Shown: positions 1 through 58,645 of the stretch, piece by piece | Layout of the letters: the number at the start of each line of letters is the position of its first letter | How positions within the stretch are numbered: the first letter of the stretch is position 1 | Origin: Isohypsibius dastychi | Taxonomy: Eukaryota > Tardigrada > Eutardigrada > Parachela > Isohypsibiidae | Direction: 5' to 3' | DNA: 58,645 bases | NCBI GenBank assembly: GCA_034696485.1 | Contig: JAQIWT010000022.1 | Coordinates: 1-58,645, forward strand | Notes under the pieces: model-generated | The model's database searches: none | What the model was told of the DNA's origin: nothing | The model's input: only the letters and a program-made list of their open reading frames with translations | Program-made: the position numbers and the translations under genes

Positions 1-33
1 CCCCCCCCCCCCCCGGGGGGGGGGGGGGGGGGG
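1..33. other. poly-C/poly-G run, probable contig-edge artefact
   Basis: Fourteen C are followed directly by nineteen G at the very start of the window. This is not seen elsewhere in the window in this joined form and resembles a sequencing or assembly end artefact. It matters because the first recognised gene, CFAP52, lacks its N-terminal part just downstream. Confidence 0.6.
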
Positions 34-721
34 ACAAAAAAGTGAACCGAAAGTGAAATGAGCAATTCACCCGTTTTTTGGCTGCACCTATTCCGATTTC
101 CGTATGGTGATTCTGCAGATTTCGCGAGGTGGTTCTGAGAATGTGGTGATCCCAAATTCCTTGATGCTCTCGCGATGAAGTTCGAACGAAAATTCGAACT
201 TCCCCGTGGCATTCCGAACATTCTTGCTGCCGTACTGACAGGCCTCCCATCCTCAAAAATTGATCTCAGGGCTTATTCCATCAAAATATCCAAATGAAAG
301 AAGCTACGATGTGATTGCGAAAGAAATGAACAGGAGAGAAAGCTTAAGCAGAAAGCTAGAATGGCAGCAACATCGCCCAGTCAAGCCAGAACATTTGATT
401 GTCTAGCGCGTTCGTTTTTATGACCTATCCAATTGATTGGTGGTGCTGGTCAAATAAAACCAGTTAGGATGCTGGCCAGATTACGTGGAATCTTGTATAT
501 ACATATTGTATATGTTTTGTATATGTGTGTACATATAGATATGCACATATACACATATATACATACCGTATGTATGTCAATATATCAGGAAACAATCACA
601 TTTGGTTGGTTTTAAACGGGTGAGAGGCTTATACGCATGAAACTTCCTAGAGAATTTGCTCTAATTGATTGAGAATTTGCTTACGAAGTTCTACAAATGC
701 TTGTTTTTTTCGTTTTTTCAG
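34..721. other. no gene recognised; TA/CA microsatellite
   Basis: No convincing exon was found here, although the first quarter of CFAP52 would be expected. Positions about 495-578 hold a TATATACA/CATATA-rich simple repeat. The stretch before position 721 ends in a pyrimidine-rich tract and CAG that serve as the splice acceptor for the first visible CFAP52 exon. Confidence 0.5.
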
Positions 722-3700
722 TGTTATCATATACGACATGGCGTCTCAGGTATCGTAATGAAATCTCTTGGATACCTCAATCCTGGATGTATATTTAATT
801 GTAACTTTCAAGCGGCCCCTTTGTGGGCTACAAGTTCCAAGAACAGTTCAAGGCGTGACTACCAAATTTGTGGCTTTAAACCGCAGAGATGATGTTTATT
901 TGGCGATTGGCGAGTATGCTCATCCTACCGCCCGTCTCTTCCTGTATCAATAATTCTGCTTTAGTGGCATAATTCGAGTTTGGGAATTCCGCGCGAACGA
1001 GAACAGACTGGCTTTCCGAAACACCTGTCTTGGCTTGATTCACCGGCAAATAGAAACAGTGAAAGTAATGATTACCGCCCGTTTCCAAAACATATTGTAA
1101 TTTGAGTTGCTAGATAGACTCAGACGATCGCTATATTTTTATCGGCACCAGAAGCGGAGATGTGATACAAATTGAGCTCGATGTGACTGCGGGCATTATT
1201 CAACCGCGGATAGTTGACAGTGTTGGCCGCTACCTAAAGACGGATACCCAGCGCCAAAAGGAGTCGTCTTGGTATGGCAACGGTAAGCTGTTTTTTGGCA
1301 GTTTGTGCTGACTTTATAGCAGAGTTTTCACAGGCGTGACAGCTCTTTATTTGCCGAAGGAGCTGCAGGGTACCATGTTCATCGGTACTGGATCGGGATG
1401 GGTTTACGAAACCCGAATAAAAAACATCCCGGTGCATGATCCTATCAAAAGCCGCCACGGGGTCACGAGGAAAGAACCACGACCAAAAAACGTCTTTGAA
1501 CCAGTAAGGTAGTGTCTTAAATCTCCGACTGACCGTTCGGTAATTCAAGCATCTCGTGCACTTTCAGAAAGGCACAGCTTTTTGGGGAAATCACTTCAAT
1601 CGTCCCCTTGTCAGACAAAAAGGCAGTGAGTAGCAGTAATATGCAAAGGTGATCGTGCTCAGTGTCTACACTTACTCCTCTCAGATATACGTCTCCACCT
1701 CTGCATCGAGCATTCACAGATTCGACAGCAGTAACTGGGAGAACCATGAACTAGTCTTCACTGCCAACCATGGCGAGATTTCAGGCGTAACCTTTCCCCA
1801 GTTAGTTCTAAACATGAACTAGTGGAACATTCACTTCATCCATTGCTCTCCTGCATTAACAGCGATTTTTCCGGAGTGTTTGCCACAGCTGGCCAGGATT
1901 ACTTGCGTCTTTGGTCGGCCGTAGATGGCCATGAGATGTTGCGTCTGAATGTTGCGAATACAATGTGCACGGTCGTGGATTTCATGAAAGATGGACACAG
2001 CATTCTTTCTGGTACGTGCTCAAAATACGCCTGAAACGGCAACCTTCACCACATTTTCTTTTACGCAAAACCGTCACGAATAACAGTATCATATCATTAG
2101 GTAATTGCAACTGGCACTTCAGGTCTTCGTCTTGTTGAGTAGTATCGTCAGGCAATAGTATGTTTTACAAGCTGAACAGTCCAGTTCAGAAATTTTCGAG
2201 GGGAGTATGAGGGCTCGTCTGGAAAGGTTATGCCAAACCCCACACAACTTTTCCGCGCCAGCATGGAAAATATTGCCGTGGCAGGACGTAAAAGTAGTTA
2301 TCAAAGTAATGGCCCAAGACATCAGGCTGCAAATATACTGGTAGAAACCTCAGAACTTTCCGAAAGTTGCTGTGCAAATTATCGTGGTCCCTTCTGATTG
2401 TTTGGGCGCTAACCAGACTTCAAAAAAAATCACTTTCTGTCATGACCTCACTTTGAACCCATGACCATTTTCGTCATGAGTTCACTTGGTCATGAGTTCA
2501 CTTCCGATCATGACATCACCGGCGGGTAAATGTATCGTGTAATTTGTGACTTTCTGCTGACGTCGTTGCAAATTGTTACTTGTATTGTAACTTTTTCAAA
2601 AACAGCAAGTCACAAGAATCGCAACAAGGAAAGCGGGAAAAGGATCTCCGGGAAAAAAGAGCACGGCCAACCATCAGCGCTAACTTGTCAGTCAAAATTA
2701 AATTTGAAAACGAAAGAGAGGCCGCCGCTTAGGAGAAGATATGTAATCCCTCACGTGTCGTCGAAAAACTGGACTGGCGGTCTGGTCCGGGAAAGTAGAT
2801 ACTGCACGTTTTGTACCAAACTTGTGAACAGGTGAACCACGCGTGAGATTCACACGTTGACGGCAAAACACAGGAAGCCGGACAAACAGTGGAAAAAAGT
2901 CAAAATTTAAGAGTGATCCTGAGTAATTTTGGAACATAGGGATCCACTACGATGAATCGTGATCCACGAACAAACCAAGTCATTTTACTATGAATTCGAT
3001 TTCGAGAATCCGTGGCACAATCTTTTACAACTGGTACACATGTATACCATTGTCTTTCAGGTTTCCTTCAGTGAACCTTGGTTCACCAGTTCACACTGGT
3101 TCATCACAGTTTACGAAAGTACACAGATATATATCATTGTATTCCCGGTGCACCCGGTGAACAATGGTTCACAAGTTAACACTGGTTCACCACGGTTCAC
3201 AAAGGTTCACAGGTATTTTGTCGCCTTCTAGGTTCACCCGGTGAACAATGGTTCACAAGTTAACACTGGTTCATCACGGTTCACAAAGGTTCGCATGTGT
3301 TTTGTCGCCTTCTAGGTTCACCTGGTGAACAATGGTTCACAAGTTAACACTGGTTCACCACGGTTCACAAAGGTTCACAAAGGCTGTCAATGGTGAACCA
3401 CTGTTAACTGGTGAACGGTGGCCCTTCAAATATCTAGAACCATTGTGAACTGTTGTGAACCACTGTTAACTGGTGAACTGTGAATAACTTTGATGAAAGG
3501 TGGTCCCTAAACAAACTGGTGAACCATTGTGAACTGTCGTGAACCACTGTTGAGTGGTGAACTGTGAGTAACTTTGGTGAACGGTGGCCCCTAAACAAAC
3601 TGGTGAACCATTGTGAACTGGTGAACTGTGAATAACTTTGGTGAACAGTGGCCCCTAAATTAACTGGTGAACCATTGTGTACTGTCGTGAACCGCTGTTA

Positions 3701-4970
3701 ACTGGTAAATGGCGAGTCAACGAGATGTAAGGTGTGCTGATTTGTGGCATCTGGGTACAAACTATGTGTATCCACAAGTTCACAAAGCTTGGTACACACT
3801 GTGCTGCTTCTGTAGTTGCACGGGATGATTTTTTAGCTAGGGCCTTTGCACAGCCAGCTCGGCAATAACAGTTCTGATCACACTTAAAACCACTTTTAAA
3901 AAAACTGGACGTCCACGTAATTCTGCAGAAGTCTAAAATTTTCTTGGCTTTTTCCTGCTTCAGTTAATAATCCGCTCTTAACCCGGTCGACACAGGGTGA
4001 ATCGGTATTAAATGAGTGCTTGCTCATGGCCAAGATGCTCAAACATCGCACTTCCATTCAAAACGAATATATTTCTTGCAGCATGGAGCGATGGTCGTAT
4101 AAGAGCCTTCAGCCCCGAGACTGGGAAACTGATTTATGAAATTGTTGATGCTCATCCCAAATCAGTTACCGCAATGGCAACAACATCGGACTGTACACGA
4201 ATAGTGAGCGGTGGAAAAGAAGGCCAAGTTAAAGTCTGGCTTTTGAGCCCATCGTAAGTGGCAAAAAAACCCGATTTCGGAAACTTGCATGACTTTGAAG
4301 CCTTCGTAGTAGTGGCCACAAGATGTTAAACTCCATGCACGACCACAAAGGGCTTGTCTCCTGCATACGCACCAACCACGACAGCTCAAAATGTGTCAGC
4401 TCAAGCGAGGACGGAACATGTGTCATCTGGGATCTCGAGTACGTGACGCATGCACATGCGCGTTTATTACCCACTCATCTGATGTTCCGCTACTCTAGAA
4501 AATACACTCGCTTTCAAATGGTGTTCGCCAACACTCTTTTCAAATGCGTCGTTTTTCATCCTATTGGATGTCAAATACTGACATCCGGAACAGACCGGAA
4601 AATTGGTTATTGGGAAGCATTCAATGGCCAACTATGCCGGCACATATATGGCTCAGAAGACGGAGCAATAAATGCTCTCGACATCACGGACGATGGCAAA
4701 TACTTTGTCACAGGCGGAGATGAGCGTATCGTGAAGGTACATATTCAAAAAAATTCGCAGGAGCACTGTGATATCTTTTGTGTCGAACAGATTTGGAGAT
4801 ATCAAGACGGACGCCTGGTAGCAGTGGGATCAGGGCATAGTGGAACCATAACGGATCTGAGGATATCACCGGACAAAAAGACGCTCTGTTCAGTTAGCAT
4901 CGACGGCGCCATACTACAGTGGGATCTTGGGTCACTTTTCGCTCAAGAATCAGCTAACATCCCGAAATGA
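722..4970 (+). CDS. CFAP52: CFAP52 (WDR16), WD40 doublet-microtubule inner protein; 5' part missing
   Basis: CFAP52 is a WD40 protein that lies inside the B-tubule of axonemal doublets and stabilises it. Recognised stretches include VIIYDMASQ (722-749), the exon 813-913 ending AIGD/GIIRVWEF, YIFIGTRSGDVIQ (about 1130), FATAGQDYLRLW (about 1880), AWSDGRIRAFSPETGKLIY (4082 on), SCIRTNHDSSKCVSSSEDGT, and LTSGTDRKIGYWEAFNGQ near 4600. All align with the animal protein in order. Short GT-AG introns (for example 750-812, 914-964, 1283-1333) join them in frame; one intron, 2012-4081, is 2.07 kb. The stop TGA is at 4968-4970 and an AATAAA lies at 5148. Roughly the first 150 residues were not found upstream, so the gene is either cut by the contig edge or misassembled. 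The family assignment is firm; exact exon edges are by eye. Confidence 0.93.
2012..4081 (+). other. 2.07-kb intron of CFAP52
   Basis: The donor GTACGT follows ...HSILS plus one base, and the acceptor TTGCAG precedes the codons for AWSDGR, restoring the WD40 frame seen in CFAP52 orthologues. This intron is more than thirty times longer than its neighbours and carries the GGTTCAC-rich array. Confidence 0.85.
3050..3720. repeat. inverted GGTTCAC/GTGAACC minisatellite array
   Basis: About three copies of an 84-bp unit containing GGTGAACAATGGTTCACA and ending TTTTGTCGCCTTCTA run from about 3148 to 3395. They are followed by about three copies of a unit rich in GGTGAACCATTGTGAACTG to about 3720. 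The second set is broadly the reverse complement of the first, so the whole forms a large imperfect inverted repeat around 3393. The heptamer GGTTCAC or its complement recurs dozens of times. Confidence 0.85.
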
Positions 4971-5147
4971 AAACTAAAAACTTATCCATCCTCATATTTT
5001 TGCTATTCCTTTATGCATATGCCGCATTCATTATGATCTATCACAATGACTTCTTGGTTTCCATAGATAATTCTTCTCTTTAAGGCACCGAGAGTGTATG
5101 CTGTTTCTTGTTTTTCAAGCAATATAACACAGTTGTACTAATGTTGA

Positions 5148-5153
5148 AATAAA
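5148..5153 (+). terminator. AATAAA poly(A) signal candidate after CFAP52
   Basis: AATAAA lies about 180 bases past the CFAP52 stop and just before the next predicted start at 5168. Assignment is by position only. Confidence 0.4.
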
Positions 5154-5167
5154 TTACAATGACAACA

Positions 5168-7457
5168 TGGCTGGAGCAAGCGGCCCACAGCCGGGTTTGC
5201 CAAATGCAGCACCCAAAGATGCAGAAAATGGATGCTGGAATATGAGATCTTTTTTGCCACGTTTTAGTCGTAAGAAGTCGTTTACATCAGTTGATGGCAG
5301 TATATGATGTATGCACTCACAGAACTTCGACGTGCATTAATTAAAACAAACACACCAAGTGAGCATATAACCTGAGTTCGCTGAGAGGTATGCTAGCGAA
5401 GGGTTGACACGCTTTCTCGCGTTTAGCATCTGGCGTGAAAGTGCCGGCTTCCAGTAGTGACAACACCAAAAGCCTAGAGATTCCAACTCCTCCTCCACCG
5501 ATGAATCCAAAAAGTGAGCAGTCACGTCTGTTTCAGATTGGACTGAAACGTTTTCGCTAGGTATTCTCCATGCAATGCCCACAATGACATCCGAAAAATC
5601 ATAAAGCGAAAAGCGTCAAATGTGATCTATGGTTGACGGGGTTGCCAAGTAGCAAGAAAGCAACTAGGCTTGTTTTGACTTGTTTTGACTGAACTCCACA
5701 GGTATCAACTTTCAGTACTATATTCGCTCTTCAAAATGCCGTATGCTGGCCCGTGTAAACTCACCGGCCGTCCTAAATCCACAGCTAAAAAACGGACCAA
5801 GACTGCGTCACCGTTTCGGTTATTACCTCCCGCTTCGTTACCAAATATGTCAGTGACTGACATCATACTCAAAATGGACCCCAGGCAGCATCCATTGCAG
5901 ACCAGCCTTCCGTCGAAACGTTGCACATCGAAAATGACAGATATCGGTCAGATAGAGTATCAGCAAGATATTCAGAGAAACAGAGAATATATGCTGAGTA
6001 AAGTAAAAGGCCTGGAAGGCTTCGTGTAATCCAATCACAGTGCCCAACTCTGGTTTTGCGATTTTCATGACATTTTTTACAGACGCAAACCAACGGGGAC
6101 AGAAGATAGCATAACTCGCGCTACAAGACTGATTGAGGCGGAGAGAATGACAGGTGAAGTGGAAGAAGCTTTGAAATCAGTTAAAGACGGCTTTGCGGCG
6201 GAGATGGAGCGCTGCATGAAGCGCAAAAATGATTCGGGAAGAAAGAATCTGGCCCTCGTCGAAGCCATGTACAACTTTTCGGAATTTTTAATGGTGCTAG
6301 CAAGCACTTCTTTGTCAACAAAGCTACGTTCTCTCATATGAAATGTTCTCTAGATAAGTGAGCGCTGGACAGAGCATAACAACATTCAAGCACTCAAACA
6401 AGAAAAGCTGACCGAAGATCTGTTGCAAAAACAAGAAGAGTGCGACTTTTGATCCGATTACTCGCACTGAGACTCGAACACCCAGGCATCCGCATTTCAG
6501 GCTGACGCATGAACTGGGATTAACAAGGCAATTGCAGGAGAAGTTACAAAAAGAATGTCATGCCAGAGCGTCGTATGAGAAAATTATCGAAGAGATTTTA
6601 TCGCAGTTTTCTGGCGTAAGACGTGCGTAGCCAACACAACATCATATTATAATGTGGGATATTTTCATTGATTAGAATGATTGCAGTACAATGGGCTTGA
6701 GCATTTTGTCAGTGATATGGAAAGACAAATCGCAATAATCCAATGTGCCGAAAGTATACAGCAAGAAATGGATATTGCTCACAAGAAAGCTGAGCAGTTT
6801 CAAACGCGGTTACAGACGGTACGACAAACCATCGTGGCTCAGGTCACGCCCCACCAACTGACTCAACTTTCTGTTTTCAGGCTGTAGAAATCAGGCTTGC
6901 ACCCATCGCCAAAAAGACTGAACAAATCGATGAAATCGTCGGAGAGCTTCAGAAGGAAATAGAAATGAACCAGAACCTGGCTGCAGCTGAACTGGCCAGC
7001 CAACAAGCGGATGTCAACGAATTTGTAGGGCAAAGAAGGTATGCCATCCTGCTTCAGAAGAACCATGAAACCTGACTCATCAAATCACTCCAGGCTTTTA
7101 TACGATGTATATCAACAAAGCTGTGACGTGATCAAACAGGAGCCTGCTGAGTCCAAGATACAACAAGAGGCGCAAATCCTACAGGTTTCTCTGATTTTAA
7201 CCTGATATATTAAAAACATCCCATGGCTGAACTCTGGTTTTTTGCAGATAGAGAAGGTTCTAATGGATGCGCATATTGTACGCACGGCCATAAGGCACGT
7301 TTTTGGGAGCACTGATTTAAACACGAGATCTCAACCTGCAAAAGAGCAGCTTGACGAGGTCGGCCCCATTATTGGATCGGGATATTTTACACAAATTCCG
7401 TATAAAGTTCAAATACAACCATTACCGTTTTATGATATCAAATCAAAAATAAAATGA
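5168..7457 (+). CDS. coiled-coil protein, multi-exon, unknown
   Basis: I do not recognise this gene. A start ATG at 5168 (MAGASGPQPG...) or at 5736 (MPYAGPCKLTG...) could begin it. Consistent exons are 5700-6026, about 6083-6340 (helix-rich, VEEALKSVKDGFAAEMERCM), about 6530-6620, 6685-6820, 6882-7040, 7094-7185 and 7246-7455, ending PFYDIKSKIK and TGA. Many short introns separate them. The protein is mostly charged and heptad-like (for example EQIDEIVGELQKEIEMNQN) with a basic proline-containing N-terminus. It lies between CFAP52 and a tektin, in convergent orientation to the tektin, so a flagellar role is a fair guess but is not shown. The exon chain is approximate. Confidence 0.6.
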
Positions 7458-7995
7458 CACCGATGTTCAAGCTTGTGCAGAACAAAGGCTCCAAACAGGC
7501 TATGCAGTGGAATCACAGAGAGCAGGACATGATTCGCATATTGCAAAACACTCCGCGGCTACTTCATTATCGCATCTCAGAGATTGGTTTTCTTCACGCT
7601 GATGTGAAGCGATTGCATTATGTTAGCATTAAACGGGTGACGTCACATTTTCTACCACAACCATCGATTTATCATTTGGTCATGGCTTTCGGAAAGAGTG
7701 TCGTGTATGTGTATACCAGTAACACTTTCTTTCGTCTTGCATGTAGTTGTTGTTCAAGGGTGGCAACGATCATGATTGCCATTTCTGAAAGTCTTAGCAT
7801 TCGTTAATTTTGCAATCTTTGTAGATACTTTTGGATGACAAAGAAGAACATGCAATACTGAGTTTGTTATGCCAGATTCTAAAGATTTCACGTGAGCAAT
7901 GTAAACTTCGAAAAAAACTCCGTAAAACAGAAAGCCGGTTCCTGTCCTGTTCGGACGACATGAGTTCAGATGCAGATACCAAGTTTCGCGAAGGA

Positions 7996-9967
7996 TCAGT
8001 TTGTCAGGCATGGGCGGAAAGACACTGGAAACGCGTCACGTACGGCCAGACATCTTTCGCGATCGCGATGGATAGCATCACTGGTGGATTTAATTTCGTG
8101 TTCCAGAGATGTCCTTGTATAATTTAGATTGTTAATCGAGATTTCGACATCTTTAAGCTGCTTTTGCAGACGGTCGATAGCAGCGTGTATCTCGTTGAGT
8201 TCTTCTCTGAGCCTGAAATCACAAACGTCGATCTATAGCTCGGAAGTCAGTTACCTCAGAGAACTTGCCCTTGATGTGCAGTGTCGTGGCAGTTTTCGAC
8301 TCCAGCTCTGTTTGAACGCCACTGCAGTCGGGTTTGTGCAAGTTTCAGGGGCTTGATCTTTTCCTCTATATTCCGCTTCAGTAGGTCAGAATCGCGCATC
8401 AGGTCACACAGCTCTTGAGTCAGCTAATATTTCAAGCGGTCAAAGAACATTCAAAATTGAAGCGGTTACGTGCAGTCACTGTACAATTGTGTATCGATGA
8501 TGGAGCTGTCGGCTGTAATCTTCCATCTGACAAATCTTCGCTCGAAGAACTTCGTTCACTTTTGACCATTGCTGCCAGAGATCATGCATAGTTCTCTTGA
8601 GAAGCTGGTCCGCATCCTGTCTCAAGCGGCTTGATTCGGCTCTAGTTGCCTGTGATCGCAGAATCAAACCATTTGACGCTTGTGCCCAGCTTTCTGGAGT
8701 CGAGACGCTATGAAAAAAATCAAAATTATTAATAAAAAATTATTAAATTATCAAAATTAATTATCATATCGTGAATGTCATCCAAATATATTCATTATTT
8801 GCCAGAATCTTGCATACTCACGTATTTTCAAACACTTCCACGCCGGGAAAAGCTCGAACTTCGGGGGAGGTGTGGTTAAATCCGTATGATCTGTGGTCAA
8901 TGTTAAGGGCTGTGTGCTTGTTCGAGCTATCTCGATACAAGTCGTCCAGCAAGACTCGGTTTCGTCTAGAGAATGATGGATGACTCGAAATTTACTCATG
9001 CAAATTGTGTGCACTCGTACCCGTTTTGAGCAAGCAGCTGCGAAACCATCGTGCGGAAAGCTTCTCGGGCGTTATTGATCATTTCTTGCTCCTGAGTAAT
9101 TTTCGCGAAATTGCTTGATACGTATTGGCATTCATGTGATGCTTACCCTGCCGAGTTCGAAATCCACGCTGTCCAGATACATCACAGCATTATCGCTCTT
9201 CTTCAATCTTCGAACGCCTGTGTTATCTAGAGAGATTCTGAGTGGACCATCAAGTTCCTGAATTTCTCGCTCCATTCTTTGCCTGATCAAGTCGATATCC
9301 CTCATTTCTTGTTCTAGCATCTCGGTTTCCGAAACAACTTCCCTCCGCCAGTAGTTGACATCGTTGACACGTTCACCGAGCTTCTGCTTGACCGAACTTT
9401 CTTTATTGGTAATCAGCTGATCTTAAACGTTTCGTTATGTATCTTATGGACTCTATTCCGCAAACGCTTCTTACTTTCTTCCTGGCACATTTTGAGCGTG
9501 TTTCTCTTCAGCTCAATCGGATCATCTCTGAGAGCATCAACTAGGTTCACACGGTACGGGTCTCTCAGTGTCCACTCAGGTACTGTTGCATCTTGCTTCA
9601 CAACCATCAAGTTTTCCACGTTTTTCATGTCGCTCGGGATGGTCGTAGTTACTGGAGGGAGCCTGCCTTGATTCAGGTTGTCCAGATCAAATCGAAGGCG
9701 ATCAGGCATGGGAAAGTCTCGTAGGTTAGCCGTGTTTAACATGGAGGCTGTCGACCAGTGTGGTTTGTACGTCCATGATCGAGGAAATACTGTCTGGAGC
9801 GGCGATAGTGGACCTCGATTATAGGCCAGTTGATATTCCGTAGTGTGCGGAAATATCCCAGACTGCGTGAGAGGCCCAAACGTGCCATAATTAATTTGAT
9901 CAGACCAGCGCGTTGGAGTGATGTTGTCCCTTCCTTGGATCAATGATGTGTCTCTGTGATGAAACAT
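7996..9967 (-). CDS. TEKT: tektin (tektin-3/4-like)
   Basis: Tektins are coiled-coil filaments inside the A-tubule of axonemal doublets. On the minus strand six or more exons read as a complete tektin: a proline-rich N-terminal extension of about 120 residues (9452-9967), KQKLGERVNDVNYWRREV (9147-9416), EQEMINNAREAFRTMVSQLL (9021-9091), NRVLLDDLYRDSSNKHTALN (8822-8965), VSTPESWAQASNGLILRSQA (to 8707), and LAQTRLQWRSNRAGVENCHD (about 8270-8430). Each aligns in order with animal tektins. The hallmark RPNVELCRD nonapeptide is here NRAGVENCHD, clearly diverged. Introns include a 35-nt one (9417-9451) and a GC-AG one (8213-8268). The stop is at 7996-7998. N-terminal length suits tektin-3 or -4; the exact paralogue is uncertain. 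Confidence 0.92.
8213..8268 (-). other. GC-AG intron in tektin
   Basis: On the minus strand the donor reads GG|GCAAGT and the acceptor TTTCAG|G. Splicing gives CHDTAHQGLREELNEI, which aligns gap-free with the tektin segment after the signature. Without it the frame ends in TGA within a few codons. Confidence 0.75.
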
Positions 9968-10099
9968 CCATGTTGCAGCACCAACTGATGTTACGAGACA
10001 CTAAATCACCTGTTCACGCATGTATTGGCACACTCCGGCACGGAAACGCGCCCACATCCATTGTTTCGCTTACAGTTATTGAACGCTGATTGATAATTT

Positions 10100-10575
10100 C
10101 CGTTCATTGCAGAGACCGTTCAAGAGGAGATTAATGCAGATTATGGGTAGCAGGTGCTATCGGGAGGCGTGAACCTCTGCGATTAGAAGGAAAGACGTCA
10201 TACAGTTTCGATTTCAACTGCATATTTGTTCTTAACCCTCGAAGCATCTGAAGTTCTCGTAGCAACCTGATAACTTTGGTCATGGTCTGGCCCTGATTCT
10301 ATGACACTGATTGAAGCGAAAAGTTGGCGAAATCCATGTGGTGCCCTACAAGCCGCCAGGATACTTTGGAGTCCATGGCAGGCCCGCTTTTGAGTTCTAC
10401 ATTGTTTGACAAATCAGCAATGCCGACTGGACTAAGCTTTCATTCAAAACACATTTCGATTTCAGCAATAGGCTTGGCAAGATATTGCAGAAGCACTTTA
10501 CTTCTACTTTCAGACAGCAACCACTGCGCTGACGATACATTAACAAAACTCGACGAATGTCAGAATATTTGAGAC
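10100..10575 (+). CDS. possible small gene, SAXO/MIP-like motifs (weak)
   Basis: Two short open stretches look protein-like: REPLRLEGKTSYSFDF (about 10167-10215) and VGEIHVVPYKPPGYFGVHG (about 10322-10400), with possible splice sites around them. A third stretch near 10478-10550 could follow. The G-x-TSY-x-x-DF pattern resembles short repeats in microtubule-binding SAXO and inner proteins, but this is only a resemblance. No clean start-to-stop model was found. Confidence 0.25.
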
Positions 10576-10952
10576 GTTAGTAACATGGGTGACCAATCAG
10601 AAGGAACAAATGGAATTACGTTAAGACAAAGCTCAATTTAAATGGCGGGCTCACTGGAACGTTCAGTTGTGAGATCAACAAGTGTAAACGGCCGGGTTTG
10701 TTCGGTACAGACTAACAAAGAGCACATACTCATACGATGTGTCAACCGTAAGGTACATAGTAAGACTGACAACCATACGAATACTGAAACTTATTAAACT
10801 GACGTGGCATGGTTGAACCTTTTGGCTCGTCACCCAATACCAATGCTCGTGGACGCGATGAGATCATCAATAGGACGTTGAGAAACTGGCTTGAAACCTT
10901 TGAAACCGGCTAACAACCGTGTGCTGCTGCAACAGATTTGTGAAGTGGTTGG
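10576..10952. other. intergenic, nothing recognised
   Basis: No exon, repeat or RNA gene could be supported between the weak small gene and the 3' end of the RING-H2 gene on the minus strand. Confidence 0.5.
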
Positions 10953-13242
10953 TTAAGCTTGGCTACTCATGTTTGATGTTAAGACAGCCTCTGACGTGTT
11001 CGGTTGTTCCCACACATCCGGTTCTTCCTCGGTGTCCGGGGAAGAGTTGATAGCACCCATGCTAACTTTGCCATTCTCTACGAATATTTTTCCCCTGCAT
11101 ACTGGACAGGTCATTTTCTCTTTGAGCCATAGTTCGATGCATGGGCGATGGAAACGATGAACACAGGGGAGCTCACAGAGTGCTGATCGATCATCATCCC
11201 TCGTGAAGCATATGGGGCAAGAGTCGTCCCATTTCTTGAAAGCATCTTCAGTCGGGGCCGGTAATTCACGTATAAGACATGCGTAAGAACAGACCATATC
11301 GATCGTAATGCCGTTCTGTATCGTTTGTGAGAAACGTATATTGCCGTCAGCGTACCGCCCGAAATAAAGTATGAAGTTGATCATTTGAGTCCCTCCCACC
11401 ACCAGAGTTTCCGTCATGCTGATAGCTTTCCAAAGTTGCTCAAACAAGAATGACATGACCACGAAGTTGATGAAGATTGAACACAGCTCTCTGATGATCA
11501 ACTGCCAAACTTTGCACAAATAATCCACATTTGAAAGGTAGAGGTGCCACTTGTGTGGGGCGTTATTGTATCTGTGTAGATGAGCAGTGAATGCAAGGGT
11601 GCTGACACACCCTGCCACACAGGCGATCAGAAGGTCGCCAAAATGAAACAGGGATTCCGCATGCATCCATAACTCAAATTCAGCAGGAAATGGCAATGGT
11701 GGTGAATCTTGCCATAACCAATTAACGAGCGTGCTGATTCCAAGTGGTGGCAACCACAAATTTTGGAAGAGTGCAGTGCCAAGGCACAGAGGAGCGATTA
11801 TTCCTTCAAGACATATCCGGATATATAGCTTCCATGTTCCAGTGCTCTCAAGAGATTTGTTCCTTGCGAACAACCTGGAGTTCTCAGCGATTGATGGAAG
11901 TTTGACGAGGGCCAATAAACAAACAAGACGAAGAACATTTTTGAGACTTTGCCCCGAGAACTGTGCCACACTAGACTGGAAAAAAAACGTCAAAAGTAAT
12001 CCCGTCAGCTCAAATCGGGTCGTCTCGTGTGAGTCCTGTTGTTGAGCCGGGAGGACTACTTCCAAAGAGTGAAACCACAAGGTTGACAAGTACTGGAAAG
12101 CGATTCCAACAGACCAGCAGAAACCACAGGCACACACATAAGACGATATCGCTGTTTGCGACATGATATCAATAACATTCATCAAAGATATCTCTGAGCC
12201 AGTTGTATGAGCTACGCCAAGCTTATGTACAGAGATGATAATCCAAGCTAATGCATACGCCTTGCAAATAACGTCCTCCTTCGCTGCCACCCAATGGAAA
12301 TGCTCGACAGTGACATAATACGATCCAATAGAGCTGACTCGAATGCCAGGACGTCGTGATGCAGCCAATAAGGTGAATGTAGCGAACAACCTCCACCGAA
12401 GTGCGTCGAGTATGAGGAATATCACGGGAACTGAAAAAACTAGGACCGCCGTTGACAGAGACATGTTGAAAGTTTTGTCAGACATCAGAGGCGCCCAGTC
12501 CAAACTCTTCATACTGCTGTGAAGAAAAGTGAGGAATGGCAGGCAGGGCCACAAAGCAAACCAGCCGCTTTTTGCTACAAATGCGCTCCGGCTTCCAATT
12601 GCCTCGACAAATGACGGGCTCCGTATTATTTCCATCATGCGCAAATGACGGAGGTTACTGATGAGCTGTGCGTGAATCAAGTTACTTGAAAAGAACACCG
12701 CAATCGCGAATGTCCAGGTCGTATCGACAGTGCCACGAAGTAGCGCGAACTCAGCGGCCAGAAGAACTCCGCATTCGACCAAAATTCCGTAGAGGACCAT
12801 TTGTGTTTTTGGCAAGAATTTGATAACCATCCATAAAGCAAACACACCTGCAGTGAAAACATGCTCTATGAAATCGGTTCTTAATGGATGTCATAAAAAA
12901 CCATTCTCATCAATTCGATCAAGAGTAATATACAGACGGATTGAAAAACTAACCGAAACCTACAGCAACTGGAGATTTAGCCAACGAAATTCCCATGTCG
13001 ATCCACGAGTTTTTGAGGCTATGATCCATGATGATGTCCCCTGATTCTGCTTCGACGGAAACATCAACTGAACTTGTTGAACTTGAACTACGCAGGAGAA
13101 AATCCATACTCAAAGCAATAAGAAGTCTCATCGACAAATCGAGTGTGTCATCATGCAAGTGATCAATGACTAAAACCATATTGAGAGTTGAAATCCTCCG
13201 ATATGAATCAAAAAGATTGCCGGCCAAGGCTAAACCACACAA
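10953..13242 (-). CDS. multi-pass membrane RING-H2 E3 ubiquitin ligase (RNFT/HRD1-like)
   Basis: The main exon (about 10953-12849) encodes some 620 residues with many hydrophobic segments followed by a C-terminal RING of the C3H2C3 type: CPIC, then CELPCVHRFHRPC and CPVC in the stretch about 11100-11240. An upstream exon (about 12945-13242) adds an N-terminal region and joins through an intron with donor GTTAGT and acceptor CTGCAG, giving AVGFGVFALWMV. Membrane RING-H2 ligases such as RNFT1/2 and HRD1 transfer ubiquitin at the ER membrane; the overall layout matches, but the exact subfamily is not certain. The tail after the RING is acidic and unstructured. It is divergently paired with the KCMF1-like gene. 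Confidence 0.82.
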
Positions 13243-13693
13243 GTTTGTTCATGAGTTAAGAACAAAAAAATTGGTGTTCCGATTGCTGCAGTCAAAATCA
13301 AACGCGATCGGTAATGCTCTCAGTCAGTGGGTCTGGAACAATAAGGATAGATATAAATGGTCCGTCTGACTGCTGGGTCCACCATAGCTAGACATTCCCG
13401 AAACAACCAATTCGAACCATAGTTCATCAAGTTTTCTGCTGAAACATTTGCTTAATCTCAACTTTGATTGTTCTGTTGACGTTTTCTAATTATTCGACTT
13501 CATTTTTGATTCATTCGACCTGTGGGATATAAATGCACGCTTCATTACTGCAAGCTTCGCTACCAGGCCTTTTACAGCCAATCAATTTGATTTTCCCCGT
13601 CACCGATTTGACGAATATGCAACATGGCAACAACTGCATTCGAATCACTGTAGATCCGTATAGCAAGCCACTCATGCAGGACGAGATTCATTG

Positions 13694-15199
13694 ATGCGAT
13701 TGAACACACCTACAAGCGACATAATCGATGGATCAGATACGGCGAGTTCTCGGCAATCGACACGACGGTATTTCTCGTCATTTGACAAAGCGATTGGAAA
13801 ATGGCACTGTAATCATTATGTAGGTATCCGTTGTGATATTTGTTCAGTCATGAACTTCGCAAGTAGAAGGTACAAATGTTTGATCTGCGAAGATTATGAC
13901 CTGTGCGGATCATGCTACAATTCTCATATCGTGAGCAGCCACGATCCTTCCCATCCAATGCAATGTCTTTTGACAAAAATAGCAGTTTGTAGGTTTTTTG
14001 TTGTTCAGGTAGAAAACAAAGATATCAAGGTGTTTTTGGTAGCGCTCTACTTCGGTAATGATAAAATCGCTTCAGACAAATCTGTGTCGTTGGTCTGTCC
14101 GATATGTGCTGCTAATGGCTTCGAGACCAAAGACTTCATCCGTCATCTTGAGCTAGAGCACTGTCTGGAAGCAATGCAAAATATGCCAGTTGTACGTCTT
14201 CGTTCAACGCAGTTTTTTCTCTCGAGTACAGCATTCATTTTCAGCTGTGCCCGATTTGTGTCACAGAAGACACTAGCAGCTCCAGCACTCTTTTTGATGA
14301 TCTATTGGAACATGTTAATCATGAGCATGTTACCAAAGTGGAAGATCCTCGAATAAACGGAACTGCAACCACCAGACTGACGGTAATGTTGACCATTCGT
14401 TTGTCATGAAGTTCGCGTTGAAAAATACAGTTTACCTACAGCCCACTGAGCAGATCCGTTCGCACGATGTGCAACGCCGTCTACAAGGAATTATGAATGG
14501 CTCTTTGTTTGAAGTCGCAGTCAGAAATATATACAATGGCAGCTCATCTGCTTCTACTAACGTTCGACCCCAGCCTTCTACGAACATGAACCAATGGCAA
14601 GCCTTACAGGGTTCGCACCATAATTACTGTACATCAATCATTTAGCAGCTTTAGCACATTTCATTAGGAATTGTATTCTCACCAAGGTCTAGTTCAAGCT
14701 CACGAACAAATCAAAGGAACAATTCGAATATTTCAACTGCACGAGGACTAATTCAGGCCCCTCCCGGATCTAGTGTGGTCGCTTCAACGACCTTAACTGT
14801 CCCACCACGAAGAGGCAACAGCTTGGTGTTCCATGGACCCATTCTACATCCCGATCACAGTAGGAATGAATGCACAGATGAAAACACCACACTGAATTTA
14901 GAATTCAAAAAAACATGGACAGAAAAGGTGTCAAATGATTTACTCACCAAGATCAACAACGAAAATATCAAGTCTGAAAAGACAAAAGTTGCCTCGTCAG
15001 AACACCACTATTTGCTAGAAAGGTGAATTGGCACTGGTTGAAAAGCCATGATTATTCTAATGCAGATAATTTAAGGTACTCGACAAAACAGAATGCTACT
15101 TCTGAACCCAAGAAAAATTCACTACAAAGCGAGAGCAAGCAGTTCCTGGCTGAAACTGTTATGGCAACCATGTGCGAAAGTTTCCAGTACGAGTCTTGA
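13694..15199 (+). CDS. KCMF1: KCMF1-type ZZ zinc-finger E3 ubiquitin ligase
   Basis: The ZZ finger is clear: HYVGIRCDICSVMNFASRRY, YKCLICEDYDLCGSCY and HPMQCLLTK (about 13815-13985) match KCMF1 closely. Next come C2H2-like modules: VCPICAANGFETKDFIRHLE (about 14090) and, after a 53-nt intron from about 14191, LCPICVTEDTSSSSTLFDD with LLEHVNHEH. A serine-rich middle (14460-15025) and a C-terminal exon ending FLAETVMATMCESFQYES with TGA at 15197-15199 complete it. KCMF1 binds degrons and partners UBR4 in protein quality control. The N-terminal extension of about 45 residues before the ZZ domain is unlike the animal protein. Only this and the RING-H2 neighbour are ubiquitin genes here. Confidence 0.9.
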
Positions 15200-15676
15200 C
15201 AGCAAGTTGTCCTGGACCGTTACGATTTGCCGTAAGATGGTCAGCGTTGACGAAATATGTGGCATCGACTCAAAATGCACGAAGGTATTACTGCAGGTTT
15301 TTTTAACTCGAGTCGAGACTTCGGTACTCTTTGCGCACGTATAAACAACTGTCTCTGTGAAGCAGGATTCTGCATCCATCTTTGGAGAAAGACGCCCTGT
15401 TGGAAGTCTGCATTGTAATGACTCCAATATTTTCAATCTACAAAACCTTGGAAATATCGTGGATAAGTCAGACCTCGAATCCTTTTTTTCTGTTCTCAGG
15501 TTTAAGATCACGACATTTTGGATTGCCTGTTCCGCCCAGGACGTGCACACACAGTGTACCGCGGCCAGTACGCGCTCATTCCGACGTTTTCGTAAATTTT
15601 CCAACTCGTCCTTTCGAGGAATATACCAGTCGACAGAAAACGTTTTGCTCTGTGGAATCGCTGATTCACAACTCAA
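15200..15676 (-). CDS. uncertain ORF downstream of KCMF1
   Basis: A minus-strand open frame continues for about 180 codons and includes a helical-looking stretch WYIPRKDELENLRKRRNERV near its start. A plus-strand frame over the same bases is also open and proline-rich. Neither resembles a family I know, and the frame overlaps the KCMF1 3' end. It may be chance. Confidence 0.2.
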
Positions 15677-15699
15677 AATTCACTGTACCTGACACGAGA

Positions 15700-17123
15700 A
15701 ATAATCGAACAGTTGATTGAAGTGATAAATCAAGGCGGTTTATGACCAGAAAAACCCTTAATCGCAAAACAAACATCAAGTCTGAACAAAGGAGACATGG
15801 CTCGGTCCTCTCTCGCTGATTTTGGCAAAGTGGGGGGGGGGGGCAATTAATACCGAGAACAAAGTAAATAATTGGTTGACTTTGGCCAGGGGTTGAGATT
15901 GATCATATTTGCATTTGAGGGTTTGGAGATTACAATACGGTAAGTTAGCAAAAATCTGGGGTTGGTCCCTGATATTCTGGCCGAAAAAGGGGATGAGTCG
16001 CAAAAGACAAAATTGATTCCGTACAGCTACGTCGAGAGAAAACAGAGATGTCATATGGAAAGAAACGAGATCGATTTTCACAACACATTGTATGTTACTC
16101 ACGACACGCAGCGTCGTTTATGATCCGCCACATTATATACGATATGCTTCCACGGGTAGGATAGTAAGATATCTACGAGGAGCAAGCAAGATGTCGGCCG
16201 AAAGTTGGAATTTTGAAATGCGGTTCAAAACTGGTTCTCTGAGGTTATTCCAATGCATGCAGTTTTTGACGAATAAAGGCTTAAAGCCGTTTTGGGTACA
16301 ATCACCATTTCATGCCTCTAAATGAGATTGTTTCTCGAATGGCTTCGAAATCGAGGGGAAATTGTAGTGCTTGCGAATTTAAGGCTGGTTTGAAGGCATC
16401 CATTTTGCCTTTCTTTTCGCTGCCCTTGGTTTTGAGGGTAAAACAGAGGATTCGCACCCACCAAGCTTAGGTAGAGAGGCAGAGAGGGGCCATAAACAGA
16501 AATTTGTTTACTGCTCGATCTGTGCTACATCTGTAGAACAAAATATATTAGATAGATTTTGTAGCTTAAAGCAGCCAAACAATCCTGCTGGAGTCGAAAT
16601 TCACAAATTAGAACTTTGGAAGGGGAAGGCCGAAACATTGTTGAAGATTTGTTCGTGTCGATTATTTACCTTGCAGTGCACTAGAAAATGAAAAAACACG
16701 GGATTATGACTTCAGCACGATTGGAGGCCAAAAGAGGCCCTTTTACAGTGCTTTCCTATGCATTTGAGATGAGCCACGGTTACTCAGTTGCGTTGAGTTA
16801 ATCTAGGTTCAGTGATTTGTGGAATCGCCACTGTTTTGTGTGATTTGGTGAAAAACTGTCTGGATAACTCATGCTTGGTTTCGTTTTTTTCAAATTTTAG
16901 TTACGCGACAGCGTGTGCTTTTCGGATAATTATATCATGCTGCAGGCGTACCTCGTGATAGCAACGGTTTCGAACATCATAAAAAATGTGAACAACTTGG
17001 AGAATGTTAGTTCCAGAAATTCTCTCTCTCTCTAGCTGTACCCGATGCACATCAATAAATATATTCGTTGCAAACTGGTTCTTAATACTTCGTTCCGAAA
17101 CTGCAAAAGCTTGATTTTATCGG
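15700..17123. other. intergenic region with poly-G and CT runs
   Basis: There is a G run at about 15832-15842, a CT microsatellite near 17023-17033, and a stretch at about 15797-15822 similar to one arm of the 57.6-kb hairpin element. No exon could be supported in about 1.4 kb. Confidence 0.5.
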
Positions 17124-17860
17124 ATGGCCAAAGGAACAAAAGACTTGGATATAGTGACAGAACTCGATTCGTTCAACAGCTACAATGATTATCTCACCAA
17201 TAAGAATGGACTTGTGGGTTTGTCAGCTGCACTTAGATTCTTTTCATCAGAACAAATTGATCAAAGCTTCTGAAATCTTGCGCAGTGTGTGAGCCATACC
17301 AAGAGTGGGCAGGACCATGCATGGTCATGAGACGCTTTCTTAAGAAAGCAAAATTTGAATTGCTCGAGGGCGAAGAGTGTGATCTTGTGCACTTTTTTTC
17401 TGTGAGTGTTCGGTGATGCAGGCCACAATATGTATTGTCATGAGTGTCGTTACAGATAAAAGTCGACCTAATTCCAGCATTCAGAAATCTTCGGGGAAAA
17501 TGCGTCCCCACCTACTTATTCTTTGGTGTGCGTTCATTCATGCGGATGTTTTAGTGACTTAAATCCATCCAATATTTTCAGGGGAAGAATCTAGTCCATG
17601 TATTCAGAGGGCATGAGGCATCCACACTAATGCCGCTAATAAGAGAATTGGTCAAAAGAGAAAAGTCATGCATGTCTGGAAGATTCAAGCGGTGTTTTCT
17701 CTCCGTTACCAATCCGTTAGAGATTCCACCGACAGACCCAAAGCTGTGTGAACTAGAAGCTTTGCCTTTCACTGAATCTGAAGAAAAAGCCGAACCACCA
17801 GCTGCTTCTGCAGACGTGGAGAATCTGGACAGCGTCGATGACGTCAAGGAATCGGCATGA
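17124..17860 (+). CDS. thioredoxin-domain dynein light chain / NME8-NME9-like
   Basis: Exon 1 (17124 to about 17215) encodes MAKGTKDLD... ending NKNGLV; splicing continues VCEPYQEWAGPCMVMRRFLK, then VDLIPAFRNLRGKCVPTYLF, then GKNLVHVFRGHEASTLMPLI. This is a thioredoxin fold of the kind found in NME8 (TXNDC3), NME9 (TXNDC6) and the Chlamydomonas outer-arm dynein chains LC3/LC5. The active site reads WAGPC (17306-17320) rather than WCGPC, so the first redox cysteine is gone. After the fold comes an acidic tail (EEKAEPPAASADVENLD) and a stop at 17858-17860. No NDK domain was seen downstream, which fits NME9-like chains more than NME8. A dynein-arm role is inferred from the family. Confidence 0.85.
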
Positions 17861-18904
17861 CCGCAAGGAGATGTTCAGTGCTCCTCGCTGTATGCCGTCA
17901 GTAACGCAAAGGTACACATCTTTTCTTTTGGTGCCTTAAGACATGATAGCTTCACAAAAAAATTCCGACATTTTCACACACTGATTAAAAAAGCACAAAT
18001 GCACAGTCGTTAAATGTTTGTAACACCTTCCAAACAAGTCTTTAGTTTGCACATACCGGCAGCATTTTCCAGCTGGGCAAACACGCTGTAGCGACCACTG
18101 CATCATTGTATCGATTGGTTAGCTAGCGTAGTCTACCTCGAAGCTCTTGACTTTGTCAACGCAAAAACATATCGAGCAAACGGAAAGAATTTTCGCAATT
18201 GGGCTCAGTTTTCCACGAAAAAGTGCTCATCCTGAGTCCGACTGACGATATTTCTGAAACTGCTGGCACTTTTGCTGAACGGCTGAAGATCTTTAACAAT
18301 GCCAACCCAACAGTAAATCATCCACAATTAGGGTAGACTTATATCGAAGCAAATGCCAACGTTTAGAGAGCCATGGCCAACAGTCAGGACTATCGTTACA
18401 TCTGGTGGCATCGCAATTTTTTGTTTGAGTGTTTCCCTCATGTGACTACGGTGTTCATTCAGCAATTAGAGTTCATTTTGGCGTTTCATGCCATAGATCT
18501 CCGTATGACACATAAAAAGGCGAATAATAGGAAGATGTCTTACTTTTCAAGTCAGAACAACATATGACAAACGTCTACGGTGTTCTAAAAACATACACAA
18601 GCGACAAGGGCTTGTGTTTCAAATCAAAATAAAGGCATTTAGAACCCTCACTGCAAAATCCCCACACTCATGAAGAAAAGTGTGTCAGCACCGACGATCT
18701 ACGACTTGACCGGTTTGGTTCATTTCGCTTCTTTATCTTCATAGTGTTGTGGGCTAAACCGAGGCTGGAACGAAGGGGGCTCTTTGGATACCAAACGTCA
18801 CAGAACCTGATGACATGGATTGACCAGCTCAAAAGTTTCATCAATCACAGTAATCACGTTTGTCGCAATATTGTGAGGCTGGTCGCAGTTTTCGGTTTCG
18901 AGTT
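17861..18904. other. intergenic; possible extra exon
   Basis: One stretch, KVLILSPTDDISETAGTF and on (about 18211-18330), could be an exon after a CTCAG acceptor, but I could not connect it. An AATAAA is at 18628-18633. Nothing else is recognised before the 3' end of CEP131. Confidence 0.35.
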
Positions 18905-21900
18905 TTATCGCAGCCTCGATTTGCAGCTGCTGGACTTTGCGGGTCCTGACTGCGAAGTGCCAGCATATTTCTGATGTCGTTCTTCCGACGCCAAGAGCTG
19001 TAACCTCAACATCTCGATCTTTGCATCTTTTTTTGAAAACATCTCGCGAACTCTATAAACAGATAAGTAAATTGAAACGCCTCCAGCGCCGACAAGGCAG
19101 TTACCGTTTGTCCACAGTATCCAGAGCTTCGTCATGATTCATCTTCAGCGATTCCATTTGTTTTTTGAATTCTCCTCCTGCAGCATCTAGTTCTCTCTTT
19201 AGCCTATCGTTTTCTTCTTCCAATTTTCGACAGATTTCAGCCATTCTGGATAGTTCCTCGTTGAAATGGATTTCTGTCAGTTCTACGGCTCGCTGGAGCT
19301 GTTTCTCCAGGTCTGCGATTGCCTGATTGGTTATGAGCAAAAATGGTTCTGAATTACAGCCGATGGTTGATCGGAAAGCTCTTACATCTTCAGATGACTT
19401 GAGTTTTAACCTTAGTTCCGTATTCGCGCTACTTTTGGAACTCGCCTCACATTTTATTTGCTCGAGATTGCGCTGCATAAGGTATTTGATATAAGCGCTC
19501 AACAGACAAAGATATTTTTCCATACCCGGGCATCTTCTGCGGCAGTTTTCCAAGATTGAACAGATTCTTTGAGTTCATTCAGTTCAGCTTGATAGCGTTC
19601 TTGAATTCTCATGAATCGGGTACTTGTATTATCCTCGATATCTGTCCGTAGCTTTGCCAGTTCCATTGACATTGATGTCATGGTTTTGGCAAGTTCCATG
19701 TCACGTTCCACTTTAATTTCCGCCTTGCTCTTCTCCAGTAGTTGATTGAATTCGACTTCCTGCAAAAAAAAAATTCCAAACACCGTTTTTCCCATTTGAA
19801 TTAGGGTGGTGATTATCTTTCAGAAATATGCAGATACATCGTTCTAATGGTATGGTGAGGGGAGGGGGGCGAACGTAAAAGTATTATTAGGTTCATAACG
19901 AACATACGGTGGGTCTGATACTGGCCGTTCCATACCGTGAGTTCAGGTCCTGGGAGGTCAACCCATCTGGAGAGAAATTTTGATGAGTCACGTTTTGAGT
20001 TTAAACGGGCGTCAGCTCTGCTGTCAAGAGCTGGCCTCTTCTTTAAAAAATGAAAAGAATTCTTAAGTAAAAGGCAGTCGATCGCCTCCTCTTAAGATTG
20101 TTAGTTGGGGCGCGATTTGTTGGGGCGCAAAGAACAGATCCATTCAGTACTGGAAGTCTCTTCACTGGGGTTCGCTTTGTACTACGTTTGGCTGCACAAC
20201 AAACCATGGCCTTTTTTTAGTACCTTGATAAATCCGTCTGGCGCGTGCAGCCGGCAGTAATGTTGATATGTTGAGTGTTGACTCAACATGTCAACATTAC
20301 TGCCGGCTGCAGTAGTCGGCTAGAATGTTGACTTCAGATCGCAAAATTGTCAAGACCTCGAACGTTCGCTACGAACATCACCCAGCCCTCCCATTGGTTG
20401 TAGTGCTTTGGCCAATGGAACCTCACGTCGCTTCCAGACTTCGCGAAAAAAGGCGTGCTGCTGCCGCTTTCCCGCCACAGTATCAGAGAGAAATCAACAT
20501 TATTGCCACAGCTGCAGAGAGAAGTCAACTTTCCTGCCGCAGCGGCAGAGGGAAATCAACATTACTGCCGAGAAAGTCAACTTTTCTGCCTCACCTTTTG
20601 TCAGAATCAGAGAGTTCAGAACATTACTACGTGATGTTGTCAGCTTGTGATATTCAGATCAATCACCGTCGTTTCGAATTTCTCTTTTTTGTACATTCCT
20701 TACCAACGGGTTTATCCGCATTAAATTCTGTAAAACTGAAAAACTATTTGAACTAAGTGCCAGTGCTGCAGCTATGATGATTTCCCTCTAATGCTGCGGC
20801 AGTAATGTTGATTTCTCCCTATCTCTGCGGCAGGAAAGTTGACTTCTATCTCTACGGCAGGAAAGTTGACTTTCTCGGCAGTAATGTTGATTTCCCTCTG
20901 CCGCTGCGGCAGGAAAGTTGACTTCTCTCTGCAGCTGCGGCAATAATGTTGATTTCTATCTGATACTGTGGCGGGAAAGCGGCAGCAGGATGTTCGCCCA
21001 GTGGCAGCACGCCTTTTTTCGCGAAGTCTGGAAGCGACGTGAGGTTCCATTGGCCAAAGCACTACAACCAATGGGAGGGATGGGTGATGTTCGTAACGAA
21101 CATTCGAGGTCTTAACAATTTTGCGATCTGAAGTCTAGCCGACTACTGCAGCCGGCAGTAATGTTGACATGTTGAGTCAACACTCAACATATCAACATTA
21201 CTGCCGGCTACAGGCGCGTGCCAAGTTAGCTGACAAACCTGGTTGTTCTTGAACTCAGCTTTCAATTCCTCGTACTGAGACTCAAATTCAGCCTTTGCAC
21301 ACACGAGCAGTCCCTGAAGGAACCGTAGGTCTGAGTCCAAACAGCACAAGACGATTTCGTACATTTTCAATTTCATGCAAACCTTCTGGTCTGCTTCAAA
21401 AACTTCGCATTTCTTTTCAAAACGATCACGCTCCGCCTTCATAGTTGATTCTCGTTGCATCTCAGCTTCTAAACGAAGTTTTGCAAGCTCTTCATTGAGG
21501 CACCGTATGCGTTCTTCTCTGATTTCAATGTCGACGTGTATGCTCTCGTTCATCCTTGCCATTTCAATTCGGTGTTCAGACTGTATCGCGAACAGTTTGT
21601 TCTCGTATCTAGTGTGAACCCAGTTCGTATCATTGAGAAGCCATGAAACCTATTTGGCTTACAGGTTTTCAGCAATATCTCGTTCTTGAGCCCTTGCGTT
21701 GCTTATCCGTTGCAACAGTGCTGCTTCCATTTCTCCTATTTTCTCTATGCACTTTCCTTCTGCTCTTGAATCAGACTGCTGTAACAGATTCTCGAAGTAC
21801 TGCTGCAGGTGCGTTGTTTCTTCTCGGTGCAGGTCTAAAATACGCTGTATTTCGGGCTCTACACCTATAATATTCTCTTCATACGGTTTTTGTTTCATAA

Positions 21901-24599
21901 AACGTGATCATCTTACGATACTTTCAAGTGTCTTCTGTTTAATTTCTTCTGATCTCTGCATAATCCATTTCTGACGTCGCTGTTTTTCTGCAACATCGCA
22001 CTGGAGTCTAATTCTTTTGATGGCCTCTTCGTGCCTAGAGATTTGTCAGAATATTGATAACATTGGTCAATGCCGGTGCGTCTACCTCACGTTTTTTCTT
22101 GGTCTGTGATTCGCTGATTGGTCTTTTGCTGTAGCGTTCTGAACTCCGCGGTTACTGAATCACATCTGCACGAGAGAACCTCTTTGTCTTTCATCAACTA
22201 TGGATAGAAAGTTTTAATTCTTGGTGAAGCGACACGCCTCAAGATGTTAGAACCTGATCCAGCATGCATTGTTGACGGCGAAGTCGGCTTTCAAAGACAT
22301 CTTTCTGCTGCTTCAGACGGTGTTTTGTTGATTCTTCAACGTCCTCGATGGCACTGGCATGGCTTTTCTGTTGGAGATTCTGAAGCGGAAATATTTCAGA
22401 GCGTTTTGACCACGAAATTGCAAACATGCGCCCATATTAAACGTTCATATAATTCTGGGTCAGTTTTAGGACAGTACTTCCATAGACACAAAACTTCCAC
22501 CCAACACCCAAAACCGAGACATTCTTCGAAGTTTCTGTTTTGAAAAAATGAATGGCTATTGGTGTCTGGATTAGTTACAACGGATATCGCTGAGCATCTA
22601 GCTTTTCTTACCCACCAGCTTCATCCGCAGATCAAGAATGAGTTTCTCGTGGTCATCCAAAAAGTTCACTGGCAAGATGTCTTGGTCCTCAGATTGTTTT
22701 GACTTGACGGAACCATACCACGGGGGATGGCGTGAACGGTTTTGTATGAACTGAGAAGATGTTTTTGCATCATCCGACAGTGATCGCTGTTCTCCATCTA
22801 GGTACTCCAATACTGATCTATAAAACATGATCCAGATCATTATTCAGGTTCTAAGGAAACAATGGAGTGATAACACAGTAAGACTTTGAGTGGAAGTCTG
22901 TTTGTCTAGTACTAAGGCCTACTGAAGTGAAGGAAAAATGAACGTCCTACAGACAAGATTTTTTTGTCAACCCCCCCCCCCCCCCCCGAGTCAGTTTGGC
23001 TTGGGGCTGAAATTTGAACCGGTGGCTGATCTTCACAAAATTTTTAGTTTTTTGGTGTTTAGTCAAAACTTCATGTTTATCTGGATAGATCTAAAAAATA
23101 TACGTTGCTTCATTCTTTGTCATTGGATGGTAAAAATTCTGTGCACGTTTTTGGGTTAAGTCACAATGAGCACATCTCGCACATCTGTACAGAAAACTCT
23201 TCATTCTCAAAAACCGCGGTGTATGTTCCAGTCAGACTCGCCTCGTTACAGTTTTTTGTCCTCCCGCCCGTTTCCGCCCGTTTTTTTCTCGCAGCTCCAG
23301 TTTTCCGCCCATTACCGTTAAGAAAACTTTCTCCGTCCCGTTGAACGGCTGTTCGCGCTTAACTCGAAAACGTATTTTTAATCAGTTTTAGATTACTTTC
23401 GCTTCTTGAGCTTCAGAGCTTGCACACCTTGTTTTGCGAAAGTGGAAACGCTGAGCCTATTTCTACCGCAGCTTTCAAACGATCTCGGGTTGAGTGAGCA
23501 AGAGTACGTTCTGTTAGCACCATCATCGTCATCAAACCCAAATAAAACGGGAAATGGGAACAGGATCATGCGATTTTCTCTTTCTCTCCGGTGTTGTACG
23601 ATGTCCGCCCGTTCTCACCGCGTTACAGTAGACCCCCGTTCCCATTCAAAAAAACTGTAATAACGGTAAAGGCGGAAAAACAGGATATTCGTCCCGTTAT
23701 TTGTTCCCGTTAAAATAACAGGGTAAGTCTGGTTCCAGTTCTCAAGGACGTAGGAAAACTGTTACAGGAAAAACCATGAGATTTCCCATCGAACTTGACC
23801 ACCCGAATTTGTACCTCACAAACTCAAGGAATCTGTGCGATTTCGTCACAAACTGACATGAAAGCTCGAAATCACGTTTTAAAATTCGTAACCATGTTCC
23901 ACAAATCTTGCCTGACAATGACAACTTCGCGATCGTGGCCTGATTCACTACCTAATGAAATATGGTTCAACATGTGCGCAGGTCGTGACGTTTTGTCTTC
24001 CCGCAATTTTCAAATCAGACCTTTTTTTACGAAAATATGCGTCATATGAGTCATGCATGAGAGTTTCAAGATACTTGAATATCAAGGTCTCAAAATCTGA
24101 GCACGAATTGTACTTTTTATCTTTGATTCTTGGAGAGAATCCTAGACAAACTTCGAAATAATACGCAAAACTGAGAAAATCTCTGCGGCAGTGGCTTCAT
24201 GCTGTGGCTGTGGACCAAACCACTAGCACTGACTTCCTCATGTACCCTTGATATAAGCTTACTCGAGTACCGTAATTTGCAGTCACCGTGATCTGAGTTG
24301 CTTTTCATAATATTCCGCAAGCTTTCATGGTCGTTATGAACAGGAGTGGCAATCATGCTGTTCGTCGTAAATCTGTTCTTTGTACATTTCCTTCGATCCA
24401 CAGAGATTCTGGTTCTTTCTTCTCCACAGAAGGAAGATACTTGTGGCCTGCAAGTGCTGGCTGATGATGGAGGACTTGTGATTTGACCCGTGGTTACAGA
24501 TTCGCTAAGGTCAGATAGTGCCCCAGTACTGCATGAAAAAACACGACCGAGGTTAGAATCTTCATTGTCTCCAGTCATGCTCATTTTGGATATATACAT
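18905..24599 (-). CDS. CEP131: CEP131 (AZI1), centriolar-satellite/basal-body coiled-coil protein
   Basis: CEP131 localises to centriolar satellites and the transition zone and is needed for flagella in many lineages. The diagnostic block spans two exons: EKQRRQKWIMQRSEEIKQK (about 21930-22040) and VEPEIQRILDLHREE with LLQQSDSRAEGKC (about 21660-21865), aligning with the human segment of the same order. Further exons: HRLKQQKDVFESRLRRQQCM (about 22243-22330), ERDMELAKTMTSMSMELAKL (19520-19760), IADLEKQLQRAVELTEIHF (19101-19340) and VREMFSKKDAKIEMLRLQLL (18905-19075), ending SRLR and TAA. The exon at about 24150-24599, with CTKNRFTTNSMIATPVHNDH, resembles the low-complexity N-terminal part and is the likely start; that link is less sure. 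A foldback element sits in one intron. Confidence 0.9.
20246..21212. mobile_element. foldback (long inverted repeat) element in a CEP131 intron
   Basis: Two arms of about 350-400 bp are near-exact reverse complements around a spacer of about 190 bp (about 20600-20790). The ends read TGCAGCCGGCAGTAATG... and ...CATTACTGCCGGCTACA. Each outer 60 bp is itself a palindrome (left copy 20249-20309). Inside the arms, units alternating AAGTTGACTTTC-type and TAATGTTGATTT-type sequence with GCCGCAG spacers repeat every 20-30 bp. A direct repeat GGCGCGTGC flanks it (20240-20248 and 21213-21221), of which six to nine bases are the likely target-site duplication. No protein-coding gene is inside, so it is non-autonomous. 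It lies in an intron bounded by exons coding ...EFKNNQ and VEFNQLL, whose splice sites remain intact. Confidence 0.88.
22840..24117 (-). other. presumed long intron of CEP131 with poly-C tract
   Basis: If the exon at 24.1-24.6 kb is the CEP131 N-terminus, this 1.3 kb is intronic. It contains a run of about 16-17 C at 22971-22987 and CCGTT/CCCG-rich stretches near 23270-23340 and 23610-23710. No other exon was seen. Confidence 0.4.
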
Positions 24600-24890
24600 T
24601 CACGGACAGATGCGTTCTGTTTCTGACGTTATACAAGCCACAAACGCGCTTTTCAGACTGATTTGTCGATCAAGTTACCAGGGTTAAATCGTTTCGAAAC
24701 CGCGAAATGTGGCCATTCATGTACACGGCTCAGAGCGAGCGCCAGAATCGGGTCAAAAATATTAGGTTAATGAATCTCATGTCTGCTCAGCAGTTATGGC
24801 AGTCTGAATCGGCAGTCGTTTTTCATTATTGATCTGAGCATTACTTCTTTGTAGACATATGTAGTGCACATTTCTAAAAACAAGCTCAAA

Positions 24891-25782
24891 TGGCGGTGAG
24901 TTAAAACGTGGCTGACTTTAAAAACTTAACGTTACCCCTTTTCAATAGAAAGGTGCTCCTGGAACCACAACCTCTTTGAAAGATGCTCTGATCAAAGCAG
25001 TACGTATGGAAAGCCTCAACCATACATGATTAACTCTATTGTGATTATCTTTGATTATTTCTCAGGAGCAGACAGCAAAAGCGAAAGGAGAGTCTTGGGA
25101 TTTGAAAGTGATCAAACTCAATGGAATGATGCCGCCCATCGATAAAATGGACAACACATTGAACATGCTTGGGGAATGCGAGTACGCAGTTATATGAAAA
25201 ATGACATCGTCAAGTTGATGGAAGGTTCTTTCCAGACATTTATCTTTATCGACCAATATCATCGATAGAATATCCAACCTTGGAGCTCTGAGTGGGTAAC
25301 AGCAACTATATGATCACTTGGAAATCGAAACCAGCAAAAACCAGCGACCTTTTTTGATTTACAGAGACTCTCAAAATTTTATCATTGGGGAGAAATAATC
25401 TGAAATCTCTTAGTGGTATAGAAGCAGCTGGAGAGACTTTGGAGCAGCTATGGATATCGTACAACCTGATTGACAAACTTCGCGGCATAGGAGCCATGAA
25501 GAAGCTGAAGATCTTGTACATGGCCTACAATTTGGTGAAGGACTGGGCAGAATACGCAAGACTCAATGAAGTTACTACGCTAGAGGAAATTTGTTTCTTT
25601 GGTAAGCCGTAATTTTTTGAGCTCAGTTAAACAGCAACAAGTTGTTTCAAGGAAACACCCTGGCTCTGACATTTGAAGACCAAGAAGAATGGCGCATCCA
25701 AGCGAGTAAACGTGCCCCCAAATTGAAAAAGATCGATGGGAAACCAACTGGAGCAGCTCCTTCGGTTCCATCCGCCGAATAG
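24891..25782 (+). CDS. DNAL1: DNAL1, outer-arm dynein light chain 1 (LC1)
   Basis: LC1 is a leucine-rich-repeat protein that binds the outer-arm gamma heavy-chain motor domain and the A-tubule. The start ATG GCG at 24891 is followed by a GTGAGT intron, then [17 protein letters not shown]; later exons give [79 protein letters not shown] and [15 protein letters not shown] with [19 protein letters not shown], ending at TAG 25780-25782. Length (about 190-200 residues) and order match the family throughout. It starts about 290 bp from the presumed start of CEP131 on the opposite strand, so a shared promoter region is likely. Confidence 0.96.
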
Positions 25783-27697
25783 AATCTGGTGCACAACAGC
25801 TGACGGCTATTATAACCATGTTGCGAATTTATGTACTCGAACAGACAACTCGGGTTTTAATGAAATGAATATGCTTGCAATTTTTTTCTTTGGCTGAATG
25901 CTTTCAAACAGCTTTGAGATTTGGGTACCGGTTAGCAGTAGTCATGACTGAAATTCTTTTTGTCGGAGTTTTCATCCGATCTTAAATTCATCTCCTCTTC
26001 TCTTCTTTCTGTCCCAACCCAAAGGGCACAATCTGAGCTGCTATAGTGGGTCCCGAAGTTGTGATCTCGAAAAGTTTTAACAAGTTAGTCCCATTGGCCA
26101 GTCAGCCCGAGCGTCCAGCCACGCCTCCCATGTTTAACTACCGCACCACCATTTAAAGTTTCAAAAGCTTCATTTGGAACCCCAGGCAGCCTTACCATCC
26201 CAATGTCTCGGTTAGTACGCTGCTCTGTCTATCATTTCGTCAGCCATATTCATATATATTGTTGCCTATTGCCTATAGCCCACTGCCTATCTCTAAGCTA
26301 ACGGAGTCCGCAGTGGGACTATGTCTACACTATTCTATCCACCATCTCACGCCCGTGCCGTTTGTTGTGGTTTTCAGATTCTTCGTCTCATTTCCTAATT
26401 CCCAAGTGGCTGTTTCTCATCGACATCCCCGAAAATTCGTTTTCCTTTCACTGGTAGCCTCAGATCCAGAACGATGAATGTAATTCCGTCGCTGTGGTCA
26501 GAAAAGTGGAGCAGGTAAATGAACAAAAAAGCGAAACCGGGGGCTGACTAGATAGCACAAATGAACGGCTTCGATGTCACATGCTATTCCAGCAGCCTGT
26601 AAGAGAAATCGCGGATGACTTGGCTGAGGATTTCGGTGAGGAGCAGCCAAATCAGCAGTACTAAAGTACTCAACAACGACGACAACGACGAGTAGGGTGG
26701 GGCTGGGGACAGTATGGCATGCATTTTCAGCAAAAATGGGCATCTTTAGAGGATTTTCCGATATTTATCAGAAACCTCGTCGATTAATACTCTGCCTCTT
26801 TTCAGTCCAGAATTTATCACAGCTTCACATCTCACATATAAAGTGTCACGGACCACATCGCTTATATGATCTTTGAACCAGTGCTTTGCAAAAGCGTTTC
26901 AGAGCCATGATGGCTATTTACATATTAAAAAGAGGTTTTACCATTTTCCTTTCCTTGAGGGTCTTGCTGCCAAGTGCGACCAAATAAGCTTGATTCTCTG
27001 TATACTTAAGGTCGCATTCGGCAGCAAGACGCTCCGTACACGGCTCCGGTAAACATCTTCATACCCAAAAAGATCTAGTTTTCGAAAACTTCTTACTTTC
27101 CGGAAAATGTTGCCGTCAAAAAGCATTTGCAAATTTGGATCGTGTTCTGATTTTCTAAATCAGCGGCTGTACGACGAAATACCAATGTTATACTCTTATG
27201 ACAACACGCCTGAATAATTCGTGTTTTAAAGGGGCGTTGCCGCAAGCTTGAGTAGCGCGTGGCGGGGGAGAGTGTCTGCTGGTTAGTGGATTACATTTCG
27301 ACCCCACTCAGCAAACTCATCCGCCAAGACATGTCGCAAAGGACTGACTCTGACGATTGAGAACTCAGCTGATATACAGTACTGTATGCTCAGTATGGCT
27401 TGTAAGTTGTAGTATACACATCACTGGAAAAACAAGTTTCGGTCCATTCACAAAGGGATTCAAACTCAGATTTCGAAACCAGAATTTCGGAACTCATTCA
27501 AATGGATTCAAAATTCTGAACTCATGCCATATCTAAATTTTACGTTGCGTGACAACGTAACACTGAACACTACGATAACAGGCACCTTTAGCCCATCCAT
27601 CGTCTGCCTGATCTCCCTATTCAGCCTTATATACAGTTCCCGCGAATTTCACAAGATGCAAAATACCTTTATCCGATAACAAGGCTGGCAATTCGTC
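25783..27697. other. intergenic, 1.9 kb, nothing recognised
   Basis: Only short chance frames and a small ACGACGACAACGACG repeat (about 26675-26692) were seen. The stretch 27542-27554 (GTTGCGTGACAAC) is a near-palindrome about 150 bases ahead of SPAG6. Confidence 0.5.
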
Positions 27698-29900
27698 ATG
27701 AACGGCAGGGTCCTAAATCAGCGTCAGATCAGCCAGGGTAATATTTTTCAGTTTTATTCCCTTCATCCATTGCTTCACATATTCCTTCAGTTTTCGAGGA
27801 GTACCACCGAGCACAAACCACATTTGTACAAACGATCTCCGAGCTGGCATCTCGATCAAAAAATATTGAATATCTCCAACAAGAGGGTAGGTATGTCTAC
27901 TAGCCCAGTGTCTACTTGTGAGGTGTCAGTACCAGTGCAGTGAATCTCGATAGGCGTGATGGCGTTGTTGAGACCTTTGCTCTTGGATATGAGACCGAAC
28001 ATCCAATATATGGCAGCAATGGCTCTGGGGCGACTGGCTGAAAACAATGCTGATCTAGCAGCTGGAGTTATCACAGGGGATATATTGCCCCAGGTTGTGT
28101 ACGGTCTTGCAAAAAATGGAGTAGGTGACAGAAATTTCGACAGTGGACCAGTAACCAATGGTCTGTTTCTTGAACAGACCATGTATCGAAGAGCAGCTTG
28201 TTTTATAACGAAGTCAATTGCAAAACATGGACCGGAACTGGCTCAGGCAGTTGTTGAAAGCGGTGGTGCTGCTGCTCTGGTAAGGCACATGGCGCCCAAA
28301 GTATTGTTTATATTTGACATGCAACATCAGATCGTTTGAAGGTTACCTGCTTGGATTCTCCTGAACTGGCCCTCAGAGAACAAGCTGCTGACGCGTTAGG
28401 CTGTGTGGCCCGACACAACTCCAGTCTAGCGCAATGCGTGGTTGATGCAGGGGCTGGTCCACTTCTAGTTTTCTGTCTTAGAGAACCCGAAGCTTCTCTC
28501 AAAAGAACAGCAGTTGCAACCATGGCCGACATATGTAAGCACACGCCTGAACTTGCCCAGACAATTGTTGATACTGGAGCCGTGCCTTATCTTGCCAAAA
28601 TGATCACATCAGATGATGCTAGGCTGAAAGTAGGTGTGTAGAATAGCTCGCACTCATAGCCACGCCGTACAAAACTTACTCGATTAGAGACATGTTTTCA
28701 ACGCCTTGAGTCAGATATGCAAACACTCATTGGTCCTAGCCGAAGTGGTTCTGGATGCGGATGTGTTGCCCGTCATGCTTGGTTCTATGCGCGAAAGAGA
28801 CGAAAGGGTTGCGCAGAGTTGTGCCGGACTTTTGCGGGAGTTTTCGAAACATAATGAGGAGGTAAATTTCAAGAAGAGACCACTCTGGACGATTTCCATA
28901 CCAGTTCTTTAGATGGCGCAAATGGTTGTGAACAGTGGAGGCATCGGTGCCACCGTCGAATACATAGCCAATCACCGTGGCGCAGCACGTGTACCCGGCC
29001 TTATGACTCTCGGATACTTGGCATCTCATTCCGAAACCATTGCTGCAGCCATAATCCTAGCGAAGGTGAATGAGTATTGAGTGTTATCTCTATAGCAGAA
29101 CTGACGACATCTGACGACTGTTGTATCAGGCTCTCCCATCATTGCAAGCAACGTTGAAAGACGTTGAAGAAGAGGATTACGTGAAAGCAGCAGCAGTTTG
29201 GGCAGTCGGACGGCTAGCTGGGCACACCTCCGAACATGCATCAACTATATGCGCGACCGAAATCGTACCAATAATACTTGGGTTCACCAAAGATAAAGCC
29301 TCGTATAGCGAAGATTTGATGAATAAGGTGAGAATGGTAACGCGTAGCTAACCTATTTTAGTGTATTTTTATAGTCACGGAAAGCCCTCCGGAGCATAAT
29401 CGACAAATGTATATACTTACCGACGTTAGATTTGTTACTGGAAAGCGGCCCACCTCAGATAAAAGATGCTGTGATCTTGCAGTACTGCAAGGTATGAACG
29501 ATGTTTGACATTACCTGGAAAAACTTAACGGTGACACAACAGATTCTACCACATGATGCAAAATCACGGAGGGCATTTGTGGTGAATGGGGGACTGAAGT
29601 ACATTCAGCAGCTGGAAGTTGAGAGGGGAACTCCATTATGGGATGCTATCGAAGCGGTGAACGCGTGTTACCCACCCGACATCGTGAAGTAAATGATTTG
29701 CTCAACGGCCAAAGTTTTAAGTTCTTGGCTGACCGTAGAGATTTCATCGTAGATACTTTTCTCCCGGATACACAGAGCAGCTTTTGGAAAAAGTGGATAG
29801 ATTTGCGCCAAACAGAGCAGATTTCGAGAGGTTCCTCAACGAGAAGGAGAACACTCAAGATGCCAGGACAAGAAGTAAAGCGGAATTGTCGTCAGCCTGA
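27698..29900 (+). CDS. SPAG6: SPAG6 / PF16, central-pair armadillo-repeat protein
   Basis: SPAG6 (PF16 in Chlamydomonas) is an armadillo protein of the C1 central microtubule. The start at 27698 gives MNGRVLNQRQISQ, then VFEEYHRAQTTFVQTISELA and NIEYLQQ. ARM repeats follow: AVSLLRPLLLDMRPNIQYMA, DILPQVVYGLAKN, MYRRAACFITKSIAKHGPEL, LREQAADALGCVARHNSSLA, ELAQTIVDTGAVPYLAKMI, KAAAVWAVGRLAGHTSEHAS, and LPHDAKSRRAFVVNGGLKYI. A last exon after an intron at about 29690-29750 gives YFSPGYTEQLLEKVDRFAPN, matching the family C-terminus, and TGA at 29898-29900. All eight or so repeats are present and no frame break was found. Introns are mostly 35-70 nt. Confidence 0.96.
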
Positions 29901-30729
29901 AACTCCTCGTATCAAATCGACTGCCGATTTTGATGACACTTTTTTTATACTCGCACCTTAATTTCGATGATGTCATTTAAAGGGGCTCAGCAACACCCGC
30001 TCTCCCTTATCAGAGTTACTAGCCTGTAATTGTGGGTCACTTTTGTGGGTTATTTTACGGTCGGGTGTATTGATGGAGACCGTGGTTGGTTTCGACAAAG
30101 CGTTAATTGGTTTTTTAGACAGAAAAGGTGGCGGTGAATGACATGTCATTTTGTACGAAATTTGAGTGTATCCAAATATAACAATTTCTTGGAGACAAAG
30201 CGGTGTAAGCTTTCAGCTTTTATCTCAGACCAGATTTCAAAATCTAAAATCAGTAACTATGGCCTGGGAGATATCTCTTCCAATATTGTCAGCTACATTC
30301 AACCAATCAGTTTCAAAATATTGTCCTTCCAGCTCACAATCAATCAGTCATAAATGCAGGGCCACTAGCACAAATGAGGTACATTATTTCGCCAAGTGAG
30401 GATTTTGATCTATCGCTTCTATCTTTAACAAAATAGAACTCACTGAACGGCGTAGAACTTGTCCATGTTTGATGTACTTTTGGATCGGTTTCAAAAGAGC
30501 GCTAAATTTCTACACCAAGTTGCCGACGGTTATACATCTAAGTTGTGATAGCTAATGGACTTCTCAAAAACTCCAAGGACGCAGTTTTCCTGTTGCGCTG
30601 AAATCCGAAGAATGACAAGCGAGGAAGTGCAGGTATGTCAAGGGAGAAACAATGCCGCACACAAAGAAGTGCTGCCCTCATTCTGCTGAGTCTGATCTAA
30701 CTACAAAAATAAGCAGAATGTGACGAAGA
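29901..30729. other. intergenic, weak ORFs
   Basis: A short frame from ATG 30553 (MDFSKTPRTQFSCC) ends in a good donor CAG|GTATGT at about 30631. It might be the first exon of the orphan exon below, but the phases do not join cleanly. Confidence 0.35.
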
Positions 30730-30734
30730 TTGCA

Positions 30735-30921
30735 AAATTACGATGGTGATAAATTCAATTTAGGCTCATTTCAGCTGAGTCAGAAGGATAATACGTTTGG
30801 CACCAGGTATGCTTTCACACCCGACTGGCCAGTTCCAAATGGTGAAAGACGTGAGAGGGCTCTTCAGCATGCAAAGGGGACAATGGGTTGCTTGCAATTT
30901 TCTAAAGATGGCAAACCTAGG
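30735..30921 (+). CDS. orphan protein-like exon
   Basis: A frame reading NYDGDKFNLGSFQLSQKDNT, then FGTRYAFTPDWPVPNG and ALQHAKGTMGCLQFSKDGKP ends at a donor-like CCTAG|GTAGGTT at about 30921. Composition looks like real protein and unlike the surrounding AT-rich sequence, but I do not recognise the family and could not place its other exons in the 29.9-31.9 kb gap. Confidence 0.4.
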
Positions 30922-31885
30922 TAGGTTAAAGATTTTATTCCTCTTTAAACAGCTTCCTCGATATTTCACCGCCTTAAAGGTAGTCGCCTAAAAAATCTAC
31001 CTAGAAGACTGAGGTTTTTAAGCGATTGCCTTAAATCCTGAAAGAATCTTTTCCAGGAACTGAATTTTGTTTGAATCTGGTTATTCACTGCAAATGCCGA
31101 TCATCCGGGCTTTCCCCGGCACATATTGGGGCACATTCGAAGGAGCTCATGGTGACTGTGGCTTTGTTTGATGTAAATTCTACTCCCGATCTGGTGTTTT
31201 GTACAAAGTTTGGTAATAGTCGCATTCTTCCCGTTCGCTAGTTAAAGAATATACGGTATTTCCCTAAACGACTGCCCTGAATGGGTTTAGGCGTCTCGAA
31301 TTTTTCGTCTCGCGCCCTGTAATTCCAGGCGAAAGCCTCGCGCCTCGCAGTAAAGCTCCTATGGGGCGGATTTGCCATCTTCACGATTTTCCTCCAAACG
31401 GATGACATAAATCTGAAAAGCATCACGCGCCCCCCTGCAGATCGACCTGTGTGAGTCCGAATGAATCAAGTGATGTCAAACCGGCTTTTGCGTGATGAGC
31501 TCCAATGCTAACACTCACTTCAATGTTCAAACGTTTCCTCCTCCCAGGGTGAACGTTTCGGCGTCATGTCATCGTTTTGAAAAAAACCTCAATGATCGGC
31601 AATCATCGCTAATGAGCGATCACTGACATTCACTTCCCATCACGGGTTTCACCACTATAACACACTTCTATTCATCTTTGGGCGACTCTCACAGAAACAG
31701 GGACAGTTCAGTGAATAACGTCGTTTTTCACTCTTTGGAAGAAGATAACGAGTTACCATGGTATATGGAAAAATACTTTTGCGTAAGATTAGAATGGAAA
31801 CAATAAGTACGCCACTCACTCAAGCGTATGTTTCCTGTATCGGCCGCCAACTACTGTTCTCAACTCTGCTGGCCCATAAATTGAT
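30922..31885. other. intergenic, nothing recognised
   Basis: No exon could be supported in this stretch between the orphan exon and the PKA regulatory-subunit gene. Confidence 0.5.
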
Positions 31886-34083
31886 ATGTCAAATTTAGCG
31901 CCTGGCGGAAAGAGCGGCAAAGCAGCGCGGCGTCTGCCAGATGGAGCGAAGGAAGTCTTGCAAGAATTTGTTGTTGATGTTCTCAGGCAGGCAAATCTAC
32001 AATTCTCTCATAATGTGTCATGTCGTTATTTTTGCAACAGGAAGAAAATTGAGAAAGACAAATTCGTATCGTTTGCTGCTGATTGGTTTCGAACCCACAA
32101 CGATAAAGACAGAGAAGTGCGAGGCTAGAAGATTTGGGTGATATTTAATAACCATGCTTTGATGAAGAAAAACAAAGGAAAGGATGGTCAGAGAGAATTT
32201 CCAGTGACCCCGTCTAATATGGGTGGTTCGAGTTGGGGTGAGTGCACAGAGCATGTTGCAACGATATTCATAGATGGTCCTATCTTTCAGTGGCTGCCGA
32301 GCCGTCATATATGCGAGTCCCTCAGCAGAATGGTGGGAAAGAAGTAGACTCGCTGTTGGTGCATGCATCATACTTTTCCTGTCTTTCCAGTCGACAATTC
32401 ACCGTCTTCGCAAAACACGGACTTGCCAGACACGGTGAGTTGTCACTCTAGCGCTTTTCTGGTTTGTTATGAAGTGCCAATAATTACATCCGAATAGGGC
32501 GGGTCGACACTAGCAGCACCTCAGACGGAATTTTTGTCCCCGTCATATCAGAATCTTTCCCCGAATTCTGCCGTTTCACTTGCACCGACTGAAGCTCAAG
32601 GTTCTTCGCAGAATCTTGACGTTATGGGACCACAGCCAGAGTCCCGAATGGATCTTGGTAATTATTCTCCGATACAACATGCGGTGAAATCATGATCAAC
32701 GAAGATACTTAGGATCGACAGAATCTTCGTCGGCAGGAGCCGCGGCTTCAAGGAGGCAGGGCGTTTCAGCTGAAAGTAAGTGGTCTCTCAAACCAGCATT
32801 TGAAAGCGTTAGCCTTCAAGATCATATTGCTAAATCAGGAAGCGCAATGACAACTGCGTTGTTCCTTATTTCAACATGTTTAAATTGTTGAAAATCGAAC
32901 ACAACAGTTTTGTCTTGACTTTTGTGTCGTACAACGAGATGTGATTCAACTCAGACTGACTGTTCCAGGTTACGACCCGTCAGCACCAAATGAGGCGTCA
33001 GTTGACAAATCATTTCCAAAATCAGAAGAGCAACTGGCAAGAGTACGGGATGCCGTTAAAGAAGTTCTGCTGTTCCGCTCACTCGATGATGATCAGTTGA
33101 ACAAAGTGATCGACGCTCTTGAAGAGGTGGTGAACAAGAAACGATGGTTCTTCAACTTTTTTTAAAGTCTTGCATTTCAACTTCACAGTACCCGGTCACC
33201 GAAGGAACGGACGTAATTACAATAGGCGACGAAATAGCAGAACATTTTTACGTCATAGATAGCGGTGACTATGAATGCTTTGCACTCGTGCATGGTCGAC
33301 CGGGGAAAGTTCATGAATACAACGGGCAAGGTTCGTTTGGTGAGCTTGCTCTAATGTACAACCAGCCAAGAGCTGCGACCGTGACAGCCAAGACGGCTGG
33401 AATGCTATGGAGACTCGTGAGTGACTGGTACCCCACCTGGCAAGATCTCAACGCATTGGTTTCAGGATCGAGAAACGTTTAGAAAAATTGTTCTGCGTGG
33501 TGCATTTATGAAGCGCGAGCTATACAAGCAGCTAATGGACAGAGTGGATTTTCTGGCGGATCTCCAGCCGTATGAAAAAGAAAACATATGTGACGCACTA
33601 CAGCCTATAACATTTAATACTGGCGATGTAGTGATGACTCAAGGTTTGATCATGTCTTCAGAACGTGATTTATTTACTTGTCATTTTCCAACTGTGTTGA
33701 TGTCGTGATGTTTATACCAGGTGAAACAGGCGACGGAATGTACTTCGTTGAAGCTGGTGAGGTTGTCTGTGTAAGGACAGATAGCAATCAAGAACAGAAA
33801 GAAATCGCCAGGGTGGGACCCGGAGAATACGTCGGAGAGCTTGCGTTGATAGCCGGTCAACCACGAGCAGCCACAGTAACAGCAGCTGGTGAGTACAGGT
33901 TGCTCTTTTTCATTTCTTGTTTCTACGAGACTGGAGTACCTAGTTGACGGAACAAAACTTGCTTTCCTGGATGCTCGAGCTTTCGAGCGTCTGATGGGAC
34001 CATGTGTCGAAATTTTGAAAAAGAACATGGACAGATACAAGGACAGAATTGTTGCAGTCTTCGGCGAAAATGCAGAGTTATAG
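31886..34083 (+). CDS. PKAR: cAMP-dependent protein kinase regulatory subunit, type-I-like
   Basis: The regulatory subunit holds PKA inactive until cAMP binds. The start at 31886 (MSNLAPGGKSGKAARR) leads to a docking/dimerisation-like helix pair (EVLQEFVVDVLR, then FVSFAADWFRTH), an unstructured linker (about 32500-32720), the inhibitor sequence RRQGVSAE (32751-32774), and two cyclic-nucleotide-binding domains. The first has GSFGELALMYNQPRAATVTA (about 33330), the second YVGELALIAGQPRAATV (about 33830); both carry the Glu and Arg that hold cAMP. It ends FGENAEL and TAG at 34081-34083. The Gly in the P-site place makes it a pseudosubstrate, as in animal RI subunits. The junction in the first exon may use a GC donor (AG|GCAGGC near 31984) and is uncertain. 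PKA acts on flagellar motility in many flagellates. Confidence 0.95.
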
Positions 34084-34355
34084 CGACAGCTTAAAATCGT
34101 TCCACGCTTTTTTGTTATTCAACACAACAGGTCACATTGCTTGCCAATTAAACATGGCTGTGACATTGGACATTGGTTGTAACATGGTTGGTTATCAAGC
34201 TGATTACTTGGTTCGGTGTGTTTTGTGAATATTGACGAAACGATCGTCGAACAATATCCTTCTTTTGTTGTTTCATCATTTTCAGCGTAAATATAATAAC
34301 AAAAACAGAAATTAGATTGTTTCTCACCCTTGGATCGTCTGCATGTTACAGCTTC

Positions 34356-34361
34356 AATAAA
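34356..34361 (+). terminator. AATAAA poly(A) signal candidate after PKA-R
   Basis: AATAAA lies 273 bases past the PKA-R stop, with no gene in between. Confidence 0.4.
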
Positions 34362-34948
34362 AATGATCAGCGCGAGAAGTCATGATTACTCATCGTTATG
34401 TGTCGTCGAGTGCCAGGCATGACAACCACGTTTGGTCCCGTACTTAACTGATGGCAGCTCTGCATCACTGCGTGGTCGTTGTCAGCAACCTCTACCCAGG
34501 TCGGTGTTCTCGTTCGCACCACCAGAAGGGGACATGCTCGCATGGGTCTGAGTTAAACGCTTCCAGTTTGGTTGATGTCCAGAGGTTTCTTCTGTCATTC
34601 GACCGGCCTGAGTCCAGGCTTCAAGTTTGTGATTCGTGGGCTATCTTGTGATCGGCCTCTTTTACACGTTGCGTCGATCTTATCTCTTTGGGAATGTACG
34701 CTCATATCCGGATAACCAGGAAGTTCCCAGCTTATACTCTAAATATAATGATAAAATTTGAGCTCAATTTGCTAATTTATCTGGATCACCTTTACGCAGC
34801 GCGGGTATTGAATGGCAATTTTTTGCTCCTTGATGTAGGAATCAAGGCGGTTTTTCCATGGCGGGTTTGAGCGATTCCGGCTAGAACTGTCATTCGATAC
34901 ACACACAACGGAACATAACACTTTTTTGCGCCACTTACGTTCCATTCA
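34362..34948. other. intergenic, nothing recognised
   Basis: No supported exon or repeat was seen between the PKA-R poly(A) signal and the possible 3' end of the QRICH2-like gene. Confidence 0.45.
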
Positions 34949-37900
34949 CTAAGCAGCCTCGCGTCGTATGTTGGCCGCCAACTGGGCGAAACTCTTGATG
35001 TGCACAGTGGGGAAACGGAGCATCTCCAAAATGCTGGGATGCAGCTTTAAATTCGGAACATTCTTGCTCTCTGATGAACCGCTGAAACTGTACGGCCAGC
35101 ACGTTGTTTTGATATTTCAGCCTCGGGGTGGTGTTTGCACATTTTGAGGATTTTAATGCTCGACGTCTCACGTAGTCCAGATGGGGGCGAACAGACATCG
35201 TCACGTACGCATGAGGCCAACCGGCTGGCTTGCTGTTGAAAAACGATTACTCTCTGATAACACAGATATGGATCTCTTTACTCATTCCATGTTGGATCAA
35301 CTGGTTTGTCGCATGAAACGCACGTGAAGGATCGAATCGGTCTGAAAACACAAAGCTGGTTTGACTACATCAACTGTGGAATCTGATCACCGCTTGAAGG
35401 AAATTCTTACGTTTTGCTACCTGCTGCATCATCCACCTCGAAATGCTTTTCGATCGCAGTGATTCTCTTAAGAACAAAATCGATATTTTTATCAGTTTCC
35501 TCCTGAAGAATGTTGTAATCGTCCGAGCTGATTTTATCTTCAAAGCGCTGAAGCAACGAATTCATATTCTGATGTAAACTGTCCCCCTGTTGATGCAGCT
35601 TTAGTAAATATTTGACTCAAATTATTCCGCCCCTGTACTCCACCTGTTCATGAAGGTCACCGCCTAGTTTCATCAACTTTTCGTGTAGATGGTTCGACAA
35701 GTCTTCAAATAGTGTCTGGTCAACTTTACCGTCAAGGGAGGACACATCCGCCTTCTGTGACACGATTCAGCTGGTGAACACTGTAACAACTAAACGACTC
35801 AGTTTTTTATACCTGGGACAACTCTTTCGCGACGAATTCGGCATCTGCTTTACCCCGTAGTAGCTTGACGCCATGCTGCTGTACACCCTGTGCATTACCA
35901 GTGAGCTTACAGTAGTTCTTGCCCAATGAATATTCGTAATGAATTAACCTCAATCTTTTGCCTGTGAGTTTCCAGGATGTTTTCCAAATCCGACAGCCGA
36001 ATTTCAATCATCTCGAAGTTTTCCGCACACGCGCGAGAGAATATTTCGAACTCGCTTCGGCTCGGCCCAGTTGATCCCTGTCCATGCGCATTTAAATTGT
36101 GAATATAACCAACTCATCATGGGAATTCGAAAAGAACGTCGCTGGTATAAATAAACATCAAACTTGTTTACCGTAATCCCTCGGTCCGTCTTGGACTGTT
36201 GGAACTGCGGTTGAACTAATGCCTTAGCCGGCCCGCGAAGTTTTTCACCCAGTTGGTCTTTTAGTTTCACGTTCAGCGATGTAATTTCGGTGTGCAGGGT
36301 GTTGATGCGAACTTTGGATCTATCCAAATTATGTCTTTGGGCGTCTATCAAATCTGCCAATCCTCTGATCTGTTCCATTGTGGCAAATCCATCTCCCTCC
36401 AAGCGTAAGGCTTTACCAGTCGAATTTTCCTCTGTTCGCAAATTATCCTTGTCGGCTCCAGATAGAGGCTGAGTGCCATCCGGCGTCTCTTGTGGGTCTA
36501 AGGATTGACTCTGGGACAATTCGTCCTCAGGAGCAGTAGGCGATGTGTCAGCTTGGTCCTCATGTTCTCCCTGAATTTGTCGACCAGACGCAGGTTTCCT
36601 TTTACGCGATCGGTTCTTTGAACCGTCTCTACCCGAGCTACCGGTACGTTCGGACATGTGGGTTGTGCTGTCGCCTGGTGAGTCTTCGTCCAGAGTAATT
36701 CGGTGATCAGCAGAAGCTGATCCAGTGGTAGCTTCACCCAACAGTTTGAACTTCTCAATGTCGCTGCGTAGTACATCACCTATTTTAGGCATTTTTAACG
36801 TACATGCCTTCCTCGAAACGTTTCACTCACTCATTTTTTTAAACTCATTCTTATTAAGAAGACCCCCTAAAGATTCCTGCAATCTGATAATAGTCATGCA
36901 TTCCCTGATCAAACAAGCCTTCCTCTTACTTCGATCCGGGCAAGCCTAACTTCATATCGCTTGCTGGCTTTGATGAGTTTGCCAAGCTGCTGCAAAGACT
37001 GAAAGACGTCCGAATTAATGCCCTTTGCAGGACTTGCGCGATCTCGATTCGATTCGCTTGAGCCATCCTCCTGCTGTTGCTCCTCATCGCGACCTTCCAT
37101 CTTGGATTGATCATTCCCCTTGACCACTCCGAGAGTAATCTCAGTTTTTTCGTCTAGACTGGCTTGTGCAGCTTGTTCCATTTCGGCACCAACTACTTTG
37201 CCTTTCTTAGAGTACGCTGGTGCCTTGTTAAGCGTTTGTATTCGGCGAGGTTGTGACTCCTGGCCTGCTTCTCGAAAGGCTGCGAGATCTGGTGTTGGAT
37301 CATTTCCCCCAACCCGACTGTTTATTAGTTGACTGCTTCCTGAGCTATTTTGTGCATCTCTTGGATTTGGAATGGGTTTCGGTTGATAAGTCCGACTTCC
37401 TTCTGAGGCGCTTGACTGGGAGTTCTCTTGGCTAGACGCCATATCTGATGTTTCTGCATTTTGCAAAGAAGATTCAAGTGGACTGAACGACGACACCCCG
37501 TTTCCATCTTTTCTGATCTCCGAGAAATCACTCATATTTTCTATTTGTTCTTCATTTGCTACACGTTCCACAAGAGCCTCGCGAAGATCGGGCCAGGTCA
37601 CAAATGCAAGCTGCGCTTTTTGCTCTAGAAACGTTTTGCGTTGTTCATCCGTAAGCTGGCCAGGAAAGGGAGTCAATCCAGATCCAAGTAGCACCTGCAA
37701 ACATCCCTCATCAGCTGAAATAACAAGTCGATTAAACCAAGAACTGTAGAATTATCACAGTGTAAGACTATTTATAAACAAGAACAAAAAATTCCAGGGT
37801 GTTAGCTGCTGCAGATTTCACAATCATTCATTTCAGAAACTATCGCTGCTGGCCACGAGTTCTGAATTCAGATAAAGTTTGTCATCGCTGCAACCGATAC

Positions 37901-39190
37901 ACTGTCAGTGTATCGGTGTAACACTGATAATCATGAATCAGACGAATACTTCGTGCAACTTGCTCTCAGGGTTGAGTGTCAGTTGATGCATCAGATCAAT
38001 CAGTGAATCTTTGGTCTGTTTGATCTCCTGGACTTCATTCAACACATGATCCAACACATCAAAAGCTCGAGCAATGGCTTGATTCGTTGCATCCAAACGT
38101 GTCATAAGCGCTGCTGTCTGCATTTCTTCGGGTAATGGTGCTCCAGCAGCATCAACTTGAGCTGCATTTTGTACCGCTTGCATGCGAGCCTGCCACTCAG
38201 CGGCTAAACCACTTCCACGTGAGTGGCTCTTAATCGTTCCAGCTTGTCCAGCATCTTCTGACAACAGAGTCCCAGCACCGACCGAACCGCTACCTGCGTT
38301 CTCACCTTTCCCCGTTTTCGGCATGCTGCTGTTCTGATCTAACGTCTTGATTCCGGTGATGTTCTTGCTGGCTTTTGGTGAACTGCCTGTGGGAAATATG
38401 TTCACGCCCTTTTTTGGCTTAGTTGATCCGAAAACTGCAGCCCCAAATGGCTTAACGGATCCGTTTTCAATTTCTTTTAACTGATTATTGATGGGTGCTC
38501 TGGCGGACAGTTGACTCTGCTCATCTACATCCGATTCCTGAAATTCTTCACGCTCGTTCTTGGCTGGGTCGACCATCGACCTAAGAGCCGACACCATGCT
38601 CTCCAAATTCACAATTCGTTCTTTATCGCTCAGTGGAGAAATATGCGAATTAATCCATGGTGTATTGAGTCCGTCACTTGGACGGAGCTCGTTTGCCAGA
38701 TTCTTGCTTCTGTCGACATCAAGCAGGTCCCGTGGTGAGATGGTCGCATAACTTGAAATACCTCTGGGACTGTTGTTATCAGAAATAAAATACGCGTTGG
38801 CGGAGGCTTGAGTAGTCGCTCTACCTGCAGCATCACGAATCGTTTCACGAGATGGTCGTTCACGCAGATCGACGCGCTCGTTTGCGACATTGAGACGTGT
38901 CAAGAGGTACTCGAGAAGTACGTATAAACTGCGATAGTTGACATTTCCAAAGTCTGGACTTTTCAGTGATATATTGAGCAGCTCTGTCAATGTGGCATCG
39001 TCGGGAAGTGGCCCCCTAGAGCCACTTCCTTCACTTGGCGGAACTGAGGCTTCGATTGCTGGCTGACAGCGTGGTAAGGCACTTGGATTGGACGGGCGTA
39101 ATCTTTGGTTGCTGCCATTCAAAGAGGCCACAGTTGTTTCTTGATGATCATGGCTGAGCGGTGTGGAAGGTTCACTGGATGACATACCAA
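34949..39190 (-). CDS. QRICH2 / C16orf96-like protein (DUF4795 family)
   Basis: The likely start is MSSSEPSTPLSHDH near 39185. A conserved N-terminal block follows: TLTELLNISLKSPDFGNVNY, then RSLYVLLEYLLTRLNV (about 38905-38995). After a long disordered, Ser/Pro/Gln-rich region over three large exons (37938-39190, about 36930-37696, about 36180-36792), coiled coils appear: RLSDLENILETHRQK, VDQTLFEDLSNHLHEKLMKL and NILQEETDKNIDFVLKRI (35400-36007). The exon near 35278-35345 gives FRPIRSFTCVSCDKPVDP, matching the DUF4795 cysteine motif. The end may be TAA 35278-35280 or, if further spliced, TAG 34949-34951 after KLHPSILEMLRFPTVHIKSF. QRICH2 supports sperm-flagellum assembly in mammals; here the role is inferred. 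Confidence 0.75.
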
Positions 39191-39356
39191 CTCCCGATGC
39201 ACTCGCATATATCTGGTACTGAAATGGATGGCAACTCCAAGTGAACCCATTTTCAAGGTTAAAGGTGTCCGCATATTTTCCTAGCTCGTAATAGTGATAT
39301 TTCTGTATCGAGCGGCAAACGTTACTGATAACAAACAGCCTCTGTAGTAATATAAA

Positions 39357-40615
39357 ATGAATTGCTGTCAAAATATTAACTTCCTTTTCAAAGATGAAAT
39401 AACATGTATTGAGAGTTCGCTATGGGATAACAGTGGGACTTATTTTGGAAGGTACGCCGTGCTGTTGGTTGTGTTGTGTTTGTGTGAACGGCAACAGAGC
39501 ATGTCTTTTCAGCGAGTTCGAGAGAGACGAAATTGGTCGACTCATAGATCATATGGGAGAGCGAGCCGCCAAGGTCCACTGATCGAACATTAGTAGCGTT
39601 TTGTGTCTAAACAAATGCCAAGTCAGAACAATTACCGTGACGTGCTTTCTTTTCTCGAAATTTATCCCGATTTTCCGTTTGTACACATTGAGTACTCCAG
39701 AATTTCAGGCACAGTGCTTGGATTATACACTTACCAATAAGGCAACATTCAAGAATTCGGGACAAAGAATCTACGTTCTAAAAGTCGCAAAGGTTTTCGG
39801 GTAAATTGAAACTTTCGGGAACTGAATAGCTGCTCCATACCGGTTCCTTCAGTCTTAATGGTGGTATCACTGCATTTGTTCGAGTGGGGTGGAAACCATT
39901 GATGCTGCAAGATCAAGATGGATTCTTAATCAAACGCGATATGTTCTGCCTATTCGACATGTACGTCGCTCAAGGATATCAGCGCACAGGTCAAGGGAAA
40001 AAGCTGATGGACTTTGTGTTCCGAGTGGGTAGATTTGGTGGCGTCTTGGTTATTCGAAATTTTGGTTCACAGCATTTGTTTAACAGCATGAAAAGGTTCT
40101 CCCTTTCCATCTTGCAGTAGAACAACCATCTCGGGCTCTCCTGAGTTTTTTCAAGACAAAATACTATCTCCGAGATTTTTCCCACCAAGATCTGAAATTT
40201 ATCGTGTGGAAACGTTTCATGGACGAGATTCGACCGTGCGCGACCAGTGGTGGCAAGTATTCCACATCTTCTTGATTGGATCTACTGAATATGATTGGAT
40301 TTGACCTAATCTTTAGTGAAATATCATCCAAGGATATATACTCGGACAAGTAACGCGCACAGAGATTATCTTGGTGGTCCGTGGCCCATTCTTACAGCGC
40401 AGGAGACGTTGTCACCACACCGATACGTTAACTGGCATACCGCGAACGCAACAACACCTGGGAAAAATTTTGAACTCAACACAGATGAAATGCATTCTTA
40501 CGTCACTAAAGCGCAGGCACATGTCAATGCTGACGAATGCAAGACTAGAAAAAAAGAGCACTATGCGCATTGTCCACGTTCTGAACCAGATTTAGCCCTT
40601 TCAGTAGTCACGTGA
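39357..40615 (+). CDS. ATAT1: ATAT1 / MEC-17 alpha-tubulin N-acetyltransferase
   Basis: The enzyme acetylates Lys40 of alpha-tubulin in the microtubule lumen, using acetyl-CoA. Exons read: MNCCQNINFLFKDEITCIES (39357 on), EFERDEIGRLIDHMGERAAK (about 39522-39581), LTNKATFKNSGQRIYVLKVA (about 39729-39795), GGITAFVRVGWKPLMLQDQD then FCLFDMYVAQGYQRTGQGKK (about 39858-40027), EQPSRALLSFFKTKYYLRDF (about 40120-40180). The YVAQGYQRTGQGKKLMD block is the acetyl-CoA-binding signature of this GNAT subgroup, which ends R-x-G-x-G-K/R. A tail to 40615 (DLALSVVT, TGA) is unstructured. Its start lies about 170 bp from that of the QRICH2-like gene on the other strand. An AATAAA sits at 40831-40836. Confidence 0.93.
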
Positions 40616-40830
40616 ATTGGTAATTGATCTCCTGTGTGGTTACTTGAAAGCGTATGAGCAACCTCTGTGACATGTGCCATCCTTATATTCTTTTATTTTA
40701 TCCCTACATTGTGATTTGGCCGTAATGTATTACTGTGGTCGAAGTCGACGTACAGCCTACCGGTCGTCAGATCAGGGGATAAGAACAGGTCCAAGCTTTG
40801 CACGTGACTGGGTCGTAAACTTTTCGTGGA

Positions 40831-40836
40831 AATAAA
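40831..40836 (+). terminator. AATAAA poly(A) signal candidate after ATAT1
   Basis: AATAAA is 216 bases past the ATAT1 stop; the following 430 bases to RSPH1 hold no supported exon. Confidence 0.4.
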
Positions 40837-41272
40837 GACTATTCATTTTGTATTCAGCACATTATCGTTCAAGAACGGCCGTGTGTTGTTTCTATTTTGT
40901 CTTTCCGATATGATTTGATCAACCAGGCCACGAGACGACGGCTCTATTGGTCCGAAACGTGCTGATCTGGATAACGTATTTCTGGCGTATTATCACCACA
41001 ATTGTTTGTTCGTGCGCCATCCATGAGTAGGCAAAAACTCAAGGCCCGAGGCTAATTATCGTAACGGCTGATCTTTTTCCATGCTGACTGAAAAATTCGA
41101 AGTTGATCGTATCGTTTTACTGCTCTTCCTCATGCCGTCACCATGGAATGTGGCATTTTGTGCAAGTTTGGTTTGTCTCTCACGTTCAACACAGAAGCCT
41201 CAGTCTCTCTGCGATCGAGATTCCTCAGGTCTAGAACTAAGGATCCACGGTCTAAACTAAGGAACCACAAAA

Positions 41273-42337
41273 ATGACTGAGAGTGAAGAGGAAACTGAAG
41301 ATGGGGACGAAGAAAAGGAGAAACTTGTGTATTTGGGAGTGAGAACTAATTGTTCTATAGATGTTGATCTTGCGCTAACTCAGATGAATTGAGTAGGAGT
41401 ATGCCGGTACCAGGAATGACAAGCTGGAACGGCATGGAACTGGCTGTGAAGCACTTTTGCCGAATGGTGACAGATACAAGGGTGACTATCAAAATGGAAT
41501 GAGACATGGAACTGGCTTGTATGTGCTGTTCAAAACTGGATCACGGTACGAAGGCGAATGGAAAAACGGATTGAAAGATGGTCCTGGAAAGTTCACCTAT
41601 CCCGATGGTTCAGTATATGAGGGAAACTGGACCAAAGATCTGAAGAATGGATATGGAGTGTACAATTTCGTGAATGGCGATTTATACGCGGGCGAGTGGA
41701 AAAGTGACTTGAGGCATGGGTATGGCGTATACAAGTATAAAGAGAGTGGCGCCAAATATGTGGGATTTTGGATTAAAGATAAACGCGAGGGCCGAGGCGA
41801 GATTCTTTGTGGTACATACAAATATTCCGGAACCTTCAAGGACGACTTGCCAGTCGGTCAAGGAAAATATGTTTTTGTTGGCGGGTTAGCGTCATACATC
41901 TCCCATTGGTCCAATAAGACCTTTTATCTTTTCAGGTACGAACAGGAGGGCCACTTTTCAACTATCCAGATGGTGGGTTTTGTAGATTGAAACAGCTATA
42001 GATTTGGACGATTTGCTGTGCAGGATGCAGCGTTGGCTGCGACGAAACTTGATATTCCGGTCGAAGAAGAAGGTCCTGAAGTTGAAGAAGGAGCTCAGGT
42101 CCCTGTACTTAAGTGGACTGCAGAAGCGTTCGTTCTTCCTGACAAACGAGACACTGGGGCGGACCCAAAAGGTAGAACAACATTTGAGAATTGTACAATC
42201 CGTCATATGATATACTGTTTGTAACAGAGCTGAGAAACAGAAAGTCAAAGCTGCCGGAAGACCCGGATCAAATGCAGTTACCACCGACGTGGGGTGCACA
42301 ATCACCGAGGACACTTGAGGAAAGAACAGAGACGTGA
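41273..42337 (+). CDS. RSPH1: RSPH1, radial-spoke head MORN-repeat protein
   Basis: RSPH1 is a MORN protein of the radial-spoke head that relays signals from the central pair. Start ATG 41273 gives the acidic MTESEEETEDGDEEKEK, then EYAGTRNDKLERHGTGEALL and a run of MORN repeats: YKGDYQNGMRHGTGLYV, YEGEWKNGLKDGPGKFTY, YEGNWTKDLKNGYGVYNF, YAGEWKSDLRHGYGVYKY, YVGFWIKDKREGRGEI and YSGTFKDDLPVGQGKYVF. The segment VPVLKWTAEAFVLP (about 42100) aligns with the post-MORN part of animal RSPH1. The end is read as TWGAQSPRTLEERTET with TGA at 42335-42337. An additional C-terminal exon near 42765-42901 (KQKKPTTRSSSESCENNG) may belong to a longer isoform but is unproven. Confidence 0.95.
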
Positions 42338-44186
42338 CAGGTGATCGCTAAGTATGATCGGTTTCTTAGGGGTAATTTCGCAATTGAATATGGACAGGTA
42401 CTTTGGTGGGTGGATTGCATTACATGACTCGAGCGTTGATTTGTGTGCTGCATTTGGTGGACTATTGGTGGAGAAGCTTCGGGGTAGGGATTTTCATTAT
42501 TGATTGTAATAAGTAGAATACAGCAAATGACGAAGCACCGCAGTGTTATGGGCGCCAGTTCATAACAACAAGCCAAGATCAGATTAACCGGTATAAATAC
42601 TTGATAACTTGATAATGAGGAATGTAATATATCATCAGTAGAATTATGAGCTTATCATTCAGATCTTGGTCGAAAGCTTACCGAAACAAAGAACTCGATC
42701 TGAAAAAAGATTTCATCAAAATATTATTGGGAACTAACTGACTGTTTTCTGATTTAATGAGACGGTGTTCTTGAAGATCCTTCGTCAAAGCAGAAAAAAC
42801 CGACAACGCGATCTAGTTCGGAGTCATGTGAGAATAACGGTGTATCGTCCAATTCTCTAACAGGTCCTGGAACCATGAAAGGGTCCTTGACTGGTATGGA
42901 GTGAATGCCACGACAAATTTTGCCACAAAATATTCCGACGAGTGATCGGAACGTTTTGTCTGAGCCACTGCCATTTCGTAATTCAACTAGTTAAAGGATG
43001 ATAAATAAACTTAAAAGGGGATCGACCTCCGAATTCCGTCATGAGATGATCAGATCATGAAGTGGTTGTTCGACTGGTTACAACTTCATTTCAATGGGGT
43101 GGTCCATTTTATTTATAGATCCTTCCTTCTCGCATAACATGAACATACTGTATAGAGAATGTTTCGGCATTATTTAAAGGTCAATAATCGTTTCAGATGT
43201 TCTTCCGGGACTTTAGCAGGAGTTCACACCGTTCTTATTCAGGAATTCATACGGCTGCTGTTCAGCAACTCGTTACAACCTTCCTTGGTTTGACATGGTT
43301 TATTTTGCAATCGAAAAACGGCGGCAGTCTGTCGGTTGTTTTTGATGGGACCTCATTTAAATCTGCTAATTTCGAAATCGTTTTGTTTGTTTTTTTCTGG
43401 TCGAATGAAACTGTTTATCCATCCCAACTGGCACGGGAGAAATCGACATTTCTAGTTCGGTCATATCACATGATGAGAAAGCAGATATTTAACGGGTTTC
43501 CAGCGCGAAAGAAAACTATTCGGGGGTGTTTTCCTTACTGGTTTCCCTTATTGTGACTGAAGATAAAAACATGACCAGAATCTGGTCACCAGATGCATAA
43601 TAGCGAAAAACTGAAATTAAGTCACAAGCTTTTCCTAGCAGTAAGTCCTAACAAAGAAAAATTTCCAAAAAAACACAAGTTGATAACATCGGAGAAAAGC
43701 TGGAAGTTTCAAGAGGAAACGTAAGCGGTTAGGCAGGCGTGAATTGCGTGAAATAAGTCACTTTCAAAACCTCGGTCCTTTTACCCCCACTCTTAAAAAG
43801 TCGTTTCGTTGACCACAAGAACAAAAGGTTTGGAAAGGGTTATAAACCGTTCAGCAAACCTATCAGGTGATAATGGAGGTTTTGTAGGTCCCCGCCGTTG
43901 GGGGGAGGGACCTACAGAAGCATCGTACGATCCATCCGGCGCCTTAGGATCGGCGAAATCAGCATTTTTTTGAGTGACCATCATTTAGAACCTTCAGTAA
44001 CCTTGGCAGCTTCAGATGGTCAATGGATGCATGCCTGACTTTCCAACGTGAAGAAATTCCTACCAAGGGCGCGAACGTGACTAGACCTGATGCATTGTTT
44101 TTTTGACGGGATGAGACTGAACCATCATCGGCTGTTTTATTGGGTTTGACACACACATTTGTTTTGGATTACCAGCCGTTCCCGTC
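42338..44186. other. intergenic, 1.85 kb
   Basis: Apart from the possible exon at 42765-42901, no gene was recognised. A perfect small hairpin, GTAGGTCC...GGACCTAC, is at about 43886-43917 with a G-rich loop. Confidence 0.45.
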
Positions 44187-45278
44187 ATGACTGGCCAGTT
44201 TGATTCTTTCTGTTCGGGAGACAAGACAATTGGTGAAACACGGCTGAAAATTTTCGTGGTGACTTGGAACACAAACCAAAGCAGGAACTACAAAGATTTG
44301 AAGATTATTCTGGCCAAGCCAAGTATCAGCAATGCAGATATAATCGCAGTTGGACTGCAAGAAGTGAACCGTGATCATTCAAATTTGATCACTGCATTAC
44401 AGTTTACTGCAGGCATTGACCACATCCTGTACGCAGCAGAAACATTCGGTTCAATTATTCTAACTGTTTTCGTCAAACCATACTTGCTGACATCTTGCAC
44501 TGATTTAAAACGATCTAATATCCATCTGCGAGCTTGCAACTGCTTCCGCACAAAAGGTTCAGTTGCCATTTTCTTCCGGGTTTTCGGATCATCTTTTTTG
44601 TTTTTAACGTCCCACCTGGCAGCTGGGAGCTCTTATCGTAAATTATGCAAACGAAAACTGGAACTGAAGAAAATCCATGATGAACTGACGCTTTCTTTGG
44701 TGCATAAAAAGTGGGGGACTGGATTTAGTGGATTCGATGGTGTTGACTACGTATTCTGGTTTGGGGATTTCAATTTTCGTTTGTCCGAAACTCGGCACTC
44801 AGTTGACAGCATATTGCGGAAAAGTCTGGATTATCAGCACCTTAGGCAGGATGAAATTCAAAATTTGTTGGCCTTCGACCAGCTGACAAGATACAAAATG
44901 ACCACACTGCTACATGACTTCGTCGAGCCAGACATAAATTTTTTACCGACGTACAAGTTTGATCCACAATCGAATTTTTACGATACATCGAAAAAGCAAC
45001 GGATCCCCTCCTACACAGATCGAATTTTTTCGCGATGCAAAAATTCCAGTACTCTTTTTTGTCATTCTTATGAGTCACCCGACGCCGCATTTTCTTCGGA
45101 TCACAAACCAGTATACGCCTCGTATGAAATTGCTGTCTTACGACAACCAAGCATTCAGGTTGAAATGCTACATGCCGATCGAACAATGACTGATTACTAC
45201 AGAAAACAGCGCAAAGCAGCATTACAAAAGAGGTCGCTGCATCAAAAATTATCGGCTTGTGGTTGTGGAGTTTTTTAG
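44187..45278 (+). CDS. inositol polyphosphate 5-phosphatase, INPP5E-like, with C-terminal CaaX-type end
   Basis: All the 5-phosphatase motifs are present in one intronless frame: FVVTWNTN, ADIIAVGLQE, FLTSHLAAG, YVFWFGDFNFRLSE (the W-x-GD-x-N-x-R motif), FLPTYKFD, RIPSYTDRIF and SSDHKPVYA, with catalytic Asn, Asp and His in place. Such enzymes remove the 5-phosphate of phosphoinositides. The protein is about 363 residues and ends CGCGVF, so the last four residues CGVF have a CaaX-like shape, which in INPP5E directs prenylation and delivery to the cilium. The N-terminal Pro-rich region of INPP5E is absent; upstream exons were not found. Identification as INPP5E rests on the tail and the neighbours. 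The stop TAG follows GVF at about 45276. Confidence 0.9.
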   Translation: MTGQFDSFCSGDKTIGETRLKIFVVTWNTNQSRNYKDLKIILAKPSISNADIIAVGLQEVNRDHSNLITALQFTAGIDHILYAAETFGSIILTVFVKPYLLTSCTDLKRSNIHLRACNCFRTKGSVAIFFRVFGSSFLFLTSHLAAGSSYRKLCKRKLELKKIHDELTLSLVHKKWGTGFSGFDGVDYVFWFGDFNFRLSETRHSVDSILRKSLDYQHLRQDEIQNLLAFDQLTRYKMTTLLHDFVEPDINFLPTYKFDPQSNFYDTSKKQRIPSYTDRIFSRCKNSSTLFCHSYESPDAAFSSDHKPVYASYEIAVLRQPSIQVEMLHADRTMTDYYRKQRKAALQKRSLHQKLSACGCGVF

Positions 45279-45501
45279 TCACTTCTTATATTTGTGTGTT
45301 CGTTCAACGTCTGAGAGTAATGCAGCTCAACGATTGCTAGCTGGTGTCAGATCCTTCGGTTTTTCCATGGTTTTTCGCTTGAATAACTTTATCATCGGGT
45401 TGGTGATTTCTCGATGTCAGGTTCGATGAAATTCCGCAAGTTTTGTACATCTTTTTTGGTTTTCTGTTAGATATATTTGTGATTCGGGTGGCTGTTCATC
45501 A

Positions 45502-46834
45502 CTAATCCCTGGTTTTCGAGACCCGGCGTGAGAGTCGTGGTGTTCGACTTTGGCTTCTGCTTTTAGATGTTTCAACGCTCTTCCCTCTACCATTACGGCC
45601 TCCTTGCTTTCCCTCGTTTGGGAAGTACTGCGACATGCCGGGCAAACTTGACACACCACCAACCAATGAATCAATCAAAAGATGCAGGACATGCTTGATA
45701 AACTTGATCATTCGATAGACGAGACCCATGAAGAACATGCAAATGTTCTCGATCAGTTGATATGCTGGTCCAAAAACTGACAACAACTTGCCCGACGGGA
45801 ATGCAGAAACCGTCTTTCCGTTGCGAGAATAATCAGATCCGCCCCCTGATTTGACCCTTCCACGAGCGCCACGTTTCTGTGTAGAAGCAGCACGCCCAAT
45901 CACACGGCGCGGCATTGACATGAGAGTTCCACTCCAATCCCCTCTCCAAACTTGCCTCATTTCTTCTCGAAGAGCAACCCCAAATGGAATCTCTCGCTGA
46001 TAACCATTTTTCGAGGCCATCACGACCGGAGTAGGAGGTGCTTCAAACATGAAATATATGGCCGTTAACGCAGTAACCGCACCCACAAAGTAAGGAAATG
46101 ATTTCATGTCTTTGATGTAAGGGCCATTCTGCATGACTGCAACTGTCGCTGAGACCGGCACCAGCACCAGCAATGGAATCAGATAAAACGCTAAGACCGC
46201 CGCAACTGAATGCGTCCTTCGATAATTCATGACAGACCTGTGAAAAACCAGACGAATAATTAATCGGACAGAAAAAAAGTTAACTTTCTTACAGTCCACC
46301 ACACACCACAGCCAACGCAGCCAAATCAGCTGGAACGCCAAAATTGAAAAAGTGGTGCGTATTGGTGTGCCAGACTACCGCTAACACAGACGAGGTGAAA
46401 AGCCACTTCATTTTGTCGTACGACATGCTTCGTCCGGCGGTCGGATTGTCATAATGCCTTCGACGTGTTTTCAAAAACCGTGGCCATCGGTATGCTCCCA
46501 GGAGATAGGGGTCAATGTATCGATTCATGATAAAACGAGAAATCATTGTAAGTGTAAGGAACACCACAGCCCCATCGAGACCACTCTTCAAAAACTTTGT
46601 TTTGTCGGCAGCGGGAAGCGCGTCAAACCGCTTGACATATGTTTCTGTATAGGCATTCCAAGTCTCTTTTGCGGACTTTGTATACTGTTCAACAACAGCA
46701 GGTGCTGACGTCCACACAATTTCAACCAGTTTACCATAGTCCTTAAGAGCATGAGGCAGTTCGGGTAATTGGAAATCCGGTAACTTGAAGAAGTCCTCCG
46801 GTTTCGGTACACCTTGAGGGGGAGCTTTCGCCAT
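45502..46834 (-). CDS. multi-pass membrane protein, unknown
   Basis: I do not recognise this gene. Two exons (about 46292-46834 and 45502-46234) join over a short intron to GL/SVMNYRRTHS. The N-terminus is MAKAPPQGVPKPEDFFKLPD without a clear signal peptide, followed by an amphipathic region and then about five or six hydrophobic segments: AVVFLTLTMISRFIM, SSVLAVVWHTNTHHFF, VAAVLAFYLIPLLVLVPV, YFVGAVTALTAIYFMF and a C-terminal pair around ENICMFFMGLVYRMI. The tail is basic and Ser/Arg-rich (SKSRSQSRTPRLSRR). Its length is about 410 residues. It is transcribed away from the 47.7-kb gene. Confidence 0.72.
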
Positions 46835-47738
46835 CGCTGACTTGTTTGTCAGTCGGATGAATGTTGATTCATATCACAGTTTAATCTTATGTCGGAAGTA
46901 GCACAGTGAAACGTTATAAAATTTAGCTGGTTTACTCGCCCTGGTATGTGATACCTGATGGATAGGACGTTGCCAGGTACGCGCTGCGCAGTTTATTCAC
47001 AGGGCTCGAAGGACAAACTGTGTGCCGCACAAAATGGATACAAGACTCATGGGCATGAAACTTTAACGCTATTGAGACCGGTTTACACAACGCTCACAAT
47101 TTTCTGTTAAAATCATTTCTTCGCTATCAGGTCAACGACACGAGTTTCGGAGAGTGCTCGTCAACGGGCTCTGGTATCGAAAAGCATGACGTCTCACGTA
47201 ACGATGCGTGGCGTGCGATACAATAAGTTAGATATGATACGTTTCGTGAGGTGTGGTACGATGTGTCACCTATGATACACCACACCATGCACGATGCGTT
47301 ACGTCAGGAAGGGGGACTATGTCCAACGTCTTCAGAAAAGATGGGCATTTTACGAAGAAGCCCTGAGATTTTTCATTGACCTCGTTCGTTCAGTTTATTC
47401 CTTAAATCATGCTTGCTCTTTTCTTCGCTGTACCATTTCATATAATCCAGTTTGCGTTCTAAAGTATTGCTGGAAAGAGTTACTCTGGTGACCCACTCAG
47501 TGGATTTCAGTTCAAGGCAAAAAGGAATGGTTTTTGTTATGTGTCCACTCTGTAATATTTCCTAACACCGTTACGCCTAATAAACCCCAGGATATGTGCG
47601 CTGATGTGCGAATATAAATCGATTGCCACGCTGTTCTTTGTCATAATTCCACTCATCGGCCCGATAGGTCAACACGCTGACCGTGCAAAAAATGAAGAGA
47701 AAAGAGATACTTGCAGCCGCAAATTCGATCTTTGAAGG
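46835..47738. other. intergenic between divergent genes
   Basis: About 0.9 kb separates two divergent starts. It contains imperfect copies of a GATACG/TACGTCA motif at about 47200-47310, including GGTGTGGTA...TACACCACACC, similar to the array at 53.0 kb. Confidence 0.5.
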
Positions 47739-49601
47739 ATGAACGCTCGATTGTTCTGGAAGAAATGTGTTTTACTATCAATCCTGTTGAGGAAAACAGG
47801 AGCTACTCAGCTTGGGGTGCTGTATCCTTCATACGCATCATTGTGGCAGATAATCCGGTTTGTAATATCTGGAGGATTGCTGTTCACGGCTTCCACAATT
47901 GCGTACATTCACCGCGAGAGCATTCGGGATGCATATCATCTTGTTAGAAGCCTGCTCAATGAGGAGCCAATTTTCATTCCGGCTCCAAAGGTAGGATCTG
48001 TCACGTCACATGCTGAATTTTTTTTTATCATTGTAATAATGCGCACATCACAGACTAGACACTACATGAGCGCAACCGTCATCAGCTTGAAAAAAGATCA
48101 CAAAATGGTTGAAAGTGTGCCGACATCTGGAAACGACGTTGAGAAAGGCTTCAGAAACCCCGACACGGTCCACACAATTCTCGATGAGATAGTCCATGGA
48201 GACAATCATATACTAAGCACAGATCTCAAGTCAGCGGAGGAAAAACTGTCTCACCTCGGAACTGAGCATGGCAAAAAACTGGAAGGTCATTTCGTTATCG
48301 ATGAGTCAGACTTGATAGGCCGCAACCACCCACATGCCGAAATGGCGCAGATTATCGCGCAGCACAATGATGGTGTAGTTCAAGTGAACGCATTGAACTG
48401 CTGCATGCCGAAGAGAGCTGACAGCTCTGGAATTGATAATGAAATGCAATCCATCGAACCCAGTTCTTCTTACACGGAACATGTGACGACTCATCAATCC
48501 CACAGCTTCTTGCAGTTACATGCGCCACCCGCATCACATATACAGGAAAAATCCGGCCACGGCAGCACAAGTGATGTTCTTTCCATTCCAGATAGCAATC
48601 CAACTACATCCAAGCACAGCGAAAATCAACATCATGCAGGTCATCACCGCTTCGCCAACATTCTACATACACTACATTTAGATTCACCGAAGCATGGGCT
48701 GAAACCATCTGAAAGCTACTTGAAAAACCATTCAGTTGCAACTCAGGCAAGCGAACAGTCGTTAGCTAAAGGGCGGAGTTGCGAAGAATACGCAAATGAC
48801 GTGACACAGGTTTCTCTTTTAAGCAATGGTAAAGCGAGAGATAAAACGACGAATTTAGCGGCAACCGACGCTTGCACGGATCACTCATCGCGAGCTGACA
48901 TCGAGGTAGATGGAAAGAAGATGGTTCTGATCTGCAAACCCGATATTGCCGAATGTCGAGAAGAGAAGCTACGGTCCGAACATTGTGGAACTGTCTGCAA
49001 AAAAACTTCAAAAGTATCACTTTGTAAAGAAACTGTTCCGACTGGTTCTAGGTGAGATGCCATTACTCGCCACGGGGTGCTAGAAAAGTTTCGATTCATA
49101 CACACACTTTCCAGATCATCCGACCTCAGTTTGGAATCGGCAGCCTCAAGAGACATGTCTAAGTGTGGTTGCAAGGCAGACAAAAAGATTTGCAATTCGC
49201 AGCAATGCAGCTCGCACCAAGACGGCTGTGGACGTTTCCCTGATTTGAACATGAGTGAAAAGTTTGAAGAAGGCAGAAGTCCTGCAGAGAGGCGGGATCG
49301 GGATTTGGAGGACCACATTAAAGCCGCGTTAAGAATAGCTGTTGGTAAAATACACAGTCAAGGGAATCGCGCTAGAACAGTAATCAGCACTTTTGACCAA
49401 GTAACAGTGGAAATTGAGCCACAACGATTTGACGACGAAGAACCACCCAGTGTCATCACAATTAATGGTCCGGCTTCGCAGGAAGCAAAGCTGGTCTCCG
49501 TGGTACAGAAAGGTCTCGATTTGGCACTTAGCCAACACGATCTGACCAAATTCAAGGTGGCATTGGATATAACTGTGACTATCAATGCTGATGTTTCTTG
49601 A
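47739..49601 (+). CDS. single-TM, low-complexity protein, unknown
   Basis: I do not recognise this gene. From ATG 47739 the frame starts with a basic stretch and a hydrophobic segment IIRFVISGGLLFTASTIAYI (about 47850-47905), then a long His/Ser/Asp-rich region with repeated HH and SHSF patterns up to VPTGS (about 49050). After an intron from about 49052 to 49114 a last exon reads RSSDLSLESAASRD, a Cys cluster CGCKADKKICNSQQC, and a compact C-terminal domain ALRIAVGKIHSQGNRARTVI ... VALDITVTINADVS with TGA before 49602. Total is about 590 residues. It may be membrane-anchored near its N-terminus. Nothing links it to a known pathway. Confidence 0.65.
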
Positions 49602-49692
49602 TTATTAAATTGAACCAGTGTTTCCCCGCATTTTTACATCACGTCGCAAACTAAATAGGTAGCAAACGTGCTTTTTCACTTCTCATGTTGTC

Positions 49693-50415
49693 TCACTCAT
49701 GCGATGCAAAGTCAGGAATCCCGCAGTTTCCCCGGCAGCTCGTGGAAATTGGATGCACCGAGCATTCCCTTTCAGAATCATGCAGAATAACACACGGTGA
49801 ACGATCGCTCTCTTGCCTTTGTTTTGAGAACATTGCCAGAGTATTCTCAAGTTTTTGGATGTTGCTGGATGTGATTTGACTGACTAAAGCGATCACATCG
49901 TTCATCTCATTTACAGTCAACACTGCTGAAAATCTGCCAGCGATATCGTCCCGTATTTTTAGCACTTTTTCAACAACTTCCATATTCTGTTTCTGGACGA
50001 CAATGTGACAGCAAATTGAGTCCTTTATCTGCTTGTCAGCTGGAGCGTGTAGCTTTCGACGGGTTGGCTCAGCAAAACCATGTCGGATTCGCTTCCTAGG
50101 TCCGCGGGCTGGTTTCTCGTTTCTATAGCGTTCGATCTTCGAATCATATTTCTGTGATCTGGATGAGGCGCTCAAAGGATTTTCTTCGTTGCTTGGGGGT
50201 TCTGTCCACTGAAGCTCAGTGATAGTAGCAGGCGCCAAGATGTCAAGAATTTCCAAAGTTGTCATGGAACTGGAAGACTGCCTCTTGATTGAAGAGCTTC
50301 TTGATTTCATCTGCATGACACAATCAAGAATGGTTGCGAGCAGTGGATTCATCGCGTTTCTGCCTGATGAACAACAAGAATGCTCCTTGTCCTGAAATTT
50401 CGAGATTTTGTCCAA
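49693..50415 (-). CDS. basic protein, unknown
   Basis: I do not recognise this gene. A single open frame of about 240 codons holds an internal start candidate MNPLLATILDCVMQMKSRSS, a Ser/Arg-rich stretch, KPARGPRKRIRHGFAEPTR, and a helical region VEKVLKIRDDIAGRFSAVL with VNEMNDVIALVSQITSSNI. No conserved domain is visible. The start is uncertain because the frame opens at a TTG rather than an ATG at its 5' end. It is divergently placed from the coiled-coil gene at 50.8 kb. Confidence 0.55.
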   Translation of the reverse strand: MDKISKFQDKEHSCCSSGRNAMNPLLATILDCVMQMKSRSSSIKRQSSSSMTTLEILDILAPATITELQWTEPPSNEENPLSASSRSQKYDSKIERYRNEKPARGPRKRIRHGFAEPTRRKLHAPADKQIKDSICCHIVVQKQNMEVVEKVLKIRDDIAGRFSAVLTVNEMNDVIALVSQITSSNIQKLENTLAMFSKQRQESDRSPCVILHDSERECSVHPISTSCRGNCGIPDFASHE

Positions 50416-50842
50416 ATATCATGTGAAAGTATTTCGAAATAGTTCATGGCAACTGCCATTGTTGACGGATACGCTTATCCGGTGAGCTTGCAGAGTTCAA
50501 AACTCAGTTCGATTTAAGCCTGTGAACCTTTGACGAATTAAGCAAAATAACTGATTGCTACCTCGTGGTATTCTAGCCCTGCTTCTGGGTACCTCTGATA
50601 TTCGGCAAAGATGTGGCATAATATAATGTACATCGCAATATGCATTGAAACTTCGCAAATGAAGTGATCATTTGAAAGTCATCTTTTTACTCTCACATAG
50701 GGTTTTATATGTCTAAGTGTTCGTGGTTCCAACGATCTTCTCAAGATTCATCTTGAGCACAGTGGCACAGACACTCAGTCATTTCAAAGCTCTTCAACTG
50801 GTCTGTTTGCTCCGCTCGTTCGTACAACATCAATAAAAGAAT

Positions 50843-52316
50843 ATGCCCAAGCGCAATAAACCCAAACTGAAAAACAAAAAGGCCAAGGGATTAGAATTCC
50901 ACAGCACGATCCCGCGACTGACCAGTTCGCAGATCATCAAGCCATATCATGATATTCAAGTTAGCAAAAAGCGACACGGAAGCTTTGTGACAAATTTACA
51001 TCACTTGGATGAACAACGGTATCCTCTCGTTGTTTCTTTGCAAGCAAAGTCGTCAGTCAGTCAATCTGAAGTTGATGAACTACTAACGATACTCTACCGC
51101 GAAGTATACGAACCACACTCTTCGCCAGCTGCCTCTCCAGACGGAGCTGACAACCAACCGGTCGCCTTAATTAACGCTGCCAGACTCAATGAGCTGTCGA
51201 CTCAACAAGTCAGTGAAAAGCTCATGAATTCCGAGTTTCTGAGCGGCAAATAGAAATCTTGTTTCAGATCACGGATGCTGTGGTCAAACTGAGAAGCCAT
51301 ACAAAACGCGAACAATTACTTCTGGGAACTGCTGGTCAAGAAAACGCGTTTTTCTTGAAAGAGCTTGCTCTTCTGAAACATAAGCTTAAAAACAGCAAAA
51401 ACACCGAAGCGACTCTCAAACACGAAGAAAATGCGTTAATCGACGAACAGCTGGGTCGTTCGATGGTAACTTAAGTACTCAATTGCATCATAGTCGTTAT
51501 ATAACCATAGATTGCCGAATTTTTCGGTAATTTAAGGTCATGAAGCAAAAACTGAAGCATCTCGGTAGTGAGAGTTTCACCAAAGGCTACTTGGCAAAAA
51601 CTGAACATTATGGAAACTTGAATTCGAATTTCCAAGAAGACTGGAAAAGTGGACGGAACAACTATGAAGCGCTGCTTCGCTTGGAACAGAATGAAGTGAA
51701 TGACACCATAGAGCTTGACAAGCTGCTCCAAGCGGAAAATCTAGTCGGTGAAAATCTCAGACACCATTGGATATGCTTCATCCCCATATCGTAGGACCAG
51801 TTACAAAAGATGCAATCAGAGAAGAACGATTACTTAACAGCAAATGAATCTCTCATAGCACAGCTTGATGTATTTGTTGAGGATACGCAAAAAGACACAG
51901 AAAATGCAGTAAAAGACTACCTTGTCGAACTGGACAAAAAAGATCAGGTTGAAACTAATGAAGTTCTGGAGCTGCAACTGAGAGAGCTGAACAGTCAGCG
52001 AAACTACTTTCAAGAGATCGTTGCAAGCAACGCAACAATGATATGTACCTTGAAAGACCACCTTAATGTGAAACGTGCTCGAATGGATAGACTGGAACAA
52101 AATATTTTCAAGGCACTGACCGAGCTCAGCCAGCTGAAAGACCCGATGGATCGTATTGAAACAGAATTGCGTCAGTGCGAGAAACTCCTCGAAGAAGAGA
52201 GACAACTACGAGAACGATTCGCAAAAAAACACTATGTGCAACATGCGCTTGCAGATGACGTCAGACGGCACCAGTGGATGAAAGAGATAGAGACAATACG
52301 GCTGATGAAGGTGTGA
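50843..52316 (+). CDS. coiled-coil protein, possibly BBOF1/CCDC166-type, unknown
   Basis: Start ATG 50843 gives a very basic N-terminus MPKRNKPKLKNKKAKG, as is common in DUF4515-type proteins. Exons follow with LYREVYEPHSSPAASPD (about 51100), VKLRSHTKREQLLLGTAGQE (about 51283), LKHLGSESFTKGYLAKTEHY, and a long coiled coil to IETIRLMKV at 52316, for example LQLRELNSQRNYFQEIVASN. Short introns occur at about 51250-51270, 51470-51540 and 51760-51795. The N-terminus and coiled-coil size recall the basal-body orientation factor BBOF1 group, but no diagnostic residue set was checked. Confidence 0.6.
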
Positions 52317-53029
52317 CATGAGGAGAAAACTTTCATAAATGAGGGGGCAAGATTGCAAAACATTATCAGTCTTTTTTGCATACCTACAGTAATCAATGCT
52401 CAAGAAGTTTCATCTTATTTTCAAACGAAACCAGTTGAACTGCGGGGGGGGGGGGGTTGAGCTCTCACGAATGTGATTGATAGGAGAAGTCATACACAGG
52501 TTTAGGAAATAGCTGGGAGTGCGCCGTGATAAACTCTGAAGTGACTCCTGCTCCATATATTCAAAATTTTAAATTATACCATCAATAGGAATCAATGACT
52601 ACTGGTGAATCAGGTCCTTCACTAAGTTCTAATCTGATTTCTCAAAATGGTCTTGTCTCAATATCGGGCACCAGAACCCATAGCGATTATCTGTATCCTG
52701 CGTGATACAGACCGGTTTCATAACAGCTTATGTTTTCGTAAAGGGTGACACTAAAAATGGTGACACTACACTGTAAGTAAAGCCGCCCTTTAAGTCCCTG
52801 TTTAGCTATAACAGCCCCTACAAATTTTTGTCCACACCCAAAGGGGGTGGACTATGTATCTCACCATCAGAGCGGTCTCTCGATCGCGATTCGTTCAGCC
52901 TTATTACCATTTTCCAGTTAGCGCTGATTGGCCAGCCACACCCCCATTCATTTGTTCTCGGCCTGTAGCTCCTCCTCCCCTGTTGCAAATTCGAGCAACT
53001 GAACAAAACATAGCCAGTTTCCACTTTGG

Positions 53030-53128
53030 TATTGCGTCACACGATACGCTACGTCATGTACGATACGCTACGTCACGTAGGATACGCTACGTCACGAAGG
53101 ATACGCTACGTCACGTACGATACACTAC
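53030..53128. repeat. tandem array of ACGATACGCTACGTCACGT-like units
   Basis: About four to five copies of a near-palindromic unit of about 21 bp, GATACGCTACGTCACGTA, follow each other with few changes. Related short sequence occurs near 47.2-47.3 kb. Confidence 0.85.
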
Positions 53129-53350
53129 GGGAAGTGCCAAAAACAACCGAAGTGATAAGAACAACCGGAATTGATAAAAACACCCGGAAATGATAAGAAC
53201 AACCGGAAGTGCCAGAATCAACCGAAGTGATAAAAACAACCGGAAGTGATAAAAACAACCGGGAATGATAATAACTACCGGAACTGACAAAAACAACCGG
53301 AAGTGCCAAAAGCAACTGGATGTGAAAAAACATCCGGAAGTGCCGGAAAC
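53128..53350. repeat. tandem array of AACAACCGGAAGTGATAAA units
   Basis: About eleven diverged copies of a unit of about 20-21 bp, ACCGGAAGTGATAAAAACA, run in the same direction directly after the ACGTCACG array. The shared period of about 21 bp suggests one array built in two phases. Confidence 0.85.
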
Positions 53351-55299
53351 AACTGGGTGTACAAATTTAAATAAGACTGTGATGTCAAATGTGTCATCGA
53401 AAAACATTGAGGTGGACATGATCAACAGGGTAAAACCCTGTTTATTCGGAAAAACTAAGTTTTTCCCTAGCATATTTCAATCGCGGAGGCCCTAATTGTC
53501 GAAACTGGTTATAGCGGCCCCTTTTTTCCATTTTTTTCAAAACAAACACCAGTACTCAGACCTCAACCTCTTTGATTTTACACATATTTAGTTGTTTCCG
53601 ACCAGTCCCAAGCCGAATATGATGCGTATTTGCTTCATCTTCCGTTCCGATGAATTTGTGGGCAGTAGTTGCGCGTGTAAGCAGCCTTGATTATCAGGTT
53701 TGAAAATCCAGCTGAATCATACATCGGCACGCTTTTTCTGTTTCCGAGTAAACGATATTTGTGGCGCGTAGGTAGGGACGCTTTATAGAAGCTTCACAGA
53801 AAATCATATCCCATAGTTGCACCTCCCATGTGAGATTAAACAGCGGGAGTGGGTGAAGGAACGTTGGGCTAGATTTCTGACATTCCTGGCTCAGCACTGG
53901 ATTTTCGCAGCTAGGAATCAAGCGTCGTGTTGGACACCTTTTTGGGAGTGGGTGAAAAAGACGCTGACCTCTCTTAATTATGACCAAAAACTAGCGCGAG
54001 CCATACGCCACTGGCGTTACTTAGCGTAGTGCAACTGCAACAATCTCCTCAAGAAAGGTCCTGGTATGTAATTGTTTCAGTATATACGGTACTACAGCAC
54101 AATAGAATCTTCTCTTTTACACCATCCACTCCTTATAAGGTTCAGGTGCTACAAGATTCCTCAACAATCGTGTCGTAGCTGTGACGTATTGTAGCTATTG
54201 GACTGAGGGTCCGACATTTCCAGAACTAGGGGATTTTCGCTACAAGATTCGCCTACCCCTTGGCATTTCGACTCAATCATCCATCACTGTATTTGTCGAT
54301 ATTTCGAAATCAAACAAAAATCTATATCGTTCGATACCATTTGTCTCTTGCTTCGTTTCTTAAGGTACTTGTTGAATCATTACTTGATTATTTCTTTATT
54401 TATTTATTACTTGATTATTTTACTTGATGGTTTTATTATTTTATTATTGTACTATTGATTATTTTATTATTTTACTTTTACTTTACTTATTTTACTTTTA
54501 TTTATTACTTGATTATTTTACTTTATGGAAAATGTGCGGAAAACAACTCCAATGAGATTAGGTCTCCGCAGTCGAGATCGACGAAGCTTGAGTTTGTTGA
54601 TTATGTTTGGAATTTGATCTGAAAACTGGTTTGCCTGCAGAAAAATCGATGGCCGTGATAATCATGCTCTTGTAAGGTCAAAAAAACGAAAGGTCACCTC
54701 ACGGATTTGGTGACGACAGAGGCCCTCGCCACTAGATTTTTGTTGTGGTTTCACTTGCTACAAGATTTGCCAAACCTGAATCTTATAGGGAGGGGATGGT
54801 GTACTTAGTTCTGTATTGAATGTTTGCAAACAGTCATTGTGGCTCTAGCAACAGAACCAATTTAAAAAAAGGGGCCGCTTTAGCCACTTTTGATAATCAG
54901 GGACTTCGCAAATAATTAATAAACCGAGGAGGCTATCAGAGACGGGAATAAAGACGGTTATAGTGAAACAGGGACTTTAGGGGCTGCTTTAGCCATTTCC
55001 TCTCGTGAAACTCGGCGTTGATTTCTAAAAGGATTGAAAATTCCGGTTAGGAAAGGGCCACAGTTTTCTCATTTCGAGGACCAAAACTAAAGAGCAAATT
55101 TCGACTCTTTCTGAGACCAAATTTGACATAATCGTCCTTCACTTGCCCCTCATTCAATGAGACTCTGCCCTGCCTCGTACTTGAAGACAGCAAAGGTGGA
55201 AAAATACGAAAAAGGCCAGATCCATAACTGAACAATCTGTATTTGCTCGACAGAATCAAACGTGGCAGGGCAGTGAGTTCTTGGTGGCCAAATGGAAAG

Positions 55300-58259
55300 G
55301 GATTGATAGCTGTCTGTGCCCACCTATCATGCGTTAACAGACAGCCAAAATCTCAAATCACTACGTAAATCTGGAGTGTCCACTCTGTGCTCTGTAGTTT
55401 TTGAAGGTAGATTACAAGGTTTTGTTTGGTGTTCTCAGGGTCAAGAAGAGCTACAGAAGCTAAAGCAGAATTATGCTGGCATCCAGCACCATATTCTGAG
55501 CCGAGCTGTTGTTTCTGAAGCAATAAATGTTCGTGCGATTGGTCTTCTGCAAGATGAAATTGCCATGTACGAGCTCTCACACCGCATGCTTCAAGGATGT
55601 CAAGGAAGCTCCCTTGACGCTTCACTGAGCAGCGCTTCAGATGTCAGATTGATGCTCAACAATCAAATGCGTCAAGTTCAGAAGCTTCGGGAAAGTGGAA
55701 AACTTATAGAAGAAGTGAGTACGATAACACTGACTGAGAGTTGATACATAGAAGAGATTTATGCAGATTTACGAAACACTGCGGAGCGGTATTGAAGCAA
55801 GTTTCGAACAGAAAACCTCAAGCTCGCTGAAGAGCTATGGGCTCCAACTTCCACCGTTCAGAGAGATATTCCGGGAAAATCTATACTTGCTGGGAAACTT
55901 TTCCCAGCGTCCTGTGTCCGCTCATTCCGTTGAATGTGACTTGCAAATGAAGGAACCAATTGGAGAAGAATAAAACAGAACTCCGGCGCTAGCACCCACA
56001 ATGTATTTCCTTTGATTTTCGTCTTGAAAGAACCAGAAATGCGTTGTTTCTGATTAATAACTGGCAAGGCTTACATCAAGAAATGACAGACCAAGTGCAT
56101 GTTGTCTGAGTGCTTCTGAGTTTAGTATGTGCGCTAAATGTACCCATTTGCACACCTACAACGGCCGATGGGGTGCTTTGGCAACATCGCTATTGTAGCC
56201 AAATGATGGAACTGTGTTTGTGAAAATTATTTATGAATGCACGAAGTCAGCTGCATCATGAACTCAGACCACCCGTATTATTTACCGACAACATAGATGG
56301 ATACATGTGCAATGAATCATCTGATACTAAAGGTGGATAGTTAGAGCTTGTGAACTTCGGCCGAAACAGGAAACACGGCTTTTGTTGTAGCTCAACTATG
56401 AGAATCTGAAGAACGACATTTTGGATTTGGATATCCAGGTAAAATTGCCCAACGAACATGGTAATAAACCGTGTAGGCCACTTGGGTAAGTGACAGTATC
56501 ACCGTCGGTCAATTCGTGCGCACTGTAAACAAACTACAGTAAGCCGCTCATCCGCTTTTCCGCCCGATTTCAAAGCCTGGACTAAGCAGTTTGTGTTTCT
56601 TTTGGATTCTACGTGTCCAGGCACATTTCAGCTCCATGAAATTCTGTAGCTCCATGTAAAAACAAGAATATCCGACATGGAATGGAACTTCGTTAACTCG
56701 TTGCTCAATCAATTGTGTTGTTTTTTCTGCAGTTTACAGCATTGGCCACATGCTAAACTCTAGTGAATACGTAGTATACTAATTTAGACTGTATGTGTCT
56801 TATTTTATGACATAGATAGGTGGTGAAATTGACTTCATGCTCAACCGACTGGGGGAACTAGACGTCTTGAAGAACGAAAAACGAACCGCATCGTGCTTGC
56901 TCTCGGAGACTGAAGCGAAACTTGGTTCACTCTGCTCAGAAGAAAAATGGTCCGGCATTCGTACTTCTGTTGTGCGTAGGTATCACACACCAAATGTCTA
57001 TTTCATGAGTCACATGCTAACTGGAATATATTGGAGCAGGAACTTGCCGAGGCATTGCTGAAACACACAGAGTCAGAGCACAAGGGACAGAGGAGGAACG
57101 CCGAAACGACAAAGATGAAACTCACGGCCGAACACGAGTCGTGTAGAACGACAGAAAGGCGCCTTAAAGAGATCAAAGAAAAATATTCAAGCCTGAAGCG
57201 GGATATTTTCAGTGATGCACAGAGGTTTCACAACTTTAAGACCATGAAACTAATAGAGAAGGATGAAGAGGTGCGTTGCAATTTAGCAATCGATTTCAGA
57301 TTGTGCCATCATGTGGTTTCAGCTCGAAAAAGTCCGAAATACCATACAAGACGGTCGAATCGTGATACAAGAAAAACGAGCGCAGCTAACATTCGAACTT
57401 CAGAAAGTGCAGGCGGACTGCAATTTGGCTACGAAAGACTTGGAAAGATTGAAACAAAATCGTGCAGATGTCCAAGCTGACATACCAAAGCTGGAGAACG
57501 AAATTCAGGAGCAAATTTGGCAGCTCGAAGAAATTCAGAGTGATATAACGGCAAAACATGTCAAAAACCAGGACCTGAAGAAAAAAAGCATTGAAGATCT
57601 GGTACTCTAGTCTCCCAACAAATTGTCCATATGGATAGTGAAATCAGCGAGTGAAGACCGGTTCAGAGAGAGAGACAGACAGAGAGGCCGTCTGCCGCAC
57701 ACTGGCTCGGTCTTCTCTCACTGATTTCACTATCCATATAGCCGATTTGTTGGGAGACTAGAGTACTCGTCATCGAGCTTTTAACAAACTCTCCTTCATT
57801 TTAACCATGTCAGGAATCCCGGTGTGCCAAGGCACAGTATGCCACTGTAACCGGTCTGATGAAGGAAATTGACCGTTGCATGGACAATCTTAAAGACATG
57901 GAAGCTAAAGCTGCTAATCAGACTGGAATATATCGAGGTCTTTTACGCGCAGTGGATGATGCTGAAGAAAAGTTGAAAACGCTCAGGAAATCAAGCTCTG
58001 AATTTCACAAAAGTATGGCCCAGAAAGAAGCACAGCTTGAACATCATTATAGAACTCAGCAGAGGAAACTCCAATACATGACTTCCAATGAAGAGGCCAA
58101 TGCTGAAGAGCTCATAGAGCAACTCAACAGTGAGTTTCTGAATCCACGATCCAGGCCTGGTCAATCATATAATAATGATGCCACTTTTTCAAGATCAAGA
58201 AGCAGATGTTGAGAAAGCTTGTGGAGAGAAAGCCGCTATCCAGCTGAGTATTGAGCAAA
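55300..58259 (+). CDS. large coiled-coil protein, unknown; may continue past the window
   Basis: I do not recognise this gene. Exons include ELQKLKQNYAGIQHHILSRA then EAINVRAIGLLQDEIAMYEL (about 55440-55715), IDFMLNRLGELDVLKNEKRT (56825-56970), ELAEALLKHTESEHKGQRRN (57040-57270), VQADCNLATKDLERLKQNRA (57311-57601), MKEIDRCMDNLKDMEAKAAN (57812-58128) and EADVEKACGEKAAIQLSIEQ (about 58191-58258). Splice donors GTGAGT (58129) and GTAAGT (58259) are typical, and the last one implies further exons near or beyond 58.6 kb. The whole is helix-rich with heptads. Gaps at 55.98-56.8 kb hold no exon I could find. Its relation to cilia or centrioles is a guess from location. Confidence 0.6.
57610..57758. 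mobile_element. MITE-like hairpin element in an intron
   Basis: The ends GTCTCCCAACAAAT and ATTTGTTGGGAGAC are exact inverted repeats, flanked by TA on both sides (57608-57609 and 57759-57760), and the arms extend with mismatches through the ATGGATAGTGAAATCAG / CTGATTTCACTATCCAT stretch. At 149 bp, with terminal inverted repeats and a TA duplication, it fits a Tc1/mariner-type MITE. Removing it gives an intron of about 60 nt, the usual size here. The palindromic flank puts the splice donor GTACTC (57602) within the larger inverted repeat. Confidence 0.8.
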
Positions 58260-58645
58260 GTAAGTTGCATGAGAGAACATACTGTATTTCGAACCGCTTT
58301 TAAGCCAAATTTGATCGATGATTGGTTCATTTCTCCACCAAAGACCGGACCACGAACACTGGTCAGAGAGAAGGTCGCATCTTGTTCCGATCGACTGAGT
58401 TTTTAACTGTTCAAGTTCAATCCGAAAAATACAAGCCCAAGAACAGTGCTGCAATATTTATTTCGTCGGTCGCCAGACAGGGTCTCCCATGAACATAGCA
58501 CCCATGGGGGCAGTGACGCGCAAGGGGTCCAGACTTCTCGGGGGTGGGGTCCGGCACGACCAAGCGAACACGTCACCATGCGGGGCTGGCGGACTGCCAA
58601 ATTATTGTAGTTTAGCCAAAGTAAACTAAACTCTGAACTAACATA
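58260..58645. other. right edge, GC-rich stretch
   Basis: After the last donor no acceptor or exon was identified. Positions about 58495-58600 are clearly richer in GC than the rest of the window (GGGGGCAGTGACGCGCAAGG) and may be a dispersed repeat. Confidence 0.35.

What the first reader, a model, noticed from the sequence alone, without database searches (positions are those of the whole stretch)
722..45278. Dense cluster of ciliary genes in one 45-kb stretch
CFAP52, tektin, a thioredoxin-type dynein chain, CEP131, DNAL1, SPAG6, a QRICH2-like gene, ATAT1, RSPH1 and an INPP5E-like phosphatase all lie together, with PKA-R among them. They cover doublet, dynein arm, spoke, central pair, basal body and ciliary membrane. 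Ciliary genes are generally scattered in eukaryote genomes, so this density is unusual if it is not a sampling effect. It also makes the unknown genes in between candidates for flagellar roles.
Basis: partly seen in the sequence, partly recalled or inferred. Interest (0 to 1): 0.75.

Follow-up and report, generated by a model that had tools for sequence, protein, structure and literature searches.

The report
Tardigrade sperm-tail gene neighbourhood
A 58-kb piece of a water-bear genome holds an improbable crowd of genes that build the whip-like axoneme, which in these animals probably serves mainly the sperm tail, and a second, smaller crowd appears to lie elsewhere in the same genome.

Summary
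The window is one whole contig (C22) of a tardigrade close to Hypsibius (SPAG6 85% identical to H. exemplaris). Of about 19 genes, 11 are supported as ciliary by sequence: CFAP52, CCDC42/CFAP73, a tektin, a TXNDC6/LC3-type thioredoxin, DNAL1, SPAG6, a DUF4795/QRICH2-like gene, ATAT1, RSPH1, an INPP5E-like gene with a CaaX-like end, and a DRC4/GAS-like gene. CEP131 stays unconfirmed; PKA-R is not cilia-specific. Three contigs of the same size showed none by eye (not blind), and none in 30 of their exons tested against Pfam. A second contig, C15, holds RSPH4, an RSPH3-like gene, TTLL, SPEF2 and ARMC3, but the statistics for it are modest, and 15 other marker loci are single on contigs that were mostly not read. 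The linkage is not conserved: four of these genes lie on four scaffolds in Paramacrobiotus. Ecdysozoans are held to lack motile cilia, so I read this as a sperm-flagellum neighbourhood, resembling Drosophila testis-gene clusters and the male-biased regions reported in a tardigrade (PMC11191345). Expression is not shown; an X-box test found no enrichment.

The parts
810..4967 (+). CFAP52 (inner doublet protein); N-terminal about 178 residues not found, perhaps cut by the contig end
   Evidence: PDB CFAP52 2e-93; tblastn of Paramacrobiotus CFAP52 P0122 matches exons 810-4967; Ramazzottius homologue 86% over the piece queried
6078..8100 (+).
   Evidence: Paramacrobiotus CCDC42 homologue P0127, 71% over the matched piece; PDB CFAP73 E 0.006
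8002..10000 (-). tektin (tektin-3-like)
   Evidence: Pfam PF03148; tblastn with Ramazzottius and Paramacrobiotus tektins P0123/P0124, 43-68% by exon
10953..13179 (-). membrane RING E3 ligase; not ciliary
   Evidence: zf-RING_2; gene model
13664..15023 (+). KCMF1-like gene (ZZ and Di19 fingers); not ciliary
   Evidence: the name KCMF1 is recalled from domain order
17115..17857 (+). thioredoxin-type axonemal dynein chain (TXNDC6/LC3 type; active site reads WAGPC)
   Evidence: PDB TXNDC6 5e-15 and dynein 14-kDa LC 3e-9; exons
18841..24599 (-). long coiled-coil gene; CEP131 identity not confirmed
   Evidence: only weak coiled-coil matches; an inverted-repeat element at 20.3-21.1 kb lies inside
24890..25782 (+). 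DNAL1 (outer-arm dynein light chain 1)
   Evidence: PDB DNAL1 4e-46
27698..29897 (+). SPAG6/PF16 (central pair)
   Evidence: PDB SPAG6 7e-140; 85% to Hypsibius exemplaris SPAG6
31886..34056 (+). PKA regulatory subunit; not cilia-specific
   Evidence: cNMP_binding, two stretches, 114 bits; RIIa only 15.1 bits on contiguous letters
35050..39185 (-). DUF4795/QRICH2-like gene
   Evidence: PF16043 53.9 bits; first Met at 39185
39357..40603 (+). ATAT1 (tubulin acetyltransferase); start 172 bp from the divergent DUF4795 gene
   Evidence: PF05301 73 bits; metagenome homologue P0128 81% over the matched piece
41273..42224 (+). RSPH1 (radial spoke head)
   Evidence: PDB RSPH1 1e-49; best MORN locus of the genome
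44187..45278 (+). INPP5E-like phosphatase, single exon in my model, C-terminal CaaX-like CGVF
   Evidence: PDB 2xsw 1e-46; Exo_endo_phos2 172 bits; C terminus
45502..46834 (-). unknown membrane protein
   Evidence: no Pfam match
47739..49601 (+). unknown protein
   Evidence: no Pfam match
49696..50418 (-). unknown; weak RasGEF match below cut-off
   Evidence: 17.9 bits
50843..52331 (+).
   Evidence: PF13851: 33.3 bits, only match over cut-off in the genome, the stretch crosses one TGA; 28.4 bits, below cut-off, on the spliced version
55424..58303 (+). unassigned coiled-coil gene
   Evidence: no PDB match in this part of the query and no Pfam match over cut-off

Best explanation
This is a non-random neighbourhood of sperm-flagellum genes in a hypsibiid-like tardigrade. 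Tardigrades are ecdysozoans, held to lack motile cilia, with flagellate sperm, so genes for doublets, dynein arms, spokes and central pair are effectively testis genes. Several such genes, intact with introns and in mixed orientation, have come to lie in one block (C22), and others in a probable second block (C15). The most likely mechanism is gradual relocation and retention of testis-expressed genes in shared chromatin domains that are opened in spermatocytes and closed in the soma, helped by divergent gene pairs with short shared upstream regions. Shown: gene identities, density against three controls, a second contig with five ciliary genes, and absence of linkage of the genes that could be traced in two relatives. 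Inferred: testis expression, the shared domain, and selection as the cause.
For: Eleven supported ciliary genes among about 19. None recognised in the exon candidates (score 5 or more) of three size-matched contigs, and none in 30 of their exons tested. Searches for RSPH4 and TTL, run before any of C15 was read, both landed on C15 (chance that one of three TTL loci falls on the RSPH4 contig 0.006); reading C15 added SPEF2, ARMC3 and an RSPH3-like gene, that is 3 of about 14 further genes, p 0.0025 at 2% background. Tardigrade identity. [quoted passage not shown] In Paramacrobiotus metropolitanus, strongly male-biased genes are concentrated in 325 200-kb bins on 29 scaffolds, enriched for sperm function (PMC11191345, section 16 read). 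[quoted passage not shown] C22 and C15 resemble each other in tetranucleotide composition (0.977) more than either resembles the controls (0.950-0.974) and have higher GC.
Against: No expression data. ATAT1, INPP5E and PKA-R are not testis-specific elsewhere (recalled). Fifteen of 21 marker loci are single on their contigs; of those 15 contigs only parts of two (C40 and C312) were read. The C15 result is weak in other framings: some pair among 16 loci chosen without sight of C15 shares a 60-kb bin with chance 0.21, and 3 of 14 further genes has p 0.07 at 7% background. The 0.003 and the 0.0014, 0.0027 and 2.5e-6 should not be used: the marker sets they model include RSPH3, which I searched after seeing it on C15, and tektin, MORN and GAS, chosen with the window in view. 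X-box (RFX) promoter scores are not enriched (3 of 16 ciliary, 1 of 5 other window genes, 3 of 41 controls at p<0.05; Mann-Whitney p 0.14; X-box count in the window 7 against 4.7 expected). The linkage is absent in Paramacrobiotus, and for CFAP52-tektin in Ramazzottius, so there is no sign of long-term selection to keep it. Only three controls were read in full, by me and not blind; divergent ciliary genes could be missed there.
Confidence: 0.52

Rival explanations
1. Coincidence plus neutral history: genes landed together by chance rearrangements and nothing keeps them together.
For: Not conserved in relatives; no shared X-box signal; non-ciliary genes interspersed; the window was picked because it looked dense; the second block is only modestly significant.
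Against: Binomial p for C22 over 520 windows is 5e-6 even with 7% background.
Confidence: 0.22
2. A male-specific or sex-linked region (Y-like) that accumulates male-fertility genes.
For: Content is sperm-tail heavy; Y chromosomes of flies carry axonemal dyneins (recalled).
Against: The genes are mixed with genes of general type. In Paramacrobiotus the authors conclude against sex-chromosome determination, though they saw several candidate male-specific regions with contradictory PCR results (PMC11191345, discussion passages read). Read depth is not available.
Confidence: 0.08
3. A functional cilium cluster in the first reader's sense: genes kept together because their products form one organelle, with unknown neighbours also flagellar.
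For: The genes cover doublet, dynein arm, spoke and central pair.
Against: No conserved neighbourhood for the genes traced in two other tardigrade genera; members of one complex are spread (RSPH1 on C22, RSPH4 on C15, the better RSPH3 match on C53); unrelated genes in between.
Confidence: 0.1
4. Assembly or binning artefact: a misjoined contig or DNA of another organism.
For: C22 is slightly richer in GC (0.440 against 0.420-0.423) and less like the three controls in tetranucleotides (0.950-0.962) than they are like each other (0.981-0.986).
Against: SPAG6, CFAP52, tektin and CCDC42 match tardigrades best; codon use correlates at 0.914-0.963 with the three controls. No gene right of 41 kb was tied to a tardigrade: pieces of the INPP5E-like, membrane and DRC4-like genes found no homologue.
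Confidence: 0.04

Closest known systems
Male-biased gene regions of the tardigrade Paramacrobiotus metropolitanus (PMC11191345)
   Same: Tardigrade; sperm-function genes concentrated in particular genomic bins; authors argue against sex chromosomes.
   Different: Defined by expression in 200-kb bins; here by identity of axonemal genes in 58 kb, without expression. The terms 'cilia' and 'flagell' do not occur in that paper's main text. The orthologues of four window genes lie on four scaffolds there.
Testis-specific gene clusters of Drosophila (59D, 60D1), silenced at the nuclear lamina outside testis (PMC3511463, PMC8989536; passages read)
   Same: Tissue-restricted male germ-line genes grouped in blocks.
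   Different: Here the members identified are old, conserved axoneme genes; chromatin state and expression are unknown.
Conserved gene neighbourhoods of green algae (PMC7826186; abstract and term search only)
   Same: Functionally related eukaryotic genes lying close together.
   Different: Those are conserved across classes; this linkage is not conserved in the relatives tested. That paper's main text contains no 'flagell' or 'cilia'.

Membership tests
Testis-specific / male-biased gene cluster | Excess of testis- or male-function genes over the genome background in a block | tested here: met
   11 of about 19 genes against none seen in three size-matched contigs, taking axonemal genes as sperm genes
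Testis-specific / male-biased gene cluster | Members co-expressed in male germ line and silent elsewhere | not testable with these tools
   no RNA data held
Testis-specific / male-biased gene cluster | More than one such block in the genome | tested here: inconclusive
   C15 has five ciliary genes of about 16; chance figures from 0.0025 to 0.21 by framing
Conserved functional gene neighbourhood | Linkage kept in related genera | tested here: not met
   four orthologues on four Paramacrobiotus scaffolds; CFAP52 and tektin on two Ramazzottius scaffolds; Hypsibius could not be tested
RFX/X-box regulated ciliary gene set | X-box enriched upstream of members | tested here: not met
   3 of 16 against 3 of 41; p 0.14; low power, hand-set matrix, uncertain starts
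Operon | Head-to-tail genes on one strand | tested here: not met
   strands change ten times along the 19 genes
Sex-linked (Y-like) region | Sex-specific read depth | not testable with these tools
   no reads held

The most novel reading that the evidence does not exclude
Loss of motile cilia in ecdysozoans turned axoneme genes into single-tissue sperm genes, and in this tardigrade lineage a substantial part of the sperm axoneme is now encoded in a few gene islands (C22, C15, perhaps others), newly assembled from dispersed ancestral positions, which makes tardigrades a natural test of how tissue restriction drives gene clustering.
Probability: 0.27. Interest if true: 0.72.

Novelty: new variant of a known kind. 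Interest (0 to 1): 0.54.

Why it matters
Axoneme genes in animals with motile cilia serve many tissues and are taken to be scattered. If tardigrades collect them once they serve sperm alone, one could test directly whether tissue restriction, rather than shared function, drives gene clustering in animals. It also supplies sperm-biology candidates in a phylum with little male-germline genetics.

Tried and rejected
X-box enrichment: looked promising at three or four starts but did not hold against controls. Operon: rejected on strand changes. Retrocopies: unlikely, since SPAG6, CFAP52, tektin, DNAL1 and RSPH1 have introns in my models and alignments; INPP5E-like is a single exon in my model. Rfam and tRNA scans of the window: nothing. 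DUF4200 as a CFAP73 marker found nothing in the genome, although the Paramacrobiotus homologue carries it. RSPH9, DNALI1, GAS8 and IFT52 typed from recall gave no hits. The RSPH3-like gene of C15 was seen by eye, gave no Pfam match in my spliced version and no PDB match, but the genome search then placed a second RSP3 match there at 31.1 bits. A CFAP100-like reading of the C15 gene at 13.1-15.2 kb found no support. The coiled-coil neighbour of CFAP45 on C40 found no support. A PDB search of the N-terminal tektin half found nothing at 1e-10. The PACRG stretch on C312 (4.5 kb) showed no second ciliary gene that I recognised. In one search, pieces of the RING, membrane, INPP5E-like and DRC4-like genes found no homologue, and pieces of RSPH3, RSPH4 and the CEP131 candidate found none, so their linkage could not be traced. 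H. exemplaris linkage could not be tested beyond SPAG6.

Changed on checking: the marker simulation was not blind and is withdrawn in favour; for this I lowered the main reading from 0.58 to 0.52, raised coincidence from 0.17 to 0.22, lowered the novel case from 0.30 to 0.27 and interest from 0.56 to 0.54. The RIIa match was withdrawn; the DUF4795 match was repeated with window letters only.

Literature: the listings of nine searches showed no paper on a genomic cluster of ciliary genes in an animal; that is a statement about this library and these terms only.
Full report
WHAT THE WINDOW IS. The window is the complete contig C22 (58,645 bases) of a 30.4-Mb, 1648-contig assembly; contig numbers follow size in the nine contigs whose lengths I saw (with C22 itself). 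The organism is a tardigrade: SPAG6 is 85% identical over the whole query to Hypsibius exemplaris and 58-72% to Paramacrobiotus metropolitanus, against at most 53% for the other listed hits; CFAP52 is 86% to Ramazzottius varieornatus over the piece queried, and tektin is best matched by Ramazzottius and Paramacrobiotus. H. exemplaris is in Hypsibiidae. The species itself is not identified.

CHECK OF THE GENES. I wrote a simple gene finder trained on this genome (GT-AG introns, median 107 bases in the last training round; models) and an exon-candidate scan, then tested pieces against Pfam and the PDB. Supported as ciliary: CFAP52, CCDC42/CFAP73-like, tektin, TXNDC6/LC3-type thioredoxin chain, DNAL1, SPAG6 and RSPH1, DUF4795/QRICH2-like, ATAT1, INPP5E-like with a CaaX-like ending, and a DRC4/GAS-like gene (the weakest, just over cut-off in one form and below it in the other). 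That is 11 of about 19 genes; the total of 19 is my count from homology and models, since the gene finder alone gave 22 models, 12 of them strong. CEP131 could not be confirmed. PKA-R is real by its two cNMP domains but general. The other genes are a RING E3, a KCMF1-like gene and several unknowns.

IS IT MORE THAN CHANCE. Three contigs of nearly equal size (C21, C23, C24; 174.9 kb together) were fetched and their exon candidates scoring 5 or more read, with 10-kb pieces of C1 and C1500: proteases, a serpin, receptors, translation and transcription genes, transposons; no ciliary gene seen. The gene finder has 41 strong models on the three. Of 30 exons from them scanned against Pfam, 19 had a family and none was ciliary. 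This reading was not blind, and divergent ciliary genes without domains could be missed. With 19 genes and 11 hits the binomial p is 1e-14 at 2% background and 9e-9 at 7%; counting only eight motility-specific genes (CFAP52, CFAP73, tektin, thioredoxin chain, DNAL1, SPAG6, RSPH1, DRC4) it is 2e-9 and 2e-5.

IS IT ALONE. Twelve genome searches located marker genes. In C22: tektin, RSPH1 as best MORN locus, GAS; these three families were chosen with the window in view. Elsewhere, 18 loci: RSPH4/6 C15; RSPH3 C53 and C15 (searched after I had seen the gene on C15); TTL C15, C1071, C1219; TPH C40; dynein heavy chain C658, C386, C871, C198 (possibly parts of fewer genes); HYDIN-like C257; CFAP20 C300 and PACRG C312; EFHC-like C119, C1293, C129 and DNAI2-like C982. 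Three further MORN contigs (C185, C243, C77) are not counted because MORN is not cilia-specific. DUF4200 gave none. RSPH4 and TTL met on C15 before I had read it: 0.006 for that particular meeting, but 0.21 that some pair among the 16 loci other than RSPH3 shares a 60-kb bin. I then read C15 (62.5 kb): besides RSPH4, the RSPH3-like and TTLL genes it holds SPEF2 (PDB sperm flagellar protein 2, 2e-8), ARMC3 and a PP1-type phosphatase. Beyond the two anchors, 3 of about 14 genes gives p 0.0025 at 2% and 0.07 at 7%. So C15 is a probable, not a proven, second block. On C40 the TPH gene is CFAP45. Clustering is therefore at most partial as far as seen.

IS IT OLD. The protein search reports the length of the contig that carries each hit, which serves as a fingerprint. 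In P. metropolitanus SPAG6 is on 1,328,310, CFAP52 on 1,446,634, tektin on 270,545 and CCDC42 on 1,316,659 bases: four scaffolds. In R. varieornatus CFAP52 (RvY_01758) is on 9,333,084 and tektin (RvY_16984) on 1,536,585 bases. So the block is not an ancient linkage, unless it was broken up independently or the genes sit near scaffold ends; orthology of the tektins rests on 43-68% exon identity. For H. exemplaris only SPAG6 was found (contig 79,204), so the age inside the family is open.

ANATOMY. Genes stand on both strands, with ten changes of strand. Two divergent pairs have short spacers: DUF4795 gene and ATAT1 (starts 39,185 and 39,357), and the coiled-coil gene and DNAL1 (24,599 and 24,890). 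SPAG6, CFAP52, tektin, DNAL1 and RSPH1 have introns, so retroposition did not bring them. An RFX X-box test was negative.

HOW IT LIKELY WORKS. [quoted passage not shown] that tardigrade sperm are flagellate is recalled. The axoneme genes here should therefore be expressed mainly in the male germ line. Testis genes cluster in Drosophila (about 40% in clusters, PMC8989536, passages), where lamina contact and histone deacetylation silence such a cluster outside testis (PMC3511463, passages). In P. metropolitanus, strongly male-biased genes are concentrated in 325 bins on 29 scaffolds with sperm-function enrichment, and the authors argue against sex chromosomes (PMC11191345, section 16 and passages). 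The window fits a sequence-level instance of the same phenomenon in another tardigrade family. Shown: identities, density, a second contig with five ciliary genes, absence of linkage for the genes traced. Inferred: expression, chromatin domain, adaptive retention.

VERDICT. Observation confirmed and extended. Interpretation shifted from a ciliary gene cluster to a sperm-gene neighbourhood. Known in kind (testis and male-biased clusters), unusual in that conserved axoneme genes dominate it. The claim that unknown neighbours are flagellar has little support.

Noticed in passing
20316-21134: Two inverted copies of a repeat with 31-base tandem units inside the long coiled-coil gene; looks like a fold-back mobile element in an intron.
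   Followed up: no
3071-3684: 84- and 64-base tandem repeats in the large CFAP52 intron.
   Followed up: no
53041-53342: 19-base minisatellites between the two coiled-coil genes near the right end.
   Followed up: no
17115-17857: The thioredoxin-type chain reads WAGPC where WCGPC is usual (recalled), so its redox site seems to have lost one cysteine.
   Followed up: partly
44187-45278: The INPP5E-like phosphatase is a single exon in the gene model and ends in a CaaX-like CGVF.
   Followed up: no
contig C15 47345-47554 (L029 7345-7554): A second, diverged RSPH3-like gene on the same contig as RSPH4, while the better RSPH3 match is on C53.
   Followed up: partly
contigs C22 and C15: The two ciliary contigs have higher GC (0.440, 0.437) than three controls (0.420-0.423) and correlate best with each other in tetranucleotides.
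   Followed up: partly
whole genome G000: Only one tektin locus was found, whereas the tektin survey lists tektin-1 and tektin-2 for a tardigrade (PMC6357514, passages); the held assembly may be incomplete or the others too diverged.
   Followed up: no
L017-L022 (contig C24): Control contig with mobile-element domains (MULE-type, reverse transcriptase, a UL52-type primase match) plus PAN and astacin genes.
   Followed up: no
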